Positions 1-64,000 of a stretch of DNA of 64,000 nucleotides are shown here, piece after piece. This stretch comes from Pseudobdellovibrionaceae bacterium (GTDB lineage Bacteria > Bdellovibrionota > Bdellovibrionia > Bdellovibrionales > Bdellovibrionaceae). The notes beneath the pieces are model-generated. The model saw only the letters and a list, made by a program, of their open reading frames with translations, did not search any database and was not told where the DNA came from. The stretch spans positions 1 to 64,000 of the forward strand of contig JAHBUS010000002.1 in the NCBI GenBank assembly GCA_019637955.1. Direction: 5' to 3'. Position 1 is the first letter of the stretch. The number at the start of each line of letters is the position of its first letter. Made by a program: the position numbers and the translations under genes.

Positions 1-81
1 TTATTTTCCCAAGTTTGGGAACCAAAAATCGTAAGAACTGAAAATCACAGATAAAAGGTTTCAATCACTTAGAGATCCCCC

Positions 82-107
82 TGATGAAGCGTCGTCACGC
101 TTCATCA
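82..107. repeat. Perfect 11-bp inverted repeat near left end
   Basis: TGATGAAGCGT at 82-92 is followed after CGTC by its exact reverse complement at 97-107. No T-run follows on either side, so it is not a convincing terminator. It lies 18 bp outside the left candidate attachment site and could be a recombinase-binding or transcription-related hairpin. The stretch 1-124 holds no gene that I can support. Confidence 0.6.
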
Positions 108-124
108 CGCGCAATCACGGAAGT

Positions 125-154
125 TGGCTACATTCTGGCTACAAATTGGCTTCA
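125..154 (+). repeat. Candidate left attachment site of ICE-1
   Basis: Three copies of TGGCTACA (the third reads TGGCTTCA) begin at 125, 136 and 147, exactly 11 bp (one helical turn) apart. The stretch 125-147 matches 43994-44016 in 22 of 23 positions and in the same orientation. The right copy lies 10 bp after the tyrosine integrase stop codon. Direct repeats next to an integrase are the normal signature of attL/attR; the helical spacing also resembles integrase arm-type sites. The exact crossover point cannot be read from the sequence. Confidence 0.72.
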
Positions 155-249
155 CGGATTCGGTGCTCTCCCGCCTCGCTCGCTTCTCCAATCTTAATTT
201 TTCAAAGGGCGTTTAACGCTCCCAGTGGGGCAAAGAAGGAGAAATGTGT

Positions 250-447
250 ATGAAGGAAATCATCAGTGCCGTTCTTATGATCGTTTCGCTTTGGGGAGGC
301 ACCGCCGTCCTCAAAGGCATCCATGACAGTATCCGCAAGGCCGCTCTTGAAAAAGCCGCGCAGGGCCTTCCATCGCTTGAAGGGATGAGCCGGGCCTTAC
401 AGCAGCCGCCCAAACAGGCCCATAAGCCGAAACGATCTGGAAACTAA
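250..447 (+). CDS. Small membrane protein, function unknown
   Basis: A 65-residue protein. The N-terminal half (about residues 4-22) is one hydrophobic segment that could be a signal anchor; the rest is basic and ends in a Pro/Lys/His-rich tail. I chose the ATG at 250 over the in-frame ATG at 244 because AAGGAG at 237-242 is correctly spaced only for 250. It is the first gene inside the left candidate attachment site and points into the element. I do not recognise a family. The small size and position are typical of element-specific accessory genes. Confidence 0.5.
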   Translation: MKEIISAVLMIVSLWGGTAVLKGIHDSIRKAALEKAAQGLPSLEGMSRALQQPPKQAHKPKRSGN

Positions 448-467
448 GGAGCGCGGCTCACCGGGGC

Positions 468-707
468 TTATCGAATTTCGATCCCGGTGAGCTTTGCCAG
501 CGGTACGCCAATCGTGATTGCGATGAGGGCCAGGGTGGAGATTTTCGGCTCCACTCGGCCACTCTCAATCTTACTCAATGCCCCACGGGACAATCCCGCC
601 TCCAGGCACACGCGGTCTTGCGAGTATCCCTTGGATTTTCGCACCTTGGCGATCTGTTTCCCCAAATCCTCCAAAAAACGGTCTTTGTTAAAGTCTTCTG
701 CATCCAT
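468..707 (-). CDS. XRE-family helix-turn-helix regulator
   Basis: A 79-residue single-domain DNA-binding protein. Residues about 16-70 form a Cro/C1-type HTH: a GYSQDRVCLEAGLSRGALSKIE core followed by a GRVEPKISTLALIAI stretch, as in lambda-repressor-like folds. There is no fused effector domain. It is divergent from the gene at 791, and the 83-bp space between them holds three 15-bp tandem repeats, so autoregulation or control of the neighbour is likely. In mobile elements such proteins commonly repress integration or transfer functions; which genes this one controls cannot be told. Confidence 0.85.
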   Translation of the reverse strand: MDAEDFNKDRFLEDLGKQIAKVRKSKGYSQDRVCLEAGLSRGALSKIESGRVEPKISTLALIAITIGVPLAKLTGIEIR

Positions 708-750
708 CAGATGACTCTAAAAATTCCGCAGACTTGCATGATGCCCACTA

Positions 751-795
751 GGCAGGTATTCTTCCGGCAGGCATATTTCAGGCAGGTTATGTGAG
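751..795 (+). repeat. Three 15-bp iteron-like repeats between divergent HTH genes
   Basis: GGCAGG begins at 751, 766 and 781, exactly 15 bp apart. The 15-bp units continue with similar T-rich sequence (GGCAGGTATT, GGCAGGCATA, GGCAGGTTAT). They lie between the minus-strand XRE gene and the plus-strand HTH-like gene, and the third unit also supplies the only purine-rich stretch before the GTG start at 791. Likely an operator array for one of the two flanking DNA-binding proteins; an iteron-type origin is the alternative. Confidence 0.55.
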
Positions 796-1141
796 CGCGT
801 TAAAGCCGTCGGACATCGCAGAAGCTCTTCAAATCAACCATCGGTTTGGTCTTCTCATGCGCGAGGAGCGCAAGGCCGCAGGCTACGCCTTGGATAAGGT
901 TGCCCAGGATTTCGGCCTGACCCTGCGCGATCTCTACGATTGGGAACTCGGGCTTACATCGCCGCCCGCCAAGCTATTCTATGCCCTTATGGAGCACTAC
1001 GGCCCCGCCGCCTTCCATCGGGCCGCCGAATTGGACATGGAAATCCAGATGGAAAAGTACGATATTCTGGTTACGGCCAAGAACGGTTCCGCGCTGGTCC
1101 ATGCTCCCGCCACTTCGCAGGGTTCCGCGCTCGCGGCCTAG
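791..1141 (+). CDS. HTH-like small protein
   Basis: A 116-residue protein with a GTG start just after a GGCAGG repeat. Residues about 15-70 (REERKAAGYALDKVAQDFGL, then LRDLYDWELGLTSPPAKLFYALMEHYG) have the helix pattern of an XRE-type HTH: 'degree of membership in the set' helix, turn, then W-E-L-G and P-x-x-x-L spacing. The C-terminal 45 residues show no recognisable domain. It sits between the XRE regulator and the zinc-ribbon/recombinase cassette, so it probably belongs to the element's regulatory genes. Function unproven. Confidence 0.6.
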   Translation: MSALKPSDIAEALQINHRFGLLMREERKAAGYALDKVAQDFGLTLRDLYDWELGLTSPPAKLFYALMEHYGPAAFHRAAELDMEIQMEKYDILVTAKNGSALVHAPATSQGSALAA

Positions 1142-1229
1142 TCGTCAGTCAACCCAACCCCTTCGATCCGATTCTTTCCCACTCTCCCGTCTTATCCCTT
1201 TCATGTCTTCGCCGGGCATGGAGGGAGTC

Positions 1230-1679
1230 ATGCACTCGAAGAAATGTTCAGCTTGCGGTCGCAAATTTAAGAAACAATCGCCAGGTCGCCAAATCTACTG
1301 TTCAAACAGCAAATGCCAGAAGGAACGGCGGCGGCATTGGCAGAGGGAAAAGCGAAAGTCCGATCCCGACTACAAGGACAACCAGTTACGCGCTCAACAG
1401 GCTTGGGCGGAACGTAACCCGAATTATTGGCGGGACTATCGCCGACGCAATCCTGAATATACAGAGGAAAATCGGATGCGTGAGAAAGAGCGCCGCGTGA
1501 AACGCAAGGTCAAGCCCGTTGCAAAGATGGACTTGGCATCCGTGAATTCACTCCCGCCTTCCGGCACTTATCTGCTGATCCCGCTCTCTGAGGATGGCGT
1601 TGCAAAGATGGACGCGTGTACGGTGGAAATCCGATTTATCTCAAGGGCTTCCGTTAGCAAGAGAGGCAAGAGTCGATAA
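1230..1679 (+). CDS. Zinc-ribbon, Arg/Lys-rich protein of the recombinase cassette
   Basis: About 149 residues. The N-terminus has CSACGRKF...YCSNSKCQKERRR, a four-cysteine zinc-binding pattern (CxxC, then CxxxxC), followed by a very basic region rich in W, Y, R and N-P (WAERNPNYWRDYRRRNPEY). The tail repeats a VAKMD motif twice. Start chosen at the ATG at 1230, after a purine-rich GAGGGAG; ATG at 1218 is an in-frame alternative. I recall similar basic zinc-ribbon proteins placed just upstream of serine-recombinase/ParB-like gene trios, as here. The composition suggests nucleic-acid binding; the role is unknown. Confidence 0.7.
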   Translation: MHSKKCSACGRKFKKQSPGRQIYCSNSKCQKERRRHWQREKRKSDPDYKDNQLRAQQAWAERNPNYWRDYRRRNPEYTEENRMREKERRVKRKVKPVAKMDLASVNSLPPSGTYLLIPLSEDGVAKMDACTVEIRFISRASVSKRGKSR

Positions 1680-1688
1680 TTGCAAAGA
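1518..1688 (+). repeat. Three regularly spaced TTGCAAAGA repeats
   Basis: TTGCAAAGA begins at 1519, 1600 and 1680, i.e. 81 and 80 bp apart. The first two lie in a longer identical 15-mer (GTTGCAAAGATGGAC, 1518-1532 and 1599-1613), which encodes the VAKMD repeats of the zinc-ribbon protein. The third lies just after that gene's stop codon and is non-coding. A repeat that continues past the stop suggests a DNA-level role as well, perhaps binding by the neighbouring recombinase or ParB-like proteins. Confidence 0.5.
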
Positions 1689-1782
1689 GAGGACTGCATA
1701 GTTGCCGCTCGTGCGCGGTGTTACATTCCGAGGCCAGGTATCTCTCGGCGGCAGGCGTGATTCGATGTTGGTCCTTTCGTAT

Positions 1783-1799
1783 TTCACCGAAAAGGTGAA
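1783..1799. repeat. Hairpin upstream of serine recombinase
   Basis: TTCACC, loop GAAAA, GGTGAA. It lies in the 189-bp leader between the zinc-ribbon gene and the recombinase start. No T-run follows, so an operator or leader hairpin is more likely than a terminator. Nothing else is visible between 1680 and 1868. Confidence 0.35.
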
Positions 1800-1868
1800 C
1801 TCGGCGTTATCAAATAGGAACCGAACTTTCCCGAGAGGCGCTTCAAGAAATACGCCGGGAGACGGTAG

Positions 1869-3428
1869 ATGCAGAATCAAGAAACAGGCAGCGGAGAGCA
1901 GAAATTTCTATATCGAGCGGTTGAATATGTTCGGATGTCCACCGAGCACCAACAGTATTCGACGGAAAACCAATCTGAAAAAATCCGCGAATACGCGGCT
2001 CATCGAAAAATTGAGATCGTCAGAACCTACGCGGATGCGGGAAAAAGCGGCCTCAATATTGGAGGAAGACAGGCGCTTCAGCAGCTCATCAGCGACGTGG
2101 AAAGCGGAAGAGCGGACTTCCAGATCATCCTCGTCTATGATGTAAGCCGGTGGGGGCGTTTTCAAGACGCCGATGAGAGTGCGTACTACGAGTACATATG
2201 CCGCCGTGCCGGAATCCAGGTTGCCTACTGTGCCGAACAGTTCGAGAACGATGGTTCTCCCGTTTCCACCATTGTCAAGGGCGTCAAGCGAGCGATGGCT
2301 GGTGAATATAGCCGAGAGCTCTCAGCTAAGGTCTTCGCGGGCCAATGCCGCTTGATCGAGCTTGGATATAGACAAGGCGGCCCGGCCGGGTACGGCCTCC
2401 GCCGGACGCTGCTCGATCAAAACGGATCAGTGAAAGGAGAGCTTTCCCGAGGCGAGCACAAAAGCCTGCAAACCGACCGCGTGATTCTCATGCCCGGCCC
2501 CGATGATGAAATCCAGAACGTCAATCAAATCTATCACTGGTTCATCAACGAGGGCTTGGTTGAATCCGAGATCGCCGCTCGGTTGAACGAGAGCAATATC
2601 AAAACGGATCTTGACCGTCCGTGGACCCGCGCCACCGTTCACGAGGTGCTGACCAATGAGAAGTATATCGGCAACAATATCTTCAACCGCGTTTCATTCA
2701 AACTGAAGAAAAAGCGCGTGGTGAACACCGAAAATATGTGGATTCGGAAAGTGGGCGCATTCGAGGGAATCGTGTCGCCCGAGACGTTCTACAAAGTCCA
2801 AGGAATGATTCTCGCCCGCACTCGCCGCTATACCGACCAGGAACTTCTCGAACGCCTCAAGAAGCTCTATTCGGAGCGCGGGTTTCTCTCCGGGCTCATC
2901 ATCAACGAGGCCGAAGGAATGCCTTCTCCTTCCGTCTATTCGCATCGCTTCGGCAGCCTGATCCGGGCTTATCAGATGGTCGGGTTCACGCCCGAGCGCG
3001 ATTACAAATATCTGGAGATCAACAAGTTCATCCGCCAGATGCACCCGGAAGTTGTGCGGGAGACGGAGCAGAAAATTGTCGATCTTGGCGGCGCGGTGAC
3101 TCGTGACCCTCTCACGGACTTGCTTACGGTCAACGAAGAATTTTCAGCCTCTCTGGTTCTGGCCCGTTGTCATCAACTGGAAAATGGCCGGAAGCGGTGG
3201 AAAATCCGATTCGACACCAGTTTACTTCCGGATATTACGGTCGCCGTTCGGCTTGATCCATCGAACAAGACACCGCTGGACTATTACCTGCTGCCGCGCC
3301 TTGATTTCTCCCATCCCGGCATCAGCCTGAATGACCACAACCCCGCCGAGCTTGAAAGTTACCGCTTTGACAGCCTGGATTATCTCTACGGCATGGCCGA
3401 ACGTGCCCGTATTCGGAGGATCGCATGA
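1869..3428 (+). CDS. Large serine recombinase
   Basis: A 519-residue site-specific recombinase. The N-terminal resolvase domain (about 15-165) has the catalytic serine in YVRMSTEHQQ (Ser near residue 24) and the YDVSRWGRF motif with its conserved arginines. A 'recombinase' domain follows (about 190-300, GPAGYGLRR ... NEKYIGN). The C-terminal 220 residues differ from typical phage integrases and lack a clear zinc ribbon. Its stop overlaps the start of the next ParB-like gene by 4 bp (ATGA), so the two are translationally coupled. Together with two ParB/RepB-like proteins it forms a cassette; it may mobilise or resolve part of the element independently of the tyrosine integrase at 42.9 kb. Confidence 0.9.
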   Translation: MQNQETGSGEQKFLYRAVEYVRMSTEHQQYSTENQSEKIREYAAHRKIEIVRTYADAGKSGLNIGGRQALQQLISDVESGRADFQIILVYDVSRWGRFQDADESAYYEYICRRAGIQVAYCAEQFENDGSPVSTIVKGVKRAMAGEYSRELSAKVFAGQCRLIELGYRQGGPAGYGLRRTLLDQNGSVKGELSRGEHKSLQTDRVILMPGPDDEIQNVNQIYHWFINEGLVESEIAARLNESNIKTDLDRPWTRATVHEVLTNEKYIGNNIFNRVSFKLKKKRVVNTENMWIRKVGAFEGIVSPETFYKVQGMILARTRRYTDQELLERLKKLYSERGFLSGLIINEAEGMPSPSVYSHRFGSLIRAYQMVGFTPERDYKYLEINKFIRQMHPEVVRETEQKIVDLGGAVTRDPLTDLLTVNEEFSASLVLARCHQLENGRKRWKIRFDTSLLPDITVAVRLDPSNKTPLDYYLLPRLDFSHPGISLNDHNPAELESYRFDSLDYLYGMAERARIRRIA

Positions 3429-4318
3429 AGAACCGTAAACGAGAAATCCGCATGATCCCGGTCGAAAAGATCGACGTGCTTAATCCTCGCGAGCGTAATA
3501 GTCGGGTTTTCGAGGAAGTCGTCGGAAATATCAAGTCGATTGGCCTCAAAAAGCCGATCACGGTCACGCCGCGAAAGACAGATGGCGGCGATGAACGGTA
3601 TCTCCTGGTTTGCGGCGAAGGAAGGCTCAAGGCGTTCAAGTCATTGGGCGAAGCAAAAATCCCGGCGCTCATCATCGAAGTGAGTGATGATGATGCGTTC
3701 ATTATGAGCCTCGCAGAAAATATAGCCCGAGTGAAGCGCCGCCCGCTGGAAGTTCTGGCCGGGATCGAACAACTTCGGGAAAAGGGTTACACACCCAAGG
3801 AAATCGGTGAAAAGACGGGTCTGACGACGAGCTACGTTCAAGGCGTCCTGACTCTCCTTCGCCAAGGAGAAGAACGGCTTCTCATCGCGGTTGAAAAGGG
3901 AACGATCCCCCTCACGGCGGCACTGACCATCGTTGGGGCCGGTGAAGACGACAAGGCCATCCAAACGGCTTTGCAGGAAGCCTATGAATCGGGAAAGCTG
4001 CGAGGCAAGCGGCTGCACGACACCCGAAAAATCATCGAGAAGCGGAAAACGCACGGGCGCGGGATGGGCCGTAGCACTCCACGAGAAAAGAACAACAGCG
4101 TTTCAACCTCAAGTCTCGTTCGCACCTACCAGCGGGAGGTCGCTCGGCAAAGGATGATGGTCAAAAAAGCTGAATTTACTCAACAGCGTCTTTTGTTTGT
4201 CATCGGCGCACTTCGCCAGCTCTACGCGGACGAAAACTTCAACACGCTCCTGCGGGCGGAAAGACTTGATAACCTGCCAAAATACTTGGCTGAACGTGTT
4301 TGGGAAGGACACGCATGA
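3425..4318 (+). CDS. ParB-like nuclease-fold/partition protein (first of two)
   Basis: A 297-residue ParB/RepB/Spo0J-type protein. Residues about 10-100 form the ParB N-domain (IPVEKIDVLNPRERN ... CGEGRLKAFKSLGEAKIPALI), including the C/GEGR box that binds nucleotide in ParB proteins, then AENIARVKRRPLE and a central HTH (YTPKEIGEKTGLTTSYVQGVLTLL, about 120-143). The C-terminus is a basic, coiled-coil-prone region. It overlaps the recombinase by 4 bp and the next ParB-like gene by 4 bp. No ParA-type ATPase is adjacent, so classical partition is doubtful; a role with the recombinase as an accessory DNA-binding factor is the likelier reading. Confidence 0.82.
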   Translation: MKNRKREIRMIPVEKIDVLNPRERNSRVFEEVVGNIKSIGLKKPITVTPRKTDGGDERYLLVCGEGRLKAFKSLGEAKIPALIIEVSDDDAFIMSLAENIARVKRRPLEVLAGIEQLREKGYTPKEIGEKTGLTTSYVQGVLTLLRQGEERLLIAVEKGTIPLTAALTIVGAGEDDKAIQTALQEAYESGKLRGKRLHDTRKIIEKRKTHGRGMGRSTPREKNNSVSTSSLVRTYQREVARQRMMVKKAEFTQQRLLFVIGALRQLYADENFNTLLRAERLDNLPKYLAERVWEGHA

Positions 4319-5223
4319 GCGACGTTTCACTAGGGTTTGTTCCCGAAACCATATCCCTGCCATTCAACCAGATTCTTCCGTCGAGAAAAATGCCGATGGG
4401 GATTTTGAACTCGCGTAAGTTCAAGCAGATCCGGGCGTCCATTGAAGAAGTTGGACTCATCGAGCCCCTGTCTGTATCGGCCACCACCAAGAAATCGGAA
4501 AATTATCTCTTGCTGGATGGTCATATCCGAATGCTCGTCCTGAAAGACCTTGGCTATGCGGAAGCGCCATGCCTCGTTGCAAAGGATGATGAGAGCTATA
4601 CTTACAACACCCGTATCAACCGGCTTTCGACCATCCAAGAGCACTACATGATTAGGCGAGCCATCGAGCGCGGGGTTTCCAAGGAACGACTGGCCCGCGC
4701 CCTGAGCGTGGACTTGAGTCATATGGAGAAGAAGATCACGCTGCTGGATGGCATCTGCCCCGAGGCCGCCGATCTACTGAAAGACCGCCAGTTCTCCGCC
4801 GATATTTCCCGCGTCATTCGGAAGATGAAACCGACCCGGCAGATCGAATGCGTGGAGCTGATGGTTTCCGCCGATAACGTCACGGTCTCCTACGCGGAAG
4901 CCTTGCTCGTTGCCACGCCTGTCGAACTACTGGTGGATGGCAAAAAACCGCAGAAGCTCCAGGGCGTAACCCAGGAGCAAATGGTCAAAATGGAGCGCGA
5001 GATGGCAAATCTCCAAGGCCAATACAAAATGATCGAGCAAACCTATGGGCAGGACGTGCTCAACCTCGTATTGGCGCGGGGCTACTTGGTCAAACTCCTG
5101 GAGAACAAAACCATTGCGAAGCATCTGAAGCAACGCTACCCCGAGGTGCTAGAGCAGTTTCAGAACATCATCGAGACGACCACACTTGATGGAGCAGGCC
5201 AGCTTTCGCAGGCTTCCGGATGA
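4315..5223 (+). CDS. RepB-like ParB-family protein (second of two)
   Basis: 302 residues from the ATG at 4315, which overlaps the preceding stop (ATGA). The N-terminal ParB fold is recognisable (LPFNQILPSRKMP ... LLDGHIRMLVLKDLG), then an HTH (GVSKERLARALSVDLSHMEKK). The C-terminal part (LQGVTQEQMVKMEREMANLQGQ ... RGYLVKLLENKTIAKHLKQ) resembles the RepB plasmid-partition C-terminal domain. It is the third coupled gene of the serine recombinase cassette. Two different ParB-fold proteins in tandem without ParA is unusual for partition and suggests a heteromeric complex; this is inference. Confidence 0.8.
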   Translation: MSDVSLGFVPETISLPFNQILPSRKMPMGILNSRKFKQIRASIEEVGLIEPLSVSATTKKSENYLLLDGHIRMLVLKDLGYAEAPCLVAKDDESYTYNTRINRLSTIQEHYMIRRAIERGVSKERLARALSVDLSHMEKKITLLDGICPEAADLLKDRQFSADISRVIRKMKPTRQIECVELMVSADNVTVSYAEALLVATPVELLVDGKKPQKLQGVTQEQMVKMEREMANLQGQYKMIEQTYGQDVLNLVLARGYLVKLLENKTIAKHLKQRYPEVLEQFQNIIETTTLDGAGQLSQASG

Positions 5224-5261
5224 TTGAGTGGCGAATCCGGCGGATCGAGAAGGCCACGCTT

Positions 5262-5759
5262 CTATTTGCACCAATTCCGCTTGGGCTTCTTCTCTCCGTG
5301 ATACGGATACGCCAGCCCTCGCTTGATAAGCTCGTCGGCGATTGATCGGCCATCGACGACGATGGTGCCAAGAATTCTGAAGTATTTGTCCTTCTGGACA
5401 TTCACAATATCGACTCTTTCGGCCTTGCCTAATAGGGTCATCAGGACAGCCCTAGCTTCTTCGGCTTTTTTCTTTTCGCAAGCATTTTTTGTCCGCAGTT
5501 CCGGAGTGTCGATACCGAAAACCCTCACCCCCATTCTTTTACCAAAGAGAGGGTGTTGATCTGGCAGATCGACAAAAATGCTATCGCCGTCATAGACTTC
5601 GACAACCTTGACGCAGTTGAAAGCGGTTTCTGTCGGCAAGCACGAGTTTGTCGAGTCTGAGTCTGTGCGAGGCGCGGGCGCGAAAGATGCCTCTCTCACT
5701 TGGGGCGTGGAGCATCCCGCCGCGAGTATCACAAGAACGAAGCAAATACAGCGGCTCAC
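5262..5759 (-). CDS. Staphylococcal-nuclease-like (thermonuclease) lipoprotein
   Basis: 165 residues from a GTG whose bases overlap the stop of the AbiEii gene (GTGA). The first 18 residues are a lipoprotein signal (VSRCICFVLVILAAGC), so the enzyme should be exported and lipid-anchored. The rest is an SNase fold: VVEVYDGDSIFVDL (Ca-binding Asp region), GVRVFGIDTPELRTKN (catalytic Arg region with the typical GIDTPE), then ARAVLMTLLG and a late GRSIADELIKRGLAYPY segment. A longer in-frame reading to 6131 exists but runs through the AbiEii gene and lacks a signal peptide, so I rejected it. Coupling to AbiE is unusual; it may be a cargo nuclease degrading extracellular DNA. Confidence 0.85.
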   Translation of the reverse strand: MSRCICFVLVILAAGCSTPQVREASFAPAPRTDSDSTNSCLPTETAFNCVKVVEVYDGDSIFVDLPDQHPLFGKRMGVRVFGIDTPELRTKNACEKKKAEEARAVLMTLLGKAERVDIVNVQKDKYFRILGTIVVDGRSIADELIKRGLAYPYHGEKKPKRNWCK

Positions 5760-6778
5760 TTTTCCCCCGAATTGAATATGACCTCGAACTCGCCAATCGT
5801 TTTCAGGATCGACTTCCAATCCGGGCGCTCCCGGAAAAACATTGACGCCATCAACTCGTAGTCGTTTTCGAGAGCCGTAAGAATTTTGCCGGGCGGAGAC
5901 AGCTTCAGCGAGCCCTTGCGGGCCGTTCCGTAGTTCGCCCATCCCGAAGGAAAATAGACGCTTTTGTGAGTGGCGACGCGTTCGAGCAGCGAAATGTCGT
6001 TCAGGGCCTTCGCTTTGATGTCGGACCCCAGCAAACAGCAAAAATCGTAGAAGTGTCGGGAGATCCGGCGAGGAGCCGCCTTGCCATCCGGAAAATGCGC
6101 GTACTGATGCAGGATCGTCGCTTTCTCCCAAAAGGTTCTTTCCGCGTTCAACACGCGAACCGTGACCTTTTCCTCCATGACCTTCTCTTTCAGGGTGTCC
6201 TTCAGATAGCTATGGATTTTGTGCTCGCTGACCGGCCAATGCTCTGACCTCGCGCCCATTTCAATTTTCACTGAAGGCTCAATATAGCCACCTTTTGCCG
6301 TCAGCGTCGGATAGTCAAAAAGAAGCGTCTGTCCATCTGGATCTTTGGTATCGACGGTCAGGCTCCAGCCTTCCGTGGTTCCGAGCTTGGCCGCGATACC
6401 TTGGCGTAGCGACGCAAGCATTTTCCCTTGAACATACTCCGAGCAAAGGTTGCCGAGAGAGTCTATCGCCGCCTTCTGTTTTTTCTTGGACGCGGCCTTT
6501 TCCGGATCGCTTTCTCCATCGAAGCCGAAGAACTCCTTCTCGATCGACAAATCAATGTCTTCGGAAAACCTGTGAATCAGTCCGTACACCTTGGAGAGCG
6601 AAGTACCACCCTTGAACGTCAAGTGCTCTTGTAGCTCGGCAAGCTCGAACAGGCGCTCCAGTGTCCAAACGACCCAAAAATCCTTCTCCAGAATCGCCAA
6701 GGAGATCCCGCTTTCGACAACTGCGGTATCGAAGAAGAGCTGTCGCTCCTCGGACGGTAGCAAATAAATCTCGCTCAT
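5756..6778 (-). CDS. abiEii: AbiEii-type nucleotidyltransferase toxin
   Basis: 340 residues. The family signature is clear: LEKDFWVVWTLERLFEL, then the nucleotidyltransferase motif FKGGTSLSKVYGLIHRFSEDIDLSI (GGTS plus DxDL), and a late HLYD-like HFYDFCCLL segment with an upstream ERTFWEKATILHQYAHFPDG. AbiEii proteins are GTP-binding nucleotidyltransferases of type IV toxin-antitoxin systems that arrest phage-infected cells; some members are reported to modify tRNA. The gene overlaps its antitoxin by 4 bp upstream and the nuclease gene by 4 bp downstream, so three genes form one operon. All visible catalytic motifs are intact. Confidence 0.93.
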   Translation of the reverse strand: MSEIYLLPSEERQLFFDTAVVESGISLAILEKDFWVVWTLERLFELAELQEHLTFKGGTSLSKVYGLIHRFSEDIDLSIEKEFFGFDGESDPEKAASKKKQKAAIDSLGNLCSEYVQGKMLASLRQGIAAKLGTTEGWSLTVDTKDPDGQTLLFDYPTLTAKGGYIEPSVKIEMGARSEHWPVSEHKIHSYLKDTLKEKVMEEKVTVRVLNAERTFWEKATILHQYAHFPDGKAAPRRISRHFYDFCCLLGSDIKAKALNDISLLERVATHKSVYFPSGWANYGTARKGSLKLSPPGKILTALENDYELMASMFFRERPDWKSILKTIGEFEVIFNSGEK

Positions 6779-7380
6779 AGTTCATCCTTCATCAGATTCA
6801 GTAAAATCGAGCGAATCCACTGAGGCGCGAACTTGATATTCTTCTCGAACTCGCGCCGCTTGCTGGATTTCAAGAAACTCTTCACCGTTTTGAGCACCGT
6901 TTCGTCAATCTGATCCTTGCCCATGAATTTAAGGGCTTGGATCACGAGGGCTTCCCTGCTTCCTGCCGCGAACATATTCTTCACGGTGGACTGCTTAAAG
7001 ACGATTTCCAGCTTTCCGATCTTCAGTTTTTTAGGCGGGCCGTCAGTCAGGAAAATCACTCGACCCGGCACTTGATCCGAAATGCCGATGAGGTTAGCCG
7101 CGTAAGCGCCCGTGGGCTGAATTTTCGCGCCATTCTTTTCCGCAATCGCCGTTGCGACCGCATCAATGCTCGGCGGGACTTTCCCGAGTACGTTGTGCTC
7201 TCTTGGGTAGTCGTAGAGCCCCTGAGCTATCCGTCGAATGACCCCTTGCTTTTGAAGAAGCGAGAGAAACTTTCGCACAGCCGTATCGGTGCCAAGGTCT
7301 AAAAAGTGCTTTGGGGTAAAGCACCATCCCTGGCCGTGGGAAAGAATTCTCTTTTTCATGCTCATCTCAACGCCTTGCAC
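6775..7380 (-). CDS. abiEi: AbiEi-type antitoxin/transcriptional repressor (DUF6088-like)
   Basis: 201 residues. The GTG start at 7380 is preceded by GGGAG at the right distance; ATG codons at 7365 and 7359 are alternatives. The N-terminus is a winged-helix (SHGQGWCFTPKHFLDLGTDTAVRKFLSLLQKQGVIRRIAQGLYDYP), followed by the AbiEi-like domain (PSIDAVATAIAEKNGAKIQPTGAYAANLIGISDQVPGR). Known AbiEi proteins neutralise AbiEii and repress their own operon by binding paired inverted repeats in the promoter. A perfect 29-bp inverted repeat lies just upstream, which supports this assignment. Confidence 0.92.
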   Translation of the reverse strand: MQGVEMSMKKRILSHGQGWCFTPKHFLDLGTDTAVRKFLSLLQKQGVIRRIAQGLYDYPREHNVLGKVPPSIDAVATAIAEKNGAKIQPTGAYAANLIGISDQVPGRVIFLTDGPPKKLKIGKLEIVFKQSTVKNMFAAGSREALVIQALKFMGKDQIDETVLKTVKSFLKSSKRREFEKNIKFAPQWIRSILLNLMKDEL

Positions 7381-7400
7381 GTCAAATCTCCCTCAGATTC

Positions 7401-7472
7401 ATTCACAAAAGATACCATATTTTGTGAATAAGAATCCAGGTCAATTCACAAAATATGGTATCTTTTGTGAAT
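7401..7472 (-). promoter_or_regulatory. AbiE operator: perfect 29-bp inverted repeat around promoter
   Basis: 7401-7429 and 7444-7472 are exact reverse complements of each other, separated by 14 bp. Each arm begins ATTCACAAAA and ends TTTTGTGAAT, so each is itself near-palindromic. On the minus strand a TTGACC (7444-7439) lies in the spacer and AT-rich -10-like sequence lies 17-19 bp on, inside the gene-proximal arm. This matches the paired-inverted-repeat operators of AbiEi antitoxins: bound repressor would cover the promoter. The downstream stretch to 7600 shows no gene. Confidence 0.85.
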
Positions 7473-7600
7473 AAAGATAGAAATATCGTAGTCTTATCAA
7501 GCAGTTGGTAGGATGCGCCTGCGCAGCCATGCTCAGAACTTCTTGATTCAGGCGGAAGGTCAGGCAGGACGACAATCGGGCGGCGGGAAAGCTCTCAGAC

Positions 7601-7993
7601 CTACTTCCGACGGCCAATGACTTCCCCAAACGGGAAGAAGAATAATGGCTGTGGCTGGTTCTTCGGAGTCAGATGCTTTCTGTACCGGCGGGGATTCTTG
7701 AGCTTGTACCCGTAGCAGTCATCTTCCTCGAAATACTTGCAATCGACGATTTCCACCGAGCCGACAATCACGCCCGCCGGCAGGTCGCCTGGCTGCATTC
7801 GGAGCTTCTTCCAGTAGCTCTCGGCTCCCGAGCCAAGGGACGCGTATAGGTAAACTCGCCCACGAATCTTCGTCGGGCGGCTGCGGTATTCGTACTTCTT
7901 GCCGCCGCGAAGAATATCTTCGACATAAGGCTGTCTGATGCTGATGGCGCGGCCTGATGGAACATCCGTCTTGCTGGCTTTCTTCGACTTCAT
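7601..7993 (-). CDS. ASCH-domain protein
   Basis: 130 residues from ATG 7993, preceded by AAAGGAAG; an upstream GTG at 8011 has no such site. The ASCH signature is plain: AISIRQPYVEDILRGGKKYEYRSRPTKIRGRVYLYAS (P-x3-I-x-x-G-x-K-x-x-E-x-R) and GVIVGSVEIVDCKYF. ASCH domains belong to the PUA-like superfamily and bind or process RNA; E. coli YqfB, an ASCH protein, hydrolyses N4-acetylcytidine. This is the last gene of the minus-strand McrBC operon, 24 bp after the coiled-coil gene. A second ASCH protein lies at 19630. Confidence 0.85.
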   Translation of the reverse strand: MKSKKASKTDVPSGRAISIRQPYVEDILRGGKKYEYRSRPTKIRGRVYLYASLGSGAESYWKKLRMQPGDLPAGVIVGSVEIVDCKYFEEDDCYGYKLKNPRRYRKHLTPKNQPQPLFFFPFGEVIGRRK

Positions 7994-8017
7994 AGCTTCC
8001 TTTCCTACCAATCGCCG

Positions 8018-9313
8018 TTAGCGTTTCTTGGTATCTGACTGAATACGAGTGATTTTTCCACTGGAGTCCGCCTCCGCGATCACGCTCAAGCCTTTTTCTT
8101 CCACGCCATGAATGAAGACCCCAATTCGCTTTGTCGCCTCATGAACCATCCGGACCCGTTCAATGGAGTCTTCACAAGATGTAACAAGATTCTGCATCTC
8201 AGCCCGCAGGCTCTTCTTCTTCGTCTTGATACTCTCGTCGGACTCCCAGAATCGCCCGGAAAGCTGGCCCGCCTTCTTCTTCATGCGTTCCGCGTCTTCA
8301 CGGATTTTTGCCAGCATCCTCTCGGCATCCTGGATGATGGAATCAATCCGCCGAAGCTCGCGCCCTGGTTTCCTGTCGATGAATGCGCCCATGTACTCCG
8401 AATATGCGGCTACGAGGGTAAAGCGGATAGCGTAGCTCGCTGGAATAAAATAGGCGTCCATCGCTTTCCTGAACTCGGCGGCTTTATCTTCGATGCTGCC
8501 GCTGAACTCCCTTGAGGCGAGGGCATCAGCGGCGGCATTCGCCCGCAAGATATTGGCCTCGATGGACTGCAAGCTCTCGTGATAGATGCGCTCGACCTGA
8601 TTTCTCATGATAAGGGATTCTTCGGCACTGAAAGACGTTCCCCGCGAAATATCCGCGAGATACTTCATGCTTCCCAAGAAACGTCCTTGCTCTTGGGTAT
8701 CAAGCCAGCCTTCCATTCGTTTGACGCTCTCCTCGATGGAGGCGAGGCGTTCGTTGATGTCGGAAAGAAATTTCTGAGCCGTGACTATCGCCAGAATCTG
8801 CCACGCGGCTGAAGCTGCGGCAATGGAGGAGGCCGCGCGATCCGGAGAGATTTTTCCCTGACCGATAATCTTGCCACTACGGTCAACGGCAGTCGCTCTA
8901 AAAGTTCCGCCCGAGCGCATGAGAGAGTAGGTGTTGTCCGTCAGCCCTTTGGCAACCTCCGGACTGAATGTGATTCGATAAAGATTCCCCGAGCCCGTCG
9001 AGAGATTCGCAAGGGAGGGAATCGACTTGAGGATGGGAGCAATCGCATTTCCAATTTCGGACGGCAAATTCTCACCGCCCTCAACGATGGGAGCATCAAA
9101 TGGCGCAATCACGATGTCTGGCGGGAATTCATCAGCCACCGGAAGCGACTCTTCTAAGTCCGAATTTATTGCGTTGGTGGCAGCCGAGTTGACGGATACC
9201 GAATGTAGTCTGGCGATCCGACGAACCGCCAAAGCAAGATATGCCAGAATGCCAGCTCCGATGAGCAACGCAGCAGCAACGATATATGATCCCAGCCCCT
9301 CAATCATTTGCAT
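8018..9313 (-). CDS. Membrane-anchored coiled-coil protein coupled to McrC
   Basis: 431 residues from the ATG at 9313, which lies inside the last codons of mcrC (stop 9300-9302). One N-terminal transmembrane segment (about 4-28, LGSYIVAAALLIGAGILAYLAL) is followed by a low-complexity acidic linker, a small globular part (about 95-160) and a long helical region with coiled-coil character (FLSDINERLASIEESVKRME; IDSIIQDAERMLAKIREDAERMKKK). I recognise no enzymatic motif. Its overlap with mcrC implies that it works with McrBC, perhaps as a membrane effector or anchor. Coiled-coil partners are known in some McrBC relatives, but I cannot match it to a named family. Confidence 0.75.
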   Translation of the reverse strand: MQMIEGLGSYIVAAALLIGAGILAYLALAVRRIARLHSVSVNSAATNAINSDLEESLPVADEFPPDIVIAPFDAPIVEGGENLPSEIGNAIAPILKSIPSLANLSTGSGNLYRITFSPEVAKGLTDNTYSLMRSGGTFRATAVDRSGKIIGQGKISPDRAASSIAAASAAWQILAIVTAQKFLSDINERLASIEESVKRMEGWLDTQEQGRFLGSMKYLADISRGTSFSAEESLIMRNQVERIYHESLQSIEANILRANAAADALASREFSGSIEDKAAEFRKAMDAYFIPASYAIRFTLVAAYSEYMGAFIDRKPGRELRRIDSIIQDAERMLAKIREDAERMKKKAGQLSGRFWESDESIKTKKKSLRAEMQNLVTSCEDSIERVRMVHEATKRIGVFIHGVEEKGLSVIAEADSSGKITRIQSDTKKR

Positions 9314-10667
9314 GGTTCGCGTCTTTCCGCCCAAGGCTAAGTCCTACTTGGACCAGTCTTGTCAGCTCATTCACCAGAACGCCAAAGTCAGTTTGAAAAT
9401 TCATGGACAAGTCGATGGTGGCGGAAAAGAAGGTCTGCTTTCCGCCGTTGACTCGGAATTCCCGCCAGAGACTTTTCTGGTACTTTGGATAGAGCAGCCC
9501 AACGGAAGGCAGGTCTTCTTCATTGGAGTGAATTTGCTTATAGGCAAGAACCTGATAGGCGTCCGCGTTTCCGATACCGTAGTGAGAGCCGTCGCCCACG
9601 ATTTTATACTTCGTATCGAGAATCATCATGGAGCCGCTATCGGGAGAGCGGATCTCTATGTCCGTATAGGTATCGAATAGGCTCCGATCCACCCAATCAG
9701 ATCCATCCAAGAGATTGCGCTCGGCAGTTACCAGGCGTTTCTTCTTCTGGGCACGGACTTCGACCCGCAGATTCTTGGCGTTGCGCCGCAAGACCTCGAA
9801 AATGAACTCTTCGAACAATTCGTTCATATCGAACAACAGCGCGAAGACGCGGCGAGAATTGCCCCTTCCGAACTCCGGCCGCAACCTCTCAAGAAACATC
9901 TTCGTTAACTGGACAAGGGCCAAAAAATCGCGCTCGCGCCGGCCAGAGGCCATTCGCTCAAACTGACCTGGCTCGACAAACGCGTTGCCCGTTCCTTCAA
10001 GAAGTCCGATGCACCTTTGCAGCTTTCTCTTGGATTCAACATTCCTCGTCTGCCGCTCCAGTGCGACGGCGACAAATTTGAGAGCCCGGGAAACAGGATT
10101 GTCTTCCGTAAACTCGGAGAATTCGCAAAATACCTTAGACTGGTTTACGGCGTTGACAATGGAGTTGCGGGCGAAGTTGATCTTTCCTTTGAGGCAGTCC
10201 AGATTTTCGCTTTGTTCCTCATATCGTTTTGGGACTCCAGAACGCGTCAACACACGGTTTAGCCGATTCGCAAAAATGGAGATATATGCTTCAATGAAAC
10301 TTCCGAAGTCGTTGGACAGACCGGCGATCCCCGCATCTTGAACGTCAAGAGCATTGGTGTAAGAAAGCATAAACATCAAATTACGAAGAATCTGATGGTT
10401 CTCGCCATGCCCCGACAACAGCTTCGGCAGGATTTCGATTTGCGTTCCATCGACATCAATGACCCCGACAAGGCTTCGCGCTCGAACCTTTGCCGGTGAA
10501 AAATCAAATACGGGTTTACCGGGAACAATGTTGGAGGAAGCCACCTGAAGGGCGCGAAGGGTCGCGGGAGCAATGCCCAGATCACCAAGCTCTTCCGAAT
10601 AGCTTCCGTCGCTTCGCTTGAAGCCGGAATATTCGTGAAAGGTGATGTAACTGCGGGCCGACACCAT
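9300..10667 (-). CDS. mcrC: McrC-like endonuclease subunit
   Basis: 455 residues. The N-terminal domain (FHEYSGFKR ... FDFSPAKVRARSLVGVIDVDGTQIEILPKLL) and the PD-(D/E)xK nuclease core near residues 365-390 (DTYTDIEIRSPDSGSMMILDTKYKIV, with the D-x-K of the active site) fit McrC. McrC binds the McrB ring, stimulates its GTPase and cuts DNA. Start ATG directly follows the mcrB stop with no gap. The segment ELFEEFIFEVLRRNAK, conserved in McrC, is present. Nothing looks broken. Confidence 0.92.
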   Translation of the reverse strand: MVSARSYITFHEYSGFKRSDGSYSEELGDLGIAPATLRALQVASSNIVPGKPVFDFSPAKVRARSLVGVIDVDGTQIEILPKLLSGHGENHQILRNLMFMLSYTNALDVQDAGIAGLSNDFGSFIEAYISIFANRLNRVLTRSGVPKRYEEQSENLDCLKGKINFARNSIVNAVNQSKVFCEFSEFTEDNPVSRALKFVAVALERQTRNVESKRKLQRCIGLLEGTGNAFVEPGQFERMASGRRERDFLALVQLTKMFLERLRPEFGRGNSRRVFALLFDMNELFEEFIFEVLRRNAKNLRVEVRAQKKKRLVTAERNLLDGSDWVDRSLFDTYTDIEIRSPDSGSMMILDTKYKIVGDGSHYGIGNADAYQVLAYKQIHSNEEDLPSVGLLYPKYQKSLWREFRVNGGKQTFFSATIDLSMNFQTDFGVLVNELTRLVQVGLSLGRKDANHAND

Positions 10668-13088
10668 CTACTCCAACGTCTTCATCAATTCGATGAATTT
10701 CTCATCGGTGATGGATTCTTCCACAAAAGAGCCATACGACCTGGCAACGGCTACGTCATCAAGGCCCGAAACTTCGCTTTCCACAACGAAATTTCCGACT
10801 AGCGCCTTCAGCTTACTCCAATCATCGAAGAGGTATTCTTGGAGCAACGGAAGAATACTGCCAAACCATGTCGCCTTGAGAGCGACGATCCCGCTCGCTC
10901 TCTCGCCCATGAAATAGCTGTGTCCGATCTGGTATTCGCTTCCAAGAAGCGCGGCGATTTTCTCGTTGAGCCGGGAGAACACGGTTCGTAGATCGAATCC
11001 AGAAATGGCGTCGGCGTTCACAAGGGATCTATCGGGCCGCACTGCCACGAATTGGAATCGACGGCGAAGGGCCATATCGACCAACGCGATGGAGCGGTCA
11101 ACCGAGTTCATCGTGCCGATGATATGCACGTTTTCCGGCACTCCGAACTCGATGCCGGAATATGGCAAGGTGACGGTTACTTCGTGATTCGCGCCGATTC
11201 TCTTATCGGGCTCAATGAGAGTGATTAGCTCTCCAAATATCTTCGAGATGTTACCCCGGTTTATCTCGTCGATGAAGATGGCGTAGTGCTTTTCCGGATT
11301 CTCCAGGGCTCGTTGGCAGATCCGCCGAAAAACGCCGGGGCGGACCTCATACCGAATGCTGGAGCCATCCTCCGAGGATTCTGGCCTGATACCTTCGACA
11401 AATTCTTCGTAGGAGTAGCTTTGGTGAAAAGTCACCATTTCATATCTGCGGCTGGTTCCGATGGAGCTGTTGGCTCTTAACCGATTCACTTCTTCGACAA
11501 GATCCTCAAGCTGCTCCTCCCAATTGTTGGCAAGAAACCACTTCGAATCATCGGATTTATCAACAACAAGTGGTTCTTGGCGCTTCTCAAAATTCACGGT
11601 CTTCGATCCCGCCACCGCATGAGACTGGAGGGTTCCCCAAATCGTGTTTTTGGGGGTCTTTGTCGCCGACTGCTTCGACTTAATTTGAATGAACTCGTGC
11701 TCAAAAAGCTCCGGCACTGTCACGGATTTCTTCAGATCAATCATCACGGCGGCGATCACTTCCCACCATGTCGCTTCTTGCACCCAGCGTACAATCTGAT
11801 CGGACGAGCTGTTCTCGTCGCTATCTTCAAAATGCGATTGCAGTTGAATAATCTGATAGGTTTTCCCTGTTCCCGGCGGCCCCCAATAGATGATATTTCG
11901 CGGGCGGGACGTGTCGAACATGGGGCCTCCAGTTGGCTTGCGCTCTCGGGTGGACTTCGCACCCCCGCCAAGGATGGGAGCGAAAATCATCTTGATGATT
12001 TTCTCCAACCTGACAGGCTCGAAGGTTTTGCGATAGGTGATGTTATCAACGTCGAAGCCAGGGCCTTTGTACTTCCAATCTACCTTGAGGTTGACCCCAT
12101 CGCCCATATTCTCCGTGATGATGCCGAGGGCCTTCACCTTGAGGAAAGAAGTTTTCCTTCCTGGCCCCTTGGTGGAGGAGCTTTTGATTGCGATGAAATC
12201 GCCCGGCTTGGCGGATTTGACGCTCTCGACGGATTTATCGCCCGAGTTCGCATCGTATCCATTTCTCCACACGCCGTCTTTGACGAACTCTGCGGTCTTG
12301 TCTTCCGGCGCGCTATCGTTGTTCCAAACTGCCCCGGCGACCCAGTAGGTTATGCCGGGACTCTGTTCTTCAGAGTCTTCTTCGCCGCTTTCATCAACCA
12401 GGCCATCATCTTGGCTCTGCTCGTAGGCTGCCAGGCTGATTTCAGCAAAGGTCTTTCCTGGAATCGCTTTTCTGACCTTCTCCAAAAAGGACTCGTAGGC
12501 TGAATAGGGATTGTCCAGACTCCGCCATTTCTTCAGGACGCTTGTGATTGAGGGATCTATGGAATCCAGATATTGCCTGGTGCGCCGGTCACGAGGAAGG
12601 TATTTGTCGGGCCAAACAATGAAGCAAATCGTAGAAAGATAGGTCAGCCCTGTACCCGAGCTCTCCAAGGCCGCATTAAAATGCTTGGCTCTCATTTCGC
12701 CTGTGGCAAGATCGCGGGCGAAGTTCCACAGCGCGCCGAACTCATGTCCTTTTCTGTCAGACTGGAATGGGAAAAACCAATAGGCCATGTTTTGAAAAAT
12801 CGGAATCCCAGCGAAGTCCTTCGGGATCTCCGAGGAGAGATTGAACACTTGTTTCGCCTTCTGGCAGTATGCGATGCGCTTTTCATCGCGTTCTTTGCGG
12901 TTGAAACGCGCCAGAAAAGTGCATGGCTCAAGCTCGTCAAGGCGGAATTCCTTCCCGGAAGAATCACGGTCCATCATCGCCTTTTCTGGAAATATCTCGT
13001 AGGCGACCTTGGCCAGTGACTTGGAGTCGTACTCTTTCACGACCTTCAAAAACAATTCGTTGTAGAACTTCACCCAACTGAACGACAT
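10668..13088 (-). CDS. mcrB: McrB-like AAA+ GTPase with PUA/EVE-like recognition domain
   Basis: 806 residues. The N-terminal 230 residues are a helical domain not found in E. coli McrB. Then comes an EVE/PUA-like domain (about 245-355: ITYWVAGAVWNNDSAPED ... AKPGDFIAIKSS ... GIITENMGDGVNLKVDW), a fold that reads modified bases. The AAA+ motor follows: Walker A GPPGTGKT near 405, Walker B FIDEINRGNISKIFGEL near 605, and the McrB signature IGTMNSVDRSIALVDMALRRRF near 660 (usually MNTADRS). It should be the GTP-driven DNA-recognition and translocation subunit of a type IV restriction system. It starts 7 bp after the DUF2779 gene. Confidence 0.93.
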   Translation of the reverse strand: MSFSWVKFYNELFLKVVKEYDSKSLAKVAYEIFPEKAMMDRDSSGKEFRLDELEPCTFLARFNRKERDEKRIAYCQKAKQVFNLSSEIPKDFAGIPIFQNMAYWFFPFQSDRKGHEFGALWNFARDLATGEMRAKHFNAALESSGTGLTYLSTICFIVWPDKYLPRDRRTRQYLDSIDPSITSVLKKWRSLDNPYSAYESFLEKVRKAIPGKTFAEISLAAYEQSQDDGLVDESGEEDSEEQSPGITYWVAGAVWNNDSAPEDKTAEFVKDGVWRNGYDANSGDKSVESVKSAKPGDFIAIKSSSTKGPGRKTSFLKVKALGIITENMGDGVNLKVDWKYKGPGFDVDNITYRKTFEPVRLEKIIKMIFAPILGGGAKSTRERKPTGGPMFDTSRPRNIIYWGPPGTGKTYQIIQLQSHFEDSDENSSSDQIVRWVQEATWWEVIAAVMIDLKKSVTVPELFEHEFIQIKSKQSATKTPKNTIWGTLQSHAVAGSKTVNFEKRQEPLVVDKSDDSKWFLANNWEEQLEDLVEEVNRLRANSSIGTSRRYEMVTFHQSYSYEEFVEGIRPESSEDGSSIRYEVRPGVFRRICQRALENPEKHYAIFIDEINRGNISKIFGELITLIEPDKRIGANHEVTVTLPYSGIEFGVPENVHIIGTMNSVDRSIALVDMALRRRFQFVAVRPDRSLVNADAISGFDLRTVFSRLNEKIAALLGSEYQIGHSYFMGERASGIVALKATWFGSILPLLQEYLFDDWSKLKALVGNFVVESEVSGLDDVAVARSYGSFVEESITDEKFIELMKTLE

Positions 13089-13095
13089 ACCGACC

Positions 13096-15114
13096 TCAAG
13101 CTGCTTTCCGAGCTGTTTTTTCGATTTCGTGCTTCCAATATTCCCAGATCATCACCATCGCGAACGTGTCCAGTTCGCAGTATTTCATGAGCGCCTTGGC
13201 GACGCGTTCGCATTCGGCCTCCGTCATTTCCGTGAACTGCATACGGGAGTATGCGGTCATCGCCGCGCCGCCATCCGCGATGCTTCCATCCATAATCAGC
13301 GAATCCATTTCCTCAAGATCCAGATCGGAGAATATGGGCGGCAGACGCTTGTACGGGTCTTTCGCGACTCCGCTTGCGTCGGCCTCGATCCATTTCCAAT
13401 CTTGGAAATTCAGGCTTCGAACACCGCCGGCTGCTCCGTAAACCGGGCTCTGATATTTCTTCTTCAGAAAGTCCGAGGCGTTCAGGATGACGGGAAGCAC
13501 CTTTTTGATCGAATTCGAGCCCTTCATGTTTGGATGATAAAAATATTTCTTCACCAAATCGCAGAGGTCGATCATGCAGCGCGGTCCTGATACAGACTTT
13601 CCAGATCCACCGGAATAGGAGGTGATTGATTCGATGAATCGAACCAAATCATCACGATCCTTGATCGGCTCTTCCCAGGAGAGAAGTTGATCTTTGATCT
13701 GGTTCAAGACCGTGTTTTCATGAGCTGCGTATCTGAAGATCGTTCCGCTGTCTCCTTCAAGGGATTTTTTTAGCGCCCGGACAAAATCAAAGTTGGGGAA
13801 TTTTCCCTTTTCCCGGTTGATGTACTCGCTGACATGAGCGATGGTGCCGTCCTTCTCGACCCGATGGTGAGAAAATTGGAATGCAATCTGCTCATACGGC
13901 TTGCGGCCCTTATGAAAAGGAATGGCAACCATCGTGGTTTCAAAGTCGATGAAGTGGAGAGGATAGCGCCAAGTAGAGAACTCCTTCGTCAGACCGTGTT
14001 TGTCTATGAACGGAGTCTGATCCTTGTTTTTGACTTTCTCCACCTGGAGCCACTGACGCTCTGAAGAGGAGAGGCCGATGCTATCGCCGGACTTGCTGGG
14101 GGCAATGTCGGCTTCGGACAACTGATCCATGAACAGCGTTCCGCTTTCGATTAGACCGCCAGATTTTCTGAAGTTCCAGATGTCGAAGACAAACGGTCTT
14201 TCGAAATCGGCGAGTTTCAGATTTTGGGCGGCTTGCCAGCAGTGCTCGAACCCGCTTTTCTTTCCTTGGGATTTCAGTTCTTTGTCGATGCGAAATTCGC
14301 ATGACTTGCACTGCGAACCGACCATCGGCCTGACAAAATTCCGGTTTACGCAGGTTTCGGCCAGGAAATCCACCAACCCAGGGAATGGCAGGGCTTGCTC
14401 CGCGATCTCGTAGGCGGAGTTCCATACAACGTCGATTTCATCGGGCACGGGAACGCGCACAAGGAGGCGGTCACCAAGAGATTCTTCGTTAACTCCGCCT
14501 GCCGCGCGCGCGGCAGTGCGCCCGTCGGCCGCTTTCTCCAAGAAAAATTTCTGGTTGATCCCATCAATAGAAGCCTTGGCCGACTTATCGGCGAGCATCA
14601 GAGAGCCGGAGACTTTCGCGGACGGAATGGCGCATTTCACAACGTAGCACTGGAAAGCCACGTCAATCAGGTACGGCTCCCAGGCTGAACTCAGCTTTTT
14701 CACGCCCTTCTTGAGTTGTGATTTATTGTAGAACTGATCTTCTTCGTGCGGATCGTAGCTCTTCGCCTTGACCTCAATGATCTCAATGGCGTCGCCGTTC
14801 TTGATGAGGATGTCGGCGCGGATGAATAGATTTTTGTGCTGGATCGCCGCCTCGAAGATGATGGCGGATTTTTGCTTTAACAGCTCGTTGGTTTGCTTGA
14901 CTGCCTCGACTTTATCGAGCGTTTTGATTTCGACGCCGCCAGGGTGGTAGATTTTCGCCAGCTCGCCGACTTGGAAGCCGCCTTCCGCCAGGGCTTCAAG
15001 GAATGAGTTGTCGATATTCGAATTCCCATATGCGGGATCATCCAAGAAGAAGAGTTTGGTGGGGCATTCAAAGCCGATTTTGAATCTCGATTTTGTCAGA
15101 AAGCGAACCGACAT
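13096..15114 (-). CDS. DUF2779-type nuclease: Cas4-like PD-(D/E)xK plus DEDD-like domain
   Basis: 672 residues. The N-terminal part looks Cas4-like: CPTKLFF near residue 16, the RADILIKNGDAIEIIEVKAKS core near 99-119 (D...EVK), then CKSCEFR and a late HCW near 265-290 that could complete a four-cysteine metal site. The C-terminal half carries LHFIDFETTMVAIPFHKGRKPYEQIAFQFSHH near 395, a DEDD/RNase-H-like exonuclease signature, matching DUF2779 proteins. Such proteins are frequent in defence islands. It sits between the Z1 gene (126-bp gap) and mcrB (7 bp) on the same strand, so it likely acts with McrBC. Substrate unknown. Confidence 0.8.
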   Translation of the reverse strand: MSVRFLTKSRFKIGFECPTKLFFLDDPAYGNSNIDNSFLEALAEGGFQVGELAKIYHPGGVEIKTLDKVEAVKQTNELLKQKSAIIFEAAIQHKNLFIRADILIKNGDAIEIIEVKAKSYDPHEEDQFYNKSQLKKGVKKLSSAWEPYLIDVAFQCYVVKCAIPSAKVSGSLMLADKSAKASIDGINQKFFLEKAADGRTAARAAGGVNEESLGDRLLVRVPVPDEIDVVWNSAYEIAEQALPFPGLVDFLAETCVNRNFVRPMVGSQCKSCEFRIDKELKSQGKKSGFEHCWQAAQNLKLADFERPFVFDIWNFRKSGGLIESGTLFMDQLSEADIAPSKSGDSIGLSSSERQWLQVEKVKNKDQTPFIDKHGLTKEFSTWRYPLHFIDFETTMVAIPFHKGRKPYEQIAFQFSHHRVEKDGTIAHVSEYINREKGKFPNFDFVRALKKSLEGDSGTIFRYAAHENTVLNQIKDQLLSWEEPIKDRDDLVRFIESITSYSGGSGKSVSGPRCMIDLCDLVKKYFYHPNMKGSNSIKKVLPVILNASDFLKKKYQSPVYGAAGGVRSLNFQDWKWIEADASGVAKDPYKRLPPIFSDLDLEEMDSLIMDGSIADGGAAMTAYSRMQFTEMTEAECERVAKALMKYCELDTFAMVMIWEYWKHEIEKTARKAA

Positions 15115-15240
15115 GATGCCCCCTCAAATTGAAATAACCCGAGGTCTTATCGGCACTTAGGCATTAAAACTGAATCAGCCAAAGGTGTTGGCTCGGCCTT
15201 TGGTCGAGATAGCGGAAATTGGTCGGATCAACGGCGGCGT

Positions 15241-17877
15241 CTAAACGGTGCCGTTTACGACGTAACGATAGGTGCTCTTTGAGTGGTGCGTCTTTGGAAA
15301 AACGAACGCCACGGCAAAGGCATCGCCCGCCGCCTGAAGCGGCATGGTCTGAGAGGGTGAATCCAGGTGCGTTTTGATCTCCGCCTCCGTCATCTGGAGG
15401 TTGGGATTGAGTGCATAAAGCATGAGCAGGCCACGGTCCCGTGGGCGAAGGTTCTGACGGAAATACACTTCTGTTAGCTCGGGCTCATTCTTGAAGATTT
15501 CCTCGGTGGTTCTCACGTCGGCGTTCAAGAGCTGGTCCTTGAGGTCGATCAGCTCGTCTCTGGGCGCGGTGATAACCTTGATATGATCCGCGCCTGGATC
15601 TCGCTCGGATCTGGTCTTTTTCATCACGGAACGATCCACCTTAAAAACGCTGCGGCCCGACCCAATATCAAGGGAAGTCCCTGTTTTGGGCGACATGACC
15701 GCCACGGACCATTTCGTAAGCTCTCCCGCTTTCGTCAAATCGTGAATGTAGTCCACAATCATTTTCGCGGTGAACCGGATATTCGCCGCGCTGAAGTTGT
15801 ATCTTTCCATGAACTGAAGAATCAGCTCGGGGCTCACGTCCCGATACAGGAGAGATGCAGACAAGTCTTCGAATCCTGACGCTACGGATTTTCCGTGGTA
15901 CTTCTCGATGCCATCAAGAAGTTGAACAACGGCCTGAAAATTTGAGCGCAGGAGAGCGGCATCCTTCAGATTCATATACAAGGCTTGAATCTTGGACGCC
16001 GAATAGGTCAGAGAAGCGGACTGCGCGCTTCTCATTTTGAGGTTCGATGTCACGGTCATTGTTGGGTGAGTTCGAATTCTTAGCCCCACGTCTTTAGGGC
16101 GTTCGCGGTTCGCAGCCATCGTTTTGATCTCGTCCCGAACCTCCTGCTCCACGGTTGCCAAGTGGTAGAACTTCGATTGAAGATCATCCGAGACGTAGAT
16201 CCTCGTCAGATCAACATAGTCAGGTCTGTATCCGAACCATCGTCCCATTTGTAGAAGCGTGTCGTACCCCTTAGACCCGCGAACGAAGTAGCTGGTCGTC
16301 AGCCCTTCGAGAGTAAGACCCCGCGACAAGGTGTTCCCGCCGATGACGATTCCCCAAAACGGATCTGGTCGGTCGTAGGTCAGACGCTCCTCGGACTCAT
16401 GGTTCTCCATGATGATCTCAAGGCGCTCGATGAATTTCTCCGTATTTTTCCAGATCGTCGAAAACGGCGGTACGACGGCCGCGTTGAATGTCTTGGACGA
16501 GGATACAGGAAGGAAATCCCTTTCCCAAATCGCCTGAAGGCGCTCCATCAGCTCCGGAGATTCCTCTTTTCGATCCAGCTTCAGATTCAGAACGTAGTCG
16601 TCGAAGGCATCTTTCAAGGTCATATGTTGAGCGACCAGATGGGACGTGTGCATCAGCATGGTCATATGCTGCTTCCACTGGTTTCGCGCCAGCCGCGCCG
16701 AGCAGCCGACAATGAACGCGTCGAACGCTTCGATCATAGACGGCAGAATCGGATCTTCCGGCAGAGTTCCTTTGGCCTTTCTCTTTCCCGAAAGCCTGGC
16801 CGCTTCGTTGTCTGGGATCGTGCGAATCACAGGAAGGCCAGTCAACGCGCCTCTGGGCTCAATCGTATCCCGCCCGAACAGCTCTTCCGTTCCGACATAC
16901 CCAACTGGCTTTTCAAGGCTTACCAGAAAATCTTTCGGGAACAGATCGTCGTCAACGGAAGCGTCAATGAGGACGTTCGCAAACGGTGTCGCCGTGTATC
17001 CGACATAGCTGATAATCGGAAATCGTTTGATGATGTTCCGGATATGGTCGTTGATGGCGGTGGGATCATCCTCAGGGCGATTGGTGTTCACGCTAGCCTG
17101 ATCGGACTCATCGTCGATAACGAGGGCCGGGCAACGCCTCAAGGTTTCCTCGGAGGCTTCACTTAGCCACGAGTTGAAGTTTCTCAACACCGCCGAATTT
17201 TTCTTCAACACGACCAGCGTGAAGCCGTCACTTCCACCCAGAGCACGATTCGCGGTCACGAACTGCTTCTTCTGGAAATCGCCCTTTTCGTCCACCTTCG
17301 TCAGCGTCGTGCAGGCGGACTCCTTTGGAACAACGATCTCCTCATGTAAGCGGGCCTGGGTTTGCAGTCGAAGGATGTTGTGCATCCCCGCGAACACCAC
17401 GACGAGCTTGTAGCCGGCATCCACCGATTTGGAAATCACCGCCGAAAAGTTGGCCGTTTTCCCGCTTTGGACATAGCCGAGAACCAAGCCCTTCACGGCA
17501 CGAGGAACCTGGGACTTCGGAGGAGCCAGATGCGCGACGACAGTTGAAGATGAATGATCGAGGCTTCGGACCATATCATCAGACCAGGCGCGCGATTTCT
17601 TGTGTCTTAAAACTTCTGTCAAGAGCTGCCAATGTGACTGAGGATCGTCGGACGGCCCCTTGTACCAGCTCTCATACTCCTGATCGTCAACGAGGGTGTT
17701 GACGGTTTGGGCGGCCCGGATCGTTCCGCTTTGAGCCTTAAACGCGGCCATTGCCGCCTCGATCTCCTCATCCGAGGCGACAGCTCTCAGGCGGCGAGCG
17801 ATGTCGCCCAGCGGACGCCCCAAAGCCAGGTGATCTTGGATCGAATCAATCAGGTATTGTTTGCGGTCTTCGCTCAT
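15241..17877 (-). CDS. Z1-domain helicase/ATPase of a defence system
   Basis: 878 residues. A helicase-like ATPase core carries GYVQSGKTANFSAVI (Walker A, near 134), VIDDESDQASVN (DExx box, near 255), SYVGYTATPFANVLID (TATP motif III, near 295) and then the Z1 domain GGNTLSRGLTLEGLTTSYFVRGSKGYDTLLQMGRWFGYR (near 520-560). Z1 proteins were described in comparative genomics as partners of MORC/MutL-like ATPases and methylases in restriction-like systems. No MORC-like ATPase or methylase is coupled here; instead it is followed by DUF2779 and McrBC on the same strand. It is the first gene of that run, and its promoter should lie in 17878-18030. Confidence 0.87.
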   Translation of the reverse strand: MSEDRKQYLIDSIQDHLALGRPLGDIARRLRAVASDEEIEAAMAAFKAQSGTIRAAQTVNTLVDDQEYESWYKGPSDDPQSHWQLLTEVLRHKKSRAWSDDMVRSLDHSSSTVVAHLAPPKSQVPRAVKGLVLGYVQSGKTANFSAVISKSVDAGYKLVVVFAGMHNILRLQTQARLHEEIVVPKESACTTLTKVDEKGDFQKKQFVTANRALGGSDGFTLVVLKKNSAVLRNFNSWLSEASEETLRRCPALVIDDESDQASVNTNRPEDDPTAINDHIRNIIKRFPIISYVGYTATPFANVLIDASVDDDLFPKDFLVSLEKPVGYVGTEELFGRDTIEPRGALTGLPVIRTIPDNEAARLSGKRKAKGTLPEDPILPSMIEAFDAFIVGCSARLARNQWKQHMTMLMHTSHLVAQHMTLKDAFDDYVLNLKLDRKEESPELMERLQAIWERDFLPVSSSKTFNAAVVPPFSTIWKNTEKFIERLEIIMENHESEERLTYDRPDPFWGIVIGGNTLSRGLTLEGLTTSYFVRGSKGYDTLLQMGRWFGYRPDYVDLTRIYVSDDLQSKFYHLATVEQEVRDEIKTMAANRERPKDVGLRIRTHPTMTVTSNLKMRSAQSASLTYSASKIQALYMNLKDAALLRSNFQAVVQLLDGIEKYHGKSVASGFEDLSASLLYRDVSPELILQFMERYNFSAANIRFTAKMIVDYIHDLTKAGELTKWSVAVMSPKTGTSLDIGSGRSVFKVDRSVMKKTRSERDPGADHIKVITAPRDELIDLKDQLLNADVRTTEEIFKNEPELTEVYFRQNLRPRDRGLLMLYALNPNLQMTEAEIKTHLDSPSQTMPLQAAGDAFAVAFVFPKTHHSKSTYRYVVNGTV

Positions 17878-17971
17878 GGGCCTTCCAAGCTGAGGTAATT
17901 TCTAAATTGTAGGCATCTTTTACAAATGACGCATTACGCTATGCAAAATGCTGTCTAAATAAGCACGTTTT

Positions 17972-18001
17972 TTGTTGAACATTGTCAAACGGAATTATAC
18001 G
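17972..18001 (+). promoter_or_regulatory. Candidate sigma70 promoter for RHH/radical-SAM/ASCH operon
   Basis: TTGTTG at 17972-17977, an 18-bp spacer, and TATACG at 17996-18001, 30 bp before the ATG at 18031. It lies in the 153-bp space divergent from the Z1 gene. Found by eye; the -10 box is imperfect. Confidence 0.45.
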
Positions 18002-18030
18002 AAGCCAGCCAATTGTTACGAGGAACTTAA

Positions 18031-18237
18031 ATGGGCAAAGTGCGCGGCGTCCGCTTCTCTGATGATGAAGAGAAGCTAATCGAAGAATTCCTTCGCAAAA
18101 ATACACTGCTAGATTTTTCGACCTTGGCGAAGGTTGCGATCTTGGAGTTCATCAAGAGACCACGCTTGGCCTTGATCCCTGTAAAGACTGAACGAAAGGA
18201 AAGTGGCAATGGACGAACAATACCGCGAACAAACTGA
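18031..18237 (+). CDS. Small ribbon-helix-helix-like protein
   Basis: 68 residues. The pattern VRGVRFSDDEEKLIEEFLRKNTLLDFSTLAKVAILEFIKRP (a beta strand then two amphipathic helices) fits a ribbon-helix-helix DNA-binding fold. Start ATG follows GAGGAAC. Its 3' end overlaps the radical-SAM gene by 29 bp, so it heads a three-gene operon with the SPL-like and ASCH proteins. It may autoregulate the operon or be the antitoxin-like partner; neither is shown. Confidence 0.6.
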   Translation: MGKVRGVRFSDDEEKLIEEFLRKNTLLDFSTLAKVAILEFIKRPRLALIPVKTERKESGNGRTIPRTN

Positions 18238-19633
18238 ATCAACGGCAAGCATTCTCCATTTTCCCAGAACGTCGGTCGCACAGAATCTTCCGCCACTTTT
18301 GGAAACAAAGCCTGAAGTCCGTCGTATTCCAACGCCTCAGTACGACAAGCTGATTGCGGAAGCTGAAAAACTGGACAAAAAATCCAAGTATCCGTGCAAG
18401 TTCGATTATACAATTTACCGCGATCTTGAAACCCGATATGCAGACCGTCCCATTCGCGGCGGGGTTTCATATGGAAAACCCCTAAAACTCGTCAATTCAC
18501 ACTCTACTTGCCAACAATGCTTATACGCCTTCGAAATGGATACTTATGGGCGTGGCTGCGCCCACGATTGCGTCTATTGCTACGCGAGAGCACAACTTAC
18601 AGTGCATGGATATTGGAACAATCCGATTCCGGTTCCCGTCGATCTCAATGAAGTGAGAAAAATATTTTATACGATCTTTGAGACGCAGAAGCCTTCGAAA
18701 TGGCGGTCTATCATGGAGCAGCGAATTCCACTGCGAATTGGCTCCATGACCGACTCGTTCATGTTTTCCGATAAGAAATATAAAATCACGCAGGAGGTTT
18801 TGCGTCTCCTGAATTATTATCAGTACCCATATATCATCTTCACCAGATCCGATCTTATTGCTCACGACGAATACCTGATGTTACTTGATCGCAAGCTAAC
18901 CTCTGTTCACATGAGCATTTCGTCAATTAACGACGAACTGAACCGCAAAATAGAACCAGGTGCTCCGTCTGCCAAAAGAAGACTGGCGGCCACACAAAAG
19001 CTAGTAGAGGCGGGCGTTTGGTCCACCGTTAGAATCAACCCTTTGTTTCCCATCTATCCTGACGGATACTTCACCGATCCGGATTTCGTTCGATCATCCA
19101 ATACGCCAAAGTTTGATTTCAGCTCTTTTGAAATGGTTGATGCAATTGCAGATCACAAGATACCATCCTTCCTTGCAGGATTTGGTCGCTTTAGTCCGTA
19201 TGCAATGAAAAGCATTGAGCAGGCCACGGGAGTCAATCTTCGCCCCTTCTTTAAGAAGGAGCTGGTGGTAGGCGCACGTTTAGATTGGCGATTCTCGGAT
19301 CAAGAGATCCGCTACTATTATTCTGAGTATAAGCGTCGGGCGGTCACTCGCGGCCTCCAGTTTACAACGTGTTATATTGGCAATGGCGAGGGTCATTTTT
19401 GGAGAGATCAGGATCTTTGGAGCAACAAAAAGGACTGCTGTAACGTCAAAGGAAAAATTGCTTCGTTTAATACAGATTCAAGGCAAGTTCCTTTCGAAGA
19501 GCGCCTTGCGCACTCGACTAGTAAATGTGCGACCCCCACGAGTACGCGACTACATGAGCCGCTTGGACAGGCACATCTCAAGCTCACTTCACGCCAATCA
19601 ACCGACGGGTTGGGGATGGAGCCGACCCCTTGA
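18209..19633 (+). CDS. Radical SAM protein, spore-photoproduct-lyase-like
   Basis: 474 residues from ATG 18209, placed 8 bp after AAGGA. The cluster-binding motif is GRGCAHDCVYCYARAQ near residue 114 (C-x3-C-x2-C). An upstream NSHSTCQQCLYAFEMDTYGRGC region, and later RIGSMTDSFMFSDKKYKITQEVLRLL and a VRINPLFPIYPDG strand, match the SPL-like branch often annotated 'SPL family radical SAM protein'. The extreme C-terminus is low-complexity. True spore photoproduct lyases repair DNA in spore formers; this branch is widespread in mobile islands with unknown substrate. It ends with TTGA overlapping the ASCH gene. Confidence 0.85.
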   Translation: MDEQYREQTESTASILHFPRTSVAQNLPPLLETKPEVRRIPTPQYDKLIAEAEKLDKKSKYPCKFDYTIYRDLETRYADRPIRGGVSYGKPLKLVNSHSTCQQCLYAFEMDTYGRGCAHDCVYCYARAQLTVHGYWNNPIPVPVDLNEVRKIFYTIFETQKPSKWRSIMEQRIPLRIGSMTDSFMFSDKKYKITQEVLRLLNYYQYPYIIFTRSDLIAHDEYLMLLDRKLTSVHMSISSINDELNRKIEPGAPSAKRRLAATQKLVEAGVWSTVRINPLFPIYPDGYFTDPDFVRSSNTPKFDFSSFEMVDAIADHKIPSFLAGFGRFSPYAMKSIEQATGVNLRPFFKKELVVGARLDWRFSDQEIRYYYSEYKRRAVTRGLQFTTCYIGNGEGHFWRDQDLWSNKKDCCNVKGKIASFNTDSRQVPFEERLAHSTSKCATPTSTRLHEPLGQAHLKLTSRQSTDGLGMEPTP

Positions 19634-20025
19634 ATGTTCCGACAGAGACACCGGGCCTGACTATTCAAGCGCCGATCAGCAGGCTGATTCTTGACGGCTC
19701 GAAGTCGGTGGAAACCAGGACGTATCCGCTATCTAAAAAATATATAGGGAAGACGATGGCGCTGATTGAAACCCCAGGGCCGACCCGCGACTTCAAATCG
19801 AGAGTAATTGGCTTTGTTACCTTCAGCCGATGCTTCCGGTATAAAAATAAAAAAGATTTTTACAAAGACTACCCAAGACACAAGGTTGATCCGAAATCTC
19901 CGTGGGCGTGGTCGGACGAAAAGCCCAAGTGGGGCTGGGAAGTCAGCCGCGTTGAGCCAATTTCCCCTCCGCGAAATCTAAGAAAGCGCCCTGGTATTAT
20001 ATATACCAAAAGCACAATCTTCTAA
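19630..20025 (+). CDS. ASCH-domain protein coupled to radical SAM gene
   Basis: 131 residues with a probable TTG start overlapping the radical-SAM stop (TTGA). The ASCH core is clear: LTIQAPISRLILDGSKSVETRTYPLSKKYIGKTMALIETPG (P-x-x-x-I-x-x-G-x-K-x-x-E-x-R) followed by VIGFVTFSRCFRY. The family binds or processes modified RNA nucleotides. Tight coupling to a radical SAM enzyme suggests joint modification and reading or removal of a nucleotide mark. The gene meets the type IIG gene tail to tail with no gap. Confidence 0.82.
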   Translation: MNVPTETPGLTIQAPISRLILDGSKSVETRTYPLSKKYIGKTMALIETPGPTRDFKSRVIGFVTFSRCFRYKNKKDFYKDYPRHKVDPKSPWAWSDEKPKWGWEVSRVEPISPPRNLRKRPGIIYTKSTIF

Positions 20026-23000
20026 TTATGCGCTTCTGCTTTTTCGAACTGTGTCTTTGTAAAACTCAATGATCGCCTCATCAATCGAATTCATCTTTTT
20101 CTCAAGCTTGGCGATCTCTTCGAGATTCGGCATGGGAATTTTGAATACGTTGACATTCTTCACCTGAGCTAATGCTCGGCCCTTTTCCTGAGTTATTGAT
20201 TGATAGATCGAATTGATCGTGTTCGAGTTTAGAACTCTTACAAGCAATCCAGAGAACTTCCTGAACTCGGACCTTAGTTTAATATTATGAACGGAGTCCA
20301 AAGTTCTGTATGCCTTTGTATTTTGAGTCGCGTGGAGCGAATCTCCCGTTTGCCTCAAGATAACTACATCCTCCGCAAACATATCGGAAGTTTTAGGAGA
20401 ATTGAGCTCGAACCACTTGAGGGAACCCTTTTTCACCTTTGATCGCCCCTTGAGCGTGCTCTTGAAATTCCCAATGTGATTCAAGATTTCATTTGGAATT
20501 TCCTTTTCAGATTTGCCATTCAATACGACCAGAGATTTCTCTACACCACGAATTTTTCCACGCTCAAAGTCAGAGCCTCGCAGGATAGGATACACAAACG
20601 GATATTTTGAGAATCGGCCTTTTTCGACAAGAAAAGCGTCGTTGCATCCGGTCTCAACACCCTTCGAGAAATACTCCACCATGTTTTCTAGCGATACGGT
20701 GCCTTTCGAGCTAAAGGCTAGATTCAATAGCTCAAACGAATCATCCTCTCCATGTTCACCCAATAGAAAGGCGGGCTTTTCATCAAACGACAGTACCATC
20801 ACGCGGTCAGGCATGGTCGTAAGCGTTTTCAAAACGCCCCCTTTCTTTTCTTTTTCGACCTGCCTCAGTGCCAGACCAGGCAGAAAACTGAATGCTTTTT
20901 TTGCAAGAACATTCTGGATAAGGTGGATAGAGGTTGGAGCGGTTACACCGGGGAAGATGCCGTCGCCAAGGTCGATGAGCGCCAAGGGTTTATGGTCAAC
21001 AGCGATCTTTCGCAGATCATAGTATTCATCCTGGAGAAGCGATGGGCTTGGAATAACCCACGCAACATAGCCGCCATCTTTCGCGAGATCAAAACTGGCG
21101 CGATAAAAGTATTTGAACGAATCCTTTACCTTGGTATTCAACTCCGGATACTGACGCGCGAGCTTGGCATGAGTATCTTCCGAAATAGCAGCTCCCCACG
21201 GGGGGTTGCCGATAATTGCGTCAAATCCACCAGCAGCAAAGACTTCTTTGAACTCGCCTTTCCAGTTGAATGATCCAGAAATCGAGTCTCCGGCCTTTAA
21301 CTGGTCATCTAAATTCTCAAGACGACGACCGACAGCAGCGCTTTCAAGCCAGAGGCTCATCTTTGCCAGTTTGACAGCGCGATCATTCAGATCCACACCA
21401 AAAATGCAGTTGTGAAGGATGAGTTGCTTGGCTTCCATAAGGGACATTTGCAAATCATCATTGGTTTCAAGTTCGAGCTTTTCCAGATATTTCTTGGCAA
21501 CGTAGCCAAGACATCCTGAGAGAAAGTGACCTGATCCCATCGCAGGGTCACAGAGCTTGATTTTTAAGATCTCTTTACTGCTTCTTGCTTCTAAAAGCTG
21601 GTCCGCTGTTAGAGCAACGAGGTATTGCACTACATAGTCGGGGGTATAGTAGCTGCCGGTGGCCTTACGGTCGGAGTTGTCGGGGGTAAAATAGAGTTCG
21701 CCTTTCCTGACCTTTGGAACATCAAGATCCTTGATTTTGGCGCTGTCCAGATTGGCTTCTTGCCATTGTCGTTTTTGCCAGATCAGGCCGGAGTCGGCTC
21801 TATCAATTTTGAACTCCAAAAAGCTCTCGTAGATCGATCCAAGTTGCCGGGGTGAGAAAAAATTAAATGGAATCTGCTGGAATTTTTTTCCGAGCACATC
21901 TGACTTTGTATATCCAAGTTCAAAAAGAATCCTAACCATATCGCGGTTCGAAACTTTATGCGCTTGGACATATTTCCACTCGTCTTTGCTAAAAATCGAC
22001 TCACGGAATCCGACGATTTCGAACTCGGAAAACTCACTTCCAGTTCCATTCTGAACATAGTTGGTGAGCTTCAAGAGCCGATCATAAAGCTCGGTTCCGT
22101 CAGCTTTGTAGTCAAAGTCTTTCGCAAAAACACGCTTCAGCGTGAGGATATTGAGATTATCTTCTTCTTTGACCGGATCATAGAATTCCAATTTGTCGAT
22201 AATATTTGATAGAGAAATTTTTCTGTAGATGGGACTTTGGCGAACGGGCAGAATACCGCGAGATTCGCAATATCTGATGAACAGAATGTTAAACAATTGA
22301 GATTCGGAAACATTTCGCACAACTGAGTAGTCAGAGTTAGACTTCGCGGCACTGGCTTTGTAGTAGGCGTTGCAGGCCACCGTCATTGCCTTTACAAAAC
22401 GTGCCTTCAGGTCTTCTTCGACTTGGGTCGAATACTTCTTGCTGTACTCCAACAGCTCATCAAGAAACCTGGGACCGCCATCGGCTCTGAACACGGCTTC
22501 TTTGCAGAAGAGGTGGAAAAAGTATTTGGCATTATCAATGAACAGTTGGTAGTCGTCGGCCTTATCCAATCCTGCATTTATATGCCTCATTAAATGTCCC
22601 AGATTGAACTGGAAGCAACGGCGAAAGCTGCCGGACGAAAGCTCTCTGCTGTAAATGCGCCACGTTTTCCCATCCGTCAGAATGCCGTAGTCCTTCTTCA
22701 AAACATCCATGTACTTCAACGTCTGATCTTCGAAGTCGAACGCCCGCGTAGAGTCAACTTCATCCTTTTTGTCAGCGCGTTTCCCGTTTTCGATCTTGCT
22801 CGATTTAACCTCATCGAGTCGGGCCCAATATTTTGCTTCAATCGGCAGAATGACGGACGAACTGGCTTCGTCCAACTTTTCGTCGCCCTTTTTCTTCTCG
22901 ATGTATTTCAGCTCTTTGGGGTCATTAACGATAATCAAGTCGGGCTTGTATGTTTTCAACTCTCCGGACTCTCTTACTGTGAAGGGCTCATCCTCCGCCC

Positions 23001-23334
23001 AGGGCTCTTGATTCGGTGAGCAATTGTCCATATATCCAAGCATTCTGAGAACGGGCTTGATGAAGCGATTGATTGTGTTGCGCTCGCTCCACGAGTTGAG
23101 ATCATCTTCCCTCAACTCCTCGCAAAGATTTCTGAACTGGTTGCAAAAAAGGTAGAAGGGGCCAGCTTCGTCGAAATCCCATTTTTCGCGGTACTTGCTG
23201 GGCACATCATTTTGCAAATACACTTCGTTGAACAGAGAACTCTGCCAGAAAAGGTTATGATTGTTTTGCGGAAGCTCACGGCTTTGTTCTTCGTGTTGTG
23301 GAGTGGGATTCTTCTTTTTGGCAGATCTAGACAT
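20026..23334 (-). CDS. Type IIG (Eco57I-like) restriction-modification enzyme
   Basis: 1102 residues fusing cleavage, methylation and specificity. The N-terminal nuclease has YKPDLIIVND near 130 and ILPIEAKYWARLD near 165 (D...E-x-K). The N6-adenine methylase follows: SYYTPDYVVQYLVALT, CDPAMGSGHFLSG (motif I, near 600), DLNDRAVKLAKMSLWLES and the catalytic IIGNPPWG (motif IV, NPPW, near 710). The C-terminal 300 residues form a target-recognition part (TGCNDAFLVEKGRFSKYPFVYPILRGSDFERG). It should methylate and cut the same site without a separate methylase. It is 3 bp downstream of the cold-shock gene, in one transcript. Confidence 0.92.
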   Translation of the reverse strand: MSRSAKKKNPTPQHEEQSRELPQNNHNLFWQSSLFNEVYLQNDVPSKYREKWDFDEAGPFYLFCNQFRNLCEELREDDLNSWSERNTINRFIKPVLRMLGYMDNCSPNQEPWAEDEPFTVRESGELKTYKPDLIIVNDPKELKYIEKKKGDEKLDEASSSVILPIEAKYWARLDEVKSSKIENGKRADKKDEVDSTRAFDFEDQTLKYMDVLKKDYGILTDGKTWRIYSRELSSGSFRRCFQFNLGHLMRHINAGLDKADDYQLFIDNAKYFFHLFCKEAVFRADGGPRFLDELLEYSKKYSTQVEEDLKARFVKAMTVACNAYYKASAAKSNSDYSVVRNVSESQLFNILFIRYCESRGILPVRQSPIYRKISLSNIIDKLEFYDPVKEEDNLNILTLKRVFAKDFDYKADGTELYDRLLKLTNYVQNGTGSEFSEFEIVGFRESIFSKDEWKYVQAHKVSNRDMVRILFELGYTKSDVLGKKFQQIPFNFFSPRQLGSIYESFLEFKIDRADSGLIWQKRQWQEANLDSAKIKDLDVPKVRKGELYFTPDNSDRKATGSYYTPDYVVQYLVALTADQLLEARSSKEILKIKLCDPAMGSGHFLSGCLGYVAKKYLEKLELETNDDLQMSLMEAKQLILHNCIFGVDLNDRAVKLAKMSLWLESAAVGRRLENLDDQLKAGDSISGSFNWKGEFKEVFAAGGFDAIIGNPPWGAAISEDTHAKLARQYPELNTKVKDSFKYFYRASFDLAKDGGYVAWVIPSPSLLQDEYYDLRKIAVDHKPLALIDLGDGIFPGVTAPTSIHLIQNVLAKKAFSFLPGLALRQVEKEKKGGVLKTLTTMPDRVMVLSFDEKPAFLLGEHGEDDSFELLNLAFSSKGTVSLENMVEYFSKGVETGCNDAFLVEKGRFSKYPFVYPILRGSDFERGKIRGVEKSLVVLNGKSEKEIPNEILNHIGNFKSTLKGRSKVKKGSLKWFELNSPKTSDMFAEDVVILRQTGDSLHATQNTKAYRTLDSVHNIKLRSEFRKFSGLLVRVLNSNTINSIYQSITQEKGRALAQVKNVNVFKIPMPNLEEIAKLEKKMNSIDEAIIEFYKDTVRKSRSA

Positions 23335-23337
23335 AGC

Positions 23338-23574
23338 CTACACTTCCTTCACGCGAGAAACTTGAGCGAACGTCACGTCGTCAATGAGTTGAAATTTGAC
23401 CTTCTTGTTGTCCTTCAACGATTTCCATTTTTTTTCGGAGTCAATTGCGGAGTAGTGGACGTAATACGACTGGCCGTCGTCGGACTTAATCATGCCTTCG
23501 CCGGATTTTTCGTCGAACCAATGAACGGTTCCGAGTTGCCAAGCTTGTGAAATGGTTTTCGAGCGCGCCATAAA
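23338..23574 (-). CDS. Cold-shock-domain protein
   Basis: 78 residues from the ATG at 23574, well placed after GGAGGAAG. The sequence AWQLGTVHWFDEKSGEGMIKSDDGQSYYVHYSAI is a cold-shock domain with RNP1-like (GEGMI) and RNP2-like (YYVHYSAI) motifs, although the usual GFGFI and VFVHFSAI are changed. Such OB-fold proteins bind single-stranded nucleic acid. It precedes the type IIG enzyme by 3 bp, so it may tune that enzyme's expression or act with it on ssDNA. Confidence 0.8.
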   Translation of the reverse strand, partial: FMARSKTISQAWQLGTVHWFDEKSGEGMIKSDDGQSYYVHYSAIDSEKKWKSLKDNKKVKFQLIDDVTFAQVSRVKEV

Positions 23575-23736
23575 CTTCCTCCGCTGAAGTATCTTGTTGC
23601 ATCGTCGCTGCGTACTCTTGGTGGACACCAGAGCCGCTGGCTACCTTGCCCGCGACGGTCAAAGAACTTTTCGGTCGGATTCAAAAAACCTAAAGAACGA
23701 AGCGCGTTTACACGGCGGAACTGGTCAAACGAAGGA

Positions 23737-23749
23737 CCCCCTCCGGGGG
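23737..23749. terminator. Small GC-rich hairpin in gap
   Basis: CCCCCTCCGGGGG could form a short stem between the cold-shock gene (starting 23574) and the 3' end of the AAA+ gene (stop 23842). No strong T-run follows, so terminator activity is uncertain. The 267-bp gap shows no gene. Confidence 0.3.
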
Positions 23750-23841
23750 CTGAAACCAGGGCCGAAGCTGATTTTTACCCGGTTACGGATATTTGCTGGA
23801 CCAAGATAATGGATATGAGCCTCGACTAACAGCTGATGAAG

Positions 23842-24675
23842 CTAGGCCCTGGAGACTCCCAGCTCTCGCCGGTACTTGAAGAACGTCCGCCGTTTCAGGC
23901 CAGTGGACTCCTCGAAAATTCGAACCTGATCTTTGACGGCCAGGCCGCGCCGAGAAAGCTGGCGAACCAGTTTCTTTGGATCTTCAGGGGCGGCAACAAC
24001 CATTCGCTCCAGCAAATCGCGCCACTGCTCCCCGTTATGCTGGGCCAGCTCGTACCCCATCTGCAAGGTTCGATAGCTGATTTGTTGGACCGATGTGGCA
24101 CTGATCTTCTGGCTGAGGAATCGCGCAACTTCCGTGGCCTTCTGCGTGTCCGAATACAGATCCTGGTTCCCGGCAGCCTTCTCCAGCAACGCCTTTGCGC
24201 CTGTCGGATCAATATTGATTCTATATGGGAAGCTCCGCGACTTCACCGCCTCGGCATCCGCTGTCGCGGGAAATGAGTTGCACACGATGACCAGCTTGCC
24301 CTCGAAAGTGAACTCTTCGGCGGATGCCTTGCCGCTGGTGGAGCCCCAACGAATCTTCCGCTGCTTTCCCTGCCCCCATGTGGCGGCTTTCAGAATCGCC
24401 ATTGAGCTTTGGTCGCTGAACAGTCCCGCGCAGTCGTCGATAACGACGGTGTTGCGGGCATTGTCGTGCAGGAAATTGAAGAGGTGCAGCGGTGTCGAGT
24501 ACGATCCGAGATGCACTCCGGTCACGCCCGCCGCCCGCAGAGCATCCTCGACGGCCGTTGTCTTGCCCCATCCGGGCGGCCCCTCGATAATCAGGGCGTG
24601 CATCCGCTCGCTGGCTCGGATCGTGAGGAGCAGCCGTTTGATGGCTTCAATGTGATTCAGCGACTCATTCTTCAT
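23842..24675 (-). CDS. AAA+ ATPase with C-terminal HTH-like tail
   Basis: 277 residues. Walker A IIEGPPGWGKTTAVEDAL near residue 32, Walker B TVVIDDCAGLF near 80 and a sensor-1 VIVCNSFPAT near 132 define a small AAA+ motor. The C-terminus (LKRRTFFKYRRELGVS) looks like a short DNA-binding helix pair. It is downstream of the sigma54 regulator but separated by 97 bp holding two inverted repeats, so it is probably a separate unit. Similar ATPases occur in integrative elements; role unknown, perhaps replication, loading or surveillance. Confidence 0.65.
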   Translation of the reverse strand: MKNESLNHIEAIKRLLLTIRASERMHALIIEGPPGWGKTTAVEDALRAAGVTGVHLGSYSTPLHLFNFLHDNARNTVVIDDCAGLFSDQSSMAILKAATWGQGKQRKIRWGSTSGKASAEEFTFEGKLVIVCNSFPATADAEAVKSRSFPYRINIDPTGAKALLEKAAGNQDLYSDTQKATEVARFLSQKISATSVQQISYRTLQMGYELAQHNGEQWRDLLERMVVAAPEDPKKLVRQLSRRGLAVKDQVRIFEESTGLKRRTFFKYRRELGVSRA

Positions 24676-24707
24676 AAAGCCTCACGCATAGGGGGAAGCG
24701 CACGGAA

Positions 24708-24764
24708 AGTGCAAGATGCACTAACCTGGGAGCAAAAGTCCACGAAAAAGTGCGCCTTGCACTT
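24708..24764 (-). promoter_or_regulatory. Pair of inverted repeats upstream of AAA+ gene
   Basis: AGTGCAAGATGCACT (24708-24722) and AAGTGCGCCTTGCACTT (24748-24764) share AGTGC/GCACT arms and are 40 bp apart centre to centre or close to it. They lie between the end of the sigma54 regulator gene and the start of the AAA+ gene. Likely operator sites; the distal one could also serve as a weak terminator. Confidence 0.5.
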
Positions 24765-24772
24765 CCTGCGCA

Positions 24773-26161
24773 TTAGGCCCCGGTTCCTTGGCCGAGCTTC
24801 GCTGCCTTCGACTGATTCAGCAGGTATTGCAGGTGCTGGGGCGTCACGCCGAGCCTGCGGGCCGCTTCGGTCTTGCTGCCGGAGGCTTCGATGGTTTCCA
24901 GGATGTAGGACATTTTGGCCTTGGACTTCTGCTCTTCCCATTCGGAAAGTCTCATGCTTCCGGGGGAAAATGAATCTTGATCCGAATAGAGCGCCAGGTC
25001 CAAATCTTCAGGGCGCACCAAGGGGCCTTCCGTTTGGACCAAGTGCTTTTCAACGACCGCCGCCAGCTCACGGACGTTGCCGGGCCAAGGGTACTTCTTC
25101 AGGATGTCCACCGTGCGGCTCTGGAAATAGCGGCTTGTCTGATACCGCTTGTTGTAAACTTCCGAGAAAAATGCCACAAGCGGTTCGATGTCTTCCACGC
25201 GCTCACGCAGCGGCGGGATCTCAATTTCCGCCACCTTGATTCGGTACATGAGGTCTTCACGGAAGAGCCCTTGTTTTACAAGGTCTTCGATCTTCTTGTG
25301 GCTCGCGCAAACGATTCGCACGTCGATTTTCCGTGAGAGCCTTGCCCCAATCGGCTCGACCGTTCTTTCTTGCAAAACACGCAAGAGCTTTGCCTGAAGA
25401 TCCAAGGAAAGATCTCCGATCTCATCAAGAAAGATAGTTCCCTTGTCGGCCTGAATGAATTTGCCGTCCTGATCCGCGATGGCTCCGGTGAACGAACCCT
25501 TTTTGTGCCCGAACAAGGTGGATTCAAGCAGCTCTTTGGCGATGGCCGCGCAGTTGATGGCGATGAACGGACCTTTCGCGCGTGGTGAAAGATCGTGAAG
25601 GGCGCGGGCGACCAACTCTTTGCCGGTGCCGGACTCGCCGTGAATGAGAACAGAAACGTCGCGGGCCTCCGCGATTTTTTTGGTCTTGATGGCGACTTCG
25701 GCCATGACCTGAGACTGCCCCTCCATCTTGACGGCCGCCAAGTGACGGCGATTCTCGCTTTTGTTCGTTGTCGGACGAATGGTCTTTAGCAGCTCGTCGT
25801 ACCTGTTGCAGTACATCCGCACTTTGTTCAAAAGATCCTGCGGCTCCGAACTCTTTTCGATAAACTCCACGGCTCCTGCGTGGTAGCTTCGCTTCAGAGC
25901 ATCGCGGCTATAGTCGGCTGAATACATGGCAACCTGTTGAACGGGGTTGATCTCCCGAATCAGTTGCGCCACGAAATCGCCGGAGGACTCAGGCATCTGA
26001 AAATCCAGCAGTACGAGGGCAAATTCCTCTTTCTTGACCAGCATCAGGGCTTCATCGGGAGTCTGAACCGCGCTCACGTCGTAGCCATTGATTTCTAAAT
26101 AGCCCTTGGTGGCTTTGATATTCTTCAGGTCGTCATCGACCATGAGAATCTTATACGGCAT
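24773..26161 (-). CDS. Sigma54-dependent response regulator (NtrC type)
   Basis: 462 residues from ATG 26161, preceded by AAGGAG. Receiver domain 1-115: acidic pocket VDDD, phospho-acceptor Asp53 in LLDFQMP, Lys103. Central AAA+ domain: Walker A GESGTGKE (175-182), the sigma54-contact loop GSFTGA (222-227, usually GAFTGA), Walker B GTIFLDEIGD (241-250), and an R-finger region. C-terminal Fis-type HTH (SGSKTEAARRLGVTPQHLQYLL). Its start overlaps the kinase gene by 11 bp, so the two are a cognate pair. It should activate sigma54 promoters from distant sites; the palindrome array at 30538-30825 is the obvious candidate. Confidence 0.95.
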   Translation of the reverse strand: MPYKILMVDDDLKNIKATKGYLEINGYDVSAVQTPDEALMLVKKEEFALVLLDFQMPESSGDFVAQLIREINPVQQVAMYSADYSRDALKRSYHAGAVEFIEKSSEPQDLLNKVRMYCNRYDELLKTIRPTTNKSENRRHLAAVKMEGQSQVMAEVAIKTKKIAEARDVSVLIHGESGTGKELVARALHDLSPRAKGPFIAINCAAIAKELLESTLFGHKKGSFTGAIADQDGKFIQADKGTIFLDEIGDLSLDLQAKLLRVLQERTVEPIGARLSRKIDVRIVCASHKKIEDLVKQGLFREDLMYRIKVAEIEIPPLRERVEDIEPLVAFFSEVYNKRYQTSRYFQSRTVDILKKYPWPGNVRELAAVVEKHLVQTEGPLVRPEDLDLALYSDQDSFSPGSMRLSEWEEQKSKAKMSYILETIEASGSKTEAARRLGVTPQHLQYLLNQSKAAKLGQGTGA

Positions 26162-27545
26162 GACTGCTCCTTTCCGTCCCCTCGGAGGGAACTGATACCG
26201 TGATCGTGGTCCCTTGATCCTGTCGGCTTTCGACGCTGACCGAGCCTTTTCTCTGCTCGCAGATATGCTTGACGATAAAGAGGCCAAGCCCCGTGCCGGT
26301 GGCGGGCTTGGACGTAAAATCCGGCTCGAAAATCCGATCATACAGATGCGCCGGAATGCCACACCCTTGGTCGGCAACAGAGAGAACGGAGGATTCTCCC
26401 TGCCTTTCGACTTTGACGACAATCTCCGCACCAGCATTCGAGGCATCCGCCGCATTCTCAATGAGATTCTGGAGAATGCGCGCTACTTCCGAGCGGGAAA
26501 GCGGGGCCAGGACGCCGGCCGCGGCTGATAAGCTCAACTGGATATTCTTGGCTTTGATGGATTCGTTCTTCTGAAGGGACAGGATCTCCAGGCGAGCGGC
26601 CTCGGACAGATCCAAGAGATTTTCTCGCGGTTCGTTGTCGTTAAGCGTTTTCACCTGGGACGCGATCATGGATACTTTGCGAAGCGAGGTCTTAATTTCG
26701 TTAAGCGTGTCACTGGCCGAGGGATCGACTTTCATCTGCTGTTCCAGCGTTGCGAGATATAGCTGAACTTGGGAAACCGGACTGAGTAGGTCATGTGCGA
26801 TTCCGCGAAGCACCAGCATCTTGGCCTTTTCGCTGGCCTGGCTTTCGTAGCGTTCAATCTGGGAGGTCAGGCCCTCGATGGCATCCCGAAGCGGCACAAG
26901 CTCGGAGAACGGAGCCCGTGAAAGTGGGCTTTGGCTCTTGGGATTGATCCGCAGCCGATTCGCCCATTCTTCGACTTCGGAGGCAAGTTTTTTGGATGAG
27001 GAGCGAGCAACACTCCCGAGGCCGAGCAGCATGGCCGCGTAGCCAAAAGAGAAAATAAAAAACACGATGACGACGAAGAGCCAATCAATTTGCACCGATT
27101 TCGAGAGATAAAGGTAGCCGAAAATATTTTTTTTCTTCTCGTCAAAGTAGATTGGGAAGAAAATTCGTCCGGGTCCAGTGTAGCTGTCAAAGCAAGTGAA
27201 GCCCACTGTGTCGCATGGACGAAGGGCGTTCGTGGTGATCGAAGTGGAGCGATAAATATGCTGTCGGTCCTGATTGAGAATCAAGGCATCTTCGCCATCC
27301 CTCAATCCCAAGACGTTATGAATCTGATTTTCCACCGCCTTGATGTCGCCCTCCAGAATCCGGGAGCGAAACGCCTCGGCGGTGGCGGTCGCCGATTTCT
27401 GAAGATCGGTCGCCATTTTGTAGCGGGACAGAAAGAACGTGGCCGTCACGGAAATCAGGGCCATCGCCGTGAACCCGATGACGGATTGACGGAGAATGCT
27501 CTTTTCCAGATACGATTTGATCGTGGTAACGGCCCTTTGCTTCAC
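26151..27545 (-). CDS. Transmembrane sensor histidine kinase (partner of sigma54 regulator)
   Basis: 464 residues, GTG start overlapping the solute-binding-protein stop (GTGA). Transmembrane segments at about 21-41 and 154-179 bracket a 112-residue periplasmic sensor with a close cysteine pair (Cys111, Cys118). Phospho-acceptor His251 lies in RGIAHDLLSPVSQVQLY; the ATPase domain has the N-box LQNLIENAADAS (358-369), G1 DQGCGIP (392-398) and G2 TGTGLGL (416-422). The coupling to a periplasmic peptide-type binding protein upstream and the sigma54 regulator downstream suggests that the loaded binding protein is sensed by the periplasmic loop. That step is inference. Confidence 0.94.
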   Translation of the reverse strand: MKQRAVTTIKSYLEKSILRQSVIGFTAMALISVTATFFLSRYKMATDLQKSATATAEAFRSRILEGDIKAVENQIHNVLGLRDGEDALILNQDRQHIYRSTSITTNALRPCDTVGFTCFDSYTGPGRIFFPIYFDEKKKNIFGYLYLSKSVQIDWLFVVIVFFIFSFGYAAMLLGLGSVARSSSKKLASEVEEWANRLRINPKSQSPLSRAPFSELVPLRDAIEGLTSQIERYESQASEKAKMLVLRGIAHDLLSPVSQVQLYLATLEQQMKVDPSASDTLNEIKTSLRKVSMIASQVKTLNDNEPRENLLDLSEAARLEILSLQKNESIKAKNIQLSLSAAAGVLAPLSRSEVARILQNLIENAADASNAGAEIVVKVERQGESSVLSVADQGCGIPAHLYDRIFEPDFTSKPATGTGLGLFIVKHICEQRKGSVSVESRQDQGTTITVSVPSEGTERSSHAV

Positions 27546-29032
27546 TTGAACCTGACTTTCGAGAAGGAGATGGTTTCATCCGTCGTCGGCACCTGGGAAA
27601 GATCAATTCCCTCCTTGGCAATGACAATGGTTGAATAGTGGAAAAGCGGCAGTAAAGACCCTTCTCGGGTGGCTTCTGTGAAGATGCGGCGATACTCCAG
27701 ATTGCGCTCCAGGTGATCGGGCTTCAGTCGCGCATTCTTGACCCTGGCTTGGAAATCTTTCGATCCCTCGCCCGCGTTGGGAATGATCGGCGGAGTCAGG
27801 CCGAAGAAGAAACCCATCGCGCCTTCCACATTGGGGTCATTGACCGGAAGCGAGCCCGCGACGAAATCAAAGTTGCCTGCGGCGCGAGTCTTCTCGAAAT
27901 CAGCGAGCGACACCAGCTTGAACGTGGGTTCGATGCCGGTCAGCTTCTTGATCGTGCTGCGGATATTCCGTTGCAGGATCTCGCTCATCCGGGACTCGGC
28001 GGCCAGAATCTCTAGCGGCTTCTTGCGGAATACCTCTGGCAGTTTGGCTTCTGAACCCGCTTTCGAGAATTCAGGATCGAACAGAACATACCCTTGCGGG
28101 AAAAACTGCTCCGTCAAATTGAAGCCCGCAAGCCCCTTGGTGATCGTGGCGCGGTCGAGGTGTTGGGCCAAATATCGGAAAAGCGACCGGCCGTCTTCAT
28201 TGGCTTGCCGGGGGCCAGGCGCAAAGAAGAACACTTTGTCGAGGTTGCGATGACAGATTTCGTACTTTGCCTTTTTGAACTTTTCACTGATTTCCGAAGG
28301 AAGCAGTGACGATGAGCCCAGAAGATTCGCCCATGAATCTTTGAGGAAGGATTCTTGAACTTCATCTCCGGCGGGCGGGCGGCGGATATGCACGGACTTC
28401 GGCATATTGGGCTGCGCGAAGATCCAGAGCTTGTTCATGGAGAGCTCAATTTCCGATTCGGAAACCGATTTCAGCGTGAAGGGGCCGGTGGTCGTCGCCA
28501 GATCCAGTGAGTCTCCTTCCTTCACGCGAACGATGCCGTACATCGGTTCCGTGAGTTTCTTCACGACTCCGCTTGTGGCCGCCGCGACGTTCAGTTTGAA
28601 TACCAGCGTCGCGGCGTCCTTCGCTTCAATCGCGGTTACATAGTCATAGAGGGTCTTCAGCGAATCACCGTGAACTCGCTTTGCGCGGAGCAGGCTTTTT
28701 ACGACCTGCTCCGCCGTGACCGCACTTCCATCGGACCATTTGGAGGCCACTCCGATCTTGAATGTGATCTCCTTTTCTCCGGTGACACTCCAGGATTCGG
28801 CGAGGCCGGAGACAAGTTCTCGCGTCTTGCTCCAGCCAACGAGCGTTGTGCCAAGAGCATAGGACAAATCAAGATCAACCAATGTGTGTACTTTCGCGGG
28901 ATCAACCGGGAGCGTAAACGACATATAGGTTTTCACGATGTTCGAGTTCTCTTTTGACATGACATTCTCCCCCGGCAAGATGCCGGCTACAAACAACAAG
29001 AGCGAAATGCAGAGTGGCTTCCACGTTTTCAT
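27542..29032 (-). CDS. Orphan peptide-type extracellular solute-binding protein (SBP_bac_5)
   Basis: 496 residues with a Sec signal peptide (MKTWKPLCISLLLFVAGILPG). The body has the family-5 pattern: YALGTTLVGWSKTRELVSGLAESWSV, FKIGVASKWSDGSAVTAEQVVKSLLRA, and later LDRATITKGLAGFNLTEQFFPQGYV. Relatives such as OppA and DppA bind peptides for ABC import. No permease or ATPase gene is nearby, so uptake is unlikely to be its only job. It overlaps the kinase gene by 4 bp and follows the 100-aa exported protein by 1 bp. In enterococcal conjugation a related binding protein (PrgZ/TraC) captures a peptide pheromone; a sensing role here is inferred by analogy. Confidence 0.87.
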   Translation of the reverse strand: MKTWKPLCISLLLFVAGILPGENVMSKENSNIVKTYMSFTLPVDPAKVHTLVDLDLSYALGTTLVGWSKTRELVSGLAESWSVTGEKEITFKIGVASKWSDGSAVTAEQVVKSLLRAKRVHGDSLKTLYDYVTAIEAKDAATLVFKLNVAAATSGVVKKLTEPMYGIVRVKEGDSLDLATTTGPFTLKSVSESEIELSMNKLWIFAQPNMPKSVHIRRPPAGDEVQESFLKDSWANLLGSSSLLPSEISEKFKKAKYEICHRNLDKVFFFAPGPRQANEDGRSLFRYLAQHLDRATITKGLAGFNLTEQFFPQGYVLFDPEFSKAGSEAKLPEVFRKKPLEILAAESRMSEILQRNIRSTIKKLTGIEPTFKLVSLADFEKTRAAGNFDFVAGSLPVNDPNVEGAMGFFFGLTPPIIPNAGEGSKDFQARVKNARLKPDHLERNLEYRRIFTEATREGSLLPLFHYSTIVIAKEGIDLSQVPTTDETISFSKVRFK

Positions 29033-29033
29033 T

Positions 29034-29336
29034 TTAGTACGGAGCCGTCCAGCAACTCGGTTCGCTTACGGATTCCAGTCCAGCGGAGTTTTTTCCCCGG
29101 AGAACCAGATTTCCACTTTCATCCACGCCAAGAATAACTGATTCCCAGTCGATACGCACGGCCCTCTCTAGGTCGCGGATCAGTTGTTCGTAGCGGGCGC
29201 GTTCATTCGTGGAAAGTCGCTCCAAGGGAGTGAACTTCCCGTTCGGAATGATCGGGACTTGCGCTTTGGCCGCGTGGCCCATCCCCAGCAAAGCAGCGGC
29301 GACCAGGAGCCCCAACTTAGGTTTTGCGTTTTTCAT
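29034..29336 (-). CDS. Small exported protein between YcaO and solute-binding protein
   Basis: 100 residues from ATG 29336, placed after GGGGGAAAG. A clear Sec signal peptide (MKNAKPKLGLLVAAALLGMGHAAKA) ends at a likely AKA cleavage site. The mature part of about 75 residues is charged and helical in the middle (LSTNERARYEQLIRDLERA), then a DESGNLVLRG hairpin, and ends SVSEPSCWTAPY with its only cysteine five residues before the last. I recognise no family. Sandwiched 14 bp after a YcaO gene and 1 bp before a peptide-binding-protein gene, it is a candidate precursor or substrate of the pathway. The Sec signal is unlike typical RiPP leaders, which argues for caution. Confidence 0.72.
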   Translation of the reverse strand: MKNAKPKLGLLVAAALLGMGHAAKAQVPIIPNGKFTPLERLSTNERARYEQLIRDLERAVRIDWESVILGVDESGNLVLRGKNSAGLESVSEPSCWTAPY

Positions 29337-29350
29337 ATACTTTCCCCCTT

Positions 29351-30379
29351 TCAGGAAACGATATGCGGTTGAGTATTTAGAGTCCGTTCCTTCATGGAGA
29401 CAGAAAAGTTCCTCTTCTCTGCCTGTTTCAAAACTTTTTGAATGTCGATGCTTCCCCATGCCAGTTCAAAAGCTCTTTCGTGAGTTGCAAATCCAGCGAC
29501 AACCGGATGTCCCAGGGCTTGGTGAAACTTGAAATCAGACGTTTCTGACTGGAGAAGATCGAGTCGGTCGTTCCAGAACTGCTCGGCTTCAAGCCAGGAT
29601 GTCGCGGGGCCAAACATCCATGTAGGAAATAGTTCGTGATACGCGTAGTAAACCGTGTGAGCACCCGGCTGCACTCGAACTCCTTCTTCGCGCCGTAGAA
29701 GAGCTTGCGAGTCATTCCAAAATGAGCGGCGTAGGGCATGATGGGCGGCCCGGCAGGTTTCGGCAAGAGCTGATTCAATACTTTCCTGTAAGTCCACCTT
29801 CGTCGAGTGGCCGGAGACTCCGTAACCGGCGGCATTCAGAAAGAGGCAGGTTATCGAGGGACCAAGGCCCTCGGTGGAAATCAGGAGCTTCATTTCAGGA
29901 AATTCGGATTGCGATAGCTCAGTCCGCGACCAATGCAAGATAGACTGCGGCCATTCGCTCGGCGTGATTTCGAGAAACGGAACCGACAGATACCATTGAG
30001 CAAGGACGGCATCGCGCTCAACCAACTCAAGAATCGCTCCGGTTCTTGCTTGCGGCAGGGTCTCATGCGCCGCCCAGCCATTGCTCGTTCCTGGAATTCC
30101 GTGGTTCAGCTCCTTGTGCCAGCGCATCAGGCTCGCACGTTCGATCAACTCCATGATCGCTTTCGTCATGGCAAGATCCTCTGTTTCGGCCTCTCCACAA
30201 GACCGAATCTCTATGTCGTTCAGGGATGCTTCGATATTGACGATGAACTTGGAGAATCGAAAGCCCGCTGGCCGAGTGCCGCGAGAAACGCGCACGTCTC
30301 TAAACCCGAACGGGAGCGACTTCCACCAGGGAGCAGCGGTATCGCTTTGAGAATTTAGAATGGCGTTATCTAATCGCAT
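29351..30379 (-). CDS. YcaO-domain protein 1
   Basis: 342 residues from ATG 30379 (AAGGA upstream; a GTG-type start at 30424 is possible). YcaO proteins use ATP to activate peptide backbone amides, making azolines, thioamides or macroamidines. Hallmark motifs are present: KAIMELIERASLMRW (first ExxER), ARTGAILELVERDAVLAQWY (second ERDA, ATP/Mg site) and LQESIESALAETCRAAHHALRR. The proline-rich C-terminus of azoline-forming enzymes is absent, and no E1-like or dehydrogenase partner is nearby, so a classical thiazole/oxazole pathway is unlikely. It is the first gene of the operon driven by the sigma54-like promoter at 30440-30455. Confidence 0.9.
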   Translation of the reverse strand: MRLDNAILNSQSDTAAPWWKSLPFGFRDVRVSRGTRPAGFRFSKFIVNIEASLNDIEIRSCGEAETEDLAMTKAIMELIERASLMRWHKELNHGIPGTSNGWAAHETLPQARTGAILELVERDAVLAQWYLSVPFLEITPSEWPQSILHWSRTELSQSEFPEMKLLISTEGLGPSITCLFLNAAGYGVSGHSTKVDLQESIESALAETCRAAHHALRRSFWNDSQALLRREEGVRVQPGAHTVYYAYHELFPTWMFGPATSWLEAEQFWNDRLDLLQSETSDFKFHQALGHPVVAGFATHERAFELAWGSIDIQKVLKQAEKRNFSVSMKERTLNTQPHIVS

Positions 30380-30439
30380 GAAGTACCAATCCTTCTTATT
30401 TATTGATCGCCTTGCTTCAGGCACTCGGGTTTCCCTATA

Positions 30440-30455
30440 AGCAAGGAAGAGGCCA
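30440..30455 (-). promoter_or_regulatory. Sigma54 (-24/-12) promoter for YcaO operon
   Basis: On the minus strand the sequence reads TGGCCTCTTCCTTGCT (30455 to 30440). The invariant GG and GC are separated by the required 10 bp, and the TTGCT box is perfect. Transcription would begin near 30429, 50 bp before the chosen YcaO start. The operon encodes a sigma54-dependent regulator, so this would be autogenous control. Confidence 0.72.
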
Positions 30456-30537
30456 AAGCGTAAAAGTGCTAAAAACCTGGGTTTTACGTCGAAAAACTGT
30501 GTTTCCGGTGTCCCGAGTGCATTTGGTGGTGCGAAAA

Positions 30538-30825
30538 TTCAGGATTCCTGAATCGACCTGTTCAGCACAAGCCCGAGCATAAACAATAAACACATGATTT
30601 ATTTTAACTTTCCCCTCTAAAAATGACTGGTGCCACAAATTCAGGAATCCTGAATTACCATATATTTTTTATATACTGAGTGTCTGCGAGCGCACACGAG
30701 GCTGTTGTTTCGATGACAAATTCAGAATTTCTGAAGGGCTTCAGGTTTCCTGAATGTCCGCGCAAACCGTTGATTTCAAACTCGTAGTTTATTGTTTAGC
30801 CAATTCGCTATTCAGATTTTCTGAA
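30538..30825. promoter_or_regulatory. Five copies of a 15-bp palindrome: probable enhancer sites
   Basis: TTCAGGATTCCTGAA (30538-30552), TTCAGGAATCCTGAA (30640-30654), TTCAGAATTTCTGAA (30721-30735), TTCAGGTTTCCTGAA (30740-30754) and TTCAGATTTTCTGAA (30811-30825). All have identical TTCAG/CTGAA arms. Centres are 102, 81, 19 and 71 bp apart. The outermost copies lie about 115 bp upstream of the two inferred transcription starts, one on each side, the normal distance for sigma54 activator sites. The rest of the 0.55-kb divergent region 30425-30976 is AT-rich and holds no gene. Confidence 0.82.
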
Positions 30826-30905
30826 CTGAATCCGGGCTCTTCGAGAGCGCGAAAAATCCAATTTGTCTTTTCGCTTCTGAGGCTTAGGTCACTTCAACGT
30901 TTTTC

Positions 30906-30920
30906 TGGCATCGCCTTGCA
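30906..30920 (+). promoter_or_regulatory. Sigma54-like promoter for T4SS-1 operon (non-ideal spacing)
   Basis: TGGCATCGCCTTGCA has both conserved boxes (TGGCA and TTGCA) but only 9 bp between GG and GC where 10 is the rule, so activity is uncertain. It lies 57 bp before the first T4SS-operon gene and about 100 bp downstream of the nearest palindrome. A sequencing or counting-sensitive one-base change would make it canonical. Confidence 0.45.
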
Positions 30921-30976
30921 CTTTTAGAAGGTGAAAGGCCGCTCATTCCAGCGGGCCTACTGGAAAGGAAAACGAA

Positions 30977-31201
30977 ATGTCCAAGTCCTATTTCACCCAA
31001 TGCCCTCGCTGCGGCACTCGCAGTTACGAACAGCTCCCCACCCACGGCCACTGCATCGAATGCCTCTACTCAAACGACCTCGCTCCACAGGGCGACAAGC
31101 GCGACTTCCTCACTCTGCGGGAAGCCGAGGCGCTGATCGAGCCGTCCGAAATTCATCAAATGCGAAGAGATCAAAAAAAGATTTCGGGAGCGGCGTCGTG
31201 A
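30977..31201 (+). CDS. Small zinc-ribbon protein heading T4SS-1 operon
   Basis: 74 residues; ATG follows GGAAAGGAAAACGAA. The N-terminal half has QCPRCGTRSYEQLPTHGHCIECLY, two CxxC pairs forming a zinc ribbon; the C-terminal half is charged (LTLREAEALIEPSEIHQMRR). The second T4SS operon also begins with a zinc-ribbon gene (60911-61222), so this position is conserved. A regulatory or nucleic-acid-binding role is plausible. Its stop overlaps the next small gene (GTGA). Confidence 0.72.
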   Translation: MSKSYFTQCPRCGTRSYEQLPTHGHCIECLYSNDLAPQGDKRDFLTLREAEALIEPSEIHQMRRDQKKISGAAS

Positions 31202-31353
31202 TCTGCCGAAGCACGAAATCCGCCATCAGAAATTCCTGGATCTGGCTCTGCCGCCAATGGGCCGAAGCCGAGGAAATTCAGCAGCGAATTGATACTGAAC
31301 GTCTCAAGGCCCAAGAGCGTTACGGCTCCGGTTTTCCGTCTCGCTGGATCTAA
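31198..31353 (+). CDS. Small protein, function unknown
   Basis: 51 residues from a GTG overlapping the preceding stop; GGGAG lies upstream. It is rich in Arg, Trp and Gln (SWIWLCRQWAEAEEIQQRID). No family recognised. It is accepted because coupling, ribosome-binding sequence and strand fit the operon; a chance frame remains possible. Confidence 0.42.
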   Translation: MICRSTKSAIRNSWIWLCRQWAEAEEIQQRIDTERLKAQERYGSGFPSRWI

Positions 31354-31387
31354 GGAGTCCAAACACAAACGAACGAATGGGGGTTCA

Positions 31388-31624
31388 ATGAGAAATTCCG
31401 AAACGACTTTGCGAAAGAACGACTGCGGGCGCTGGGAAGTCGGCATCCACGAACTGACTTCGGGAAGCGTCGTTGAAATCAAAATCGACGGTCACTGGAT
31501 CTGCGGCGTCATCGAGCACTGGCACGACAACTACTACTGGTTCAGCCGCCGCGATGGTGTTCCCGTCGTTCTTCACTCCGGCATTTATGCTCGTCTCCCA
31601 AACTCGACCGAAAGGAGGTTCTGA
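31388..31624 (+). CDS. DUF5348-like small protein
   Basis: 78 residues from ATG 31388, after a G-run. The sequence CGRWEVGIHELTSGSVVEIKIDGHWICGVIEH ... YYWFSRRDGVPVVLHSGIYARLP fits the small all-beta DUF5348 family often found in conjugative elements (W-E-V, L-x-S-G, D-G-x-W-I, G-x-x-A-R-L). Function unknown. It lies in the leader part of the T4SS-1 operon. Confidence 0.65.
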   Translation: MRNSETTLRKNDCGRWEVGIHELTSGSVVEIKIDGHWICGVIEHWHDNYYWFSRRDGVPVVLHSGIYARLPNSTERRF

Positions 31625-31686
31625 AAACTTAGTTGAGAACCAATGAGGGACCTTGAGGGTTCATTGTTTCAAATACGGAGTTCAAT

Positions 31687-32040
31687 TTGTCAGAAAATAA
31701 AATCGAACAAAAGCAAAAATCGGAAAGGCTGAATCTCTACTGGCTGTGCGGCCAGACGGGACGAAAACACCCCGCCGGGGTCGCGTTCTTCAATGAAGAA
31801 CAAGGCGACTATCGGCTGAAGATCGACGTGATGCCCGACGATAAGACGTTTTTTCTGAAAACGATCTCATCGAGCGATGACGTGACTTACTACCGCGTGG
31901 AAGCGGCCGTGAAAAAGGCCGGGCGCGTGGTTCACAGGGCGGAAGTCGGCTCCGGCTACGCCAAGAAGGAAGATCCCACCATCTACATGGACATCGGCCC
32001 GTTCTCGCGGACCCTCGTTCTTGAGCAACAACAGGCTTGA
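31687..32040 (+). CDS. Conserved T4SS-operon protein upstream of pilin
   Basis: 117 residues from a TTG preceded by CGGAG. A beta-rich protein: LYWLCGQTGRKHPAGVAFFNEEQGDYRLKIDVMPDDKTFFLK. I recognise no family. The gene at 59896-60324 occupies a comparable place upstream of virB2 in the other T4SS, but I see no clear sequence similarity. Its stop overlaps the pilin start (TTGA). Confidence 0.6.
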   Translation: MSENKIEQKQKSERLNLYWLCGQTGRKHPAGVAFFNEEQGDYRLKIDVMPDDKTFFLKTISSSDDVTYYRVEAAVKKAGRVVHRAEVGSGYAKKEDPTIYMDIGPFSRTLVLEQQQA

Positions 32041-32342
32041 AACAGGATCGTTTTCTGATGGTTCTCTTCGCGGGTTTTGCCGTTCTCATGGTGCTCTGCC
32101 CGGAACTCGCGCTTGCGCAGTTCTCGGGTGGTGCCTTGGAAAGCAAAGTCAACGGAGTGACGAGCGGACTTATCAACTTTCTCTTGCCCGCCGCGAGCGT
32201 GATCGGACTGATTTACAGTGCGATCCTCGCCGCGACCGGCGACGCCTCGGCGAAAGCCAGGATGACCACCATCGCAATCTGTAGCGTGGTTGGAATGCTG
32301 GCTCCTCTCATCATTCGCTGGCTGCAAGGGATGGTGAACTGA
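32037..32342 (+). CDS. virB2: VirB2-like pilin precursor (T4SS-1)
   Basis: 101 residues, TTG start coupled to the preceding stop. A long signal peptide ends at LALAQ, followed by two hydrophobic helices (SGLINFLLPAASVIGLIYSAILAAT and TIAICSVVGMLAPLIIRWL) separated by a short polar loop. That is the VirB2/TrbC cyclic-or-linear pilin layout: it would form the conjugative pilus. It is followed directly by virB3 (TGATG overlap). Confidence 0.87.
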   Translation: MKQDRFLMVLFAGFAVLMVLCPELALAQFSGGALESKVNGVTSGLINFLLPAASVIGLIYSAILAATGDASAKARMTTIAICSVVGMLAPLIIRWLQGMVN

Positions 32343-32626
32343 TGCTCAAGGCATCGACGGTTCATCGAAATCTGGATGCAAAGTTTAAGATCGGCGGCGT
32401 CGAAGCCGCCGATCTGTTGGCCGTTTTACTCACGGGTGCCGTGATGAATCTGATCTTTGGGCGGCTGTCCATAGGTCCCATTTTCATTTTCGGTATTCCG
32501 GGTCTTCTTTTCTGCGCTCTCTACTTCGGGAAGCGCGGAAAACCGGAGGGCTATCTCATGCACGCGCTCAAATTTTTTATTTCATCCGGCGAGCTAAGAG
32601 CCGGTGAAGTCGAGGATTCCGTCTGA
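32342..32626 (+). CDS. virB3: VirB3-like inner-membrane protein (T4SS-1)
   Basis: 94 residues. A hydrophobic hairpin (about 24-65) follows a short cytosolic N-terminus (HRNLDAKFKIGGVEAADLLAVLLTGAVMNLI), with the RGKPEGYLMH segment typical of VirB3/TraL proteins that precede VirB4. VirB3 anchors the VirB4 ATPase. The same GKP(E/D)GYL signature occurs in the second system at 58617. Confidence 0.85.
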   Translation: MLKASTVHRNLDAKFKIGGVEAADLLAVLLTGAVMNLIFGRLSIGPIFIFGIPGLLFCALYFGKRGKPEGYLMHALKFFISSGELRAGEVEDSV

Positions 32627-32649
32627 AGAAATCCCCAATTGCGGGGAAA

Positions 32650-35052
32650 GTGCCGTTCTTCCGGTTCGACGATCATCTGATGGTCTATCTGGACGGCTCG
32701 ATGGGGGTCGGTTTCAGGCTCGGCGGATTCGATAGCAGTTGCGCCTCGGTGGACTCGATCAATGCATTTTGCCAGAAGATCGAAAACTTTCTCGCAGGGC
32801 TGAATGAGGGCCTACGAATCCAGGTTTTCTACCGGCTGACGAACAACGCCTATGACGTGGTGGAACAGCATCGAGCGGTTTCGGGTGACAGCAGCCTTGC
32901 TTATCAACCGATCCGCAGCGCCCGCATCGCGTTCTTTGAAGAGAAGTTGGAATCTGGCCGGTTTTTTATGCCGGAAATTTATCTTTTCGTGCGCAGCCAG
33001 CCGCTTCAGCTCAAAAGGCGCAAGATTTTCGAGAAGAAAGAACGGTTTGAGGGATTCCCGCCTGAGCAGTTTCGTGCCCATCAGGAACGGTTCGCCATTC
33101 TCGTCTCGCAGGTGGAGGCAGCACTGCGCTCGGCGACGATTGCGCCCAGCCGTCTGCTGAAGACGGATTGGTTCAATCTCTGCTTCTCGTACTTCAACAT
33201 GGAGCGGGCCGAGATCATCGGTTGCCCCAGCTTGAGGGAGCCGACGGACGCGCTCGCCCCGAGCTTGGGCGCGCAACTGGCACTCACGGACATTTCGGTT
33301 TCCGAGAAGCACCTGAAGATCGGTGGACTGTTCTTCCGCGTCGTCACGATGGGGCTTTTGCCGGAGGGCCAGACGGTCGCCTCCATGATCGAAAGCCTGA
33401 TGACACTGCCGTTCCACTTCTGGATGTCGCAGAACATTCACACGCTGGAACAGCGCAAAGAGATCGAAAAGCTCGAACTCATGCGCCGGATCGCAAGCTC
33501 GATGGCCTCGGGAAGCAAGAATGTCTCCGACATCGAAAGCGAATCGAAGCTGTCGAACCTCGAAGACCTGCTCCGCGAGGTCATGACCGGATCGGAGCGG
33601 CTGGTGTCTTCCGATATGAACGTGATCTTCTGGGCGGAATCTCAGGAGGAACTGGAGCAGAAGACGGAAGAAATCTTGCGGGCGTTCCGTGCAACCGGCC
33701 AGGCCGAAGGTCTGGTCGAGACGTTCGGCCTGGAGGACGCCTTTTTCAAGGCCGCGCCCAGCGTGTGCGAAGGGTTCCGCCATAAGCGCATGAAGACGAG
33801 CAACTGCGCTCATCTGATGCCTTTATACGCGGCCTGGATGGGTAACAAGCGGCCGGTGGTGTTGCTCACGAACCGCGAGGGCGCACCCTTTGCCATTGAC
33901 CCGTTCGCGCCAGAATTACCCAACTGGAACGGTCTGATTTTCGGCGGTAGTGGCTCAGGGAAATCTTACTCGATTTCCCAGATGATGCTCCAGTTTTCCG
34001 GCCAGAAGTACGGCGGCAAGCCGCCGAAGATCGTGTGGATCGACAATGGAGCCTCCAGCGAGAAGCTGATCGAGGTCATGGACGGCGAGTTCATCGACCT
34101 GAACCTCAATTCGGGCATCCGCCTGAATATGTTCGATCTTGAGGCCGGAGAAGCGAAGCCCACCGCCACCAAGATCAAACTGATCCTGGGTTGTCTTGAA
34201 CTGATCCTGAAGGACGACGACAAGGTGGGACTCCCGAAGCGGGATAAGGGCCTGCTCGAAGAGGCCATTTTTTCCTGCTACCGCAAAATCGGCGAACGCA
34301 TTCCGCAGCTCTCCGATCTGCGGGAGATCCTGCGCGAGCATCCGGTGACGGATATGCGCAAATACGCCGACATCCTGTTCTCGTGGACGGGAGAAACGGC
34401 GTTCGGTCGAATGCTCGATGGTCCCAGCAACGTGAAGCTCACCAAGGACTTGGTTTCCATCGAGGTCAAGGGGCTGGAGAACTACCGGGATCTGAAGGAC
34501 ATCTTTCTGCTGCTGCTCACTTCGTACATCAAGGACGAAGCGGCTAGCGATCTGGCCCGCCCGTATCTGTTGATCGTGGATGAAGCGCAACGACTGTTCA
34601 AGTCGGGCTCTCCGATGGGAAGGGAGTTCGCTATAGATTCATTTCGCGTTTTTCGTAAGTACAACGCGGGAATCTGGTGCATCTCGCAAAACTATAAAGA
34701 TTTTTTGTCGGACCCGGACCTAGCGGACTCGCTTATGCCCAATACCACGTTCGTCTTCATCCTGCGGCAACGGAAGATCGACTGGAACGACTTCAAGGAA
34801 ACCTTCGACTTCGATGACGCTGTTGTGGAGGCGGCAAAAAGCCTGGAAATCGTCAAGCGCAAGTTTTCCGAGTTCCTACTGATCCAGGACGAAAACATTG
34901 CGGTTTTACGGCTGGAATCTGACCCGCTCAGTTACCGCATCTGCACCACCGACGGAAACGAAAAATCGGAGGAGAAGACCCTGCGGGAGAAATATCCCGA
35001 CCGCCCTCTCGTGGAAATTTTAAGTGAACTTGCTCAAGGAGATTCGCATTAA
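32650..35052 (+). CDS. virB4: VirB4-like T4SS ATPase (T4SS-1)
   Basis: 800 residues from a GTG after GGGGAAA. An N-terminal VirB4/CagE domain (about 1-410) is followed by the RecA-like motor: Walker A IFGGSGSGKSYSIS near 430, Walker B YLLIVDEAQRLFKSG near 640, and a Gln-rich WCISQNYKDFLS motif. VirB4 powers pilus biogenesis and substrate transfer at the inner membrane. Full length, no break. No VirB11 ATPase gene is present in this cluster, so VirB4 and the coupling protein would be its only motors. Confidence 0.95.
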   Translation: MPFFRFDDHLMVYLDGSMGVGFRLGGFDSSCASVDSINAFCQKIENFLAGLNEGLRIQVFYRLTNNAYDVVEQHRAVSGDSSLAYQPIRSARIAFFEEKLESGRFFMPEIYLFVRSQPLQLKRRKIFEKKERFEGFPPEQFRAHQERFAILVSQVEAALRSATIAPSRLLKTDWFNLCFSYFNMERAEIIGCPSLREPTDALAPSLGAQLALTDISVSEKHLKIGGLFFRVVTMGLLPEGQTVASMIESLMTLPFHFWMSQNIHTLEQRKEIEKLELMRRIASSMASGSKNVSDIESESKLSNLEDLLREVMTGSERLVSSDMNVIFWAESQEELEQKTEEILRAFRATGQAEGLVETFGLEDAFFKAAPSVCEGFRHKRMKTSNCAHLMPLYAAWMGNKRPVVLLTNREGAPFAIDPFAPELPNWNGLIFGGSGSGKSYSISQMMLQFSGQKYGGKPPKIVWIDNGASSEKLIEVMDGEFIDLNLNSGIRLNMFDLEAGEAKPTATKIKLILGCLELILKDDDKVGLPKRDKGLLEEAIFSCYRKIGERIPQLSDLREILREHPVTDMRKYADILFSWTGETAFGRMLDGPSNVKLTKDLVSIEVKGLENYRDLKDIFLLLLTSYIKDEAASDLARPYLLIVDEAQRLFKSGSPMGREFAIDSFRVFRKYNAGIWCISQNYKDFLSDPDLADSLMPNTTFVFILRQRKIDWNDFKETFDFDDAVVEAAKSLEIVKRKFSEFLLIQDENIAVLRLESDPLSYRICTTDGNEKSEEKTLREKYPDRPLVEILSELAQGDSH

Positions 35053-35056
35053 ACGA

Positions 35057-35749
35057 ATGAAGACTTGTCTGGTGGCGGCCCTCATCATGGCCTGCGCGTT
35101 GCGCCCAGCACCCGCGCTGGCGTTCACCGATGGTTCAGGATGGGCGGCGGTTGGATACCTCATCAAAATTCTGGAGGAAAACTATCGGCGGTATGTGCAG
35201 CTCAAAGCCATGATCGACACGGCGAACGGTCACTACGACTACATTCGGGCGCTCAATCGCGGCCTGGACAACTCCATCGGTCTTTTGGAGGCGCTGCCCA
35301 TTAAGGACGAGAAGGTTTTGGCGGAACTGAAGAACTTCAAGGAAGCGGTCGCCCGCGTGGAACTGCTCTACGGAAAAATCCCGCAGAGCCCGGATGAAGC
35401 CCTGCACCTCCTGCACGATCAATCCGTGGCGGAAAGCCTGCGCATGGCGAACTCCTTCAAGGATTTCTCCGACACGCAGGAGAAAAATTCGTTGTTGATC
35501 GCCGCCCAAGCGCGGGAGGCATCGCCCAAGGGCGCGGCCCGGATGCAGGCCGAGACGAGCGCGGAGATCCTGCGCACGCTCTCGCAGTTGATTCGCCTCA
35601 ACACGCAGATGCTCAAGCTCCAAAGCGAACAGATTGCGATGGCGAACAAGTCCGCGAAAGATGAGGTAGCGGGATTCCAGAAGATCAACCAAGACCTTGG
35701 AAGCGGATTTTCCAAGTTCAAGCCGGACATGAAATTCATCGCTTTCTAA
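35057..35749 (+). CDS. virB5: VirB5/TrbJ-like secreted protein (T4SS-1)
   Basis: 230 residues from ATG 35057, 4 bp after virB4. Signal peptide MKTCLVAALIMACALRPAPALA. The mature part is helical and coiled-coil-prone (LIKILEENYRRYVQLKAMIDTA; SAEILRTLSQLIRLNTQMLKLQSEQIAMANK), matching the VirB5/TrbJ pilus-tip family by size, position and the conserved Q-x3-L-x3-Q-x-A tail shared with the gene at 55359. The AAGGAG is rather far (15 bp) from this ATG. Confidence 0.83.
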   Translation: MKTCLVAALIMACALRPAPALAFTDGSGWAAVGYLIKILEENYRRYVQLKAMIDTANGHYDYIRALNRGLDNSIGLLEALPIKDEKVLAELKNFKEAVARVELLYGKIPQSPDEALHLLHDQSVAESLRMANSFKDFSDTQEKNSLLIAAQAREASPKGAARMQAETSAEILRTLSQLIRLNTQMLKLQSEQIAMANKSAKDEVAGFQKINQDLGSGFSKFKPDMKFIAF

Positions 35750-36697
35750 ATGTTTGAATATCTAGGAAGCGTTGGCGCGGAACTCCACGCGCAGATGGTT
35801 CAAATGTACTGGATTCTCTTGGTTCCGTTTGTCGTGTTCCTGTTCGTGTTGGAGGTCATCAAGGACGACAATCCGAATCTACGCGATTTATTTCGCCGGA
35901 TCGTGTTTTCGGTGCTGCTACTGCTGACCTTTGATTGGACCCTTCAGACGATTGCCGTGGTTGGCGACGCCGTGACGGAGAAAATCAACGGGTTGCAACG
36001 GCTCTCCGAGGTTCTTCAGAATCTCGGGCCGAACTACTCCGGCAAGGATAGCTGGTTCAACGTGCGGGAAACGATTCTCTATGTGTTCAGCATCGCGGCC
36101 TACCTGATCGCCTACCTGGGGTTTTTCGTGGCAATGGCGCTGACCCACTTCGTCTGGACGATCCTGTATGTGGCCGCGCCCTTGATGATTCTCATGTACG
36201 TCAGTCGCCATACGGAGCGCGTGACCATGAGTCTCTACAAGGGATTAGTGCAGGTCGTGATCTGGAAGATTTTGTGGTCGATCCTTGGCGTCTTGCTGCT
36301 GAAGCTCGCCATGCAGCCGGAGGTTACGGGGCTTGAGGATTATATCATGTCCATCGTGGTGAATCTCTGCATCGGATTCTCAATGCTGTTCATCCCGATT
36401 GCCACAAGATCCTTGGTTTCGGATGGGATGTCCTCGGTTGCAAGCTCGCTTGCGGCGGTTCCGGCGATTGCCGCCGGGGGTGCCGTCAAGATGGCGGCGG
36501 CCAAGTACGGAGGAAAAATCGCGGGTGCCGCCGCGTTCGCGGCCAAGCCCGCCACGAACCCCATTGCGGGGCGCGTGGAAATGATGAAGGACCGATTGCA
36601 GCCGCGATTCGAGCAGGCAAAGAAGGCTTACGGAGCCATCGGGCTCCCGCAGGAAATTCTCAAAAAAAGAGCCAGAAAAGAAAAGAGGAATAAGTGA
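35750..36697 (+). CDS. virB6: VirB6/TrbL-like polytopic membrane protein (T4SS-1)
   Basis: 315 residues, starting directly after the virB5 stop. At least five hydrophobic segments (about 20-40, 50-75, 110-135, 145-165, 180-230) and a conserved Trp-rich central helix (VQVVIWKILWSILGVLLLK) match VirB6. The Ala/Gly-rich C-terminus ends in a basic tail. VirB6 forms part of the inner-membrane channel. Its last bases overlap the virB8 start (GTGA). Confidence 0.85.
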   Translation: MFEYLGSVGAELHAQMVQMYWILLVPFVVFLFVLEVIKDDNPNLRDLFRRIVFSVLLLLTFDWTLQTIAVVGDAVTEKINGLQRLSEVLQNLGPNYSGKDSWFNVRETILYVFSIAAYLIAYLGFFVAMALTHFVWTILYVAAPLMILMYVSRHTERVTMSLYKGLVQVVIWKILWSILGVLLLKLAMQPEVTGLEDYIMSIVVNLCIGFSMLFIPIATRSLVSDGMSSVASSLAAVPAIAAGGAVKMAAAKYGGKIAGAAAFAAKPATNPIAGRVEMMKDRLQPRFEQAKKAYGAIGLPQEILKKRARKEKRNK

Positions 36698-37287
36698 ACG
36701 AAAAATCTAAGAACACGATCCCGAATATCTGGACGGCACAAGAGAACCTGATCCATTTTTATCGGCTTCTCTCTGCGGGCCTGGGTGGGCTCGCTGTCAT
36801 TTTGCTGGTGGTGGCCGTCGCGTTCGGTTTTCGAGATCCGATTGTCGTCGTGAAGTCGGATGATGCGCAGGAGTTTTTTGTGAGCCGCCGAGCGCCGGTT
36901 TCCATTGAAAAGAAGGATGTCGAAAATATCACGCGGCGTTTTCTCGATGCGCTGTATGTCTGGCCGGAGTTTAATGGCCAGGCGCTCGCCAAAGAGATCG
37001 CGCCCTACGCGGAAGAAGCATTGGTGGGAAAAATTGTCGAAACGCAGGCGCTCAAATACGGCAAGGACTTCAAGGGTAAGAAGCTGGCGCAGGAGCTGTC
37101 CTTCGTAAAGGTGGACGTGCTGGAGGATCGCGTGATCTGCACATTCGACCGCATCCTGAAGATCGAAGGGATACCGCTGGTCATTCCAACCGAAGTCACG
37201 CTGTCGATGCTGCGCGGGAGTAGCACACGGGAAAATCCAATGGGCGTCTTCGTCTCTGGTATTTTAGAAAATGAAGGCGCGAAGTAA
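36694..37287 (+). CDS. virB8: VirB8-like assembly factor (T4SS-1)
   Basis: 197 residues. A short cytosolic N-terminus, one transmembrane helix (about 27-47) and a periplasmic NTF2-like domain (FLDALYVWPEFNGQALAKEIAPYAEEALVGK ...), the bitopic layout of VirB8/TraE proteins that nucleate the T4SS. Assignment rests on topology and operon position more than on motifs. GTG start coupled to virB6; overlaps virB9 by 17 bp. Confidence 0.77.
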   Translation: MNEKSKNTIPNIWTAQENLIHFYRLLSAGLGGLAVILLVVAVAFGFRDPIVVVKSDDAQEFFVSRRAPVSIEKKDVENITRRFLDALYVWPEFNGQALAKEIAPYAEEALVGKIVETQALKYGKDFKGKKLAQELSFVKVDVLEDRVICTFDRILKIEGIPLVIPTEVTLSMLRGSSTRENPMGVFVSGILENEGAK

Positions 37288-38023
37288 GTTGTGGGGTTTT
37301 GTCGGACTGTTGATGCTGATTTCGATTGAAGTCGGAGCAATGGTCCCGCCGGGTGACAAACGAACGATCCTCACCTCCGGGGAAAAAGTTTACCCGATTC
37401 AATATCGGCTCGGCACGAGCACGATTTTGTATTTCGGTCTGCGCCCCGAGACGGTGATCTGCGGGAACAAAAACTATTTCAACATCGAGAAGATCAAAGA
37501 GGGAATCACGATTCAGCCTCTGTCGAATTTCTCCACCAACCTGACGGTTCTCGCTCAAGGCCGGCGCTATCTGTTTTTCCTGACTCCCGCCATCGGTCGC
37601 CCCGATGGATTCGTGGAAGTGAAATGGATTCCGCCCGGCCAGGCACGATCCGTCAAGGCGCTGGCGAAACATGACGGCGAAGTGACCCGAGAGCTCGGAC
37701 AGAAGACCAAGATCGGCACCGCCGTTGAGTTTTCCATTTTGCGCGAGAAGGCTTTGGACAAAGGGAAACGCCGGATCTTCGAGATCGAGATGAAAAACCT
37801 CGGTGGGAAAGCCATTCCCGCGAATCAGTTTGAGGTGGTGGCCTCTATCGCGGGCGTCCCTCTCGCCCGCCAGGTTGTCGTCTGGGAAGGCGATGACCTG
37901 AAGGAGAAAGGCAAGCTCCGGGGCCGCGTGATCGTCTCGGGCCATGATGGAAGGCCTCTGAGCCTCGTTGTCGGCTATCTGGGCAAGAGCACCAAGCTCG
38001 TCATCAAGGGGGGCCGCAATTAG
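37271..38023 (+). CDS. virB9: VirB9/TrbG-like outer-membrane complex protein (T4SS-1)
   Basis: 250 residues with a signal peptide (KLWGFVGLLMLISIEVGAM). The beta-rich body (EKVYPIQYRLGTSTILYFGLRPETVICGNKNYF ... TNLTVLAQGRRYLFFLTP) has the VirB9/TraK-like N-domain pattern of alternating strands. It should form the periplasmic/outer-membrane core with VirB10. No VirB7 lipoprotein gene is next to it; the glycine-zipper lipoprotein at 41470 is a distant candidate. Confidence 0.8.
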   Translation: MKARSKLWGFVGLLMLISIEVGAMVPPGDKRTILTSGEKVYPIQYRLGTSTILYFGLRPETVICGNKNYFNIEKIKEGITIQPLSNFSTNLTVLAQGRRYLFFLTPAIGRPDGFVEVKWIPPGQARSVKALAKHDGEVTRELGQKTKIGTAVEFSILREKALDKGKRRIFEIEMKNLGGKAIPANQFEVVASIAGVPLARQVVVWEGDDLKEKGKLRGRVIVSGHDGRPLSLVVGYLGKSTKLVIKGGRN

Positions 38024-38048
38024 GTGGTGGGAGACGTGTCAGGAGCGG

Positions 38049-38948
38049 TTGAAGCGGACTTTTCTCCAAGCCAGCGGTGGAAAAACCATTGTTGCCCTTC
38101 AGCGCGTGGGTGTCGTGGCTGGCGGCGGGCTTTTACTTCTCGCCGCTGGCATGGCGTGGTTCGGCCCCGCAGAAGATCGGACGTTCTACTTGCAAACGAC
38201 GCAGACGCAGAATCGCGGCGAGGAAAATCCCGCAAGCGGCGGAACGGCGGTCAGTGGCCCTGTAGCGGCACTTTTTGGCAATAGCGAGAGGAAAAAGGAA
38301 TCAGAGGCGCGGGCCGCGATAGAGCAAAAACGAAAGCGCGTCGTCATCAAGTATTACGCGCCTCAACTCGTGGGCCAATCGAACAAGGTGCCGAAGGCCA
38401 TTCGCTCAGGTGCCAAGCTGGTTGGCTTTCTTCTGAAAGCCATCGACACCCGTGCGCCTTCGCCGGTTCATGTACGCATCGCCCAGGGCGGCGAAGTGAA
38501 CGGCGTCGAGATCGAGAAGGGTTCGGTTTTGACCGGCCAGTATTCCTACGCCGGTTCCGGTGAGCTGGTTTTCGTGTCGTTCTCGCGGCTGGATACGCCC
38601 GAGGGCGAGCCCAAGAAAATCCAGGCGCAGGCCCTTGATAGCGGCACCTACACCGCCGGGATTTCCGGCGAGGTGTATTCCGACGCCGGGCTCAAGACGG
38701 CCGCGAGCCTCGGGCTGACCATGTTCGGCGGTATGGCCGATGTCCTGACGGAGAAGGAATCGCTCGGATTCTCGCAAAACGGTGTGCAGGCCAAATCCAC
38801 CATGCGGAATGCGCTCTTGCAGGGGCTTTCCCGTTCGGCGCAGGAGCAGACAGGCCGGATGCAGAACGAGATCAACTCGGCGAAGGACTATGTGCTCATT
38901 CCCGAGGGCAAGGAAATGATTATCGAACTGACTGAGGATTTCAAATAG
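38049..38948 (+). CDS. virB10: VirB10/TrbI-like core protein (T4SS-1)
   Basis: About 299 residues from a TTG at 38049; the AGGAG at 38041-38045 is only 3 bp away, so this start is provisional (TTG 37968 is the longest reading). One transmembrane helix near residues 20-36 (VVAGGGLLLLAAGMAWF), a charged linker, then the beta-barrel domain (IRSGAKLVGFLLKAIDTRAPSPVHVRIAQGG ... EIEKGSVLTGQYSY) and ending in YVLIPEGKEMIIELTEDF, the usual VirB10 close. It bridges inner and outer membranes. Confidence 0.86.
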   Translation: MKRTFLQASGGKTIVALQRVGVVAGGGLLLLAAGMAWFGPAEDRTFYLQTTQTQNRGEENPASGGTAVSGPVAALFGNSERKKESEARAAIEQKRKRVVIKYYAPQLVGQSNKVPKAIRSGAKLVGFLLKAIDTRAPSPVHVRIAQGGEVNGVEIEKGSVLTGQYSYAGSGELVFVSFSRLDTPEGEPKKIQAQALDSGTYTAGISGEVYSDAGLKTAASLGLTMFGGMADVLTEKESLGFSQNGVQAKSTMRNALLQGLSRSAQEQTGRMQNEINSAKDYVLIPEGKEMIIELTEDFK

Positions 38949-38998
38949 AGAGCAAAAAACATGATGGAAAAGCGGACGGTTTTGCAGCTTTAGGAAAA

Positions 38999-40483
38999 GT
39001 GATCGGCGGGACGGCCCGCTTTTTTGGTTCGGTGATCTGGACCGGGATTCGCTACGGCGTCCATTGGAAACCGAGAGTGTTTCTCTCTTGGGGCATTTAT
39101 CTCTTGTGGATCACCCTCATCATCTTCGGACCGAGGTGGAACTTGAGCGTTCTGCTTCAGTTCGCGGGCTCAATCGTAGGATGGGGTGGATTCGGCGCGT
39201 GGATGGGGGCGCACGTTCCGCGCCTGGTGCAACTCTTTGTCTTTTTTGTTCTGCCCCTGTGTGGCTGGCTGTTCGCGCACGGCATCCGAACGTGGATCGG
39301 CTTGAAAAAGTATCAACGGTCTATCGACCACTTGGGGCTGAAGACGCCCACGGGGGTCACGCCGAAAGTGGTTCGGGTCGTCGAGCTTGAGAACAAGCAA
39401 CGCCGGGTTCTTGTTCACGCCGTTGGACTCGATGTGGCTCAGTTTCGGGATAAGAAAGGCGTTTTGGAATCGAGCTTCAACGCCATCGTGCAGGAAGTTC
39501 GCGTCACGCCGAGCAATCGCCAGATGGTCGAGATCCTGGTTTCCGACCGGGAGCTGCCGACGCTCGTGCGCTTCGACTCTCACGCGGAAGCCTTGCGCAA
39601 GCCCTACACGTTCCTCGTGGGTGAAACGGTGGATGGTTTTATCACCGCCGATCTGTGCGAGATACACCACCTGCTGATCGCCGGCGCGACTGGCGGAGGG
39701 AAAAGCGTGTTCTTTAAGCAAGCGTTGGTTGGACTCTTGAAAAGCTCCGATCACGTCCAGCTCTATCTTTTGGACCTGAAGCGCGGAGTTGAGTTTCGGG
39801 TTTTCGGTACACTCAAGAATGTGCGGGTTTCCAAGGACGAGGCCACAGCTATTTCCATGCTCCAGCGGGTTGTTGAGGAAATGGAGCGCCGGTTCCGCTT
39901 TCTGGAGGAAAAGGGATTCACCGAGATCGTGCCGGAAAGGGATGGACTGGATCGAATCGTGGTCGCCGTGGACGAGGCTTCCGTGCTGTTCACCGTCGGC
40001 AAGATGTCAAAGGAAAGCAAAGCCGCCGCTGAAGGTGCCCGCGAGCTGACCGACAAGATCGCCAAGCTCGGCCGCGCCGCTGGCATTCACTTGATCCTGG
40101 CAACGCAAAAGGTTGTGAAGGAAACCATCGACACCCGTGTTCAGACGAATATCAACGCGAAAATGTGTTTTCGCGTAAACACCATCGCAAGCTCGATGAC
40201 CGTGCTGGGTAATAAGAAAGCCGCAGACCTCCCCGACATCAAAGGGCGAGGCATTTGGTCCGTCGGAAGCAACGATCTGGTCGTTCAGGTTCCATATCTG
40301 GATAGCGACGAGATCAACGAGGAAGTCTCGGGCCTGACCGCCAAGTTCAACGGCGAAGCATCGCCGCTGAAGCAAAAAATGCTTCAGACGATGGCACCGA
40401 AGAAGAAACGGTCCAAGAGCAACACCATGAGCCAGGAGGAAATTGAACAATTTGAGGCCGAGGAGAATCAGGATGTCGATTGA
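38999..40483 (+). CDS. FtsK/TcpA-like coupling ATPase (T4SS-1)
   Basis: 494 residues from GTG 38999 (AGGAAAA upstream; the frame stays open upstream without a standard start). Two to three N-terminal transmembrane helices (about 25-105), then an FtsK/SpoIIIE-type motor: Walker A LIAGATGGGKSVFFKQAL near 230, LDLKRGVEF, Walker B RIVVAVDEASVLF near 320, and AAGIHLILATQKVVKETIDTRVQTNINAKMCFRV. In conjugative elements of this kind such proteins (TcpA type) replace VirD4 as the substrate receptor. The second T4SS instead uses a TraD/VirD4-like protein, a real difference between the two systems. Confidence 0.88.
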   Translation: MIGGTARFFGSVIWTGIRYGVHWKPRVFLSWGIYLLWITLIIFGPRWNLSVLLQFAGSIVGWGGFGAWMGAHVPRLVQLFVFFVLPLCGWLFAHGIRTWIGLKKYQRSIDHLGLKTPTGVTPKVVRVVELENKQRRVLVHAVGLDVAQFRDKKGVLESSFNAIVQEVRVTPSNRQMVEILVSDRELPTLVRFDSHAEALRKPYTFLVGETVDGFITADLCEIHHLLIAGATGGGKSVFFKQALVGLLKSSDHVQLYLLDLKRGVEFRVFGTLKNVRVSKDEATAISMLQRVVEEMERRFRFLEEKGFTEIVPERDGLDRIVVAVDEASVLFTVGKMSKESKAAAEGARELTDKIAKLGRAAGIHLILATQKVVKETIDTRVQTNINAKMCFRVNTIASSMTVLGNKKAADLPDIKGRGIWSVGSNDLVVQVPYLDSDEINEEVSGLTAKFNGEASPLKQKMLQTMAPKKKRSKSNTMSQEEIEQFEAEENQDVD

Positions 40484-41213
40484 TATTCAGCCAAGGGATC
40501 GCCGGATCATGCGCCATGTGTTCGTTCATCGTGTTGCGACTTACGATCAAATCCGGAGGAAGTTTTTTGCGAAGAACTTTGAAACGGTGGCGAGGAATCG
40601 CATTCGTAAGCTGGTCAAACATGGATACTTTCGCTCGTTCGGCGCGGAACATGGTGCCGTCCTGATCCGCGCCTTGAGCCTTACGGAAAAATCGTGGCCG
40701 TTCATTTCAGAAGGCTGGGGCTTTGATATGGACAATCCGCACTTTCGCAGTGAATCCGTCGAGCATGATTTTCGCTTGGCCGAGGTGGTCTTGAAGTTTG
40801 AAAGGCTCCAGTCATTTGCGCGGTTCCTGTCGGAGAACCTTCTGCAATCATCAACGGCACTCGCGGCGGACCCGATTTTTCGGGATGCGGTCAACCTGCA
40901 ATCGGACGGTGTTCTCGTGCTCAAAGACAAGGACGGCGGTTCTATTCTGTACGCGGTGGAGTATGAGATCAGCAAGAAAGCACCGGATCGCTATACCCGA
41001 AAGCTCGAAGGCTACTATCAGGCCGGCGGCATTGATGGCGTTTTGTACGTCTGCGGGAATCAGGAGATCGCCGCCGCCGTTGCACAGGCGGATCGTAAGG
41101 TTCGCACAGGACACGAATCCATTGTGTTCCTCGCCGGAGAATCCAGTGTTCTCAAGTCGGAAGGCAAGGTCATCTTCAAGGGAGTCAGTGGTGGCGGCAT
41201 AGGGCTTATTTGA
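40473..41213 (+). CDS. Replication-relaxation-like protein, candidate relaxase factor (T4SS-1)
   Basis: 246 residues from ATG 40473, after GAGGAGAATCAGG; overlaps the coupling-protein stop by 11 bp. An N-terminal winged helix (RDRRIMRHVFVHRVATYDQIRRKFF ... RIRKLVKHGYFRSF) is followed by a PD-(D/E)xK-like part (LQSDGVLVLKDKDGGSILYAVEYEISKKAPDRYTRKLEGYYQ). This combination matches the Replic_Relax family reported to act in plasmid relaxation. No HUH relaxase is present in the cluster, so this is the best candidate for the DNA-processing protein. The homologue in T4SS-2 is at 49025. Confidence 0.72.
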   Translation: MSIDIQPRDRRIMRHVFVHRVATYDQIRRKFFAKNFETVARNRIRKLVKHGYFRSFGAEHGAVLIRALSLTEKSWPFISEGWGFDMDNPHFRSESVEHDFRLAEVVLKFERLQSFARFLSENLLQSSTALAADPIFRDAVNLQSDGVLVLKDKDGGSILYAVEYEISKKAPDRYTRKLEGYYQAGGIDGVLYVCGNQEIAAAVAQADRKVRTGHESIVFLAGESSVLKSEGKVIFKGVSGGGIGLI

Positions 41214-41219
41214 GGGGTC

Positions 41220-41270
41220 AGTCGGACGACTAAGTTGCCTCAGTTTTTTCTCAGTCGCTCGACTGAGGCA
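41220..41270. repeat. Overlapping hairpins after Replic_Relax-like gene
   Basis: AGTCG/CGACT (41220-41231), CTCAGTCG-CT-CGACTGAG (41250-41267) and the competing pair TGCCTCAG/CTGAGGCA (41236-41243 with 41263-41270). The arms are perfect. The T-run between them could let one form act as a terminator of the T4SS-1 operon. Confidence 0.6.
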
Positions 41271-41325
41271 TTTCTAGCGTAAGTGACTGATATGACGGAA
41301 ATTCGGTTGTCGGTTTTTATGGGGG

Positions 41326-41411
41326 GTCACGGCCATACGGAAATTTGCTTCTGAGACGATTTTGCCGGGAGGCAAGGTCGTCGAAGGAGCAATAAGTGAC
41401 GAGGCCGTGAC
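41326..41411. other. Nested inverted repeat, candidate oriT of ICE-1
   Basis: Outer arms GTCACGGCC (41326-41334) and GGCCGTGAC (41403-41411) are perfect. An inner stem GACGATTTTGCC (41356-41367)/GGCAAGGTCGTC (41372-41383) pairs with only two T-G wobbles and a GGGA loop. It lies directly 3' of the Replic_Relax-like gene, like the nested repeat at 48759-48882 in the other element. The whole gap 41214-41469 holds no gene. An origin of transfer is inferred from structure and position only. Confidence 0.5.
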
Positions 41412-41469
41412 GGGGCGGCGGCGGGCCGGAGGAAGGATAGAGCGTATTAAATAACAAGAGGAGCTACAT

Positions 41470-41880
41470 ATAAGAGCCAAACTTTTTGTCGGATTTGTTG
41501 CAGTTCTAACGATGAATGGATGTTCCACGCTGCGCGAGTCGCTGATTCTCGGCGCGGGAGCCGGTGCGGTCGTCGGCGGAATCGCTGGCGGCCAGCGGCC
41601 CGGTGATCGTGGCGAGAACGCGATCATGGGTGCCGTGATCGGCGGTGTTGCCGCCGGTCTTGCGAGCTACGCCATCCACGGGGTACTGGAGAAGCGCGAC
41701 GCGAATGTGCGCCGCGAGACGCTGATGAACCTGGAGCATTACGATGTTCTTGGTTTCGAGGGCCTGAACGCCAACCCCGGCGGCGACCGCAGCGGCAAGT
41801 GCTTCACCACGCAGGAAGTTGACGGCCAGATCATGTCAATTCCCTGCGACCTCGTGAATGGATCGGATGAGGCCAAGTGA
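41470..41880 (+). CDS. Glycine-zipper lipoprotein with probable AUA start
   Basis: 136 residues if translation begins at ATA 41470, which sits 8 bp after AGGAG; the first ATG (41512) has no ribosome-binding site and would remove the signal peptide. From ATA the protein starts (M)RAKLFVGFVAVLTMNGCSTL, a textbook lipoprotein signal with lipobox MNGC. A glycine-zipper membrane segment follows (GAGAGAVVGGIAGG ... GAVIGGVAAGLASYA). The second T4SS has a matching lipoprotein at 49867. A VirB7-like or entry-exclusion role is possible. Confidence 0.7.
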   Translation: MRAKLFVGFVAVLTMNGCSTLRESLILGAGAGAVVGGIAGGQRPGDRGENAIMGAVIGGVAAGLASYAIHGVLEKRDANVRRETLMNLEHYDVLGFEGLNANPGGDRSGKCFTTQEVDGQIMSIPCDLVNGSDEAK

Positions 41881-42269
41881 GGAACGATCCCATGCAGCCG
41901 GGTGCGGATAGAGAAGTCCTGCGCGTCGCCTTGGATAGACAGGCGGCCCAGGATTTCGCGCAGATGGCGAACCGCCTGAAGGCCCAGAACCCGCACGTCC
42001 GGGTTCAGCCTTCGGCCTTCGTGAGCTTTCTGGTGTCGGATTTCTTCGCCACCTATTTTGAAAAGGATTTTGGGATTCTGGTGGCCGAGTTCTTCGACGC
42101 GAAGAGCTACCACGAAGCGCAGTTGCAGCAAGCCAAAGCCCAGGGCGATTTTGAAAGGGTTATGGCGGAATCCCTGGTCACGATTCGGAAGATCAAGGCC
42201 AGGTCGCGGCGCAAAAGCGGCCAGAAGCGGAAGGCCAAGTCCTCGTCCAACCCCGAGAGCGCCGGTTGA
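41877..42269 (+). CDS. RHH-like DNA-binding protein (MobC-like)
   Basis: 130 residues from a GTG overlapping the lipoprotein stop (GTGA); ATG 41892 is an alternative. The N-terminal REVLRVALDRQAAQDFAQMANRLKA ... VRVQPSAFVSFLVSDFF has the strand-helix-helix pattern of ribbon-helix-helix proteins such as relaxosome accessory MobC. The C-terminus is very basic (KARSRRKSGQKRKAKSSS). The gene at 46429 has the same layout. It lies just after the candidate oriT, which suits a relaxosome factor. Confidence 0.6.
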   Translation: MRNDPMQPGADREVLRVALDRQAAQDFAQMANRLKAQNPHVRVQPSAFVSFLVSDFFATYFEKDFGILVAEFFDAKSYHEAQLQQAKAQGDFERVMAESLVTIRKIKARSRRKSGQKRKAKSSSNPESAG

Positions 42270-42304
42270 GACAATACAATCGTGCGCGGGAGCGGAAAAA
42301 TATC

Positions 42305-42333
42305 TTGCATAGTCTTCTTAAAGAGACTATATT
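42305..42333 (+). promoter_or_regulatory. Sigma70 promoter with overlapping operator
   Basis: TTGCAT (42305-42310), a 17-bp spacer and TATATT (42328-42333), just before the XRE gene at 42342. An inverted repeat ATAGTCT (42309-42315)/AGACTAT (42324-42330) lies exactly across the spacer and -10 box. This is the standard layout of an autoregulated repressor promoter. The very short leader implies a weak or leaderless start. Confidence 0.7.
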
Positions 42334-42341
42334 GACGAGTA

Positions 42342-42584
42342 ATGGATCTGGACGAGTTCACGCTGGCAGACAGATTGAAAGAACAACTTCTGACCTCCAT
42401 CGAGAAGACGATGGAGGAGGCGGACATCAGCCAAGGGGAAGTTGCTCGGAGAGTCGGTGTCCTCCGGCGGAACGTGAATCAGATCATGGGCCGGAAGAAA
42501 AACGCGTCCCTCGACTACATATTGAAGATGGCCGAGAGCATCGGCCTCGATGTGGAGATGAGGGTCAAGAAACCGAGGGCTTGA
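42342..42584 (+). CDS. XRE-family regulator next to integrase
   Basis: 80 residues. The HTH (ADISQGEVARRVGVLRRNVNQIMGRKKNASLDYILKMAESIGLDVEMRVKK, about 27-77) matches the XRE/antitoxin class with a compact C-terminus. No classic Shine-Dalgarno precedes the ATG, and the promoter's -10 box ends only 8 bp upstream, so it may be leaderless. It is likely to repress its own promoter and perhaps the excisionase/integrase genes downstream. Confidence 0.85.
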   Translation: MDLDEFTLADRLKEQLLTSIEKTMEEADISQGEVARRVGVLRRNVNQIMGRKKNASLDYILKMAESIGLDVEMRVKKPRA

Positions 42585-42694
42585 AGAAAGCCAGCGGTGA
42601 CTTCGCCGAGTGCGGCGGGTGATTCATCCGATCCAAAATTGATGATGGATTAACGGCCCCCGCGGGGGCACAGCTCTTTGAAAAGTTAAGATGG

Positions 42695-42859
42695 ATGACG
42701 GCAAGCGAGGCGGCGAGCTACTTGCGCGTATCTGTGGGTCAGCTCCGCAACATGGTCTATCGCGGCCAGGTACGGAGTTACAGACTGCAAAACCGACTGC
42801 GGTTTCTGCGGTCTGATCTCGACCGTGTGTTGAAGCCTTCCAATCGAATGGAGGCTTAA
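42695..42859 (+). CDS. Excisionase-like HTH protein
   Basis: 54 residues, MTASEAASYLRVSVGQLRNM ... FLRSDLDRVL. The pattern is a MerR/AlpA-like winged helix of the HTH_17 excisionase type: T-x-x-E-A-A-x-Y-L-x-V-S at the start and a late R-F-x-R-S-D-L-D strand. It is only 2 bp before the tyrosine integrase gene and its last codons supply that gene's GGAGG. It would control the direction of recombination (excision). An ATG at 42691 is in another frame. Confidence 0.8.
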   Translation: MTASEAASYLRVSVGQLRNMVYRGQVRSYRLQNRLRFLRSDLDRVLKPSNRMEA

Positions 42860-42861
42860 CA

Positions 42862-43983
42862 ATGGTTAGAATCTACAAGTACGAAAACGACGCTCCTCTT
42901 TATGAGGTGTACGTCAATATCAGGTCCAGATCCGGGAGAAGAACGCAGAAACGGATTCGGGGCTTCAAAACGAAGTCCGAAGCCGAGAAGCAGGAAACGA
43001 AACTTCTCCGAGAAGCGGAACGGGACCTGATCGAGAAGGAAGCTGCTGGTGAGACTTGGAAATACGTTGTGGATAAGTTTGAGGAAAACATATCTAAAAA
43101 CGAAAATCTGAAGGCTCACACCCGCCTCGACTATGTGGCAGCAGTTAGAAAGCACACCGAAGGTTTCATGAATAGGCCCATCAGCTCGATCACTCGGGTT
43201 GATGCCAAGGCTCTGTTCGCGGAACTATCGACGAAGGGTCTTTCAATCGGGCACCAAAAGAAGATCAAAATTATTCTGAATCGGCTTCATGCATTTGCCG
43301 CCGATGAAGGAATGATGTCGGAGGGGGTGAATCCCTTCCGGGCGGTCGAGTTCCCAAAGGAAGAGGAAAAAGTTCCTGAAATTCTCTCGATTGAGGAAAT
43401 CAGGCTTTTACTCAAAACCGCAAGGGACATAGACCATCCTTGGTATCCGGTTTGGGCGATGGCGCTTCTGACCGGCATGAGAAATGGTGAGCTTTATGCG
43501 CTGGCCTTTCAGGACGTGGATTTCGACAATAAGCTCATTACGCTTTCCCGCTCGTACAATACGCGAACGAGAAGTATAAAGAGCACGAAGTCTGGTTACT
43601 GGCGGCAAATCCCAATCTCGGCCGAGCTTGAAGTGCTTTTGAAGGAGCTGAAACTCAAGGCGGGAACTCGAAAAGAGGTCTTGCCGAGGCTTCCGGGTTG
43701 GGAGAAGGGCACGCAGGCGAAGGTTCTGCGGGCCTTCTGCCAGGTCGCGGGACTTCCGAGCATCAAGTTCCACACCTTGCGGGCGTGCTTTGCAACCCAG
43801 CTTATACGCACTGGCGTTCCGCCGATTCAGATTCAAAAAATCTGCGGCTGGAAAGACCTTGAAACCATGCAAATCTACATCAGACTTGCGGGGATCGAGG
43901 TGCAGGGCGTGACGGATGGGCTCAAGCTGTTGCCGGAAACCGAAGTTATGGGAAAGGTAGTCAGTCTATTTGGGGGGCAGTGA
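42862..43983 (+). CDS. int: Tyrosine recombinase (integrase) of ICE-1
   Basis: 373 residues. N-terminal arm-binding and SAM-like core-binding regions (about 1-165), then the catalytic domain: Arg in LLTGMRNGELYAL, Lys in KSTKSGYWRQIP, HTLRACFATQL (H-x-x-R), GWKDLETMQIYIRL with the nucleophile Tyr. The second histidine of the catalytic set is replaced by Trp (CGWKD), a common tolerated variant. It lies beside the right attachment repeat, as integrases usually do. It should integrate and, with the excisionase-like protein, excise the element. Confidence 0.95.
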   Translation: MVRIYKYENDAPLYEVYVNIRSRSGRRTQKRIRGFKTKSEAEKQETKLLREAERDLIEKEAAGETWKYVVDKFEENISKNENLKAHTRLDYVAAVRKHTEGFMNRPISSITRVDAKALFAELSTKGLSIGHQKKIKIILNRLHAFAADEGMMSEGVNPFRAVEFPKEEEKVPEILSIEEIRLLLKTARDIDHPWYPVWAMALLTGMRNGELYALAFQDVDFDNKLITLSRSYNTRTRSIKSTKSGYWRQIPISAELEVLLKELKLKAGTRKEVLPRLPGWEKGTQAKVLRAFCQVAGLPSIKFHTLRACFATQLIRTGVPPIQIQKICGWKDLETMQIYIRLAGIEVQGVTDGLKLLPETEVMGKVVSLFGGQ

Positions 43984-43993
43984 TGCCCCGTGA

Positions 43994-44016
43994 TGGCTAC
44001 ACTCTGGCTACAAATT
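43994..44016 (+). repeat. Candidate right attachment site of ICE-1
   Basis: Two TGGCTACA words at 43994 and 44005, 11 bp apart, followed by AATT. It equals 125-147 at 22 of 23 positions. It overlaps the final codons and stop of the minus-strand serine recombinase gene (EFVARV-stop), so ICE-1 appears to have inserted at the 3' end of a gene belonging to the neighbouring element. Confidence 0.72.
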
Positions 44017-45661
44017 CACCTAAACTTGTGAAATGGTTGGAGTCTCGAAGAATCCGCCAATTTCGATTTCCCTTCATTTCGGCCAATTTCTCGAATGGCT
44101 TTTCCAAACGATAATGCAGAGTTAAGTCATCCAAAGTCGGGTTCGAACATACGTTTTTCAGGTAATCCACGCGTTCTTGGCGATCCATCGTTTTCCAGAG
44201 TTCTTTCGCGCCGATAGCCAGTTCTAACACTTTTTGGACCGCGACCTCTCCCGAGTCGGTGATCAAGAGGTTGAGATGTTCGAGCTGGTCGGTGCAGTCA
44301 TCTTCGCGCTTTTCCAGAAGCGCGATTTGATCTTCGTAATCGACCTGCGCGAGCTTGCCCATAGTGAAGAGATTTACGACATTGCGGCGCTGTTCGCGGA
44401 CTTCCTGCATGACGATCCTGAAGCCCTCCATTTGCTTTTTGATCGCCGTCCGTTGCTTCTCAAAGGAGTTTTTGATTTCGTTCGAGAGGTCGGCGGCAAA
44501 CTCTTTGGTGATGTCAATGCGGTCCACGCTGGGCTCGAACTGAGCGAATATTTTTTCTTCGGAAGAGTAAACAAGCTTCCCGTGGACCTTCCGCGAATTG
44601 GAACAACGGTAGAGGTGATAGACTTTAGCTTCGCCCGTACTTTTCAAGATTTTCTCCTTTTTCTCGTAGGTGATGAGGCGCTGACATTCGGGGTGAGCGC
44701 AGGTGAGCCAGCCTCGGAAAATGTCATCGCCCGCCGCCACGGAGGAAACACGATACTTGCAGGCGTTACCGTTGTTGACGGCTTCGACGGCCTTTAGGAC
44801 TTGTGCAGGAATGATCTTCTCATGCTTGCCCGGATACCGGATCGGGTCATCCTTCAGGTGGAAGAAACCCCAATAAAATTCATTCTTGAGACGGGCTTCT
44901 ATGGCGTGACGACTGTACGTTTCGCGCATTTCCGCGGGCACGAAAAATTCTTCTTTTCCGCCTTGGCGTACCTTTGCCGCGAGATTGATCCTCCGAATTT
45001 CATCGTATGAAGTTCCCTGAGCGCGGAGCTCAAATTCCCTTTGAACAATGCGCACGTTTCTCGTATCGGGGTCCACGATGACTTTCGCCGTGCCTTTGAT
45101 GCCGTTACCGTACTTGTCGCGGTCCTTGTAATGAATGTAGCCAAGTGCCGTCCAACGGTAAGGCCACCATCCCTCAAGGGCTTTCGTGCGGAGCGAAGCC
45201 TTTAGGGTTGTGCTCTTTCCGCGTGATTCGCCTTTGTTCATAACGGCGTTCATTTCCCGAAACGCAAAATCCGCGTCGGGGGTCTTCTTCCAGTAAACGC
45301 GCCCTTCGGTGACATGGTGAATGATGATCTTGCCAGCGCGAATCAGTTCCTCGTGCTTTTCCACGTCAGTCAGATTACGGGCCTCCCGAGAGCTCCAGAA
45401 AAAAACGATGTGCCGGATCTTCTCTTTGAGGGCGTGCTGGATCAGCGCGTGGAACTTTTTCCGTTCCTTGCGCTTAAATGCCGTTTCGATAATGGACTCG
45501 ATTTGTACGACTTCGAGCCCTTGTTTTTGAGCGTATTCGACGTTTTCGCGGCGCTGGGTTTCGCCGGATGTGTTTTCTTTTTGCCCGTAACCGCTTCGGC
45601 GAATGACCAGCAGGGTTCGCTTGTTCGGGTCAGATTTCCAGCTCTCAGAAATGTCTTCCAT
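43997..45661 (-). CDS. Large serine recombinase with zinc-ribbon (ICE-2)
   Basis: 554 residues; ATG follows GGAAAGG. Resolvase domain (catalytic Ser in VIRRSGYGQ near residue 23; FFWSSREARN), recombinase domain (WWPYRWTALGYIHYKDRDKYGNGIKG ... RLKNEFYWGFFHL), then a zinc-ribbon part (CAHPEC ... YRCSNSR) and a long coiled coil (ADLSNEIKNSFEKQRTAIKKQMEG) as in phiC31-type integrases. Its last six codons lie in the right attachment repeat. It is the probable integrase of the second element, transcribed toward ICE-1. Confidence 0.92.
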   Translation of the reverse strand: MEDISESWKSDPNKRTLLVIRRSGYGQKENTSGETQRRENVEYAQKQGLEVVQIESIIETAFKRKERKKFHALIQHALKEKIRHIVFFWSSREARNLTDVEKHEELIRAGKIIIHHVTEGRVYWKKTPDADFAFREMNAVMNKGESRGKSTTLKASLRTKALEGWWPYRWTALGYIHYKDRDKYGNGIKGTAKVIVDPDTRNVRIVQREFELRAQGTSYDEIRRINLAAKVRQGGKEEFFVPAEMRETYSRHAIEARLKNEFYWGFFHLKDDPIRYPGKHEKIIPAQVLKAVEAVNNGNACKYRVSSVAAGDDIFRGWLTCAHPECQRLITYEKKEKILKSTGEAKVYHLYRCSNSRKVHGKLVYSSEEKIFAQFEPSVDRIDITKEFAADLSNEIKNSFEKQRTAIKKQMEGFRIVMQEVREQRRNVVNLFTMGKLAQVDYEDQIALLEKREDDCTDQLEHLNLLITDSGEVAVQKVLELAIGAKELWKTMDRQERVDYLKNVCSNPTLDDLTLHYRLEKPFEKLAEMKGNRNWRILRDSNHFTSLGEFVARV

Positions 45662-45679
45662 AAAATGCCTTTCCTTTCG

Positions 45680-46105
45680 TTATTCTACCAAATGTCCCTC
45701 TTGGGGCGCAGTCCTATCGGGTTCTAACATTGGCGCTTCCTCTTGCGGCCTGGGCTTAAAGCGTTTCCCTTCCAGTATCAGTTTTGTCTCTTGGTCCAGA
45801 AGCATCCTAAAGACGTTCGCCACCCTTTGAAATTCCGCCTTCGTAAGCTGAAGGCGAGTGCCGTCAGGGTAAACGTATTCTTTATAGATCGCTTCGGGGT
45901 CTGCATTGTCCTCTGCCTCATTCTTCTCGGCGGCGCCATCTTGTGCGCTCAGGCGCTCAAGAATCGCCGCCTTGTTTTCCCTCAAGATGGTCCGCTGGCT
46001 TTCGGTCAGCGGACCCTTCATTGCGCGAAGGTGGAGGGCTCCGTCTTTCGCGCTCACTTCCACGCCTTCACTCTGGAGCTTTTGCAAGATTTCTTGGGTG
46101 GTCAT
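45680..46105 (-). CDS. TubC-docking-like small protein
   Basis: 141 residues. The first 52 (MTTQEILQKLQSEGVEVSAK ... TESQRTILRENKAAILERL) resemble the TubC N-terminal docking domain, a helix-hairpin module best known from PKS/NRPS assembly lines but also seen in mobile-element proteins. The rest is acidic then basic, with no known domain. It starts directly after the stop of the winged-helix gene and ends 18 bp before the serine recombinase start, so it may bridge recombinase subunits or accessory factors; this is conjecture. Confidence 0.62.
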   Translation of the reverse strand: MTTQEILQKLQSEGVEVSAKDGALHLRAMKGPLTESQRTILRENKAAILERLSAQDGAAEKNEAEDNADPEAIYKEYVYPDGTRLQLTKAEFQRVANVFRMLLDQETKLILEGKRFKPRPQEEAPMLEPDRTAPQEGHLVE

Positions 46106-46420
46106 TTAGATGACCTCCTCGTAAATCTCCGGCTCGCTGGAGTAGCGGGCCGTGCTCTCTGTGCGGCTCAGTCGGTAGCGGAATGGATCGCATTTCTTTC
46201 CTGATCCGGTTCGCAACACCGCGCCTTCGCGCACAAGATACTTCAGAGCCGCAATTTTCGTTCTCCTTCGACCGGGCACCTCCCTTCCGATCTGGCCCCC
46301 GGTGGCGGATCGTTTGGTGAAGAGAAAGTCCAAGATGTCTTTTTGGATTCTCTTGGTAGCTTCATTTCCTAAGTCGGCGGTGATCGGCGCGAGTGGTTGA
46401 CTTGCGCTCGATTCGCTCAA
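46106..46420 (-). CDS. Winged-helix-like small protein
   Basis: 104 residues from a TTG preceded by GAGGTGAG. The central TKRIQKDILDFLFTKRSATGGQIGREVPGRRRTKIAALKYLVREGAVLRTGSGKK is a winged-helix DNA-binding pattern (two helices, recognition helix, wing RTGSGKKxDPFRY). It lies between the RHH-like gene and the TubC-like gene in the ICE-2 recombinase operon. A regulator or recombination directionality factor is possible. Confidence 0.65.
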   Translation of the reverse strand: MSESSASQPLAPITADLGNEATKRIQKDILDFLFTKRSATGGQIGREVPGRRRTKIAALKYLVREGAVLRTGSGKKCDPFRYRLSRTESTARYSSEPEIYEEVI

Positions 46421-46428
46421 GACTCACC

Positions 46429-46785
46429 TCATTCTTTCGGTTCCGATTCGATTTTCTGGGTCCGCTTCGTGCCGGTCGCCGTCGTCTGGTTCTTTTGCCG
46501 CTGAATCACCGGAGCGAGAAGCCCGCCGACTTCGATAGAGCCGCCCGCATTTCGGGCGGCCTTCATTTGTCTAACGACTTCTTCCATGTGCGCGATTTCG
46601 TCGAAGTGATCGCCGCGAATCGTTTGAACGTGCTTCGTGAAATACGCCGCTTTGAAAAAGCTGATGATCCACGAGGCGAGTTCGGTTTTCGTCACGCGGC
46701 TGGCCTTGTCTTCGTTGACGATGTTCTTCATCTCTTCGAGGTCTTGGTCGGCGGCGGCGGTAATCACGATCTTGGCGTTTCCCAT
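46429..46785 (-). CDS. RHH/MobC-like small protein (ICE-2)
   Basis: 118 residues; ATG after AAGGAG. The N-terminal AKIVITAAADQDLEEMKNIVNEDKASRVTKTELASWIISFF has the strand-helix-helix pattern of ribbon-helix-helix proteins and parallels the ICE-1 protein at 41877. The C-terminus is basic and Gln/Thr-rich. A relaxosome accessory or partition-like role is plausible, given an oriT candidate 2 kb away. Confidence 0.58.
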   Translation of the reverse strand: MGNAKIVITAAADQDLEEMKNIVNEDKASRVTKTELASWIISFFKAAYFTKHVQTIRGDHFDEIAHMEEVVRQMKAARNAGGSIEVGGLLAPVIQRQKNQTTATGTKRTQKIESEPKE

Positions 46786-46797
46786 TCGTGCATCTCC

Positions 46798-47115
46798 TTA
46801 TTTCTTGAGGCCCCAGCGGATCGCCAGGGCCTCGATGCAGGCGATTTGCAGAGGAGTGTCCATTGCAAAAGCGCGGTCGAAGGGGTCGGGCTTGGTTTCC
46901 ACGCGGTCGCACCAAATGGCCTGTGCCCAGACAACGGCGGCGGAGTGGCCGCCCCCGAAGTCGTTGCCCCAAATTTTTTCCCACTCGATGCGCTCGCGCT
47001 CGATGTTGACCCAAGGCAAAGCCTTGGCCTTTAGTTCCGCGTCGGCGGTGAAGACATGAAGGACCGCGCGAAGTTCGCGTGACATTTTCTTGTTCTTGTT
47101 CTTGTTCGTAGTCAT
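46798..47115 (-). CDS. Small protein of ICE-2, function unknown
   Basis: 105 residues from ATG 47115 (GGGGAGAG upstream), overlapping the preceding stop by 4 bp. The N-terminus is a short Asn-Lys repeat caused by a tandem AACAAG-type DNA repeat. The rest has conserved-looking Trp residues (LPWVNIERERIEWEKIWGNDFGGGHSAAVVWAQAIW). No family recognised. Confidence 0.55.
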   Translation of the reverse strand: MTTNKNKNKKMSRELRAVLHVFTADAELKAKALPWVNIERERIEWEKIWGNDFGGGHSAAVVWAQAIWCDRVETKPDPFDRAFAMDTPLQIACIEALAIRWGLKK

Positions 47116-47546
47116 TCGTTCTCTCCCCAAAGTTCCACGACTTCACCGCGTTCAAAGTTTTGATCTGCAAGGGCCTTAGTCCAACGATCCGCGAGTGTCC
47201 GTAAGTAACGGTGCTCCCGTAGATTCGAGAGCCAAGAGCCGTCCGTGCAGTTGACCCAGATGCCGTTTCCGAAAAAGGCGTCTTGCGGGTGCCAACGCCC
47301 GCGCTCGTCCATTTCAAGAATTATTTCCGGGTCCGGCAATAGTTCGTCGTCGGCGTAGGCATACTGACCGATGATAATTTTTCCGGCGCGTCGTTCGATG
47401 TGCAGAGGGCGGGAACCGGAGATGCCGATTGTCGCGCTGAAGTTCTTGGTTTGCTGAAAGCAGTCAAGAAGCTGATGCGCTCCCAGCAGTCCCTCGATGT
47501 ATTCTTGCAAATTCTTGGCGGTTTGTTCGTGACGAAGTAGATTCAT
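47112..47546 (-). CDS. Small DUF6908-like protein
   Basis: 144 residues from ATG 47546, after AAAGGACG. The segment PLHIERRAGKIIIGQYAYADDELLPDPEIILEMDERGRWHPQDAFFGN resembles DUF6908 (a beta-rich family common beside antirestriction genes), but I make the match from memory. Function unknown. It follows ardA after a strong GC hairpin. Confidence 0.55.
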   Translation of the reverse strand: MNLLRHEQTAKNLQEYIEGLLGAHQLLDCFQQTKNFSATIGISGSRPLHIERRAGKIIIGQYAYADDELLPDPEIILEMDERGRWHPQDAFFGNGIWVNCTDGSWLSNLREHRYLRTLADRWTKALADQNFERGEVVELWGENE

Positions 47547-47572
47547 GTCGTCGTCCTTTTCCGTAAAGATGA

Positions 47573-47591
47573 GGGCGGGCACGGCCCGCCC
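47573..47591 (-). other. GC stem-loop after ardA
   Basis: GGGCGGGC, loop ACG, GCCCGCCC: a perfect 8-bp stem between the ardA stop (47600) and the next start (47546). No T-run follows on the minus strand, so it looks more like an mRNA-processing or partial attenuator element than a full terminator. Confidence 0.5.
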
Positions 47592-47599
47592 CTCTCCGG

Positions 47600-48145
47600 T
47601 TAGTGATTTGAGTAAACGTAAATTTGGCCGTGGTTGTAGATGAACGAATAATCTCCGTTCAGTTCGAGGTCGCGGGCATAACCTTCATAGTCGAAGTAGT
47701 TGCGCGCCCATTCGGGAACTTCCGCAAGCTGGCCGGTCGATTCCAGAAGATAGTCGGCGAAGGCTTCGCGGGAGTCGTGGGCACCTTGCCATTGCTCCAG
47801 AAACTTCTCTTCCAATTCGTCAACGTCGGAGTGTTGGCCGTCCTGGTTGGTGTACCAAAGCTCGAAGCCGTCCCCATGTTCCTCGATGAGTTCCGCAATC
47901 TTTGAAACCCGCGCCATGTCCGGCCACTCGCCCAATTCGATTTGGCCGAAACCATCGTAATCGTGAACGGCCCACTCCTCTGCGAAGGGTTCCGGCGATG
48001 CCTTCAGTATTTCGCTGATCTCGCTTTGGATAGACTCGGCATCTTGGGTTGCGGAAATCCAACGTCCGTGCAGTTTGCCGTTGTTGTAGGCTGCGAGGCA
48101 GGCAACGTAGATTTGCGGTTCAGTTTTGGAAGATTGGTTTTGCAT
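47600..48145 (-). CDS. ardA: ArdA antirestriction protein
   Basis: 181 residues, highly acidic. Hallmarks: QIYVACLAAYNNGKLHGRWISA at the start, EEWAVHDYDGFGQIELGEWPDM, a central helix pair, EKFLEQWQGAHDSREAFADYLLE and the end WARNYFDYEGYARDLELNGDYSFI. ArdA mimics B-form DNA and blocks type I restriction enzymes when a conjugated strand enters a new host. In conjugative plasmids it sits in the leading region near oriT; here a hairpin-rich gap with a nested repeat lies directly upstream. Confidence 0.95.
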   Translation of the reverse strand: MQNQSSKTEPQIYVACLAAYNNGKLHGRWISATQDAESIQSEISEILKASPEPFAEEWAVHDYDGFGQIELGEWPDMARVSKIAELIEEHGDGFELWYTNQDGQHSDVDELEEKFLEQWQGAHDSREAFADYLLESTGQLAEVPEWARNYFDYEGYARDLELNGDYSFIYNHGQIYVYSNH

Positions 48146-48429
48146 AGTGACTTCTCCTTTTGTTCTCGGGAACTGGATTGCTCCCTTAAAAAATTTTTTC
48201 CCTGCGGCCCGGTTCGTACCCAGCTCGCTGGGCGGAGGGAAAAAAAGGAGATGGCTGGCGGGGTTTGCTTGAAGTGGACCTAGCCCCTTGGGGCGTTTCC
48301 GTGGGACGTGCCACCAAGCGAAGCGACTGGCGCGGCGCTCGGATGGGCCAATTCAAATTTGCAAAGCGTGACAGTCTCGACCAATAAAAGGAAAGGCGTG
48401 GTTGCCGAAGGCGACCGCGCAATCGTCTT

Positions 48430-48588
48430 TCGCGGGCAGTCCGCTTGGACGGACATTGATGCCCGCGAGTTCTTCCCGTGGCGGGATCTCCAAGGGCAAA
48501 GGCCCTTGGGCCTCGGAGGGATTCTAAAGGGAGGCCGGAGGTGCGGTCGCCCTTTCGTCAGGAGATCAAAGAGGGAGACACCCTCTTT
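48430..48588. repeat. Cluster of hairpins upstream of ardA
   Basis: Three separate stems: TCGCGGGCA/TGCCCGCGA (48430-48468) enclosing GTCCG/CGGAC; CAAGGGC/GCCCTTG (48491-48508); AAAGAGGG/CCCTCTTT (48568-48588). All arms are perfect. They lie in the 879-bp gene-free gap 48146-49024. Such fields resemble single-strand promoters (Frpo/ssi) that drive leading-region genes in the incoming strand; this is inference. Confidence 0.6.
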
Positions 48589-48758
48589 GCAGAATCAAAG
48601 ACGGCCCCCAAAAAAAACCGATGATAGCACCGACCTTCGCCGCCGCTGCCTTGCCACCTTCATGACTTTCCTGTTACCGCCCTCACCACTGAACCTTTTT
48701 TGGGGGACCGGATTTGATTCTCTGGAGAGAGAGAAAACATCATCATTCATTCACCATC

Positions 48759-48882
48759 TGCCCCTGCCCCTTGCCCATGTATTGGAGACAGTTCCTGACC
48801 ACTTCCCACCGTAATGTATTCATGTAGGGGGGGAGTGGTCAGGAACGATCAGGCGCAAAGGAATGGGCAAGGGGCAGGGGCA
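48759..48882. other. Nested inverted repeat, candidate oriT of ICE-2
   Basis: The outer arms TGCCCCTGCCCCTTGCCCAT (48759-48778) and their exact reverse complement (48863-48882) are perfect over 20 bp. The inner arms GTTCCTGACCACT (48791-48803) and AGTGGTCAGGAAC (48834-48846) are perfect over 13 bp. The whole forms a 124-bp two-tier cruciform. It lies between ardA and the 3' end of the Replic_Relax-like gene. An origin of transfer or a single-strand replication origin fits; no nick motif can be named. Confidence 0.6.
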
Positions 48883-48940
48883 CTTCTTCATGAATTTCGT
48901 AGCTTTGCCTGGAATTTTCTTTCTCGTCGCCGCGTCTTCA

Positions 48941-48964
48941 AAGTGTTCCACCTGGTGAACACTT
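48941..48964. repeat. Palindromic operator-like site
   Basis: AAGTGTTC (48941-48948) and GAACACTT (48957-48964) with an 8-bp spacer CACCTGGT that is itself nearly palindromic. It lies 61 bp from the Replic_Relax-like gene's stop. A binding site for a dimeric DNA-binding protein, e.g. an RHH-like relaxosome factor. Confidence 0.5.
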
Positions 48965-49024
48965 ACCGAAACCGCATCGCCAGTCGCCGCCGCCAGCTTT
49001 GTGACGACAGCGCCCCGCGAAGCT

Positions 49025-49870
49025 CTAACTGCCTGACTCGATCCTTCGGGCCATTTCCGCGAAGGAAATTTCCCTTTTTCCATTCGTCATGGGAGCTTCA
49101 AGGCCTTTCAAAAGGAAATCTTCGAGCGAGCAAAAGTAAATTCCGTTCACAACTTTTGCCAACCGCACTTCGAGGTCTTTCCGTTTCACCTCTTCCAGAG
49201 TTTCCATCAGGCTTTTCCTCAATGCCTCGTCTTTGACGAGGTAAAGGGTCAGATTCCATTTCTTGGCGAGAAGATGAGCGCGGAAAATTCTTCCGTAGCG
49301 ACGTTTGGATTTCTGCGTCAGCTCCAATTCGAGCGCGATCTTCATGGACTGCTTTGGCGTTCGCTGAACGAAAACGGCGTCGGGGATGAGTTGCGCGGTT
49401 TGCCAGTTGGAGGGCCGATTTTTTCCATCGGCGATTTCGGCGCGGAGTTCGTGGTCCATCTTGAAGCCGCCGATCAGCGGGCTTTTCTCCAAGATCCGGC
49501 GCACGTCGATGAGCTTTTGGTCGTGCTCGAATTGCGTCTTGTACCCGCGCCGCGAGAGCGACACGTCTTGGTTCGGCGACTGCTCTTTAAGGAGACGTTT
49601 TCCTTTCAGGCTCAGGCGGTAGCCGAGAAGCCTGTCTCCGTCGCCCGTGACCTTTTCCACAAAACCGCTTTCGGTCAAAATCCGAAGCCTGCGATTGTGC
49701 GCCCGCGATCCCTCTGTTGAATCCCAAAAATAGAATTTCACCCGCGAGGGACTGACGCATCCGTGTTCGCCCAAGAAACCCAACAGCCGAAGATCCCGCT
49801 CCGTCAGCCGAGCACGGCGGGGCTTTTTCGCCCCGCACCCGTCCGCCGTCTTATCTCCAGCGTAAGTCAC
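49025..49870 (-). CDS. Replication-relaxation-like protein (ICE-2)
   Basis: 281 residues from GTG 49870, overlapping the lipoprotein stop (GTGA) and 8 bp after GGGAG. Winged helix (LTERDLRLLGFLGEHGCVSPSRVKFYF ... RRLRILTESGFVEKV) followed by a PD-(D/E)xK-like half (LIPDAVFVQRTPKQSMKIALELELTQKSKRRYGRIF). Same architecture as the ICE-1 protein at 40473, and again immediately before a nested inverted repeat. Best candidate for the DNA-processing factor of this element. Confidence 0.72.
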   Translation of the reverse strand: MTYAGDKTADGCGAKKPRRARLTERDLRLLGFLGEHGCVSPSRVKFYFWDSTEGSRAHNRRLRILTESGFVEKVTGDGDRLLGYRLSLKGKRLLKEQSPNQDVSLSRRGYKTQFEHDQKLIDVRRILEKSPLIGGFKMDHELRAEIADGKNRPSNWQTAQLIPDAVFVQRTPKQSMKIALELELTQKSKRRYGRIFRAHLLAKKWNLTLYLVKDEALRKSLMETLEEVKRKDLEVRLAKVVNGIYFCSLEDFLLKGLEAPMTNGKREISFAEMARRIESGS

Positions 49871-50313
49871 TTTCCTTTCTCCCACCGGGCGGGTTCGGCG
49901 ATTTCGTACTCAAAGTGCGCCGGAACGAAAACTCCGTCCTTCACTTGGTCTTCGACATATCGGACGCGCACTTGGGCAGGCCGGAGCTTTGGCCCCTTGT
50001 CCTTGTCATTGCCGCTTCCGAACATCTCCAGATTCGGCGCTCCGTAGGTAACGCCGGACTGGAGCTTCTTTTTCTCCTGGTCCTTAAAGCTTTGATCTCC
50101 GATCAGAGCGCCGAGAGCTCCGCCCGCCGCCGCCCCGACGAGAAGACCCGTTGTCCTTTGCTCCGAGCTTCCGTCTTTGCTTGCGAGGCTTCCAATACTT
50201 CCACCCACAACCGATCCGATGACGCCGCCAAGAAGTCTTGATTTCTCGACTGTGGCGCATCCGGTGAACAGAAGCGAAAGAGTTAGGCCGAGAGGAATGA
50301 TTTTTCTGAGCAT
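49867..50313 (-). CDS. Glycine-zipper lipoprotein (ICE-2)
   Basis: 148 residues. Signal MLRKIIPLGLTLSLLFTGC with lipobox FTGC, then two glycine-zipper stretches (LLGGVIGSVVGGSIGSLA; LLVGAAAGGALGALIGD) and a soluble C-terminus (RVRYVEDQVKDGVFVPAHFEYEIAEPARW). Similar in plan to the ICE-1 lipoprotein. Possible VirB7-like, surface-exclusion or peptidoglycan-interacting role. Confidence 0.8.
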   Translation of the reverse strand: MLRKIIPLGLTLSLLFTGCATVEKSRLLGGVIGSVVGGSIGSLASKDGSSEQRTTGLLVGAAAGGALGALIGDQSFKDQEKKKLQSGVTYGAPNLEMFGSGNDKDKGPKLRPAQVRVRYVEDQVKDGVFVPAHFEYEIAEPARWEKGK

Positions 50314-50387
50314 TTATATCTCCCATGAAGGATGATTTTTTCTTGAGAGAGCTCGGCGTTGTTTGGATTCGTAGAGCTATTTTTCTC

Positions 50388-50942
50388 TTACGCATCTGTG
50401 ATGTCCGTTTCCTTTTGCCCCGTTTTCTTCGAGACTTCGGGCATCGCCTTGATGGGCTTTGCGGCCTTTTCCACTATCGGGAGAGCAACCACCGGAAGGC
50501 TCTCCCGCATAGCGAACTTCAGCTTGATGTTCTGAACCCCATCCCGGTGCGGGATACTTACGACGCCAAATCCGGTACCGAGTTTCTTAAAAATGTTCGG
50601 GTGGAAATTGAACTCTTCCACGTCCCGCACAGTGCCGTCGCCCGTCGCGTCTCCGTCCTTGGTCTTTTGTGTGAGCTTCGTTGTGGTCTTCGTCCCAAAG
50701 GTTTTGGCGAAGTGATCGCAGGTTTCGGGATCGTTCATTCGCATGACAACCTTGATATTCGTGTTGGTGAGAACCACGTTTCGGAAGGCTTCGGACACTT
50801 TGTCAAGATCACCGAGAGCCTGGTGCGAGAACACGACGCCCACATTCGCCGAGCGCGATTTATTCAAGAGCGAACCAAATCCCTCGTAAATATAGTCCTG
50901 GAAGTCATCGAGGATGCAGGAGAAGAACTTAGGCTGCCCCAT
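50388..50942 (-). pseudogene. C-terminal part of frameshifted TraD/VirD4-like coupling protein
   Basis: 184 residues from the ATG at 50942 if translated alone. It begins MGQPKFFSCILDDFQDYIYEGFGSLLNKSR, i.e. the Walker B strand and following region of a TraD/VirD4 ATPase, then VGVVFSHQALGDL and NTNIKVVMRMNDPETCDHFAKTFG, all typical of VirD4/TraD. It overlaps the upstream piece (50929-51990) in another frame. Skipping one G of the GGGG at 50937-50940 joins both into one protein of about 535 residues. Confidence 0.8.
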
Positions 50943-51990
50943 CTTTGACACCTCCAAGGCTGATCTGGCGCTTGGAGACGGCATTTTGAAAGCATTGAAG
51001 GACGAGCTTTCCGGTGGCACTCGCCAAGAAAGGAAAGTACATCGTCGGAAGCTGGAAATAGAGAATGTGATTGCCTTGCAGAGCTTCGTCGAATTGGATC
51101 GCGTGGTCTGTCTCTTGGAATAAAACGCTCACGTCGCCCACGGTGAAATGACTGAGCATCGTTTCTAAGCCACTCGTTTTTTCCTCGCGGTCTTTCTCGG
51201 AAAGTTTTAAGAACCGCAAAACGTCACGGCTCAACATCTCGTCGGGGCAAGCGACCGCCCACTTTTCAAGTTCTTCGGCGTCCACCAGGAGGCGATGGAT
51301 GAGGGAAAAGGTCGGCGTTTCTTTTTGCGCGAAGACGAGGCGCACGAGATTCAAAAAAATCCGATACTGGATATTTTTGTAATACTCGTTTTCAAACGCG
51401 AAGCTCGAAAAGACTCTCTCCGTGACCTCCTGCGCGGAGTCGCCCTTCAAGGGATTGAACGACGACGACGGACCTGGATTTGCCAGAGCGAAGAGGCGAA
51501 AATCCGTTTCGCGTCCATAGTGTTTGACGTAAGAATAGAGCTTATTGACGAAGCTCGCATCCGACTTGCCATCGAGGATCAAAACGCCCGATCCGTTTTT
51601 GATGTCCTGGATCGCCCAAGGCAGGATCACGCTTTCCGATTTCCCGGCGTTTGTTGTTCCGATCACCTGGGCGTGCATGGTGCGGAAAGACTCTTTCAGA
51701 TGAATCTCCCGCCCGCCATCGACGGCTTTTCCGAGAAACACGGAAGAGCTGTCCTCTTCCGTAATGCTCTCTTCTTGCTTGAGAAGCGCGTACTTATTCC
51801 AGAGCTTCAAGATCCCCAGCACAACCAAAGCGCCGGCGGTCGTCCAAAGCCCCATGAGCACAGGCCCACGCAAATGTTTCCAGAGGTATTCGATCTGAGG
51901 ACTTATGCGCCAGAGAAACGCCACCAGAAGGATGAAGCCAAACAGGTAAAGCTCGGAAAACTCCGAGCTCGGTTTCTTCTTATCCTTCAT
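50929..51990 (-). pseudogene. virD4: N-terminal part of frameshifted TraD/VirD4-like coupling protein
   Basis: 353 residues. Two transmembrane helices (about 10-30 and 43-62), then EESITEEDSSSVFLGK and Walker A VIGTTNAGKSESVILPWAI near 112, ILDGKSDASFVNKLYSYV, and a helical all-alpha domain. It ends ISLGGVKDGAA-stop just where Walker B should come. The missing ATPase half lies in the other frame (50388-50942). Either a recent one-base insertion in a G-run, a sequencing error, or programmed +1 slippage. Its start overlaps the virB10 stop by 4 bp. Confidence 0.85.
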
Positions 51991-52913
51991 TGGTGGAACT
52001 CCTGTTCTAAGAACAGGACGAACCGCTTTCCCGCAGGAACTCGGATCGAGGCCCCTCCGCTTCCTATATTTTCGGCTTCGGCTTTGGCGTAGGACTCCGC
52101 GGACTGCGTGACACCATTCAAGAGGCCGTTCTTGACGCTTCCTTCTTCCATCGGGAGGCCAAGGCCACCACTTGCTTTGCGGTCTTTAAGGCCCTGGGCG
52201 AGTCCACCGACGAAGGTTCCGACGAGTTGGCTTGCGTGCCGGCGAAAGGTCCCAGAGGAGAAATCCCCTGTAAGGCCGCTGGAACCGTCCATCATTGCCG
52301 CCAGCCCCGAGATCGAGAACTGTTCACCCTCGGGGAAAACCAGCGTGTGGAAACGAACCTGAAGGCGCTCCCTCGTGGCATCGAGCTGGCCATTTCCGAT
52401 CACTCGCGTTCCTTTTGGGATCACGAGGGCCTGAAGGGGGCTAAGAACATCATCAAGGACGACGGCCTGGACAGGGCTGTTATTATCCGTACTCTCGACT
52501 TTGCCCAAGAGCTGCACCTGGAATACGGAACCCACAGGGAGAGCGTCGGCTGAGTTTTCCCCACGTTTGATAATCTGGGATGCGTTTCGCTGGCGCGAGG
52601 AAAACGAGCCACCGCCACCGCGACGATCCGGCATCGAGGAAAGAGTCAGGTAGCGGTCTGACTCTGCCTTCGGCCCAGAGTGCGGCATGGACTCGGCGGC
52701 GGCCGTCTGATCCTTCAAGTCCTTCTTCGCTTCCGTCTCTAGCCGCTCACGTTTGGATTGCCCGTCAAAGACGGCACCCAGCACGAACACCAAAACGACG
52801 AGAACGCCAAAAACGATCCCGACTGTTTTAAGGTTGATCGTGCGTTTTTTGCTATAAACATGCTCCTCGTTCAGAAAAAAGTCGGCGACGTTCTTACGTC
52901 CGACTCTGCTCAC
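51987..52913 (-). CDS. virB10: VirB10/TrbI-like core protein (T4SS-2)
   Basis: 308 residues from GTG 52913, 7 bp after GGAGG. Transmembrane helix near residues 30-52 (TVGIVFGVLVVLVFVLGAVF), a linker, then the beta domain: NSADALPVGSVFQVQLLGKVESTDNNSPVQAVVLDDV ... IPKGTRVIGNGQLDATRERLQVRFHTLVFPEGEQFSISGLA, and the closing IRVPAGKRFVLFLEQEF. The IPKGTRVIG and V-P-x-G-x-x-F-x-L-F end are VirB10/TrbI signatures. Confidence 0.9.
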   Translation of the reverse strand: MSRVGRKNVADFFLNEEHVYSKKRTINLKTVGIVFGVLVVLVFVLGAVFDGQSKRERLETEAKKDLKDQTAAAESMPHSGPKAESDRYLTLSSMPDRRGGGGSFSSRQRNASQIIKRGENSADALPVGSVFQVQLLGKVESTDNNSPVQAVVLDDVLSPLQALVIPKGTRVIGNGQLDATRERLQVRFHTLVFPEGEQFSISGLAAMMDGSSGLTGDFSSGTFRRHASQLVGTFVGGLAQGLKDRKASGGLGLPMEEGSVKNGLLNGVTQSAESYAKAEAENIGSGGASIRVPAGKRFVLFLEQEFHQ

Positions 52914-52932
52914 TAGGAGTCCTCCTTTCGGC

Positions 52933-53679
52933 TCAAGGCCTGCGCCCAAAGTCAGCGGAGAACGGCATTGAAAGCGGTTTGCCTGTCTTGGTTTTTAGCT
53001 CCAAGCGGAGCGGGGTTTTGGGGTCCATCTGATCCATGCGGAGAAGCAGAAGGACGCTTGAAAATTTCCGGGTCTTGTCTTTGCCTGATTCAACGAAGAG
53101 GTTATCGAGGGGAATGGCCCTTTTGCCTTGGAAGACGGAAAGGCTTTCTCTTCCAACCGCGACGTCTTCCTTGGTGCTGGATACCTCGAATTTCAAAACA
53201 AGCGTTGAGCGGCTGATTGGTGTCGAAACCGTGATAAGTGTTAGCTTCAAGTTTCCGATCGCCACCGTGCGCCCAATCTTTCTTGTGAGAAGATCGTCCA
53301 CCAACACGGGCTTTGCCATTTTCGCGGTAGGGGGCGGCGACGTGCGAATCTGGGCGTAAACGATATTGTCGTGCCTTCCGACTCCCGCAAGAAGTTGGAA
53401 GTTGAACTGGCCTTCCTTAGTGAACAAAAAGAGATTCGTCTTTCCGCGAGAAACCATCGGCTTGATCGCCACCATGTTTTTCAGGTACTCGACTTTGAAT
53501 CCGTCTTGATCGCCGATGAGCCCAGGTTGAGGGTGCGAGTCGAACTTGATAAGGGTTGAAAACCCAGGCTCGACGAACACCGTTTCCATATCACTGTCAG
53601 AGAGGCGCACGACCCGCATGGATTTGGCCCATGCCTCAACGGGAGGAAAGGCCATAAGGATCAAAAGAAGAATCCGCAT
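52933..53679 (-). CDS. virB9: VirB9-like outer-membrane complex protein (T4SS-2)
   Basis: 248 residues from ATG 53679 after AAAAGGAGG. Signal peptide MRILLLILMAFPPVEAWA. Beta-rich mature part (METVFVEPGFSTLIKFDSHPQPGLIGDQDGFKVEYLKNMVAIKPMVSRGKTNLFLFTKEG) similar in plan to VirB9/TraK N-domains and to the ICE-1 protein at 37271. It follows virB8 and precedes virB10 by 19 bp. Confidence 0.8.
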   Translation of the reverse strand: MRILLLILMAFPPVEAWAKSMRVVRLSDSDMETVFVEPGFSTLIKFDSHPQPGLIGDQDGFKVEYLKNMVAIKPMVSRGKTNLFLFTKEGQFNFQLLAGVGRHDNIVYAQIRTSPPPTAKMAKPVLVDDLLTRKIGRTVAIGNLKLTLITVSTPISRSTLVLKFEVSSTKEDVAVGRESLSVFQGKRAIPLDNLFVESGKDKTRKFSSVLLLLRMDQMDPKTPLRLELKTKTGKPLSMPFSADFGRRP

Positions 53680-53701
53680 AGGGGGCCTCCTTTTCTGGTT
53701 T

Positions 53702-54292
53702 TTAGGGCGACATGAGTTTTTCACTCGTGATGTAGATGCCTTCAGGGTTGTTGGCGGTGCGGTCGCCTAGGGTGAATCCAATCTCAAGATCGAGTCCTTG
53801 CGCCGCCCGCACCCCACTGACGATGAGGATACGGTCGGCTCGGACCTGGGCCGTTTTTGCCTTCATGTTGAGCTTTGGCTCATCGGGAAAGAACTTCTGT
53901 GCGATTTGCTTTTCCTTGGAAATGCGAATCTGCTCGGCGGTCGCCACGAGGTACTTTTCCCGGTAGTCGCTTGCGACGTAAAAGCTCGCGGCTTTGGTTT
54001 TCGCTTCAACCGTGTTCCAGTCCCAATTGTGCCGGGTCTTCAAGTAATTGATGATCGCCCGAATGATCTCTCGCGTGAGTTGTTCGGCGTCAGGTTCCCC
54101 GACATCGAGCTTCTGCGTGACCTCTTTGGAAATTGCGATAAGAACGGGGCCGCGCAAAGCGAGGACCGAAATCACCACGAGTTGAACGGAGAGAACGGCG
54201 GCGAGGACGAGAACCATGTATTTCAGGATGCGGTTTTGCGCTTCTTCGTCGGCCCACACCTCGAACCAACGGCGCTGAATCTTGCGAATCAT
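53702..54292 (-). CDS. virB8: VirB8-like protein (T4SS-2)
   Basis: 196 residues from ATG 54292 (AAAGGC upstream). One transmembrane helix near 25-48 (YMVLVLAAVLSVQLVVISVLAL), then a periplasmic domain (EQLTREIIRAIINYLKTRHNWDWNTVEAKTKAASFYVASDYREKYLVATAEQ). The layout is that of VirB8/TraE. Position between virB6 and virB9 supports the call. Confidence 0.8.
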   Translation of the reverse strand: MIRKIQRRWFEVWADEEAQNRILKYMVLVLAAVLSVQLVVISVLALRGPVLIAISKEVTQKLDVGEPDAEQLTREIIRAIINYLKTRHNWDWNTVEAKTKAASFYVASDYREKYLVATAEQIRISKEKQIAQKFFPDEPKLNMKAKTAQVRADRILIVSGVRAAQGLDLEIGFTLGDRTANNPEGIYITSEKLMSP

Positions 54293-54311
54293 ATTTTGCC
54301 TTTCGTTTTTT

Positions 54312-55304
54312 TTACGCCCTAGGAGGCGGTAATTGCGGAGGCGGCGGAGGAAGGTAGATCGTAGAGGCTTGGATTTGCCGAGGCCCGACATCTCTCATTG
54401 GTGGCGGAGGCGGTGGATTTCCACCCATCGAAAATCCTCCACCATGAGCGCCCATCTTGTTGTTCATCATCTTGCCGAAGTTCATGAGGTTCCCCATCTC
54501 GCCGCCGAGTAATTTCTTTGCCGCTAAGACTTTTGCGGGAGCCGCGACCATCAAAGCCGCTGTTGCACCGGAAAGACCGCCTGCCATCGACGTGAAACTG
54601 CCGCTAAAGAGCGAGTGAACAACAAGCGGAGTGCCGACCATGCAGATCGCGATGACGAAATTCATCACCGTTATGGTGAGGTAATTTCCGTCCATCGCGT
54701 ACCACGTCCCGAACGGCAGAGCCTTTATCATGACCGACAAAACGCTCCAGACCACTTTCCACGAAGCAATCTCGAACATCGAACGAAAGAGGTTCACGGT
54801 GACTTGCGACGAGAACAGATGAAACAAGAGCAGAATCGGAGCCATGATAGACAAAAAGATCCAAGAGAAATGATAAACGGCGACCATGATATATCTGGCG
54901 CAATAGAGGATCGCAAAAGAGCAGTAGGACAAAACCGCCATCATCAAGTCGTCAAAGGCCAACACCAAAGACATCGAACTGCGTGGATAACTTTGGGCTT
55001 TCTCTCCTGCCATTTGCAGGAAAGAATCAAGCCCGCTCATGTTGTCGATCCTCTCGGCAATCCCGCTCGTGATGAACAGCATGGCGTCCGTGATCTCGGC
55101 GAATCCCGCGAGAAGCAGGGTCGCTACGAATGCCCTTTTCACCTTGTCGATAAACTCAGGACTCCCTGCCGGATTCTGAAGCCAAACAATCACCACCGAC
55201 GCCATGAAGAAGACCGGAAGCAGCATGTAGTAGATGTCTCGCATCTCGTTGTGGACCTTGAAGGCCACCGAGCCGAGCGCCGCGAACTGATTTAACTGAT
55301 CCAC
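54312..55304 (-). CDS. virB6: VirB6-like polytopic protein with proline-rich tail (T4SS-2)
   Basis: 330 residues; GTG start 9 bp after GGAGG. Five or six hydrophobic segments (about 25-45, 58-78, 115-140, 148-170, 195-240), with the Trp-centred FEIASWKVVWSVLSVMIKALPF helix matching VQVVIWKILWSILGV of the ICE-1 VirB6. The C-terminus is strikingly proline-rich (NPPPPPPMRDVG; YLPPPPPQLPPPRA), absent from the ICE-1 homologue, and may bind a partner. Confidence 0.85.
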   Translation of the reverse strand: MDQLNQFAALGSVAFKVHNEMRDIYYMLLPVFFMASVVIVWLQNPAGSPEFIDKVKRAFVATLLLAGFAEITDAMLFITSGIAERIDNMSGLDSFLQMAGEKAQSYPRSSMSLVLAFDDLMMAVLSYCSFAILYCARYIMVAVYHFSWIFLSIMAPILLLFHLFSSQVTVNLFRSMFEIASWKVVWSVLSVMIKALPFGTWYAMDGNYLTITVMNFVIAICMVGTPLVVHSLFSGSFTSMAGGLSGATAALMVAAPAKVLAAKKLLGGEMGNLMNFGKMMNNKMGAHGGGFSMGGNPPPPPPMRDVGPRQIQASTIYLPPPPPQLPPPRA

Positions 55305-55358
55305 TCAGCAAACCCTCCTTTAAGAAAGAAGTGATCGCCTGGATGGGCTTGGATTTTC

Positions 55359-56060
55359 CTAGTGGGAACCGGAGAGCGACGGCAGATCAAAGCCGCCCTT
55401 GGCGGCTTGAAGGACCTGGCCCAGCTCGTTGTACTGATCGCGGAACTGCTCGGATTGGAGTTTGGACTTTCGGTTTTGCATGGCGAGCTGTTCGCTCTGT
55501 ACTTTGAGGAGGGCCGCGTTTGTGCGAAGAATCTGATTCAAGACGTGAATCGTGACCCCTTGCGCTTGCAGGCTTGCTTTCGCGGCCCCTTGCGGGCTCG
55601 CCACGTTCGCATATTGCTTCATGCGCTCGGCCTCGGGATCAACACCGTCGGCGTACCGGAAGGCGTCGTTGTGAAGCTGGATGCTCTCGGCCACCGTCAT
55701 ATCGTGCGTGCTCTGCGTTTGCGCTTCGGCTGTCATGGGGATTCTCCCATAGAGCCGTTCCATCTGGCGTAGGATGTCGTTCACGTCGTTCAAGTTCCAA
55801 TTTCCGCTTTTCATGGTGCGGTTCAGGGTTTCTTGCAACCGCATGGCATCCCGCAAGCCGTTGTTGATGTCCCTCATAAAGTTCAGCGAGTCGCGGCCAT
55901 TGCCAAGAATCGACTGAAGCTGCGTTACTTGTTGGATGGCCTGCGCGAGAATCTGCATAAGGATGGGAATATCGGCCCCCCAGAAATCCGCCTTGGCCGA
56001 AGGCGAAATCGTGAGGGCCAAGGCCGTCACTAAGGACAAGAATCCCTTTCTGATCTTCAC
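55359..56060 (-). CDS. virB5: VirB5/TrbJ-like protein (T4SS-2)
   Basis: 233 residues. Signal peptide MKIRKGFLSLVTALALTISPSAKA; then a helical secreted protein (PILMQILAQAIQQVTQLQSILGNG ... TIHVLNQILRTNAALLKVQSEQLAMQNRK). The last segment corresponds to LQSEQIAMANK in the ICE-1 homologue. ATG overlaps the virB4 stop (ATGA). Confidence 0.85.
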   Translation of the reverse strand: MKIRKGFLSLVTALALTISPSAKADFWGADIPILMQILAQAIQQVTQLQSILGNGRDSLNFMRDINNGLRDAMRLQETLNRTMKSGNWNLNDVNDILRQMERLYGRIPMTAEAQTQSTHDMTVAESIQLHNDAFRYADGVDPEAERMKQYANVASPQGAAKASLQAQGVTIHVLNQILRTNAALLKVQSEQLAMQNRKSKLQSEQFRDQYNELGQVLQAAKGGFDLPSLSGSH

Positions 56061-58630
56061 GCGCTCTCCTTCGTTTGAAGGTTGCTCATGGCGACGCCTC
56101 GCGGGTACTTCGTGGCGAGATCGAATATCACTTCCGAAATGCTCTTTGACGGGTTCTCCTCTCTGTACTTTTCGTAAACGCTGTTATCATCCCGGTCACT
56201 CGTCGCCAGCCAATACTCAAGCGGAGTCGGAAAAGCGCGGATTACAGCGCGGTCTTCATTGGCGATCATGTAGGCTTCCGAGAAAACGCCCTTTTGCTGG
56301 CGAAGAGTCGAAATGAGCGCCATTTCCTGATCGTTGAGTTTCAGGACCCGGCGCACGGGTTCAAGATCGCCTCGTTGAAGCAGAATGACCTTGGTGGGCG
56401 TGTTGCCTAAGATCGCGGGACCAATCGGATGCGCGACAATCTCGTCCAGCCCTTGGGTGACGAAAGTGATGCCCCCGAGTGCTTTTCGCAGGGTTCGCAC
56501 CCAGTACTCCATCGCGTGCGAGGCAGGTCCTTTCAACAGCTCCCAGCATTCGTCCATGTAAATGCGCTTCTTACGCCCGAAGTATTGCGGAAGCCGCGAT
56601 TCCACCTTACCCACGATAAAATCCGTGATGATGAGGGTCATCACAGCCTGAAGATCGGGGTAAGAGGAAAGGCCCTTCAAGTCGAAGACGACGAAGTCCG
56701 AGCTCAGATCCAGTTCGTTCGGGCGATCCAAGAGTCGCCCGTAAGAACGCTCGCCCGTCCACGGATAGAGCATCTTGGCGAAGTCTTGCAGTTCCTTCTC
56801 TTTCGATTTTTCCAGCGTTTTGCGAAGGTCGGAGAGAACGGGCACTCGCGCATCTATTGCCCGCACCGCCTTGTAGGTCTCGATAACCGCTTCTTCGAGG
56901 AGGCTGCGCGAGAGTTTTGGGAGCTTGTCACCTTCCTCGTCCGTGAACATACATTCGAGAAGCGAGACGAGAAATTTCACCTTCTGCGAAGAAGGCTCGA
57001 CCTCATCACTAGGAAGCTCGAACGGATTGATGACCTTCCGGGTTTCTCCTTCGGTGGCGGGGCCGATCTCGATGTACTGGCCGGACATGAACTCGCAAAT
57101 TTTCTTGTACGATCCACCGATGTCGATAACGAAGACGATGGGCTTTTGGGTCATCGCCTGAGTCATAATGATGTTGTTCAAGAAACTTTTTCCGGCTCCC
57201 GAAGAACCCGTGAAAAGCGCATTGAACGATGGCAGTCGGGCCGTATCGAAAGGGTCATAGGCCACAAGGCCCGCCGTGCGGTTGTGAAACAAACAAACGG
57301 GGCTGACACCTTGACCGGAGTAGGGCTCAAAGATCGGTAAGAAATCGGCGAGGTTGTCGGTCTTAACCCGCTTCGCCCGAACGCTCGCCACGTTCCCGAG
57401 TGGCAGCATGGTCTTGAACACCTTGAATCCTGCGACTGTCTCGGCCAGTCCTTCCGCGCCCGATAGCTCGCGGAATTTCTGCAAAGCCGTTTTCGTCATT
57501 GTGGTCAGTTCGTCTTCGGTCTTGGCTCGAAGAAGGAGTGACGTCTGGAAGTAAAAAATCTTTTGCCCCGTGTTGATGAGCTCGCGTAAAAGTTCTTCCG
57601 TGGAATTGAGCTGCGCTTCGGATTCGAGATCAGTCGCACGGCCTCCGTGGGACGCTGACATGGAGTGCGCCATGCGCCGCTTTTGCTGAAGGCTCGAAAG
57701 CTCCTTCGATTGCTCTGGCACCTTCACATGGACATCGAGCCAGTAGTGAAACGGAAGCTGCGTGAAAACGGCCATCATCGCCGCGTGGGTTTCTTCAGGC
57801 AGCGTTTTCAGGGTCAAAATCCGGTGGTAGTAGCCGTCGAAGAAGAAACTCTCTGCGCCCTGAATCAGATCCGAGAAAACGAGCTGTTCTCTCGGGCTTT
57901 GCAACGCAAGCTCGGGGACGATCTTCAACTCCTCGCCTTGAAATTCCTGATCGCGGTGCGCGGTCTGGAATTTCGGCGCGGAAACGTCTTTCGAGCGGGA
58001 GGGATTCAGGAACTTGTAGATCAGCTCCCAGGTTTCACTCTCTGAAAGAGGTTCGGCACCGATCCCCATACTCGTAAGCACTGCTTGGCAGCTATCAGCA
58101 CTTTGCCGGAGCTCCCGTTCGGCCTTTTCATGCTCTTCCTGACGCACGGCCTGGAATTTCTTAGGCGAGCTAAAAAACGACGAGAAGATTGAGGCGTTTT
58201 TCTTCCCCTCAAAGCGTTGGCAAAGGAAGAGATACAGCGAGGAACGCGAGAGTGCCCCGCTTTCCATCTGGGCCTTCAGAGCGTCGGCGCGGGCCTCGGC
58301 AATCCATCGGATGCCGGGGATGTCGCCGGAAAGAGCCTTGTGTTTCTCGATGATCTCCGAAAAATCGGAGTTCACCTGAGTCACGAAACTCAGCTCCAGG
58401 CCGTCCGGCAGACCGTTCAGGAAAGAGCGGAGGTCTTGGGCGAGACGGTTGATGCGGTTTGCATCCCACGTTTCTACCGAAGCACCTTTCAGGCGAAAGC
58501 CAAGGCCCAGGCTTCCGTCGCTGAGGGCGACTATGCCGTTTAAGAAGTCCCAATACGGAAGTTCTTTTGCGAGAGAGTGTTCAGCCTGAAATTCGTTGAA
58601 GTCGGAAAATAGCCGATTACGTTTCGTCAT
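56057..58630 (-). CDS. virB4: VirB4-like T4SS ATPase (T4SS-2)
   Basis: 857 residues from ATG 58630 after GAGGAGG. N-terminal domain (YWDFLNGIVALSDGSLGLGFRLKG), then the motor: Walker A LFTGSSGAGKSFLNNIIM near 475, Walker B RIYMDECWELLKG near 685, and GGITFVTQGLDEIVAHPIGPAILGN. Intact and full length. It overlaps virB3 by 14 bp and virB5 by 4 bp. Confidence 0.95.
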   Translation of the reverse strand: MTKRNRLFSDFNEFQAEHSLAKELPYWDFLNGIVALSDGSLGLGFRLKGASVETWDANRINRLAQDLRSFLNGLPDGLELSFVTQVNSDFSEIIEKHKALSGDIPGIRWIAEARADALKAQMESGALSRSSLYLFLCQRFEGKKNASIFSSFFSSPKKFQAVRQEEHEKAERELRQSADSCQAVLTSMGIGAEPLSESETWELIYKFLNPSRSKDVSAPKFQTAHRDQEFQGEELKIVPELALQSPREQLVFSDLIQGAESFFFDGYYHRILTLKTLPEETHAAMMAVFTQLPFHYWLDVHVKVPEQSKELSSLQQKRRMAHSMSASHGGRATDLESEAQLNSTEELLRELINTGQKIFYFQTSLLLRAKTEDELTTMTKTALQKFRELSGAEGLAETVAGFKVFKTMLPLGNVASVRAKRVKTDNLADFLPIFEPYSGQGVSPVCLFHNRTAGLVAYDPFDTARLPSFNALFTGSSGAGKSFLNNIIMTQAMTQKPIVFVIDIGGSYKKICEFMSGQYIEIGPATEGETRKVINPFELPSDEVEPSSQKVKFLVSLLECMFTDEEGDKLPKLSRSLLEEAVIETYKAVRAIDARVPVLSDLRKTLEKSKEKELQDFAKMLYPWTGERSYGRLLDRPNELDLSSDFVVFDLKGLSSYPDLQAVMTLIITDFIVGKVESRLPQYFGRKKRIYMDECWELLKGPASHAMEYWVRTLRKALGGITFVTQGLDEIVAHPIGPAILGNTPTKVILLQRGDLEPVRRVLKLNDQEMALISTLRQQKGVFSEAYMIANEDRAVIRAFPTPLEYWLATSDRDDNSVYEKYREENPSKSISEVIFDLATKYPRGVAMSNLQTKESA

Positions 58631-58940
58631 CGGGTGCCTCCTCTTGGAAGTAAGACCGGTAATCAAGGTCAGGCATCGAAGGAGAGAGGACGCTTGGGCT
58701 CACCATGTACTCGCCATAGTGCTGAAGGTAGCCATCGGGCTTTCCGCGCTTGACGAAGTAGAGAACGCCCGCGAGCGCGGTTGTTCCTCCCCATACGAGC
58801 AGGAATTTCAGCCGGGTGTGCCCGAAGACGAGGTTCGAGACAGCGAGATACAAAAAGACGAGCAGCAAGTCCGCGAGTTCAAAGCCAAAGAGCCGCGCCT
58901 TCTTTTCAAGAGCACGCGGTACCTTCGAGTGAAAGAGCAT
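58617..58940 (-). CDS. virB3: VirB3-like protein (T4SS-2)
   Basis: 107 residues from ATG 58940 (AAAGGAG upstream). Cytosolic start HSKVPRALEKKARLFGFELADLL, a hydrophobic hairpin (LLLVFLYLAVSNLVFG ... FLLVWGGTTALAGVLYF) and VKRGKPDGYLQHYGEYM, the same GKPxGYL motif as the ICE-1 VirB3. Placed between virB2 and virB4. Confidence 0.87.
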   Translation of the reverse strand: MLFHSKVPRALEKKARLFGFELADLLLVFLYLAVSNLVFGHTRLKFLLVWGGTTALAGVLYFVKRGKPDGYLQHYGEYMVSPSVLSPSMPDLDYRSYFQEEAPDDET

Positions 58941-58996
58941 GAGGACTCCTTTCTTCAAGAAACGAAGGCCGGAAAATGCTCCGGCCTCGTTGGTCG

Positions 58997-59299
58997 TTAG
59001 CGGACGGCATCAGAAATGAAGTCGATAATTGCTTGGCTTCCGAACCCGAGTGCTGCGCCTATCAAGGCGTAGGTGACGTGCCTCTTCGAGTCAGGGTGGC
59101 CCGTCATGTAGCTGAACGATGCGACGAGCAATCCGATCACGGAAAGTAATGGGAGTACGACATTGGAGAGCTGCGAACGGATATTTTCGAGAGAGCCACG
59201 AAAATCGGCGAAGGCGAGATCAGGGAATAGAGCGATGACCAGCGTGGGAAGGAAAACGGACAGGAGTGCGACGGCATCCTGTTTGGAAATGGAACGCAT
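58997..59299 (-). CDS. virB2: VirB2-like pilin precursor (T4SS-2)
   Basis: 100 residues from ATG 59299 after GGGAGGAAAG. Long signal peptide ending near LAFA, then two hydrophobic helices (NVVLPLLSVIGLLVASFSYMTG and VTYALIGAALGFGSQAIIDFI) split by a short charged loop HPDSKRH, like GDASAKAR in the ICE-1 pilin. This is the expected pilin architecture. Confidence 0.88.
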   Translation of the reverse strand: MRSISKQDAVALLSVFLPTLVIALFPDLAFADFRGSLENIRSQLSNVVLPLLSVIGLLVASFSYMTGHPDSKRHVTYALIGAALGFGSQAIIDFISDAVR

Positions 59300-59360
59300 A
59301 CTTTCCTCCCGAGAAAGCAATGATTGGGAGTGGTATGCGTGGAGGGGCCTTGTAAGGGAC

Positions 59361-59414
59361 GCCCGAAGGCACGCGGGAGCCTGAGTCTTCGAGACTCCGC
59401 GCGCGCCCTCGGGC
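59361..59414 (-). other. Long stem-loop upstream of virB2 (T4SS-2)
   Basis: Outer stem GCCCGA (59361-59366)/TCGGGC (59409-59414), inner stem GAGTCT (59383-59388), loop TCG, AGACTC (59392-59397), with further partial pairing between. It lies between the stop of the 140-aa secreted protein and the pilin start. No T-run follows; it could stabilise or process the mRNA so that pilin is made in excess. Confidence 0.55.
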
Positions 59415-59423
59415 TTGGAGGGA

Positions 59424-59846
59424 CTACTGACGCTTCAACGTGATGAAGTTGTTGAGCTGGATTTCGACCGGATATTTCTTGCTCGTCACGACGCTCATGC
59501 TGTCTTCCGACACCATGAGCTCGAAGTAGAGATTTTCCGTTCTCTCCCTCAGATCGACGAGGTGAAACTTCCTGCTGCTCAGGTCTTTGATGACCTCAAA
59601 ATCCGACATTTCTTGTCTGTTGATGGGTTCACCTTCGCAGGTGGCCGTGCCATTGAAAAACTCGATCCGGTAAAGGAGCGAGCGATCCACCCCATATACC
59701 ATCTCGAATTTCTTGGACGTGGGCACACCGTTGAAGATGGTCCATTTCACGCACTCGGAGTAGGTGCCCGCGAGTTCGTTCACCCCCTCCGCTTGCGCCG
59801 CCGTTGACAGGACGAGAGCCGCCACCATCAAAATGATCTTCTTCAT
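59424..59846 (-). CDS. Exported protein of T4SS-2 operon
   Basis: 140 residues with a clear signal peptide MKKIILMVAALVLSTAAQA. The mature part is a beta-rich small domain (AGTYSECVKWTIFNGVPTSKKFEMVYGVDRSLLYRIEFFNGTATCEGEPI) with two cysteines that could pair (about 32 and 70). It resembles small lipocalin-like sheets, but no family is recognised. No counterpart is seen in T4SS-1. Confidence 0.7.
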   Translation of the reverse strand: MKKIILMVAALVLSTAAQAEGVNELAGTYSECVKWTIFNGVPTSKKFEMVYGVDRSLLYRIEFFNGTATCEGEPINRQEMSDFEVIKDLSSRKFHLVDLRERTENLYFELMVSEDSMSVVTSKKYPVEIQLNNFITLKRQ

Positions 59847-59895
59847 ATTTCCTCTTTTCTCGCCCTTTCTTTGGGCGTGGTTTGGTTGTTCAAAT

Positions 59896-60324
59896 TTAAG
59901 CCGCGGGGTTCGACTGCGTTTCGAGTTCCTTGGTCGTGGCCCCGTGAAAATTCAGGTACAAATCCACGCACGCCAGAAGGTCGAAATCGAGCTTCATGAT
60001 GCCGGAGTTTTGATCCCCGAGGAGCTTCGCCGTGCCGACGCGGTTCCAGAAATACTTTTTCCCCGGAAGGCTAGACGGTTCACGAGTCAGGATCACGAAA
60101 TCAAACGGACGACCCGCCTCTTGTTCAGGCAAGAGATAGAACTGATCCTTCAGAAACATTCGGAGATACAGCGTGTAGGTTGTCGATCCCTCGTAGAGCG
60201 TCGAATGCCCCACGGAATTGATCTTTTCGATCTTGCCGCTATCGTCGATGCGGCCTTTGAAAACGTCGAAACGATAGACTTTGACTTTGTTCCCCTGCAT
60301 TTGGTTTTGGCTTGCGATATTCAT
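59896..60324 (-). CDS. Conserved-position protein of T4SS-2 operon, function unknown
   Basis: 142 residues; ATG follows GAGGGGAAAAT. Beta-rich (VKVYRFDVFKGRIDDSGKIEKINSVGHSTLYEGSTTYTLYLRMFLKDQFYLLP ... FDFVILTREPSSLPGKKYFWNRVG). No signal peptide, so cytosolic. Family not recognised. It sits two genes upstream of virB2 in the same operon. Confidence 0.7.
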   Translation of the reverse strand: MNIASQNQMQGNKVKVYRFDVFKGRIDDSGKIEKINSVGHSTLYEGSTTYTLYLRMFLKDQFYLLPEQEAGRPFDFVILTREPSSLPGKKYFWNRVGTAKLLGDQNSGIMKLDFDLLACVDLYLNFHGATTKELETQSNPAA

Positions 60325-60361
60325 ATTTTCCCCTCTTCTTGCATGGCGCTTAGGCCACGCT

Positions 60362-60628
60362 TTACGATTCCATGATTTTGAGCATCGAATGTTTCGACCT
60401 TGAAAATGCAGGGTGTTTCAAACAAAACTCGCGGAGCATCCGAAGTGCTCGCGTGAGCAGAGCTTCCGTGGAGCGAAGGCTTAGGCCGAGCGTTTCCGCG
60501 ATCTCGACCGTTTCCATGTTCTGCCAGAAGCGGAGGTCCACAACAGCCGCGTGAAGGCCCGGAAGCCTCTCCATAGCCGCCCGAATGATGGCGTAGTCCG
60601 TCGGTGTAAATAAGTTCGCGCATCTCAT
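60362..60628 (-). CDS. Stand-alone sigma70 region 4-like protein
   Basis: 88 residues; ATG after GGGGGAG. The sequence ERLPGLHAAVVDLRFWQNMETVEIAETLGLSLRSTEALLTRALRMLREF is region 4 of a sigma70/ECF factor (the HTH that reads the -35 box). Region 2 is absent, so it cannot act as a full sigma factor; it may be an anti-/co-sigma or activator-like DNA-binding protein. Located in the leader of the T4SS-2 operon. Confidence 0.8.
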   Translation of the reverse strand: MRCANLFTPTDYAIIRAAMERLPGLHAAVVDLRFWQNMETVEIAETLGLSLRSTEALLTRALRMLREFCLKHPAFSRSKHSMLKIMES

Positions 60629-60649
60629 TGGCTCCCCCTCTTGATGCGG

Positions 60650-60883
60650 TTATAGCCAACGGTTCAAATGAACCGGAGGGCGTCTTTCAGGCTCGCGCTC
60701 GTTGCGAAACTCCAGATCACGCCAAGTCTCGTAGTCGAGGCTCTGGCCCACGGATGGACTGAAGAGTTTCCCGAGTGTGCGCCGGATTTTCTTAAAAACG
60801 CTTTTCTTACCTGCCTCATTCGTGACGAGGCGTGGACGATTTTGGATTCCTGTTTTACTGATCGTTTGCGTGGCGGCGTTCAT
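60650..60883 (-). CDS. Small basic protein, function unknown
   Basis: 77 residues from ATG 60883, 8 bp after AGAAAGG; GTG 60892 is an alternative. A Lys/Arg-rich middle (KKSVFKKIRRTLGKLFSP) and a charged end (DYETWRDLEFRNEREPERRPP). No domain recognised. It lies between the zinc-ribbon and sigma-region-4 genes. Confidence 0.5.
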   Translation of the reverse strand: MNAATQTISKTGIQNRPRLVTNEAGKKSVFKKIRRTLGKLFSPSVGQSLDYETWRDLEFRNEREPERRPPVHLNRWL

Positions 60884-60910
60884 GTCTTTCACCTTTCTTT
60901 CCCCTTTGTC

Positions 60911-61222
60911 TTACGCGCTGACTTCGACCGGGCGGGGTTCTGCCTGGTAGTCATCGGTTTTGGCCGCAGGATTCATTGGCGTGACGGGAGTCAGTTCCGG
61001 CTTCGTCAGAAAATGCTCCTTGAAGGCTACTTCGAGATTGTTCATCAGACCCCGCTCGACGTACTCGATGCAGGTGTCCCAATCGCAGGAGCAGCAAAAC
61101 TGATCCGGCCCTTCGCTCAAAAGATCCTTCGAGCCGCAGACAGGGCACCGCTCACGGCGGGCCAGCGATTTGCGTCGGGTTCGTTCTTTGATCTGTCTCT
61201 GCTGGAGTTGTAGGCTCATCAT
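60911..61222 (-). CDS. Zinc-ribbon protein heading T4SS-2 operon
   Basis: 103 residues; ATG preceded by AGGAGCGAAAAA. Zinc ribbon CPVCGSKDLLSEGPDQFCCSCDWDTC between basic N-terminal (QIKERTRRKSLARRER) and acidic/Pro C-terminal parts. As in ICE-1, a zinc-ribbon gene opens the T4SS operon. Its start is about 17 bp after the inferred sigma54 transcription start. Confidence 0.75.
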   Translation of the reverse strand: MMSLQLQQRQIKERTRRKSLARRERCPVCGSKDLLSEGPDQFCCSCDWDTCIEYVERGLMNNLEVAFKEHFLTKPELTPVTPMNPAAKTDDYQAEPRPVEVSA

Positions 61223-61249
61223 TTTTTCGCTCCTCCTGGCCTTCTATAG

Positions 61250-61265
61250 GGCACGAACAGTGCCA
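61250..61265 (-). promoter_or_regulatory. Sigma54-like promoter of T4SS-2 operon
   Basis: On the minus strand TGGCACTGTTCGTGCC (61265 to 61250): perfect TGGCAC, exactly 10 bp between GG and GC, with GTGC instead of TTGC at -12. Transcription would start near 61239. The sequence is also an inverted repeat (GGCAC/GTGCC), so a hairpin or operator reading remains possible. Confidence 0.6.
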
Positions 61266-61354
61266 GGATTTTTGAGAGGCGAAAAATCGGAGCTAAATGC
61301 GTGACGTGGAAAAGGAATTTCGGTTTTCTGATTTAGCCGCGGATTCGGGCGAGC

Positions 61355-61463
61355 CTATGAAATTTCAAACGATTCCTCCCGGCGAATTGAGAGAAAACGA
61401 TGCTAGCAAAGGGACTTAGGTCATCTCGTTTGAGTGTTTGTGGGGTCTATGAAAATTCAAACG
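61355..61463. promoter_or_regulatory. Two 17-bp direct repeats upstream of T4SS-2 promoter
   Basis: CTATGAAATTTCAAACG (61355-61371) and CTATGAAAATTCAAACG (61447-61463) differ at one position and are 92 bp apart. A further CGTTTGA (61428-61434) faces the second copy. They lie about 120 and 215 bp upstream of the inferred sigma54 start, the usual enhancer distance. The sequence differs from the ICE-1 palindromes, so a different regulator should bind. Confidence 0.65.
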
Positions 61464-61468
61464 GCAAA

Positions 61469-63013
61469 TTACGCCGTCGTCACGGGAAATGAAACGATCA
61501 GGTCTTTAGAGAGGAGCTTGCAGCCAGCCGTTACGCACTCGGTTTGGATTTCGGCTTCATAGGCGCGGCCCGTGACGAGTACCGCATGGGCAGGGTTCGG
61601 GAGTTCGCGGATCGCGGCAAGCCCCGTGCGCTTACCTTTGCCGAAGTCATGGTCGATCAGAAAGCGGTCGCTTGGACCAATCTCCGAAGCGGCCGGCAAG
61701 TCTTCCGCTGCACCAAAGAATCGCGTGCGAATCGCTTTAGGAAGTTTTATCTGCCATGCTTGTAGCATGTATGGTTGGTCGTCGCAGATAAAGAGCGTTC
61801 CGTCCTTGGGGACCACTAGGCTGTCACAGTACCAAGTCGGCGTCGGTTCCTGCGGAAACATGAGACTGACCGTGGTTCCCTTTCCAAGTTCGGACTCGAT
61901 GGTGAGGCCCCCTTGGGCCTCTTCCATCAGTTTTTCAGCGTAGTACAGGCCAAGGCCCGAGCCGTTTTCCTTGCCGTGAGTGAAACCCTTTTCACGGACC
62001 TTAGGTAGTAGCTCCGGCGCAATGCCTTTCCCGTTATCCTGTATCGAAACCGCCACCATGCTGCCGTCGGCCTCAATATCAATCTCGATTCGTCCATCAG
62101 AACCGATGGCTTGGAGAGCATTGTCGAGGAGATTTGAAAGCGTGGCTTTCAAGTCCGGTCCGCTGATGCGCGTGTAGGCGCAGGGAGAATTGCTTTTGAT
62201 TTCAAGCAAAGCAGAACTTTGAAGCAGGGACTTTTCTTCAAGGATTTGCCGTGCGAGCGCGACGGCATCAAAGATGGCCGTTGGCGAAGGCACGGCCTGG
62301 GGAACAGGCTCGCCGCCACCTTCCATCTCCGACAGAATTTCTTCGATACGATGAGCGGCGCGGTGGCCCTGATCCTTGAGTGCCAGCGACTCGGTCGAGG
62401 TCGCCGTGAAGTAGGCGTTCAGCACCGCGAGCGGAGAACGGATGTTATGGCGAACCTTTCCCACAAGGTCTTTGAGAATTTTTGAGTTCTGGAAGGCGAG
62501 CTCTTTTTCAAGTTCGTAGCTGAGTCTTCTTTTCGCACTCGTAAACGGAAACGCGATCAGAGCGACGACAAAAATCCAAACCAGGATAGCATATCCCGCA
62601 AGCTCAAAGCGCGAGTAGATGAAAGAGAGTGCGCCGACCTGAGTTTCCCGTTCGTCGTCGAGACGAATGACAGATCTGACCTCGGCATGAAGAAGCCTAT
62701 CCCAAAGGCTTCGGTTCCTGTACTCGATGGGAGCCACCGTCGGCGGAAGGGTTACGATCCTGCGTCCTTCGCTATCGTACTGCGTGATGCTCTGAAAGGA
62801 TGCGAACCTGATGCCGTTCATGATCTGGAGCTCGCCCCTGGTATCTCCGGCCTGAAGAGTCTTTCTCAAGAAGAGGGTCGCTTGATCGGCCAGTTCTTGC
62901 TTGATCGAATTGTTCCAAATGATCGAGACGCCGAGCAGACCGAGCAATAGCAACGCCGCCGTTACGACGTATCGACGAATCAGGCGATTGAAGGCTAAGT
63001 CCAAATCCTTCAT
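61469..63013 (-). CDS. Hybrid histidine kinase with C-terminal receiver (ICE-2)
   Basis: 514 residues; ATG overlaps the YcaO-2 stop (ATGA). Transmembrane helices at about 16-34 and 139-158 enclose a 105-residue periplasmic sensor. His189 in GKVRHNIRSPLAVLNAY; ATPase domain with N-box LSNLLDNALQAI, G1 QDNGKGIAPE (325-334), G2 NGSGLGLYYAEKL. A receiver follows from about 406: acidic pair Asp411-Asp412, likely phospho-site Asp454 or Asp456 in FLIDHDFGKG, Thr481 and Lys503. Unlike the ICE-1 kinase, no response-regulator gene follows; the regulator may lie beyond the right edge. Confidence 0.92.
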   Translation of the reverse strand: MKDLDLAFNRLIRRYVVTAALLLLGLLGVSIIWNNSIKQELADQATLFLRKTLQAGDTRGELQIMNGIRFASFQSITQYDSEGRRIVTLPPTVAPIEYRNRSLWDRLLHAEVRSVIRLDDERETQVGALSFIYSRFELAGYAILVWIFVVALIAFPFTSAKRRLSYELEKELAFQNSKILKDLVGKVRHNIRSPLAVLNAYFTATSTESLALKDQGHRAAHRIEEILSEMEGGGEPVPQAVPSPTAIFDAVALARQILEEKSLLQSSALLEIKSNSPCAYTRISGPDLKATLSNLLDNALQAIGSDGRIEIDIEADGSMVAVSIQDNGKGIAPELLPKVREKGFTHGKENGSGLGLYYAEKLMEEAQGGLTIESELGKGTTVSLMFPQEPTPTWYCDSLVVPKDGTLFICDDQPYMLQAWQIKLPKAIRTRFFGAAEDLPAASEIGPSDRFLIDHDFGKGKRTGLAAIRELPNPAHAVLVTGRAYEAEIQTECVTAGCKLLSKDLIVSFPVTTA

Positions 63014-63930
63014 GCCAGAAACTCCGGTTGGGAGAAAACCGCTTCGCTCGAATATCGAGAGAACACCAAGGGACAGTCGCCGAAGGCATCGTCAGTTTGT
63101 AACCGATCAAACTTACCATCGGGAATCACGACATCCGAAGCCGTCCGATTAAGAGAAGCCACGAATTCTTGAAAATAGGAAGTGTCTCGCAGGAGGGCTT
63201 GCCGGTTCTGACTGGTTGGGCGCTCGATCTTCAGGAAAGCCTCGCGGCTGATCGACGCGGGTTTAGTGTGAAGGCAAAACTCCAGGTTCCGCAGACATTC
63301 GAGCCGTGCCTTGTCCTGGGCGGCCTCGATGCTTGAGGCTGCGCCAAGCCCCAGGATACCGCCAAAGGCAGGCTCCGCATTTTTGCCGTTTGCAAGACAA
63401 AGAGCGACCGACACGCCGGAAGGCGAAGCGAGACGGTAAAGGCCGATCTCAACACCGAGGCGAGCGTAGCGTGCGCCGACGGCCGGATCTATCGACAGCG
63501 GGTTCAGTGCGATTCCGCGGCTCACTTGGTCTGAGAAGCAAAACCGCTCAACGTATTCAAGTCGTGCGTTCTCTTGGGCCAACTCCATATTGATATGGCC
63601 CGCGACTCCAAGTGAGCCGATCCCGTGGCGGAAACAGGTTGCTCGCTCCACCGCTTCGCAAACAGCCTTCGCAAGTGCTGTGTTTGCGACGGGATCAGAG
63701 CCGCGGCCAACGAATTTTTCACCAAAGATGGAAATGGAAACCCGAAGGTCGCGCCATCCTGGGAAGATGGCTTTGATCCATAACAGCTCTTGAACCCGAA
63801 GATCGAAGCGTGTCGCGTTCTGAAGTATCCATGCGGTCAGTTCCTCTTGACGAGCCATATCGGATTGTTTGCAAAAAGCTGTGAGAGTTCGATTTTCCAT
63901 CCCTTTTTTGCAAGGGCGACATAAGGGCAC
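63010..63930 (-). CDS. YcaO-domain protein 2 (ICE-2)
   Basis: 306 residues from GTG 63930; ATG 63900 or 63858 are alternatives, and only 63858 reduces overlap with the small frame upstream. YcaO features: LAKAVCEAVERATCFRHG (first ExxER), ENARLEYVERFCFSDQ (second motif, ERF instead of ERD), SSIEAAQDKARLECLRN, and GVSVALCLANGKNAEP. It is shorter and more diverged than YcaO-1; loss of the second-motif Asp could weaken ATP/Mg binding. Directly coupled to the hybrid kinase, it repeats the YcaO-kinase pairing of ICE-1. Confidence 0.85.
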   Translation of the reverse strand: MPLCRPCKKGMENRTLTAFCKQSDMARQEELTAWILQNATRFDLRVQELLWIKAIFPGWRDLRVSISIFGEKFVGRGSDPVANTALAKAVCEAVERATCFRHGIGSLGVAGHINMELAQENARLEYVERFCFSDQVSRGIALNPLSIDPAVGARYARLGVEIGLYRLASPSGVSVALCLANGKNAEPAFGGILGLGAASSIEAAQDKARLECLRNLEFCLHTKPASISREAFLKIERPTSQNRQALLRDTSYFQEFVASLNRTASDVVIPDGKFDRLQTDDAFGDCPLVFSRYSSEAVFSQPEFLA

Positions 63931-63989
63931 GACGCCAACGGCACGAAGACCCCTTTTTGAAGGGACGACTCGTGAATAGACTTGAGCAT
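63837..63989 (-). CDS. Possible small peptide gene before YcaO-2
   Basis: A 50-residue frame from ATG 63989 (MLKSIHESSLQKGVFVPLAS, then CPYVALAKKGWK ...), open upstream to the window edge without a stop. It overlaps YcaO-2 in another frame, by only 22 bp if YcaO-2 starts at 63858. One cysteine in a SCPY context. It could be the precursor peptide, the tail of a longer protein or a chance frame; no ribosome-binding site is visible in the 11 bases available. Confidence 0.25.
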   Translation of the reverse strand: MLKSIHESSLQKGVFVPLASCPYVALAKKGWKIELSQLFANNPIWLVKRN

Positions 63990-64000
63990 TTTTAGGCGTT

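Follow-up and report, generated by a model that had tools for sequence, protein, structure and literature searches.

The two DNA-transfer clusters in the 64,000-nucleotide window (the whole stretch of DNA that was analysed) are in all probability, at roughly 0.86, the transfer regions of two adjacent ICEs of a single family widespread in the Bdellovibrionota. Integrase, relaxase, coupling protein and VirB4 lie together in one element between flanking attachment repeats, and gene content, an invariant gene order, the repeats themselves, membership of a relaxase family and the recent movement of a sister element across family boundaries were each observed directly. In the scheme that we infer for transfer by these elements, the integrase presumed to act at the short direct-repeat cores would excise the element, and MOBC, which combines a winged helix with an active site of the restriction-endonuclease type, would then nick the transfer origin. 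Element 1 would use a TcpA/FtsK-like coupling protein, and element 2 a TraD/VirD4-like one, to pass the strand into a minimal, VirB11-free channel of VirB2-3-4-5-6-8-9-10, which would take it, driven by a TraC-like VirB4.

The left end of element 1 is marked by a 19-bp direct-repeat core, TGGCTACAYTCTGGCTACA (positions 125-143, + strand), which occurs three times in the 3.77-Mb genome, every copy on the window's contig. The middle copy (43994-44012, +) forms the boundary between the elements and the third lies beyond the window at contig positions 78981-78999, and on the contig these cores bracket element 1 at 125-44012 and element 2 at 43994-78999. The two integrases are of different types, a tyrosine integrase in element 1 (42862-43983, +; Phage_integrase 6e-21) and a large serine recombinase in element 2 (43997-45661, -; Resolvase 5e-9), yet an identical core brackets both. 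Because a search for close DNA relatives of either window element, with which the ends might be mapped by alignment, returned none, the ends were taken from the repeats; a search for an empty attachment site was likewise negative. Defence (Mza, AbiE) and potassium transport (Kdp) genes are carried as cargo inside the bracketing repeats. The repeats also allow positions 125-78999 to be read as one composite element of 78.9 kb bearing two T4SS, rather than as a tandem pair, and the outer two copies do share 32 identical bases where the middle copy shares about 20. Most relatives, however, have a single tra region bordered at the end by a single integrase gene, and several other genomes show tandem or neighbouring copies, which makes a composite unlikely, if still worth keeping in mind.

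Read as two ICEs, the elements share one plan in opposite orientations. On the forward strand, element 1 opens with a zinc-ribbon gene (30977-31201; family profile), a DUF5348 protein (31289-31624) and a conserved lead gene (31687-32040; its family is present in 71 of 85 loci), and continues through the VirB2 pilin (32037-32342; Pfam), VirB3/TraL-like protein (32342-32626; Pfam), VirB4/TraC ATPase (32650-35052; Pfam and curated models), VirB5-like protein (35024-35749; position and family profile), VirB6 (35750-36697; Pfam), VirB8/TraE-like protein (36694-37287; position and family profile), VirB9 (37271-38023; Pfam) and VirB10 (37968-38948; Pfam). There follow a TcpA/FtsK-type coupling protein (38999-40483; FtsK_SpoIIIE 4e-24), the MOBC relaxase (40443-41213; Pfam, family profile and alignment), a glycine-zipper protein (41512-41880) and a conserved small accessory protein (41877-42269), possibly an RHH-like relaxosome factor, whose family occurs in 63 loci and whose homolog in element 2 lies at 46429-46785 (-). 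Element 2, on the reverse strand, has a zinc-ribbon lead gene (60911-61222; family profile), a conserved lead gene (59896-60324; family profile), VirB2 pilin (58997-59320; Pfam), VirB3/TraL-like protein (58617-58958; Pfam), VirB4/TraC ATPase (56057-58666; Pfam and curated models), VirB5-like and VirB6-like proteins (55359-56060 and 54312-55304; family profiles), VirB8/TraE-like protein (53702-54391; Pfam), VirB9 (52933-53724; Pfam), VirB10 (51987-52949; Pfam), a TraD/VirD4-type coupling protein (50388-51990; TraG-D_C 4e-9), a glycine-zipper lipoprotein (49867-50313; family profile) and the MOBC relaxase (49025-49885; Pfam, NCBIfam, family profile and alignment). A detail that goes beyond the preliminary description is that this coupling gene is frameshifted at about 50.93-51.02 kb, giving two overlapping ORFs whose different frames match a single protein of one relative, and the frameshift probably leaves the assembled version of element 2 impaired.

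Pfam recognises TrbC/VirB2, VirB4 (TraC_F_IV and P-loop_TraG), VirB9 (CagX), VirB10 (TrbI) and Replic_Relax in both clusters. Matches to the VirB3/TraL-like proteins are weak (DUF3487 in both clusters, TraL in cluster 2 only), VirB6 (TrbL) is matched in cluster 1 only, and the VirB8/TraE match is weak and confined to cluster 2. Channel members lacking Pfam support were placed by family profiles built in the present analysis, and VirB5, which has no Pfam match, is conserved in position and sequence across about 80 loci. The preliminary description of two T4SS built to one plan, each with a glycine-zipper protein and a Replic_Relax protein and with coupling proteins from different families, is thus borne out by Pfam and family profiles; its leading zinc-ribbon gene is present in both clusters, with the position in cluster 1 corrected as given above. 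The absences of VirB11, VirB1 and an HUH relaxase that it reported were found again. The T2SSE Pfam domain has 10 matches genome-wide and 0 in the window, a T2SSE/VirB11 profile that recovered the Thermus VirB11 at 1.5e-66 as a positive control found none in about 80 related loci, and no SLT/VirB1 gene was found near either cluster. Absence of VirB11 is in itself nothing new; the protein is also lacking in Gram-positive systems (PMC12857230), and it is not among the listed genes of the F plasmid tra region.

In a VirB4 tree that included R64 (I) and Tn925 (FA) as references and left out MPF types C and G, the family forms one clade with support 1.0, within which integrase types are intermixed. 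Its VirB4 is nearest to F-type TraC, yet falls under every curated VirB4/TraC cut-off, the best scores being 248 and 274 bits against the TraC-F-type model (cut-off 567), with 55-72, 21-80 and 146-187 bits against the MPF_G, MPF_B and FATA models (cut-offs 521, 262 and 325). Since the VirB4 clade is single, fully supported and below the curated cut-offs, a distinct mating-pair-formation lineage, as already proposed in the preliminary description, is a reasonable reading of the sequences, and two genuine features, its lack of VirB11 and its exchangeable coupling protein, set apart this apparently undescribed lineage. One might instead suppose an MPF_F system that has merely shed genes, with which the TraC-like VirB4 that scores highest against the TraC-F-type model, the absence of VirB11 and the TraL/TraE-like small proteins would agree, but the shortfall from the F-type cut-off and the separation of the VirB4 clade from F-type TraC in the tree make this quite improbable. 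Judged by gene order, the F-specific TraF, H, N, U, W and TrbC appear to be missing from the family, since the operon, compared across about 80 relatives, offers no slot for them and contains no unassigned genes of such kind; the order is B2-B3-B4-B5-B6-B8-B9-B10, and MOBC stands where F has MOBF. The distinct lineage closely resembles MPF_T (R388, VirB/Trw) in its VirB2-10 order but differs in having neither the VirB11 ATPase nor VirB1, and in its non-HUH relaxase. The Myxococcus plasmids pYRE and MxC21-1 have a VirB4 that is 25-28% identical and related VirB6/VirB10, and pYRE a related TraD-type coupling protein, but these systems sit on plasmids that also encode Par proteins, the VirB10-like match falls within a gene annotated as a protein kinase, and the MOBC match in pYRE is marginal only.

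The type of coupling protein tracks the VirB4 phylogeny and integrases swap freely. The order coupling protein-MOBC-lipoprotein is found in 34/34 loci of the F type (FtsK/TcpA-like, as in element 1), and coupling protein-lipoprotein-MOBC in 26 of 27 of the D type (TraD/VirD4-like, as in element 2). The element 1 coupling family matches Orf21 of Tn916-type elements (3.7e-23), but known TcpA proteins are reported from Gram-positive MPF_FA systems (PMC12857230), whereas here the setting is diderm, with VirB9 and VirB10. In streptococcal IMEs, TcpA/FtsK-type coupling proteins were not found alongside canonical relaxases (PMC5357655).

What the preliminary description had taken as the lack of any classical relaxase proves not to be a gap, for the 'Replic_Relax-like' genes (PF13814) of both clusters are, on sequence grounds, MOBC relaxases, adjoining the coupling protein in element 1 and one gene away from it in element 2. 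MOBC is a recognised non-HUH relaxase family, for which a covalent DNA intermediate was not found (PMC12857230), and CONJscan treats Rel_PF13814 as a MobC relaxase (PMC5357655). The Replic_Relax matches (2.1e-4 in cluster 1, 4.7e-4 in cluster 2) are both just below the gathering score, and the NCBIfam MobC model NF041423 matches the element 2 protein at 1.4e-10 and the element 1 protein weakly (0.0067). A MOBC profile built here retrieved TraX of a pAD1-type plasmid as its top match among 1820 ORFs (1e-12), followed by pieces of CloDF13 MobC, and the homology to TraX/MobC spans the winged helix and the nuclease domain, with an N-terminal winged helix followed by HD/HH...E...D...ExE...K..RY. 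Among 22 aligned sequences H, D, D, E and K are invariant and E, E, R and Y nearly so, which conserves the PD-(D/E)XK-type active-site residues. The predicted structure, from a 3-sequence alignment, was too poor (pLDDT 52) to confirm the nuclease fold, a search of solved relatives gave winged-helix matches only, and conservation of the alignment was insufficient for its use as a collection query. As in pTEF1, the relaxase is encoded close to a VirD4-type coupling protein; in contrast to known MOBC relaxases, to which identity is about 20%, the family's enzymes occur alongside coupling proteins of the TcpA/FtsK type as well. No PF03432 relaxase lies in or near either cluster, and although the genome's two, on other contigs, might act in trans with Replic_Relax as merely a replication or regulatory protein, this is hardly credible given that 24/30 sister genomes carrying the tra family lack PF03432, that none has it near any tra cluster, and that MOBC, its active-site residues conserved, accompanies the coupling protein in 71/72 complete loci. 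Inverted repeats are present below MOBC in element 2; nothing links them to transfer, and they were set aside as a candidate oriT.

The family is both widespread and mobile. A matching VirB4 is carried by 81 of 290 sampled Bdellovibrionota genomes, about 80 Bdellovibrionota relatives have one common gene order, and 65 of the 72 complete loci (all eight VirB genes plus a coupling protein) also have an integrase; viral contigs yielded one remote VirB4 locus. A third copy in the genome, a sister element, shares 92.8% identity over 19.3 kb with a copy in another family, recA of the two families' genomes being 73.4% identical, and it follows that the tra family moves horizontally. Predators could employ delivery machines, but that the clusters are non-conjugative T4SSs for contact-dependent protein delivery or DNA release, fixed in predatory bacteria, is very improbable when relaxase, coupling protein and integrase occur together, direct repeats flank the elements and a near-identical copy resides in another family. 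A search of an open-access library turned up no description of this ICE family.

Upstream of the tra genes, on the reverse strand, element 1 carries a sigma-54 response regulator with a GSFTGA motif (24773-26461), a histidine kinase (26151-27545), an SBP_bac_5 peptide-binding protein (27542-29032), a 101-aa small exported protein ending in SEPSCWTAPY (29034-29339) and a YcaO-family enzyme (29351-30424; PF02624 5e-17). The small exported protein, with a homologous ORF in the equivalent place in 5 relatives, is a candidate signal precursor. Between YcaO and tra lie five TTCAGRNWTYCTGAA palindromes (30538-30825), the sole such site within 64 kb and matched in 0/100 shuffles, which are candidate operators. 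Element 2 has a histidine kinase (61469-63013, -) and a YcaO-family enzyme (63010-63930, -), after which its peptide-binding protein, small exported protein and sigma-54 regulator extend outside the window to contig position 67160. A kinase and sigma-54 activator stand upstream of tra in most ICEs of the family, often in company with a peptide-binding protein, YcaO and a small protein that is exported and bears a cysteine motif at its C-terminus. The kinase and activator would regulate the element, with many elements adding the YcaO/peptide-binding cassette. Sigma-54 promoters upstream of tra showed no excess over shuffles, and direct sigma-54 control of tra is therefore not supported. A tentative and rather doubtful proposal is that an element-encoded peptide switches ICE transfer, a small protein exported through Sec and conserved in its C-terminal Ser/Thr/Ile-Cys motif being modified by the adjacent YcaO and sensed by the SBP_bac_5 receptor, which through the histidine kinase and sigma-54 activator would turn tra on. 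No paper connecting YcaO, conjugative elements and pheromones was found in the open-access library.

If that proposal were true, a post-translationally modified pheromone would govern conjugation in a Gram-negative predator lineage, and a YcaO/peptide-binding cassette controlling transfer would be a new mode of conjugation regulation. More broadly, an entire phylum seems to have this family as its standard conjugative element, one that joins a non-HUH relaxase to a diderm VirB11-free channel in one system, with the coupling protein and integrase swapped as modules, and it lends itself naturally to testing which T4SS parts can be exchanged and how MOBC enzymes deliver DNA.

The two type IV secretion clusters of the window, the opening 64 kb of contig C7 in a 3.77-Mb genome, are real and very probably belong to two adjacent ICEs of a distinct, widespread lineage with a putative relaxase of the MOBC family. 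Cluster 1, running from 30977 on the forward strand, and cluster 2, extending to 61222 on the reverse strand, share VirB2, 3, 4, 5, 6, 8, 9 and 10, a coupling protein, a glycine-zipper protein and a Replic_Relax protein, although VirB5 in both, VirB6 in cluster 2 and VirB8 in cluster 1 lack a telling Pfam match and were assigned from position and family profiles. The two VirB4 proteins are 31% identical. Searches for VirB11, VirB1 and PF03432 relaxases found none in the region of the clusters, and the structural account in the preliminary description, with this gene set present in both clusters and those three components absent, stands.

Read as a gap, the accompanying 'no classical relaxase' does not hold up, since the Replic_Relax proteins (40443..41213 in cluster 1, 49025..49885 in cluster 2) match a known MOBC protein and retain conserved residues. 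CONJscan counts PF13814 Replic_Relax as MobC (PMC5357655). In pTEF1, a pAD1-type plasmid typed MOBC, the gene for a 'replication-relaxation' protein lies next but one to that of the coupling protein, and among 1820 reference ORFs this protein was the top match (1e-12) of a profile built from about 75 Bdellovibrionota homologs, the match spanning the winged helix and nuclease regions. The next matches were two fragments of the relaxase of CloDF13; the reference record used breaks this gene up into ORFs. In cluster 2 numbering, H121, D122, D169, E186 and K192 do not vary across 22 aligned MOBC sequences, and E144, E188, R196 and Y197 are conserved at 90% or more. No PF03432 relaxase was found in 24 of the 30 genomes with this tra family; in the other six it is always away from tra. 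From the profile matches, the conserved residues and this distribution of PF03432 we conclude that the MOBC protein is the probable relaxase of both clusters.

The VirB4 profile has matches in 81 of 290 Bdellovibrionota genomes, and the Bdellovibrionota proteins form a single clade in the VirB4 tree (support 1.0); among curated models the VirB4 proteins of the window match F-type TraC best, yet their scores stay below every curated cut-off. The fetched loci besides the window repeat one order, from lead genes through B2, B3, B4, B5, B6, B8, B9 and B10, and the tra region ends with a conserved small accessory protein followed by a serine or tyrosine integrase. Downstream of B10 the order is FtsK-MOBC-lipoprotein in 34/34 FtsK loci and TraD-lipoprotein-MOBC in 26/27 TraD loci, in a set that takes in three comparator plasmids and one duplicate locus. 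Coupling-protein type tracks the VirB4 clades with one exception, the long-branch locus L103, and integrase types alternate across the tree. Element 1 has a TcpA-like coupling protein (Orf21 match, 3.7e-23) and element 2 a TraD/TraG-like one, whose gene (50388-51990) is split across two frames by a frameshift reflecting either assembly error or decay; about 34 Bdellovibrionota relatives encode this protein in a single ORF of 539-623 aa without a frameshift.

The genome contains three copies of the core TGGCTACA[T/C]TCTGGCTACA, all in one orientation, starting at 125, 43994 and 78981 of the contig, and these copies bracket elements of 43.9 kb and 35.0 kb whose tra regions lie tail to tail. At the middle core the tyrosine integrase gene terminates 10 bases short of the repeat, and the end of the serine recombinase gene falls within it. 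A third ICE of the family in this genome (contig C9, 324838-344160) runs into the contig end and shares 92.8% identity over 19.3 kb with an element in another bacterial family; the recA genes of the two hosts are 73.4% identical. The block common to both begins 9.9 kb ahead of VirB4 and takes in the kinase, peptide-binding protein and regulator.

Element 1 carries defence cargo at 5756-23334 (AbiEii, an MzaC/Z1 protein, a type II restriction enzyme-like protein and an Eco57I/DrmMI-like methyltransferase). The span 1869-5223 holds another large serine recombinase, a relative of the one in element 2, beside a ParB/RepB-like protein and its paralog. The cargo of element 2 (contig C7, 68325-77556) comprises a BBP2 porin, a potassium pump of the KdpA and KdpB type and a sensor-regulator pair of the KdpD/KdpE type.

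Upstream of each tra operon lies a gene cassette, divergent in element 1 (24773-30424; YcaO-small ORF-SBP-kinase-regulator) and codirectional in element 2 (contig C7, 61469-67160; regulator-small ORF-SBP-YcaO-kinase), and similar cassettes are present in many related ICEs. Within 15 kb upstream of VirB4 in 49 extended loci, a sigma-54 response regulator of the cassette family occurs in 39, SBP_bac_5 in 32 and YcaO in 19; 37 of 40 such regulators have the GAFTGA motif. The small ORF product looks exported, is about 90-107 aa long (one of 136) and has a C-terminal P(S/T)C or (I/V)C motif. Six such proteins in the divergent layout and eight in the codirectional one were found among 16564 small ORFs only at cassette positions, a result that shows restriction to the cassette rather than independent detection, because the profiles were built from the same proteins. 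The 24 carrier genomes contain 28 YcaO matches; by a count from coordinates, roughly half are no more than 15 kb from a tra cluster. Some of the remainder stand alone, so the cassette is not confined to ICEs. The stretch from YcaO to tra in element 1 carries an array of five palindromes, TTCAGRNWTYCTGAA, at 30538-30825, which is absent from the rest of the window. A search for sigma-54 promoters upstream of tra gave no excess over shuffles, and peptide-signal control of transfer is put forward here as a hypothesis, in which the small exported protein, modified by YcaO and bound by the SBP_bac_5 receptor, would be read by the kinase and sigma-54 activator and would turn on tra.

Follow-up and report, generated by a model that had tools for sequence, protein, structure and literature searches.

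The DNA analysed here, a 64,000-nucleotide stretch from a Pseudobdellovibrionaceae bacterium (the window), contains an integrated element whose conjugation genes lie together on the minus strand. An antirestriction gene, ardA (47600-48145; Pfam PF07275, E 7e-43), is separated by a gap of 879 bp from a gene for a MOB_C-type relaxase of 286 amino acids (49025-49885; MobC family/Replic_Relax, PD-(D/E)xK motif). Beyond it lie a type IV coupling protein gene (50388-51990) and type IV secretion system (T4SS) genes (51987-58958), which encode VirB10/TrbI, CagX/VirB9-like, TraE/VirB8-like, VirB4/TraC, and TraL-like proteins, together with proteins of 330 and 233 amino acids identified as VirB6 and VirB5 by synteny and length only, without Pfam support. 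The coupling protein gene is split by a frameshift into two overlapping ORFs. The frame breaks near GATGGGGCAG, and the protein is intact (534 amino acids) in the relative L121; with its frameshifted coupling protein gene, this copy of the element may be defective. The distal end of the ardA-side module is occupied by a large serine recombinase (43997-45661, minus strand).

The serine recombinase stands tail to tail with a tyrosine integrase on the plus strand, 13 bp apart (42862-45661), and each of the two recombinases closes a T4SS module of its own, the modules spanning 32.6-41.2 kb and 49-59 kb. In the upstream element, a second MobC-like protein (40443-41213), in which SD replaces PD, adjoins an FtsK-like ATPase. 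Two YcaO-domain genes (29351-30424 and 63010-63930), each near histidine kinase genes, are found one by each module.

The gap between ardA and the relaxase gene is crossed by a few ORFs in the mechanical ORF list only, and it is rich in inverted repeats. The largest structure is a nested inverted repeat of 124 bp (48759-48882, no strand assigned). Read on the plus strand, its outer arms (48759-48778 and 48863-48882) are complementary at all 20 positions. The inner arms are paired at 18 of 20 positions, the outermost 13 bp without mismatch; the left one (48791-48810) contains a conserved GTTCCTGACCACT core and the right one (48827-48846, GGGGGGGAGTGGTCAGGAAC) the predicted nic. The gap also holds an imperfect 26-bp repeat (85%) enclosing 79 nt (48591-48721, arms 48591-48616/48696-48721), with G5 and A-T tracts and a possible small ORF inside; a short perfect hairpin read from the sequence, AAAGAGGG..CCCTCTTT (48568-48588; no strand is assigned to either); and a stem that is 88% paired (48194-48209/48230-48245). 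The hairpin field described in the initial annotation, with a 20-bp outer and a 13-bp inner repeat plus further stems, is thus present in full. As single-stranded DNA, a 132-nt block folds with z = -10.5 on the plus strand and -9.5 on the minus strand, none of 200 shuffles being equally stable, and the whole 879 nt reach a z of about -8. In its own genome the nested repeat matches only itself, and this single copy argues against a transposon or MITE. As far as sequence can tell, the nested repeat is far beyond chance, because its inner core and nested layout recur in related elements.

The neighboring 286-residue protein matches the NCBIfam model NF041423 ("MobC family replication-relaxation protein") with E 1.4e-10 and 40.9 bits, where the curated subfamily cut-off is 200, and Pfam PF13814 Replic_Relax with E 4.7e-4, below the gathering score. 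A tblastn search against plasmids returned 152 records, with 86% of the protein covered and E about 0.05; among the matches listed, most are annotated as mobC. The plasmids with MobC that we compared are typed MOBC. When an HMM was made from the Bdellovibrionota copies, it recovered enterobacterial MobC with E 3.6e-16. In an alignment of 18 proteins that includes two enterobacterial MobC, H121, D169, E186, E188, K192, and R196 are invariant and P168 nearly so. By these matches the protein is a member of the MobC/Replic_Relax family, and it carries what align as the PD...(D/E)xE...K catalytic residues of MOB_C relaxases. To our knowledge, MOB_C is among the least studied relaxase classes, PD-(D/E)XK-like and with no covalent intermediate seen. 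The PD-(D/E)XK pattern is reported for MOB_C relaxases (PMC12857230). A single-sequence AlphaFold2 prediction of the relaxase, made without an alignment, gave an unusable model (pLDDT 35). No other relaxase was recognized among the annotated genes of a compact related element (G046:C7).

The inner repeat TCCTGACCAC...GTGGTCAGGA is present in 26 of 368 Bdellovibrionota genomes (20 of the 140 in the order) when searched as TCCTGACCACN{20,48}GTGGTCAGGA; the reversed pattern, our control, gave none. At 27 of 40 places a MobC-like relaxase gene lies within 250 bp, always in the same orientation, and the site is mostly 3' of the gene; at the other 13 no relaxase was detected nearby, some of these being at contig ends. 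Two related elements have an identical inner repeat in the same place and a different outer repeat. Outer arms are significant (p<0.01) at 30 of the 36 sites with enough flank, and 30 distinct sequences are seen among these arms, so that the outer stem varies between elements while its pairing is preserved. When the cores adjacent to a relaxase gene (22 distinct ones) are read in relaxase sense, pair 12 is C.A in 21 of them and C.T in the remaining one; across positions 11-16, A.C occurs 30 times and G.T never. Hence the hairpin wobbles solely on the relaxase-antisense strand.

The site also occurs outside complete conjugation modules. Three integrase islands carry it (G046 contigs 10 and 16, G093 contig 33), with no detectable relaxase and no T4SS genes among their listed ORFs. 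No nested repeat was found beside the relaxase-like gene of the upstream element in the window (element A, 40443-41213), and a search of viral contigs for the palindrome gave two matches, both with unusual loops and neither with a detected relaxase. We also observed an extra AAAGCCTTT...AAAGGCTTT hairpin in the palindrome flanks at L150 and L172. On contig 8 of the window's own genome, two MobC-like genes and a coupling protein are immediately preceded by a further nested triple repeat (L205:7951-8110), whose core has diverged.

One could argue that the palindrome is an operator or another cis-regulatory site of the relaxase operon, at which binding of the relaxase or of a dimeric repressor controls transcription. 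Inverted repeats are typical of operators, and at most loci the site is no more than 250 bp from the relaxase gene. We nevertheless consider this extremely unlikely, for the following reasons. First, at most loci the site is 3' of the gene, and it is also found in integrase islands without a detected relaxase gene. Second, an operator needs neither an outer stem of free sequence that is kept by compensatory change nor wobble on one strand. Third, the same layout is seen at the mob locus of CloDF13.

CloDF13 (oriT-mobB-mobC) is the prototype of MOB_C, and there, as in the element studied here, a MobC-family relaxase adjoins the coupling protein. Upstream of its mob genes, two nested repeats surround GGGTGGTCGGG: a perfect outer one of 14 bp (9650-9663/9770-9783) and an inner one of 19 bp (9680-9698/9746-9764). 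In the diverged plasmid pYR8 the layout is kept while the arms have changed. The two systems share nested outer and inner repeats and a core of the form TGACCAC...GTGGTC. They differ in that CloDF13 is a plasmid and our element is integrated, in the core itself (GGGTGGTCGGG versus GTGGTCAGGA), and in the position of the site, which is 5' of mobB-mobC in CloDF13 and mostly 3' of the relaxase gene here. A CloDF13-type MOB_C oriT has a GTG/GTC core enclosed by nested inverted repeats, and the candidate site has this layout as judged from its letters.

Other MOB_C systems offer looser comparisons. In the enterobacterial pMET1 and HPI-ECOR31, nic lies within an inverted repeat and two nic sites are possible (PMC2262945); the likeness to our site lies in this described layout. 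TraX of pAD1, which acts at oriT2, belongs to the class of wHTH plus PD-(D/E)XK relaxases, into which the relaxase here would also fall. The binding sites of TraX are direct repeats located 70-120 bp away from nic, and a nested repeat is not described in the accessible part of that paper (PMC12857230).

We therefore conclude, with high confidence, that an integrative and conjugative element of the MOB_C type has its oriT at 48759-48882. The reading combines conservation, covariation, orientation, gene linkage, and the homologous layout of CloDF13. The proposal of an oriT in the initial annotation is strongly supported, since conservation of the site next to a MOB_C-type relaxase gene is joined by its presence in islands without a relaxase and by a CloDF13-like architecture. 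Relaxase binding, nicking, strand choice, and mobilization at the candidate site are what we infer from sequence. The MobC/Replic_Relax protein would bind the adjacent nested repeat, one strand of which would fold into, or be recognized as, a hairpin whose core (TTCCTGACCAC...GTGGTCAGGAA) is constant and whose outer stem varies freely in sequence but stays complementary. Nicking by the relaxase would then take place in the core's right arm, with GGGAGTG/GTCAGGA on the plus strand (48837/48838) as the most likely point, and the nicked strand would pass to the neighboring coupling protein and T4SS. The small integrase islands that carry the site alone are probably mobilized in trans.

Could the palindrome instead be a rolling-circle double-strand origin, at which the relaxase acts as the Rep protein of the excised element? 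The Pfam family is named Replication-relaxation, the relaxase has a weak PHROG match to "replication initiation by nicking", and some relaxases of integrative and conjugative elements drive replication too. We regard this explanation as very unlikely when T4CP and T4SS genes adjoin the site and the closest characterized relatives of the protein are conjugative MobC proteins. A dual role as replication origin and oriT may still apply and is compatible with the oriT reading.

Which strand would an oriT at this site transfer? The nick of CloDF13, as reportedly mapped by Nunez and de la Cruz in 2001, is GGGTG/GTCGGG, and CloDF13 wobbles, read from its arms, on the strand carrying GGGTGGTCGGG. In our sites, the G-rich context GGGNGTG/GTCAGGA (consensus) is on the wobble strand, which is the plus strand of the window. 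From the CloDF13 motif and the wobble strand, nic is most likely between 48837 and 48838 (GAGTG/GTCAGG) on the plus strand. The transferred strand would then presumably run into the relaxase and T4SS genes, and ardA would be the last to enter. An order in which relaxase and T4SS enter first would be unusual; it follows from the nick motif because in the window's own subtype oriT is 3' of the relaxase gene. Taken alone, spacer asymmetry would favor the minus strand, which may be the one transferred. Deducing the direction from the composition of the arms was dropped, as the outer arms are symmetric and only mismatches and spacers carry direction.

If the minus strand were transferred, ardA would lead but would point away from oriT, and the incoming strand could not serve as its template. 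In plasmid F, in contrast, the leading genes point towards oriT. For MOBC leading regions, no enrichment of anti-defense genes is reported (PMC11541004). The further suggestion that the gap is a leading region with single-strand hairpin promoters is hence unsupported: by the nick motif ardA would enter last, and otherwise it would lead without a template.

The hairpins next to ardA appear to have a different function. A structured leader domain (48247-48382, minus strand), a candidate RNA motif distinct from the candidate oriT hairpin, is followed by a hairpin and T-tract resembling an intrinsic terminator (48188-48245, minus strand), located 42 nt upstream of the start codon of ardA. The folded domain is common to five ardA loci from other genomes, and a search of Bdellovibrionota with a covariance model gave 15 strong copies and a marginal one (L196, E 0.096). 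These precede ardA (8 copies), ardC, DUF3560, DnaJ-domain, brnT, and other genes. In the alignment fitted to the covariance model, 23 of 34 pairs show compensatory changes, with 61 such cells against 16 in shuffles; in a MAFFT alignment of six leader sequences covariation also exceeds all shuffles. A T5-T7 tract follows the leader in 13 of the 15 copies; the hairpin of L197 is degenerate, and L195 and L199 are without a clear tract. Folded by itself as RNA, the leader in the window has an unexceptional energy (z -1.6), so it is covariation and the terminator that carry the argument. Which strand folds cannot be read from the counts of G.U (20) and A.C (16) cells alone.

A structured leader followed by a GC hairpin and a T-tract before the start codon is, on its sequence features, the layout of an attenuator, and the leader probably attenuates ardA transcription, a reading we hold with moderate confidence. 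A single-strand promoter or priming site of the Frpo/ssi type, used when single-stranded DNA enters, is rather unlikely. Like Frpo/ssi elements (PMC11541004), the leader is a conserved folded element directly before antirestriction genes, and its single-stranded DNA folds strongly. It differs from them in having no -35/-10 hexamers identified so far, in ending in a terminator hairpin and T-tract on the ardA-sense strand in most copies, and in its orientation, given that ardA would enter last or without a template. The leader also precedes BrnT and DnaJ-domain genes. A single-strand promoter at ardA, as initially suggested, is accordingly not borne out: the hairpins form a sense-strand leader with a terminator, and no Frpo is recognizable.

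It is unlikely, too, that the leader is a trans-acting small RNA that ends at the terminator and adjoins ardA by accident. A compact structured domain and then a terminator would fit such an RNA, but the approximately 25-50 nt between terminator and start codon would hardly accommodate a further promoter, and the spacing is found again in front of different genes. STAXI is likewise a structured motif near antirestriction genes; it consists of tandem pseudoknots (PMC2864571), whereas an Rfam covariance search gave no gathering-level match for the leader, its permissive hits being chance miRNA-like hairpins. Neither viral contigs, searched with the exact terminator pattern, nor plasmids and phages, searched with blastn, yielded a match. 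A first sequence probe, GTCACNNNTTGCANNTT, gave mostly chance genomic matches and was useful only where ardA followed. At L023:25-250, a long inverted repeat consists of two near-identical leaders of divergent, head-to-head paralogous small genes, upstream of the ardA leader. Another folded-leader copy lies at 11593 of L205 on contig 8, after the nested triple repeat.

We tentatively suggest, at somewhat less than even confidence, that the leader represents a new class of regulatory RNA in Bdellovibrionota mobile elements, which would control antirestriction and toxin genes by termination, perhaps on entry into a new host. This unmatched leader offers a testable route to the early control of antirestriction genes. 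The approximately 35 distinct candidate oriTs with covarying stems, from many elements of predatory bacteria, would allow a direct test of MOB_C recognition. They may also be a route to understanding how non-autonomous islands get carried along.

Follow-up and report, generated by a model that had tools for sequence, protein, structure and literature searches.

What the genes for a YcaO enzyme and a histidine kinase do together beside a conjugative T4SS is the question raised by this locus, as the arrangement occurs twice in the window, the 64,000-nucleotide stretch of a Pseudobdellovibrionaceae bacterium's contig (C7) that we analysed. YcaO-2 (282 aa; 63010-63858, − strand) is followed by a hybrid histidine kinase gene (61469-63013, −), and the 4-bp overlap between the two noted in the preliminary description is borne out (shared bases 63010-63013, ATGA). 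Both lie upstream of the T4SS-2 operon (49025-61222, −) and on the same strand. The kinase has two membrane segments, an H-box, an HATPase_c domain (E 3.5e-22) and a C-terminal receiver-like domain. The last was not reported by Pfam, and because profile-profile comparison found the C-terminal ~110 aa to be a receiver domain (probability 96%, E 2.6e-9), the name ‘hybrid’ that it had been given is correct. From its first gene (60911-61222, −), T4SS-2 runs through VirB4/TraC (56057-58630, −), CagX (52933-53679, −), TrbI (51987-52949, −) and TraG-type coupling-protein pieces (50388-51990, −) to a Replic_Relax-like gene (49025-49885, −). The VirB4/TraC ATPase, channel proteins and coupling protein of a conjugative T4SS are all present, and the relaxase candidates are Replic_Relax-like matches only, scoring 22.0 and 20.7, below the cut-off of 25.3. 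We found no att sites around T4SS-2, and scanning the window for Rfam families and tRNAs gave no matches.

Both genes of the supposed YcaO-kinase pair are real; the unit to which they belong is not a pair, however, but a five-gene peptide-signal module consisting of an exported precursor peptide, a YcaO, an OppA-like binding protein, a histidine kinase and a sigma54 response regulator. It had been suggested that a regulator, a binding protein and a small exported protein be looked for to the right of the window, and we found all three. SBP-2, an OppA-like binding protein, has its 3′ end at 63840-64000 (−) and continues beyond the window to about 65330 on C7; it is accompanied by an exported Sec-type peptide of ~90 aa (C7, about 65394-65666) with the tail ...DSSICY, and by a sigma54 response regulator (C7, 65688-67067) that reaches 251 bits against the LuxO model, short of that model's cut-off. 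The sister module comprises YcaO-1 (29351-30379, −), a candidate Sec-exported precursor peptide (29034-29336, −; tail ...SEPSCWTAPY), the OppA-like SBP-1 (27542-29032, −), histidine kinase 1 (26151-27545, −) and sigma54-dependent response regulator 1 (24773-26161, −), and the VirB4 gene of its neighbour T4SS-1 is at 32650-35052 (+). The genome has four YcaO genes, each within a five-gene unit of this kind, and it also carries rpoN. No dedicated protease, outer-membrane exporter or ABC permease was found within the module.

The module recurs well beyond this genome. The module's YcaO was present in 122 of the 369 Bdellovibrionota phylum genomes searched, representing 77 of 182 genera. Of 58 divergent YcaO loci across the phylum, 54 have both the binding protein and the kinase, and 37 have the sigma54 regulator. 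In 48/54 modules the binding-protein gene is preceded by a small exported ORF, compared with 26/276 control genes (9%), signal peptides (like sigma54 sites) being called with home-made scores. In a further set of 20 loci, drawn largely from other families within the phylum, the binding protein was found at 16, the kinase at 17 and the peptide at 14, and several of their peptide tails again bear a Cys (e.g. GVICFGV, GTVCI and GTICV).

We consider it reasonably probable that the module produces a modified ribosomal peptide signal which is exported, sensed by the binding protein and kinase, and autoinduces both the module and the conjugative T4SS. The stand-alone YcaO would act in the cytoplasm on the short disordered C-terminal tail of the precursor, where it would modify a single conserved Cys, or Ser/Thr in the case of one clade. 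After export of the precursor via the Sec route the tail would be released, and the mature signal is predicted to be a short peptide from the C terminus that bears a single modified Cys. Above a threshold, this tail would be captured by the binding protein and signal through the periplasmic domain of the kinase. The phosphorylated regulator would in turn bind the repeated enhancer sites and switch on the sigma54 promoters of its own module, creating positive feedback, as well as those of the neighbouring conjugative T4SS, leading to DNA transfer.

Features of the small exported proteins suggest that they are the YcaO substrate, although export by the Sec route would be unusual for a YcaO substrate. 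Across 19 YcaO-2-type peptides, M1 and C89 are the sole invariant residues, and C89 lies in the disordered tail. PSC or PTC occurs in four of six YcaO-1-type tails, and in the peptide tails of one clade (S/T)Q(D/E) replaces the Cys motif. Cys makes up 4.5% of the last 20 residues of the peptides versus 1.1% of the residues before. In the predicted precursor structure, residues 38-74 in the middle are folded and the Cys-bearing tail is disordered; matches to this fold are weak and winged-helix-like (best E 0.27), and we therefore make no claim of leader recognition. At T4SS loci in this genome and in relatives, the YcaO slot is filled by an aKG-HExxH peptide hydroxylase (TIGR04267, 54.9 bits versus a cut-off of 40), and these sister operons carry their own exported peptide family.

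With regard to sensing, profile comparison matched the binding proteins to OppA and the pheromone receptor PrgZ (4faj) over nearly their full length. We infer that the exported peptide is the sensed ligand, which could also be some other peptide. An unlikely alternative is that nutrient or prey peptides from outside the cell are what the binding protein and kinase detect; YcaO would then modify part of the sensor, with the small exported protein serving as an accessory, e.g. a periplasmic kinase inhibitor. The similarity of the binding proteins to nutrient OppA/DppA, the co-evolution of kinase and binding protein (r 0.79) and the folded domain in the predicted structure of the small protein all speak for such a sensor. 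Yet it leaves unexplained why a disordered tail should hold one invariant Cys, why the tails in one YcaO clade carry Ser/Thr, and why YcaO is swapped for another peptide-modifying enzyme together with the peptide family.

That the modified peptide controls transfer is suggested by the position of the modules and by their promoters. YcaO lies within 10 kb of VirB4 for 26 of 67 YcaO genes, as against 1.16 expected and a maximum of 8 in 100,000 simulations. This supports the functional association of YcaO, kinase and T4SS that the two copies in the window had been taken to indicate. There is no YcaO within 10 kb at 49/75 VirB4 loci. No YcaO module within 10 kb of VirB4 lacks a sigma54 regulator (29/37 regulator-bearing modules versus 0/21 others, p 2.6e-9). 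Of the congruent trees proposed as a check, those of YcaO and kinase agree (Mantel r 0.76), whereas VirB4 follows the module only weakly (0.29), which indicates that modules are exchanged among T4SSs. Outside this order the module was beside a T4SS at one of the 20 further loci; since it is phylum-wide and mostly not beside a T4SS there, T4SS control appears to be one use of the module. In a plasmid collection we found no relative of YcaO-1, and the binding-protein matches were generic rhizobial binding proteins only.

A sigma54-like promoter and enhancer-like repeats had been proposed before T4SS-2, and we recovered both. The −24/−12 site CTGGCACTGTTCGTGCC (61250-61266, −), of the form GG-N10-GC, is about 30-45 bp before the first T4SS-2 gene and scores 12.5 bits on an approximate matrix, which is equalled upstream of only 4.6% of control genes. 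It could be something other than a sigma54 site, because it is also an inverted repeat (GGCAC-N5-GTGCC). Candidate enhancer sites are provided by two 17-bp direct repeats, CTATGAAATTTCAAACG (61355-61371, +) and CTATGAAAATTCAAACG (61447-61463, +), which are identical at 16 of 17 positions and lie 92 bp apart, at a distance of 90-200 bp upstream of the promoter; the chance expectation for such pairs in 246 bp is about 8e-5. In the sister locus, a sigma54-like site, TTGGCCTCTTCCTTGCT, is found upstream of YcaO-1 (30440-30456, −), and five TTCA-N7-TGAA palindromes (30538-30825), a candidate enhancer, lie between YcaO-1 and the divergent T4SS-1 operon. Repeated sites of this kind are found upstream of T4SS-1 and its relatives; TTCA-N7-TGAA was rejected as a universal motif, being confined to the YcaO-1 clade. 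Sigma54 sites of at least 12 bits precede 14 of the 37 regulator-bearing module operons, compared with 4.6% of control genes, and none of the remaining modules. The YcaO-2 module's own promoter region, before its regulator, has no recognisable site. The enrichment falls before module operons and not directly before T4SS operons, and a consistent site directly before all T4SS operons was rejected, as most other loci are without one.

Antimicrobial peptides are common products of YcaO enzymes. That the module makes a modified antimicrobial peptide, with the binding protein, kinase and regulator as an autoinduction or immunity circuit and the whole carried as cargo on conjugative elements, would suit precursors that are small and Cys-tailed, with tails repeated in places (loci L052 and L008). 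We nevertheless regard this as quite improbable: the unit is without a dedicated peptide exporter or immunity protein, modules directly adjoin T4SS promoters with repeated sites, the sigma54 regulator is in every T4SS-linked module, and autoinduction would be peptide signalling all the same.

The signalling proposal also depends on an active YcaO. YcaO-2 scores 37.8 bits on Pfam YcaO (cut-off 25.7), and its predicted structure (pLDDT 91.8) is a YcaO fold, with 6ci7 as best match and YcaO structures as the top Foldseek matches (probability 1.00). It keeps ATP/Mg-type residues (E68, E71, R72, E101, E104, R105 and E187), equated with published residues by motif and not by mapping. In an alignment of 25 YcaO sequences, where YcaO-2 is 15-31% identical to the other members, ExxER and ExxER are invariant and the third-helix E is at 90%. 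YcaO-1 and YcaO-2 are as diverged as had been described (17% identity). The C-terminal PHPxx tail of most relatives is missing in YcaO-2 and YcaO-2-type enzymes, and on the SagD-family model YcaO-2 scores 23.1 versus a cut-off of 219. No cyclodehydratase partner (E1-like/ocin-ThiF or TfuA) was found in the unit, and no TfuA across the genome; stand-alone YcaOs exist. The YcaO tree correlates with those of the binding protein (Mantel r 0.88) and the regulator (0.70), and co-evolution of linked genes arises even without functional need. Loss of the C-terminal tail and the occurrence of T4SS-linked sensors without YcaO would allow YcaO to be a passenger or degenerate gene without a role, an ordinary three-component sensor controlling the T4SS, but this is very improbable given active-site residues invariant across 25 very diverged YcaOs, a gene retained in 54/58 loci, mostly overlapping its neighbours, and the close match of the YcaO and binding-protein trees.

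The pheromone-inducible conjugation systems of Enterococcus plasmids, e.g. pCF10, likewise combine a conjugative T4SS with an OppA-family binding protein (PrgZ) and a ribosomal peptide that is exported. In pCF10, a Gram-positive system, an unmodified peptide is imported to an intracellular repressor, whereas the module described here has a modifying enzyme, a periplasmic sensor kinase and a sigma54 regulator, no ABC permease, and a Gram-negative host. To our knowledge, peptide signals controlling conjugation have so far been known from Gram-positive bacteria. The Vibrio LuxP-LuxQ-LuxO system shares the periplasmic binding protein, hybrid kinase and sigma54 response regulator; LuxP belongs to another binding-protein family and its ligand is AI-2, and the system has no peptide, no modifying enzyme and another target. 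YcaO-dependent azol(in)e/thioamide RiPPs, such as microcin B17, resemble the module in YcaO fold, ATP-binding residues and small Cys/Ser/Thr-tailed precursor, and differ from it in that the module is without a partner protein, has a Sec-type signal segment on the precursor, and is coupled to a sensor. Sister modules have in the YcaO slot the enzyme family known from aKG-HExxH peptide hydroxylase RiPPs such as those of the pfl and pos clusters (PMC12636437). What differs here is that the enzyme is coupled to a sigma54 regulator with its binding protein and kinase and, in several cases, to a T4SS as well.

The open-access literature searched contained no description of YcaO with Bdellovibrio, conjugation or binding-protein/kinase signalling. 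Here, one heritable unit brings together a RiPP-type modifier, an exported peptide with a Cys-bearing tail and a cascade of binding protein, kinase and sigma54 regulator. More broadly, and with our judgement evenly balanced, these modules may represent phylum-wide Gram-negative communication by Sec-exported ribosomal peptides, with exchangeable modifiers (YcaO or aKG-HExxH, radical SAM and other enzymes being possible further variants); a periplasmic binding protein would read the signals together with a kinase and a sigma54 regulator, and conjugative elements would have recruited the system repeatedly for density- or partner-dependent DNA transfer. If true, this would constitute a class of peptide quorum sensing in Gram-negative bacteria of the predatory type (Bdellovibrionota), would give YcaO and aKG-HExxH enzymes a signal-making role, and would explain when these conjugative elements move.

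The YcaO-2 gene (63010-63858, − strand), whose product scored above the Pfam YcaO cut-off, overlaps by four bases the gene for a 514-aa kinase (61469-63013, −), and the T4SS-2 operon follows (first gene 60911-61222, −, continuing to about 49025), an arrangement already recognized in the preliminary description. The kinase carries a Pfam HATPase_c domain and a receiver-like C-terminal domain; because a profile built from kinase C-termini matched receiver domains with 96% probability, the kinase is a hybrid, as had been proposed. The sequence to the right of the window (C7:1-64000, in a genome of 3.77 Mb) proved to encode all three proteins that the preliminary description had suggested looking for there. 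These are a sigma54-dependent response regulator, an OppA-like binding protein whose gene overlaps YcaO-2, and a 90-aa protein with a signal-like N-terminal segment and the C-terminal end DSSICY, all encoded on the same strand as YcaO-2. A small HTH gene lies beyond this module, and unrelated genes start after it.

All four YcaO genes of the genome stand within the same five-gene unit, in the order regulator-peptide-binding protein-YcaO-kinase (YcaO-2 type) or YcaO-peptide-binding protein-kinase-regulator (YcaO-1 type). Among 58 non-redundant YcaO loci of relatives, a binding protein was present at 54, a kinase at 54, a regulator at 37 and VirB4 within 10 kb at 29; three more ordinary YcaOs (L036, L064 and L065) lack the unit. 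In a further sample of twenty loci, two from this family and the rest from elsewhere in the phylum, we found the binding protein at 16, the kinase at 17 and the peptide at 14. By profile, this YcaO group occurs in 122 of 369 genomes of the phylum, and the T4SS relatives that bear names are mostly from Bdellovibrionales, Bacteriovoracaceae and Oligoflexia. The unit is almost certainly functional. Some modules are not linked to a T4SS, most of them without an adjacent regulator (L008 on contig C8, L038, L041, L044, L045, L050, L185 and L186); L185 and L186 both lie in a single-contig genome from the same family, which could serve as an experimental handle.

Of the 67 YcaO genes in this genome and the searched relatives, 26 have one of the 75 VirB4 genes no more than 10 kb away; random placement predicts 1.16 and never gave more than 8 in 100,000 simulations. 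Every T4SS-linked module has the regulator, and the 21 loci that lack it are all unlinked to a T4SS (p 2.6e-9). The preliminary description had looked to congruent YcaO, kinase and VirB4 trees as support for co-evolution; this held for YcaO and kinase, whose trees agree with each other and with those of the binding protein and regulator (Mantel r 0.63-0.88), but only weakly for VirB4 with the module proteins (0.21-0.29). Modules from a single genome resemble one another no more than they resemble modules from other genomes. The module behaves like a single inherited unit shifted between T4SSs; since linked inheritance by itself can yield tree agreement, this agreement shows a unit and not a mechanism. 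Two Bdellovibrionota-type VirB4 genes (L117 and L122) lie on contigs titled Fimbriimonadaceae and Streptomyces griseus, likely mis-assigned metagenome bins.

Upstream of T4SS-2 are the sigma54-like site and paired repeats that had been described from the sequence, the site being CTGGCACTGTTCGTGCC (61250-61266, −) and the repeats a 17-bp pair (61355-61371 and 61447-61463) with a chance probability of about 8e-5. Sigma54 sites scoring 12 bits or more lie upstream of the leading gene of the operon in 14 of the 37 modules with a regulator, in no module without one, and upstream of 4.6% of control genes, an enrichment that points to possible positive feedback; rpoN is present in the genome, and no sigma54 site is clearly recognizable in the promoter region of the YcaO-2 module itself. 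The gap between YcaO-1 and T4SS-1 holds five TTCA-N7-TGAA palindromes (0.14 in shuffles), the restricted form of which, TTCAGRNTTYCTGAA, occurs once elsewhere in the genome, on C8, and related loci of the YcaO-1 clade have two to four such sites upstream. The YcaO-2 repeats differ from these palindromes, as would follow if every regulator recognized sites of its own.

The window also holds, beside the first module (10668-23334), genes for an AAA_5 ATPase, a DUF2779 protein, a Z1-domain protein and a protein of 1102 aa resembling a restriction-modification enzyme by eye, a possible defence island. Between the two T4SS regions (42862-48145) are a tyrosine integrase, a resolvase-type recombinase and an ArdA antirestriction protein, as on integrative elements; a search for att sites around T4SS-2 found none.

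The confidently predicted structure of YcaO-2 (pLDDT 91.8) matched solved YcaO structures, and the nearest solved proteins by sequence profile are MJ1094, McbD and another YcaO. The ExxER motifs are invariant in 25 aligned YcaOs, the others being 15-31% identical to YcaO-2, which argues that YcaO-2 is a working ATP-dependent enzyme. YcaO-2 and its nearest kin lack the C-terminal PHPxx kept in most relatives, and no partner protein is present.

Of 54 modules, 48 have a signal-peptide-like ORF of 40-170 aa upstream of the gene for the binding protein; at control genes the rate was 9.4%. In the YcaO-2-type peptides (n=19), only the start Met and a single Cys close to the C-terminus are invariant; PSC or PTC occurs in 4 of 6 YcaO-1-type peptides, and a third YcaO clade has (S/T)Q(D/E) where the Cys motif stands in the others. 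Cys makes up 4.5% of the last 20 residues versus 1.1% of the remaining mature part (p 8e-7), the AlphaFold model shows a folded middle with a disordered signal segment and tail, and the tail is repeated in some precursors (L052, L008). RiPP precursors in which YcaO targets Cys or Ser/Thr have such features, which suggests the tail as the modified part. The peptide is probably the YcaO substrate and, with somewhat less confidence, the sensed signal. The same scan with a wider window found such an ORF at 5 of 14 T4SS-linked binding proteins without YcaO or HExxH (p 1.2e-4); inspection of these five revealed no conserved tail.

The strongest evidence that the YcaO slot serves peptide modification is that two unrelated peptide-modifying enzymes occupy it, each with its own peptide. 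At a T4SS on contig C9 (L086:6212-7042) and in relatives (L178-L184), an aKG-HExxH peptide hydroxylase (TIGR04267, above cut-off) fills the slot that separates the peptide gene from the binding-protein gene, and the exported peptides there form a different family, with S, F and D invariant in the tails. The C9 gene is the only one of its kind in the genome, and the variant is spread over several genera with or without a T4SS nearby. Upstream of VirB4 at three loci of the same T4SS clade (L108, L121 and L137) lies an EamA transporter-radical SAM enzyme-Peripla_BP_6-kinase-sigma54 regulator unit, possibly a further signal-making variant. L095-L097 carry a regulator, MFS transporter, lipoprotein-type binding protein, kinase and T4SS, another possible signal variant, in which no small peptide was found. 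Both fit a general scheme in which units that produce and sense signals stand in front of these T4SSs. One T4SS locus has a methyltransferase-like gene between kinase and sigma54 regulator (L128:5798-6601).

We lean slightly towards a modified, exported and sensed peptide that controls the T4SS as the explanation of the whole; this and our confidence in the unit, substrate and signal are judgements, not computations. YcaO would modify the peptide tail, the precursor would be exported and its tail released, and recognition of the released peptide by the binding protein, whose profile matches OppA and PrgZ, would activate the kinase and so induce the T4SS. The open-access literature searched contains no description of such a system, and papers beyond it could contain one. 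The proposed system would work like pheromone-controlled conjugation and like LuxPQ-LuxO signalling, a likeness of operation and not a membership established by our tests. We file the system as a variant of RiPP-type peptide signalling that controls conjugation.
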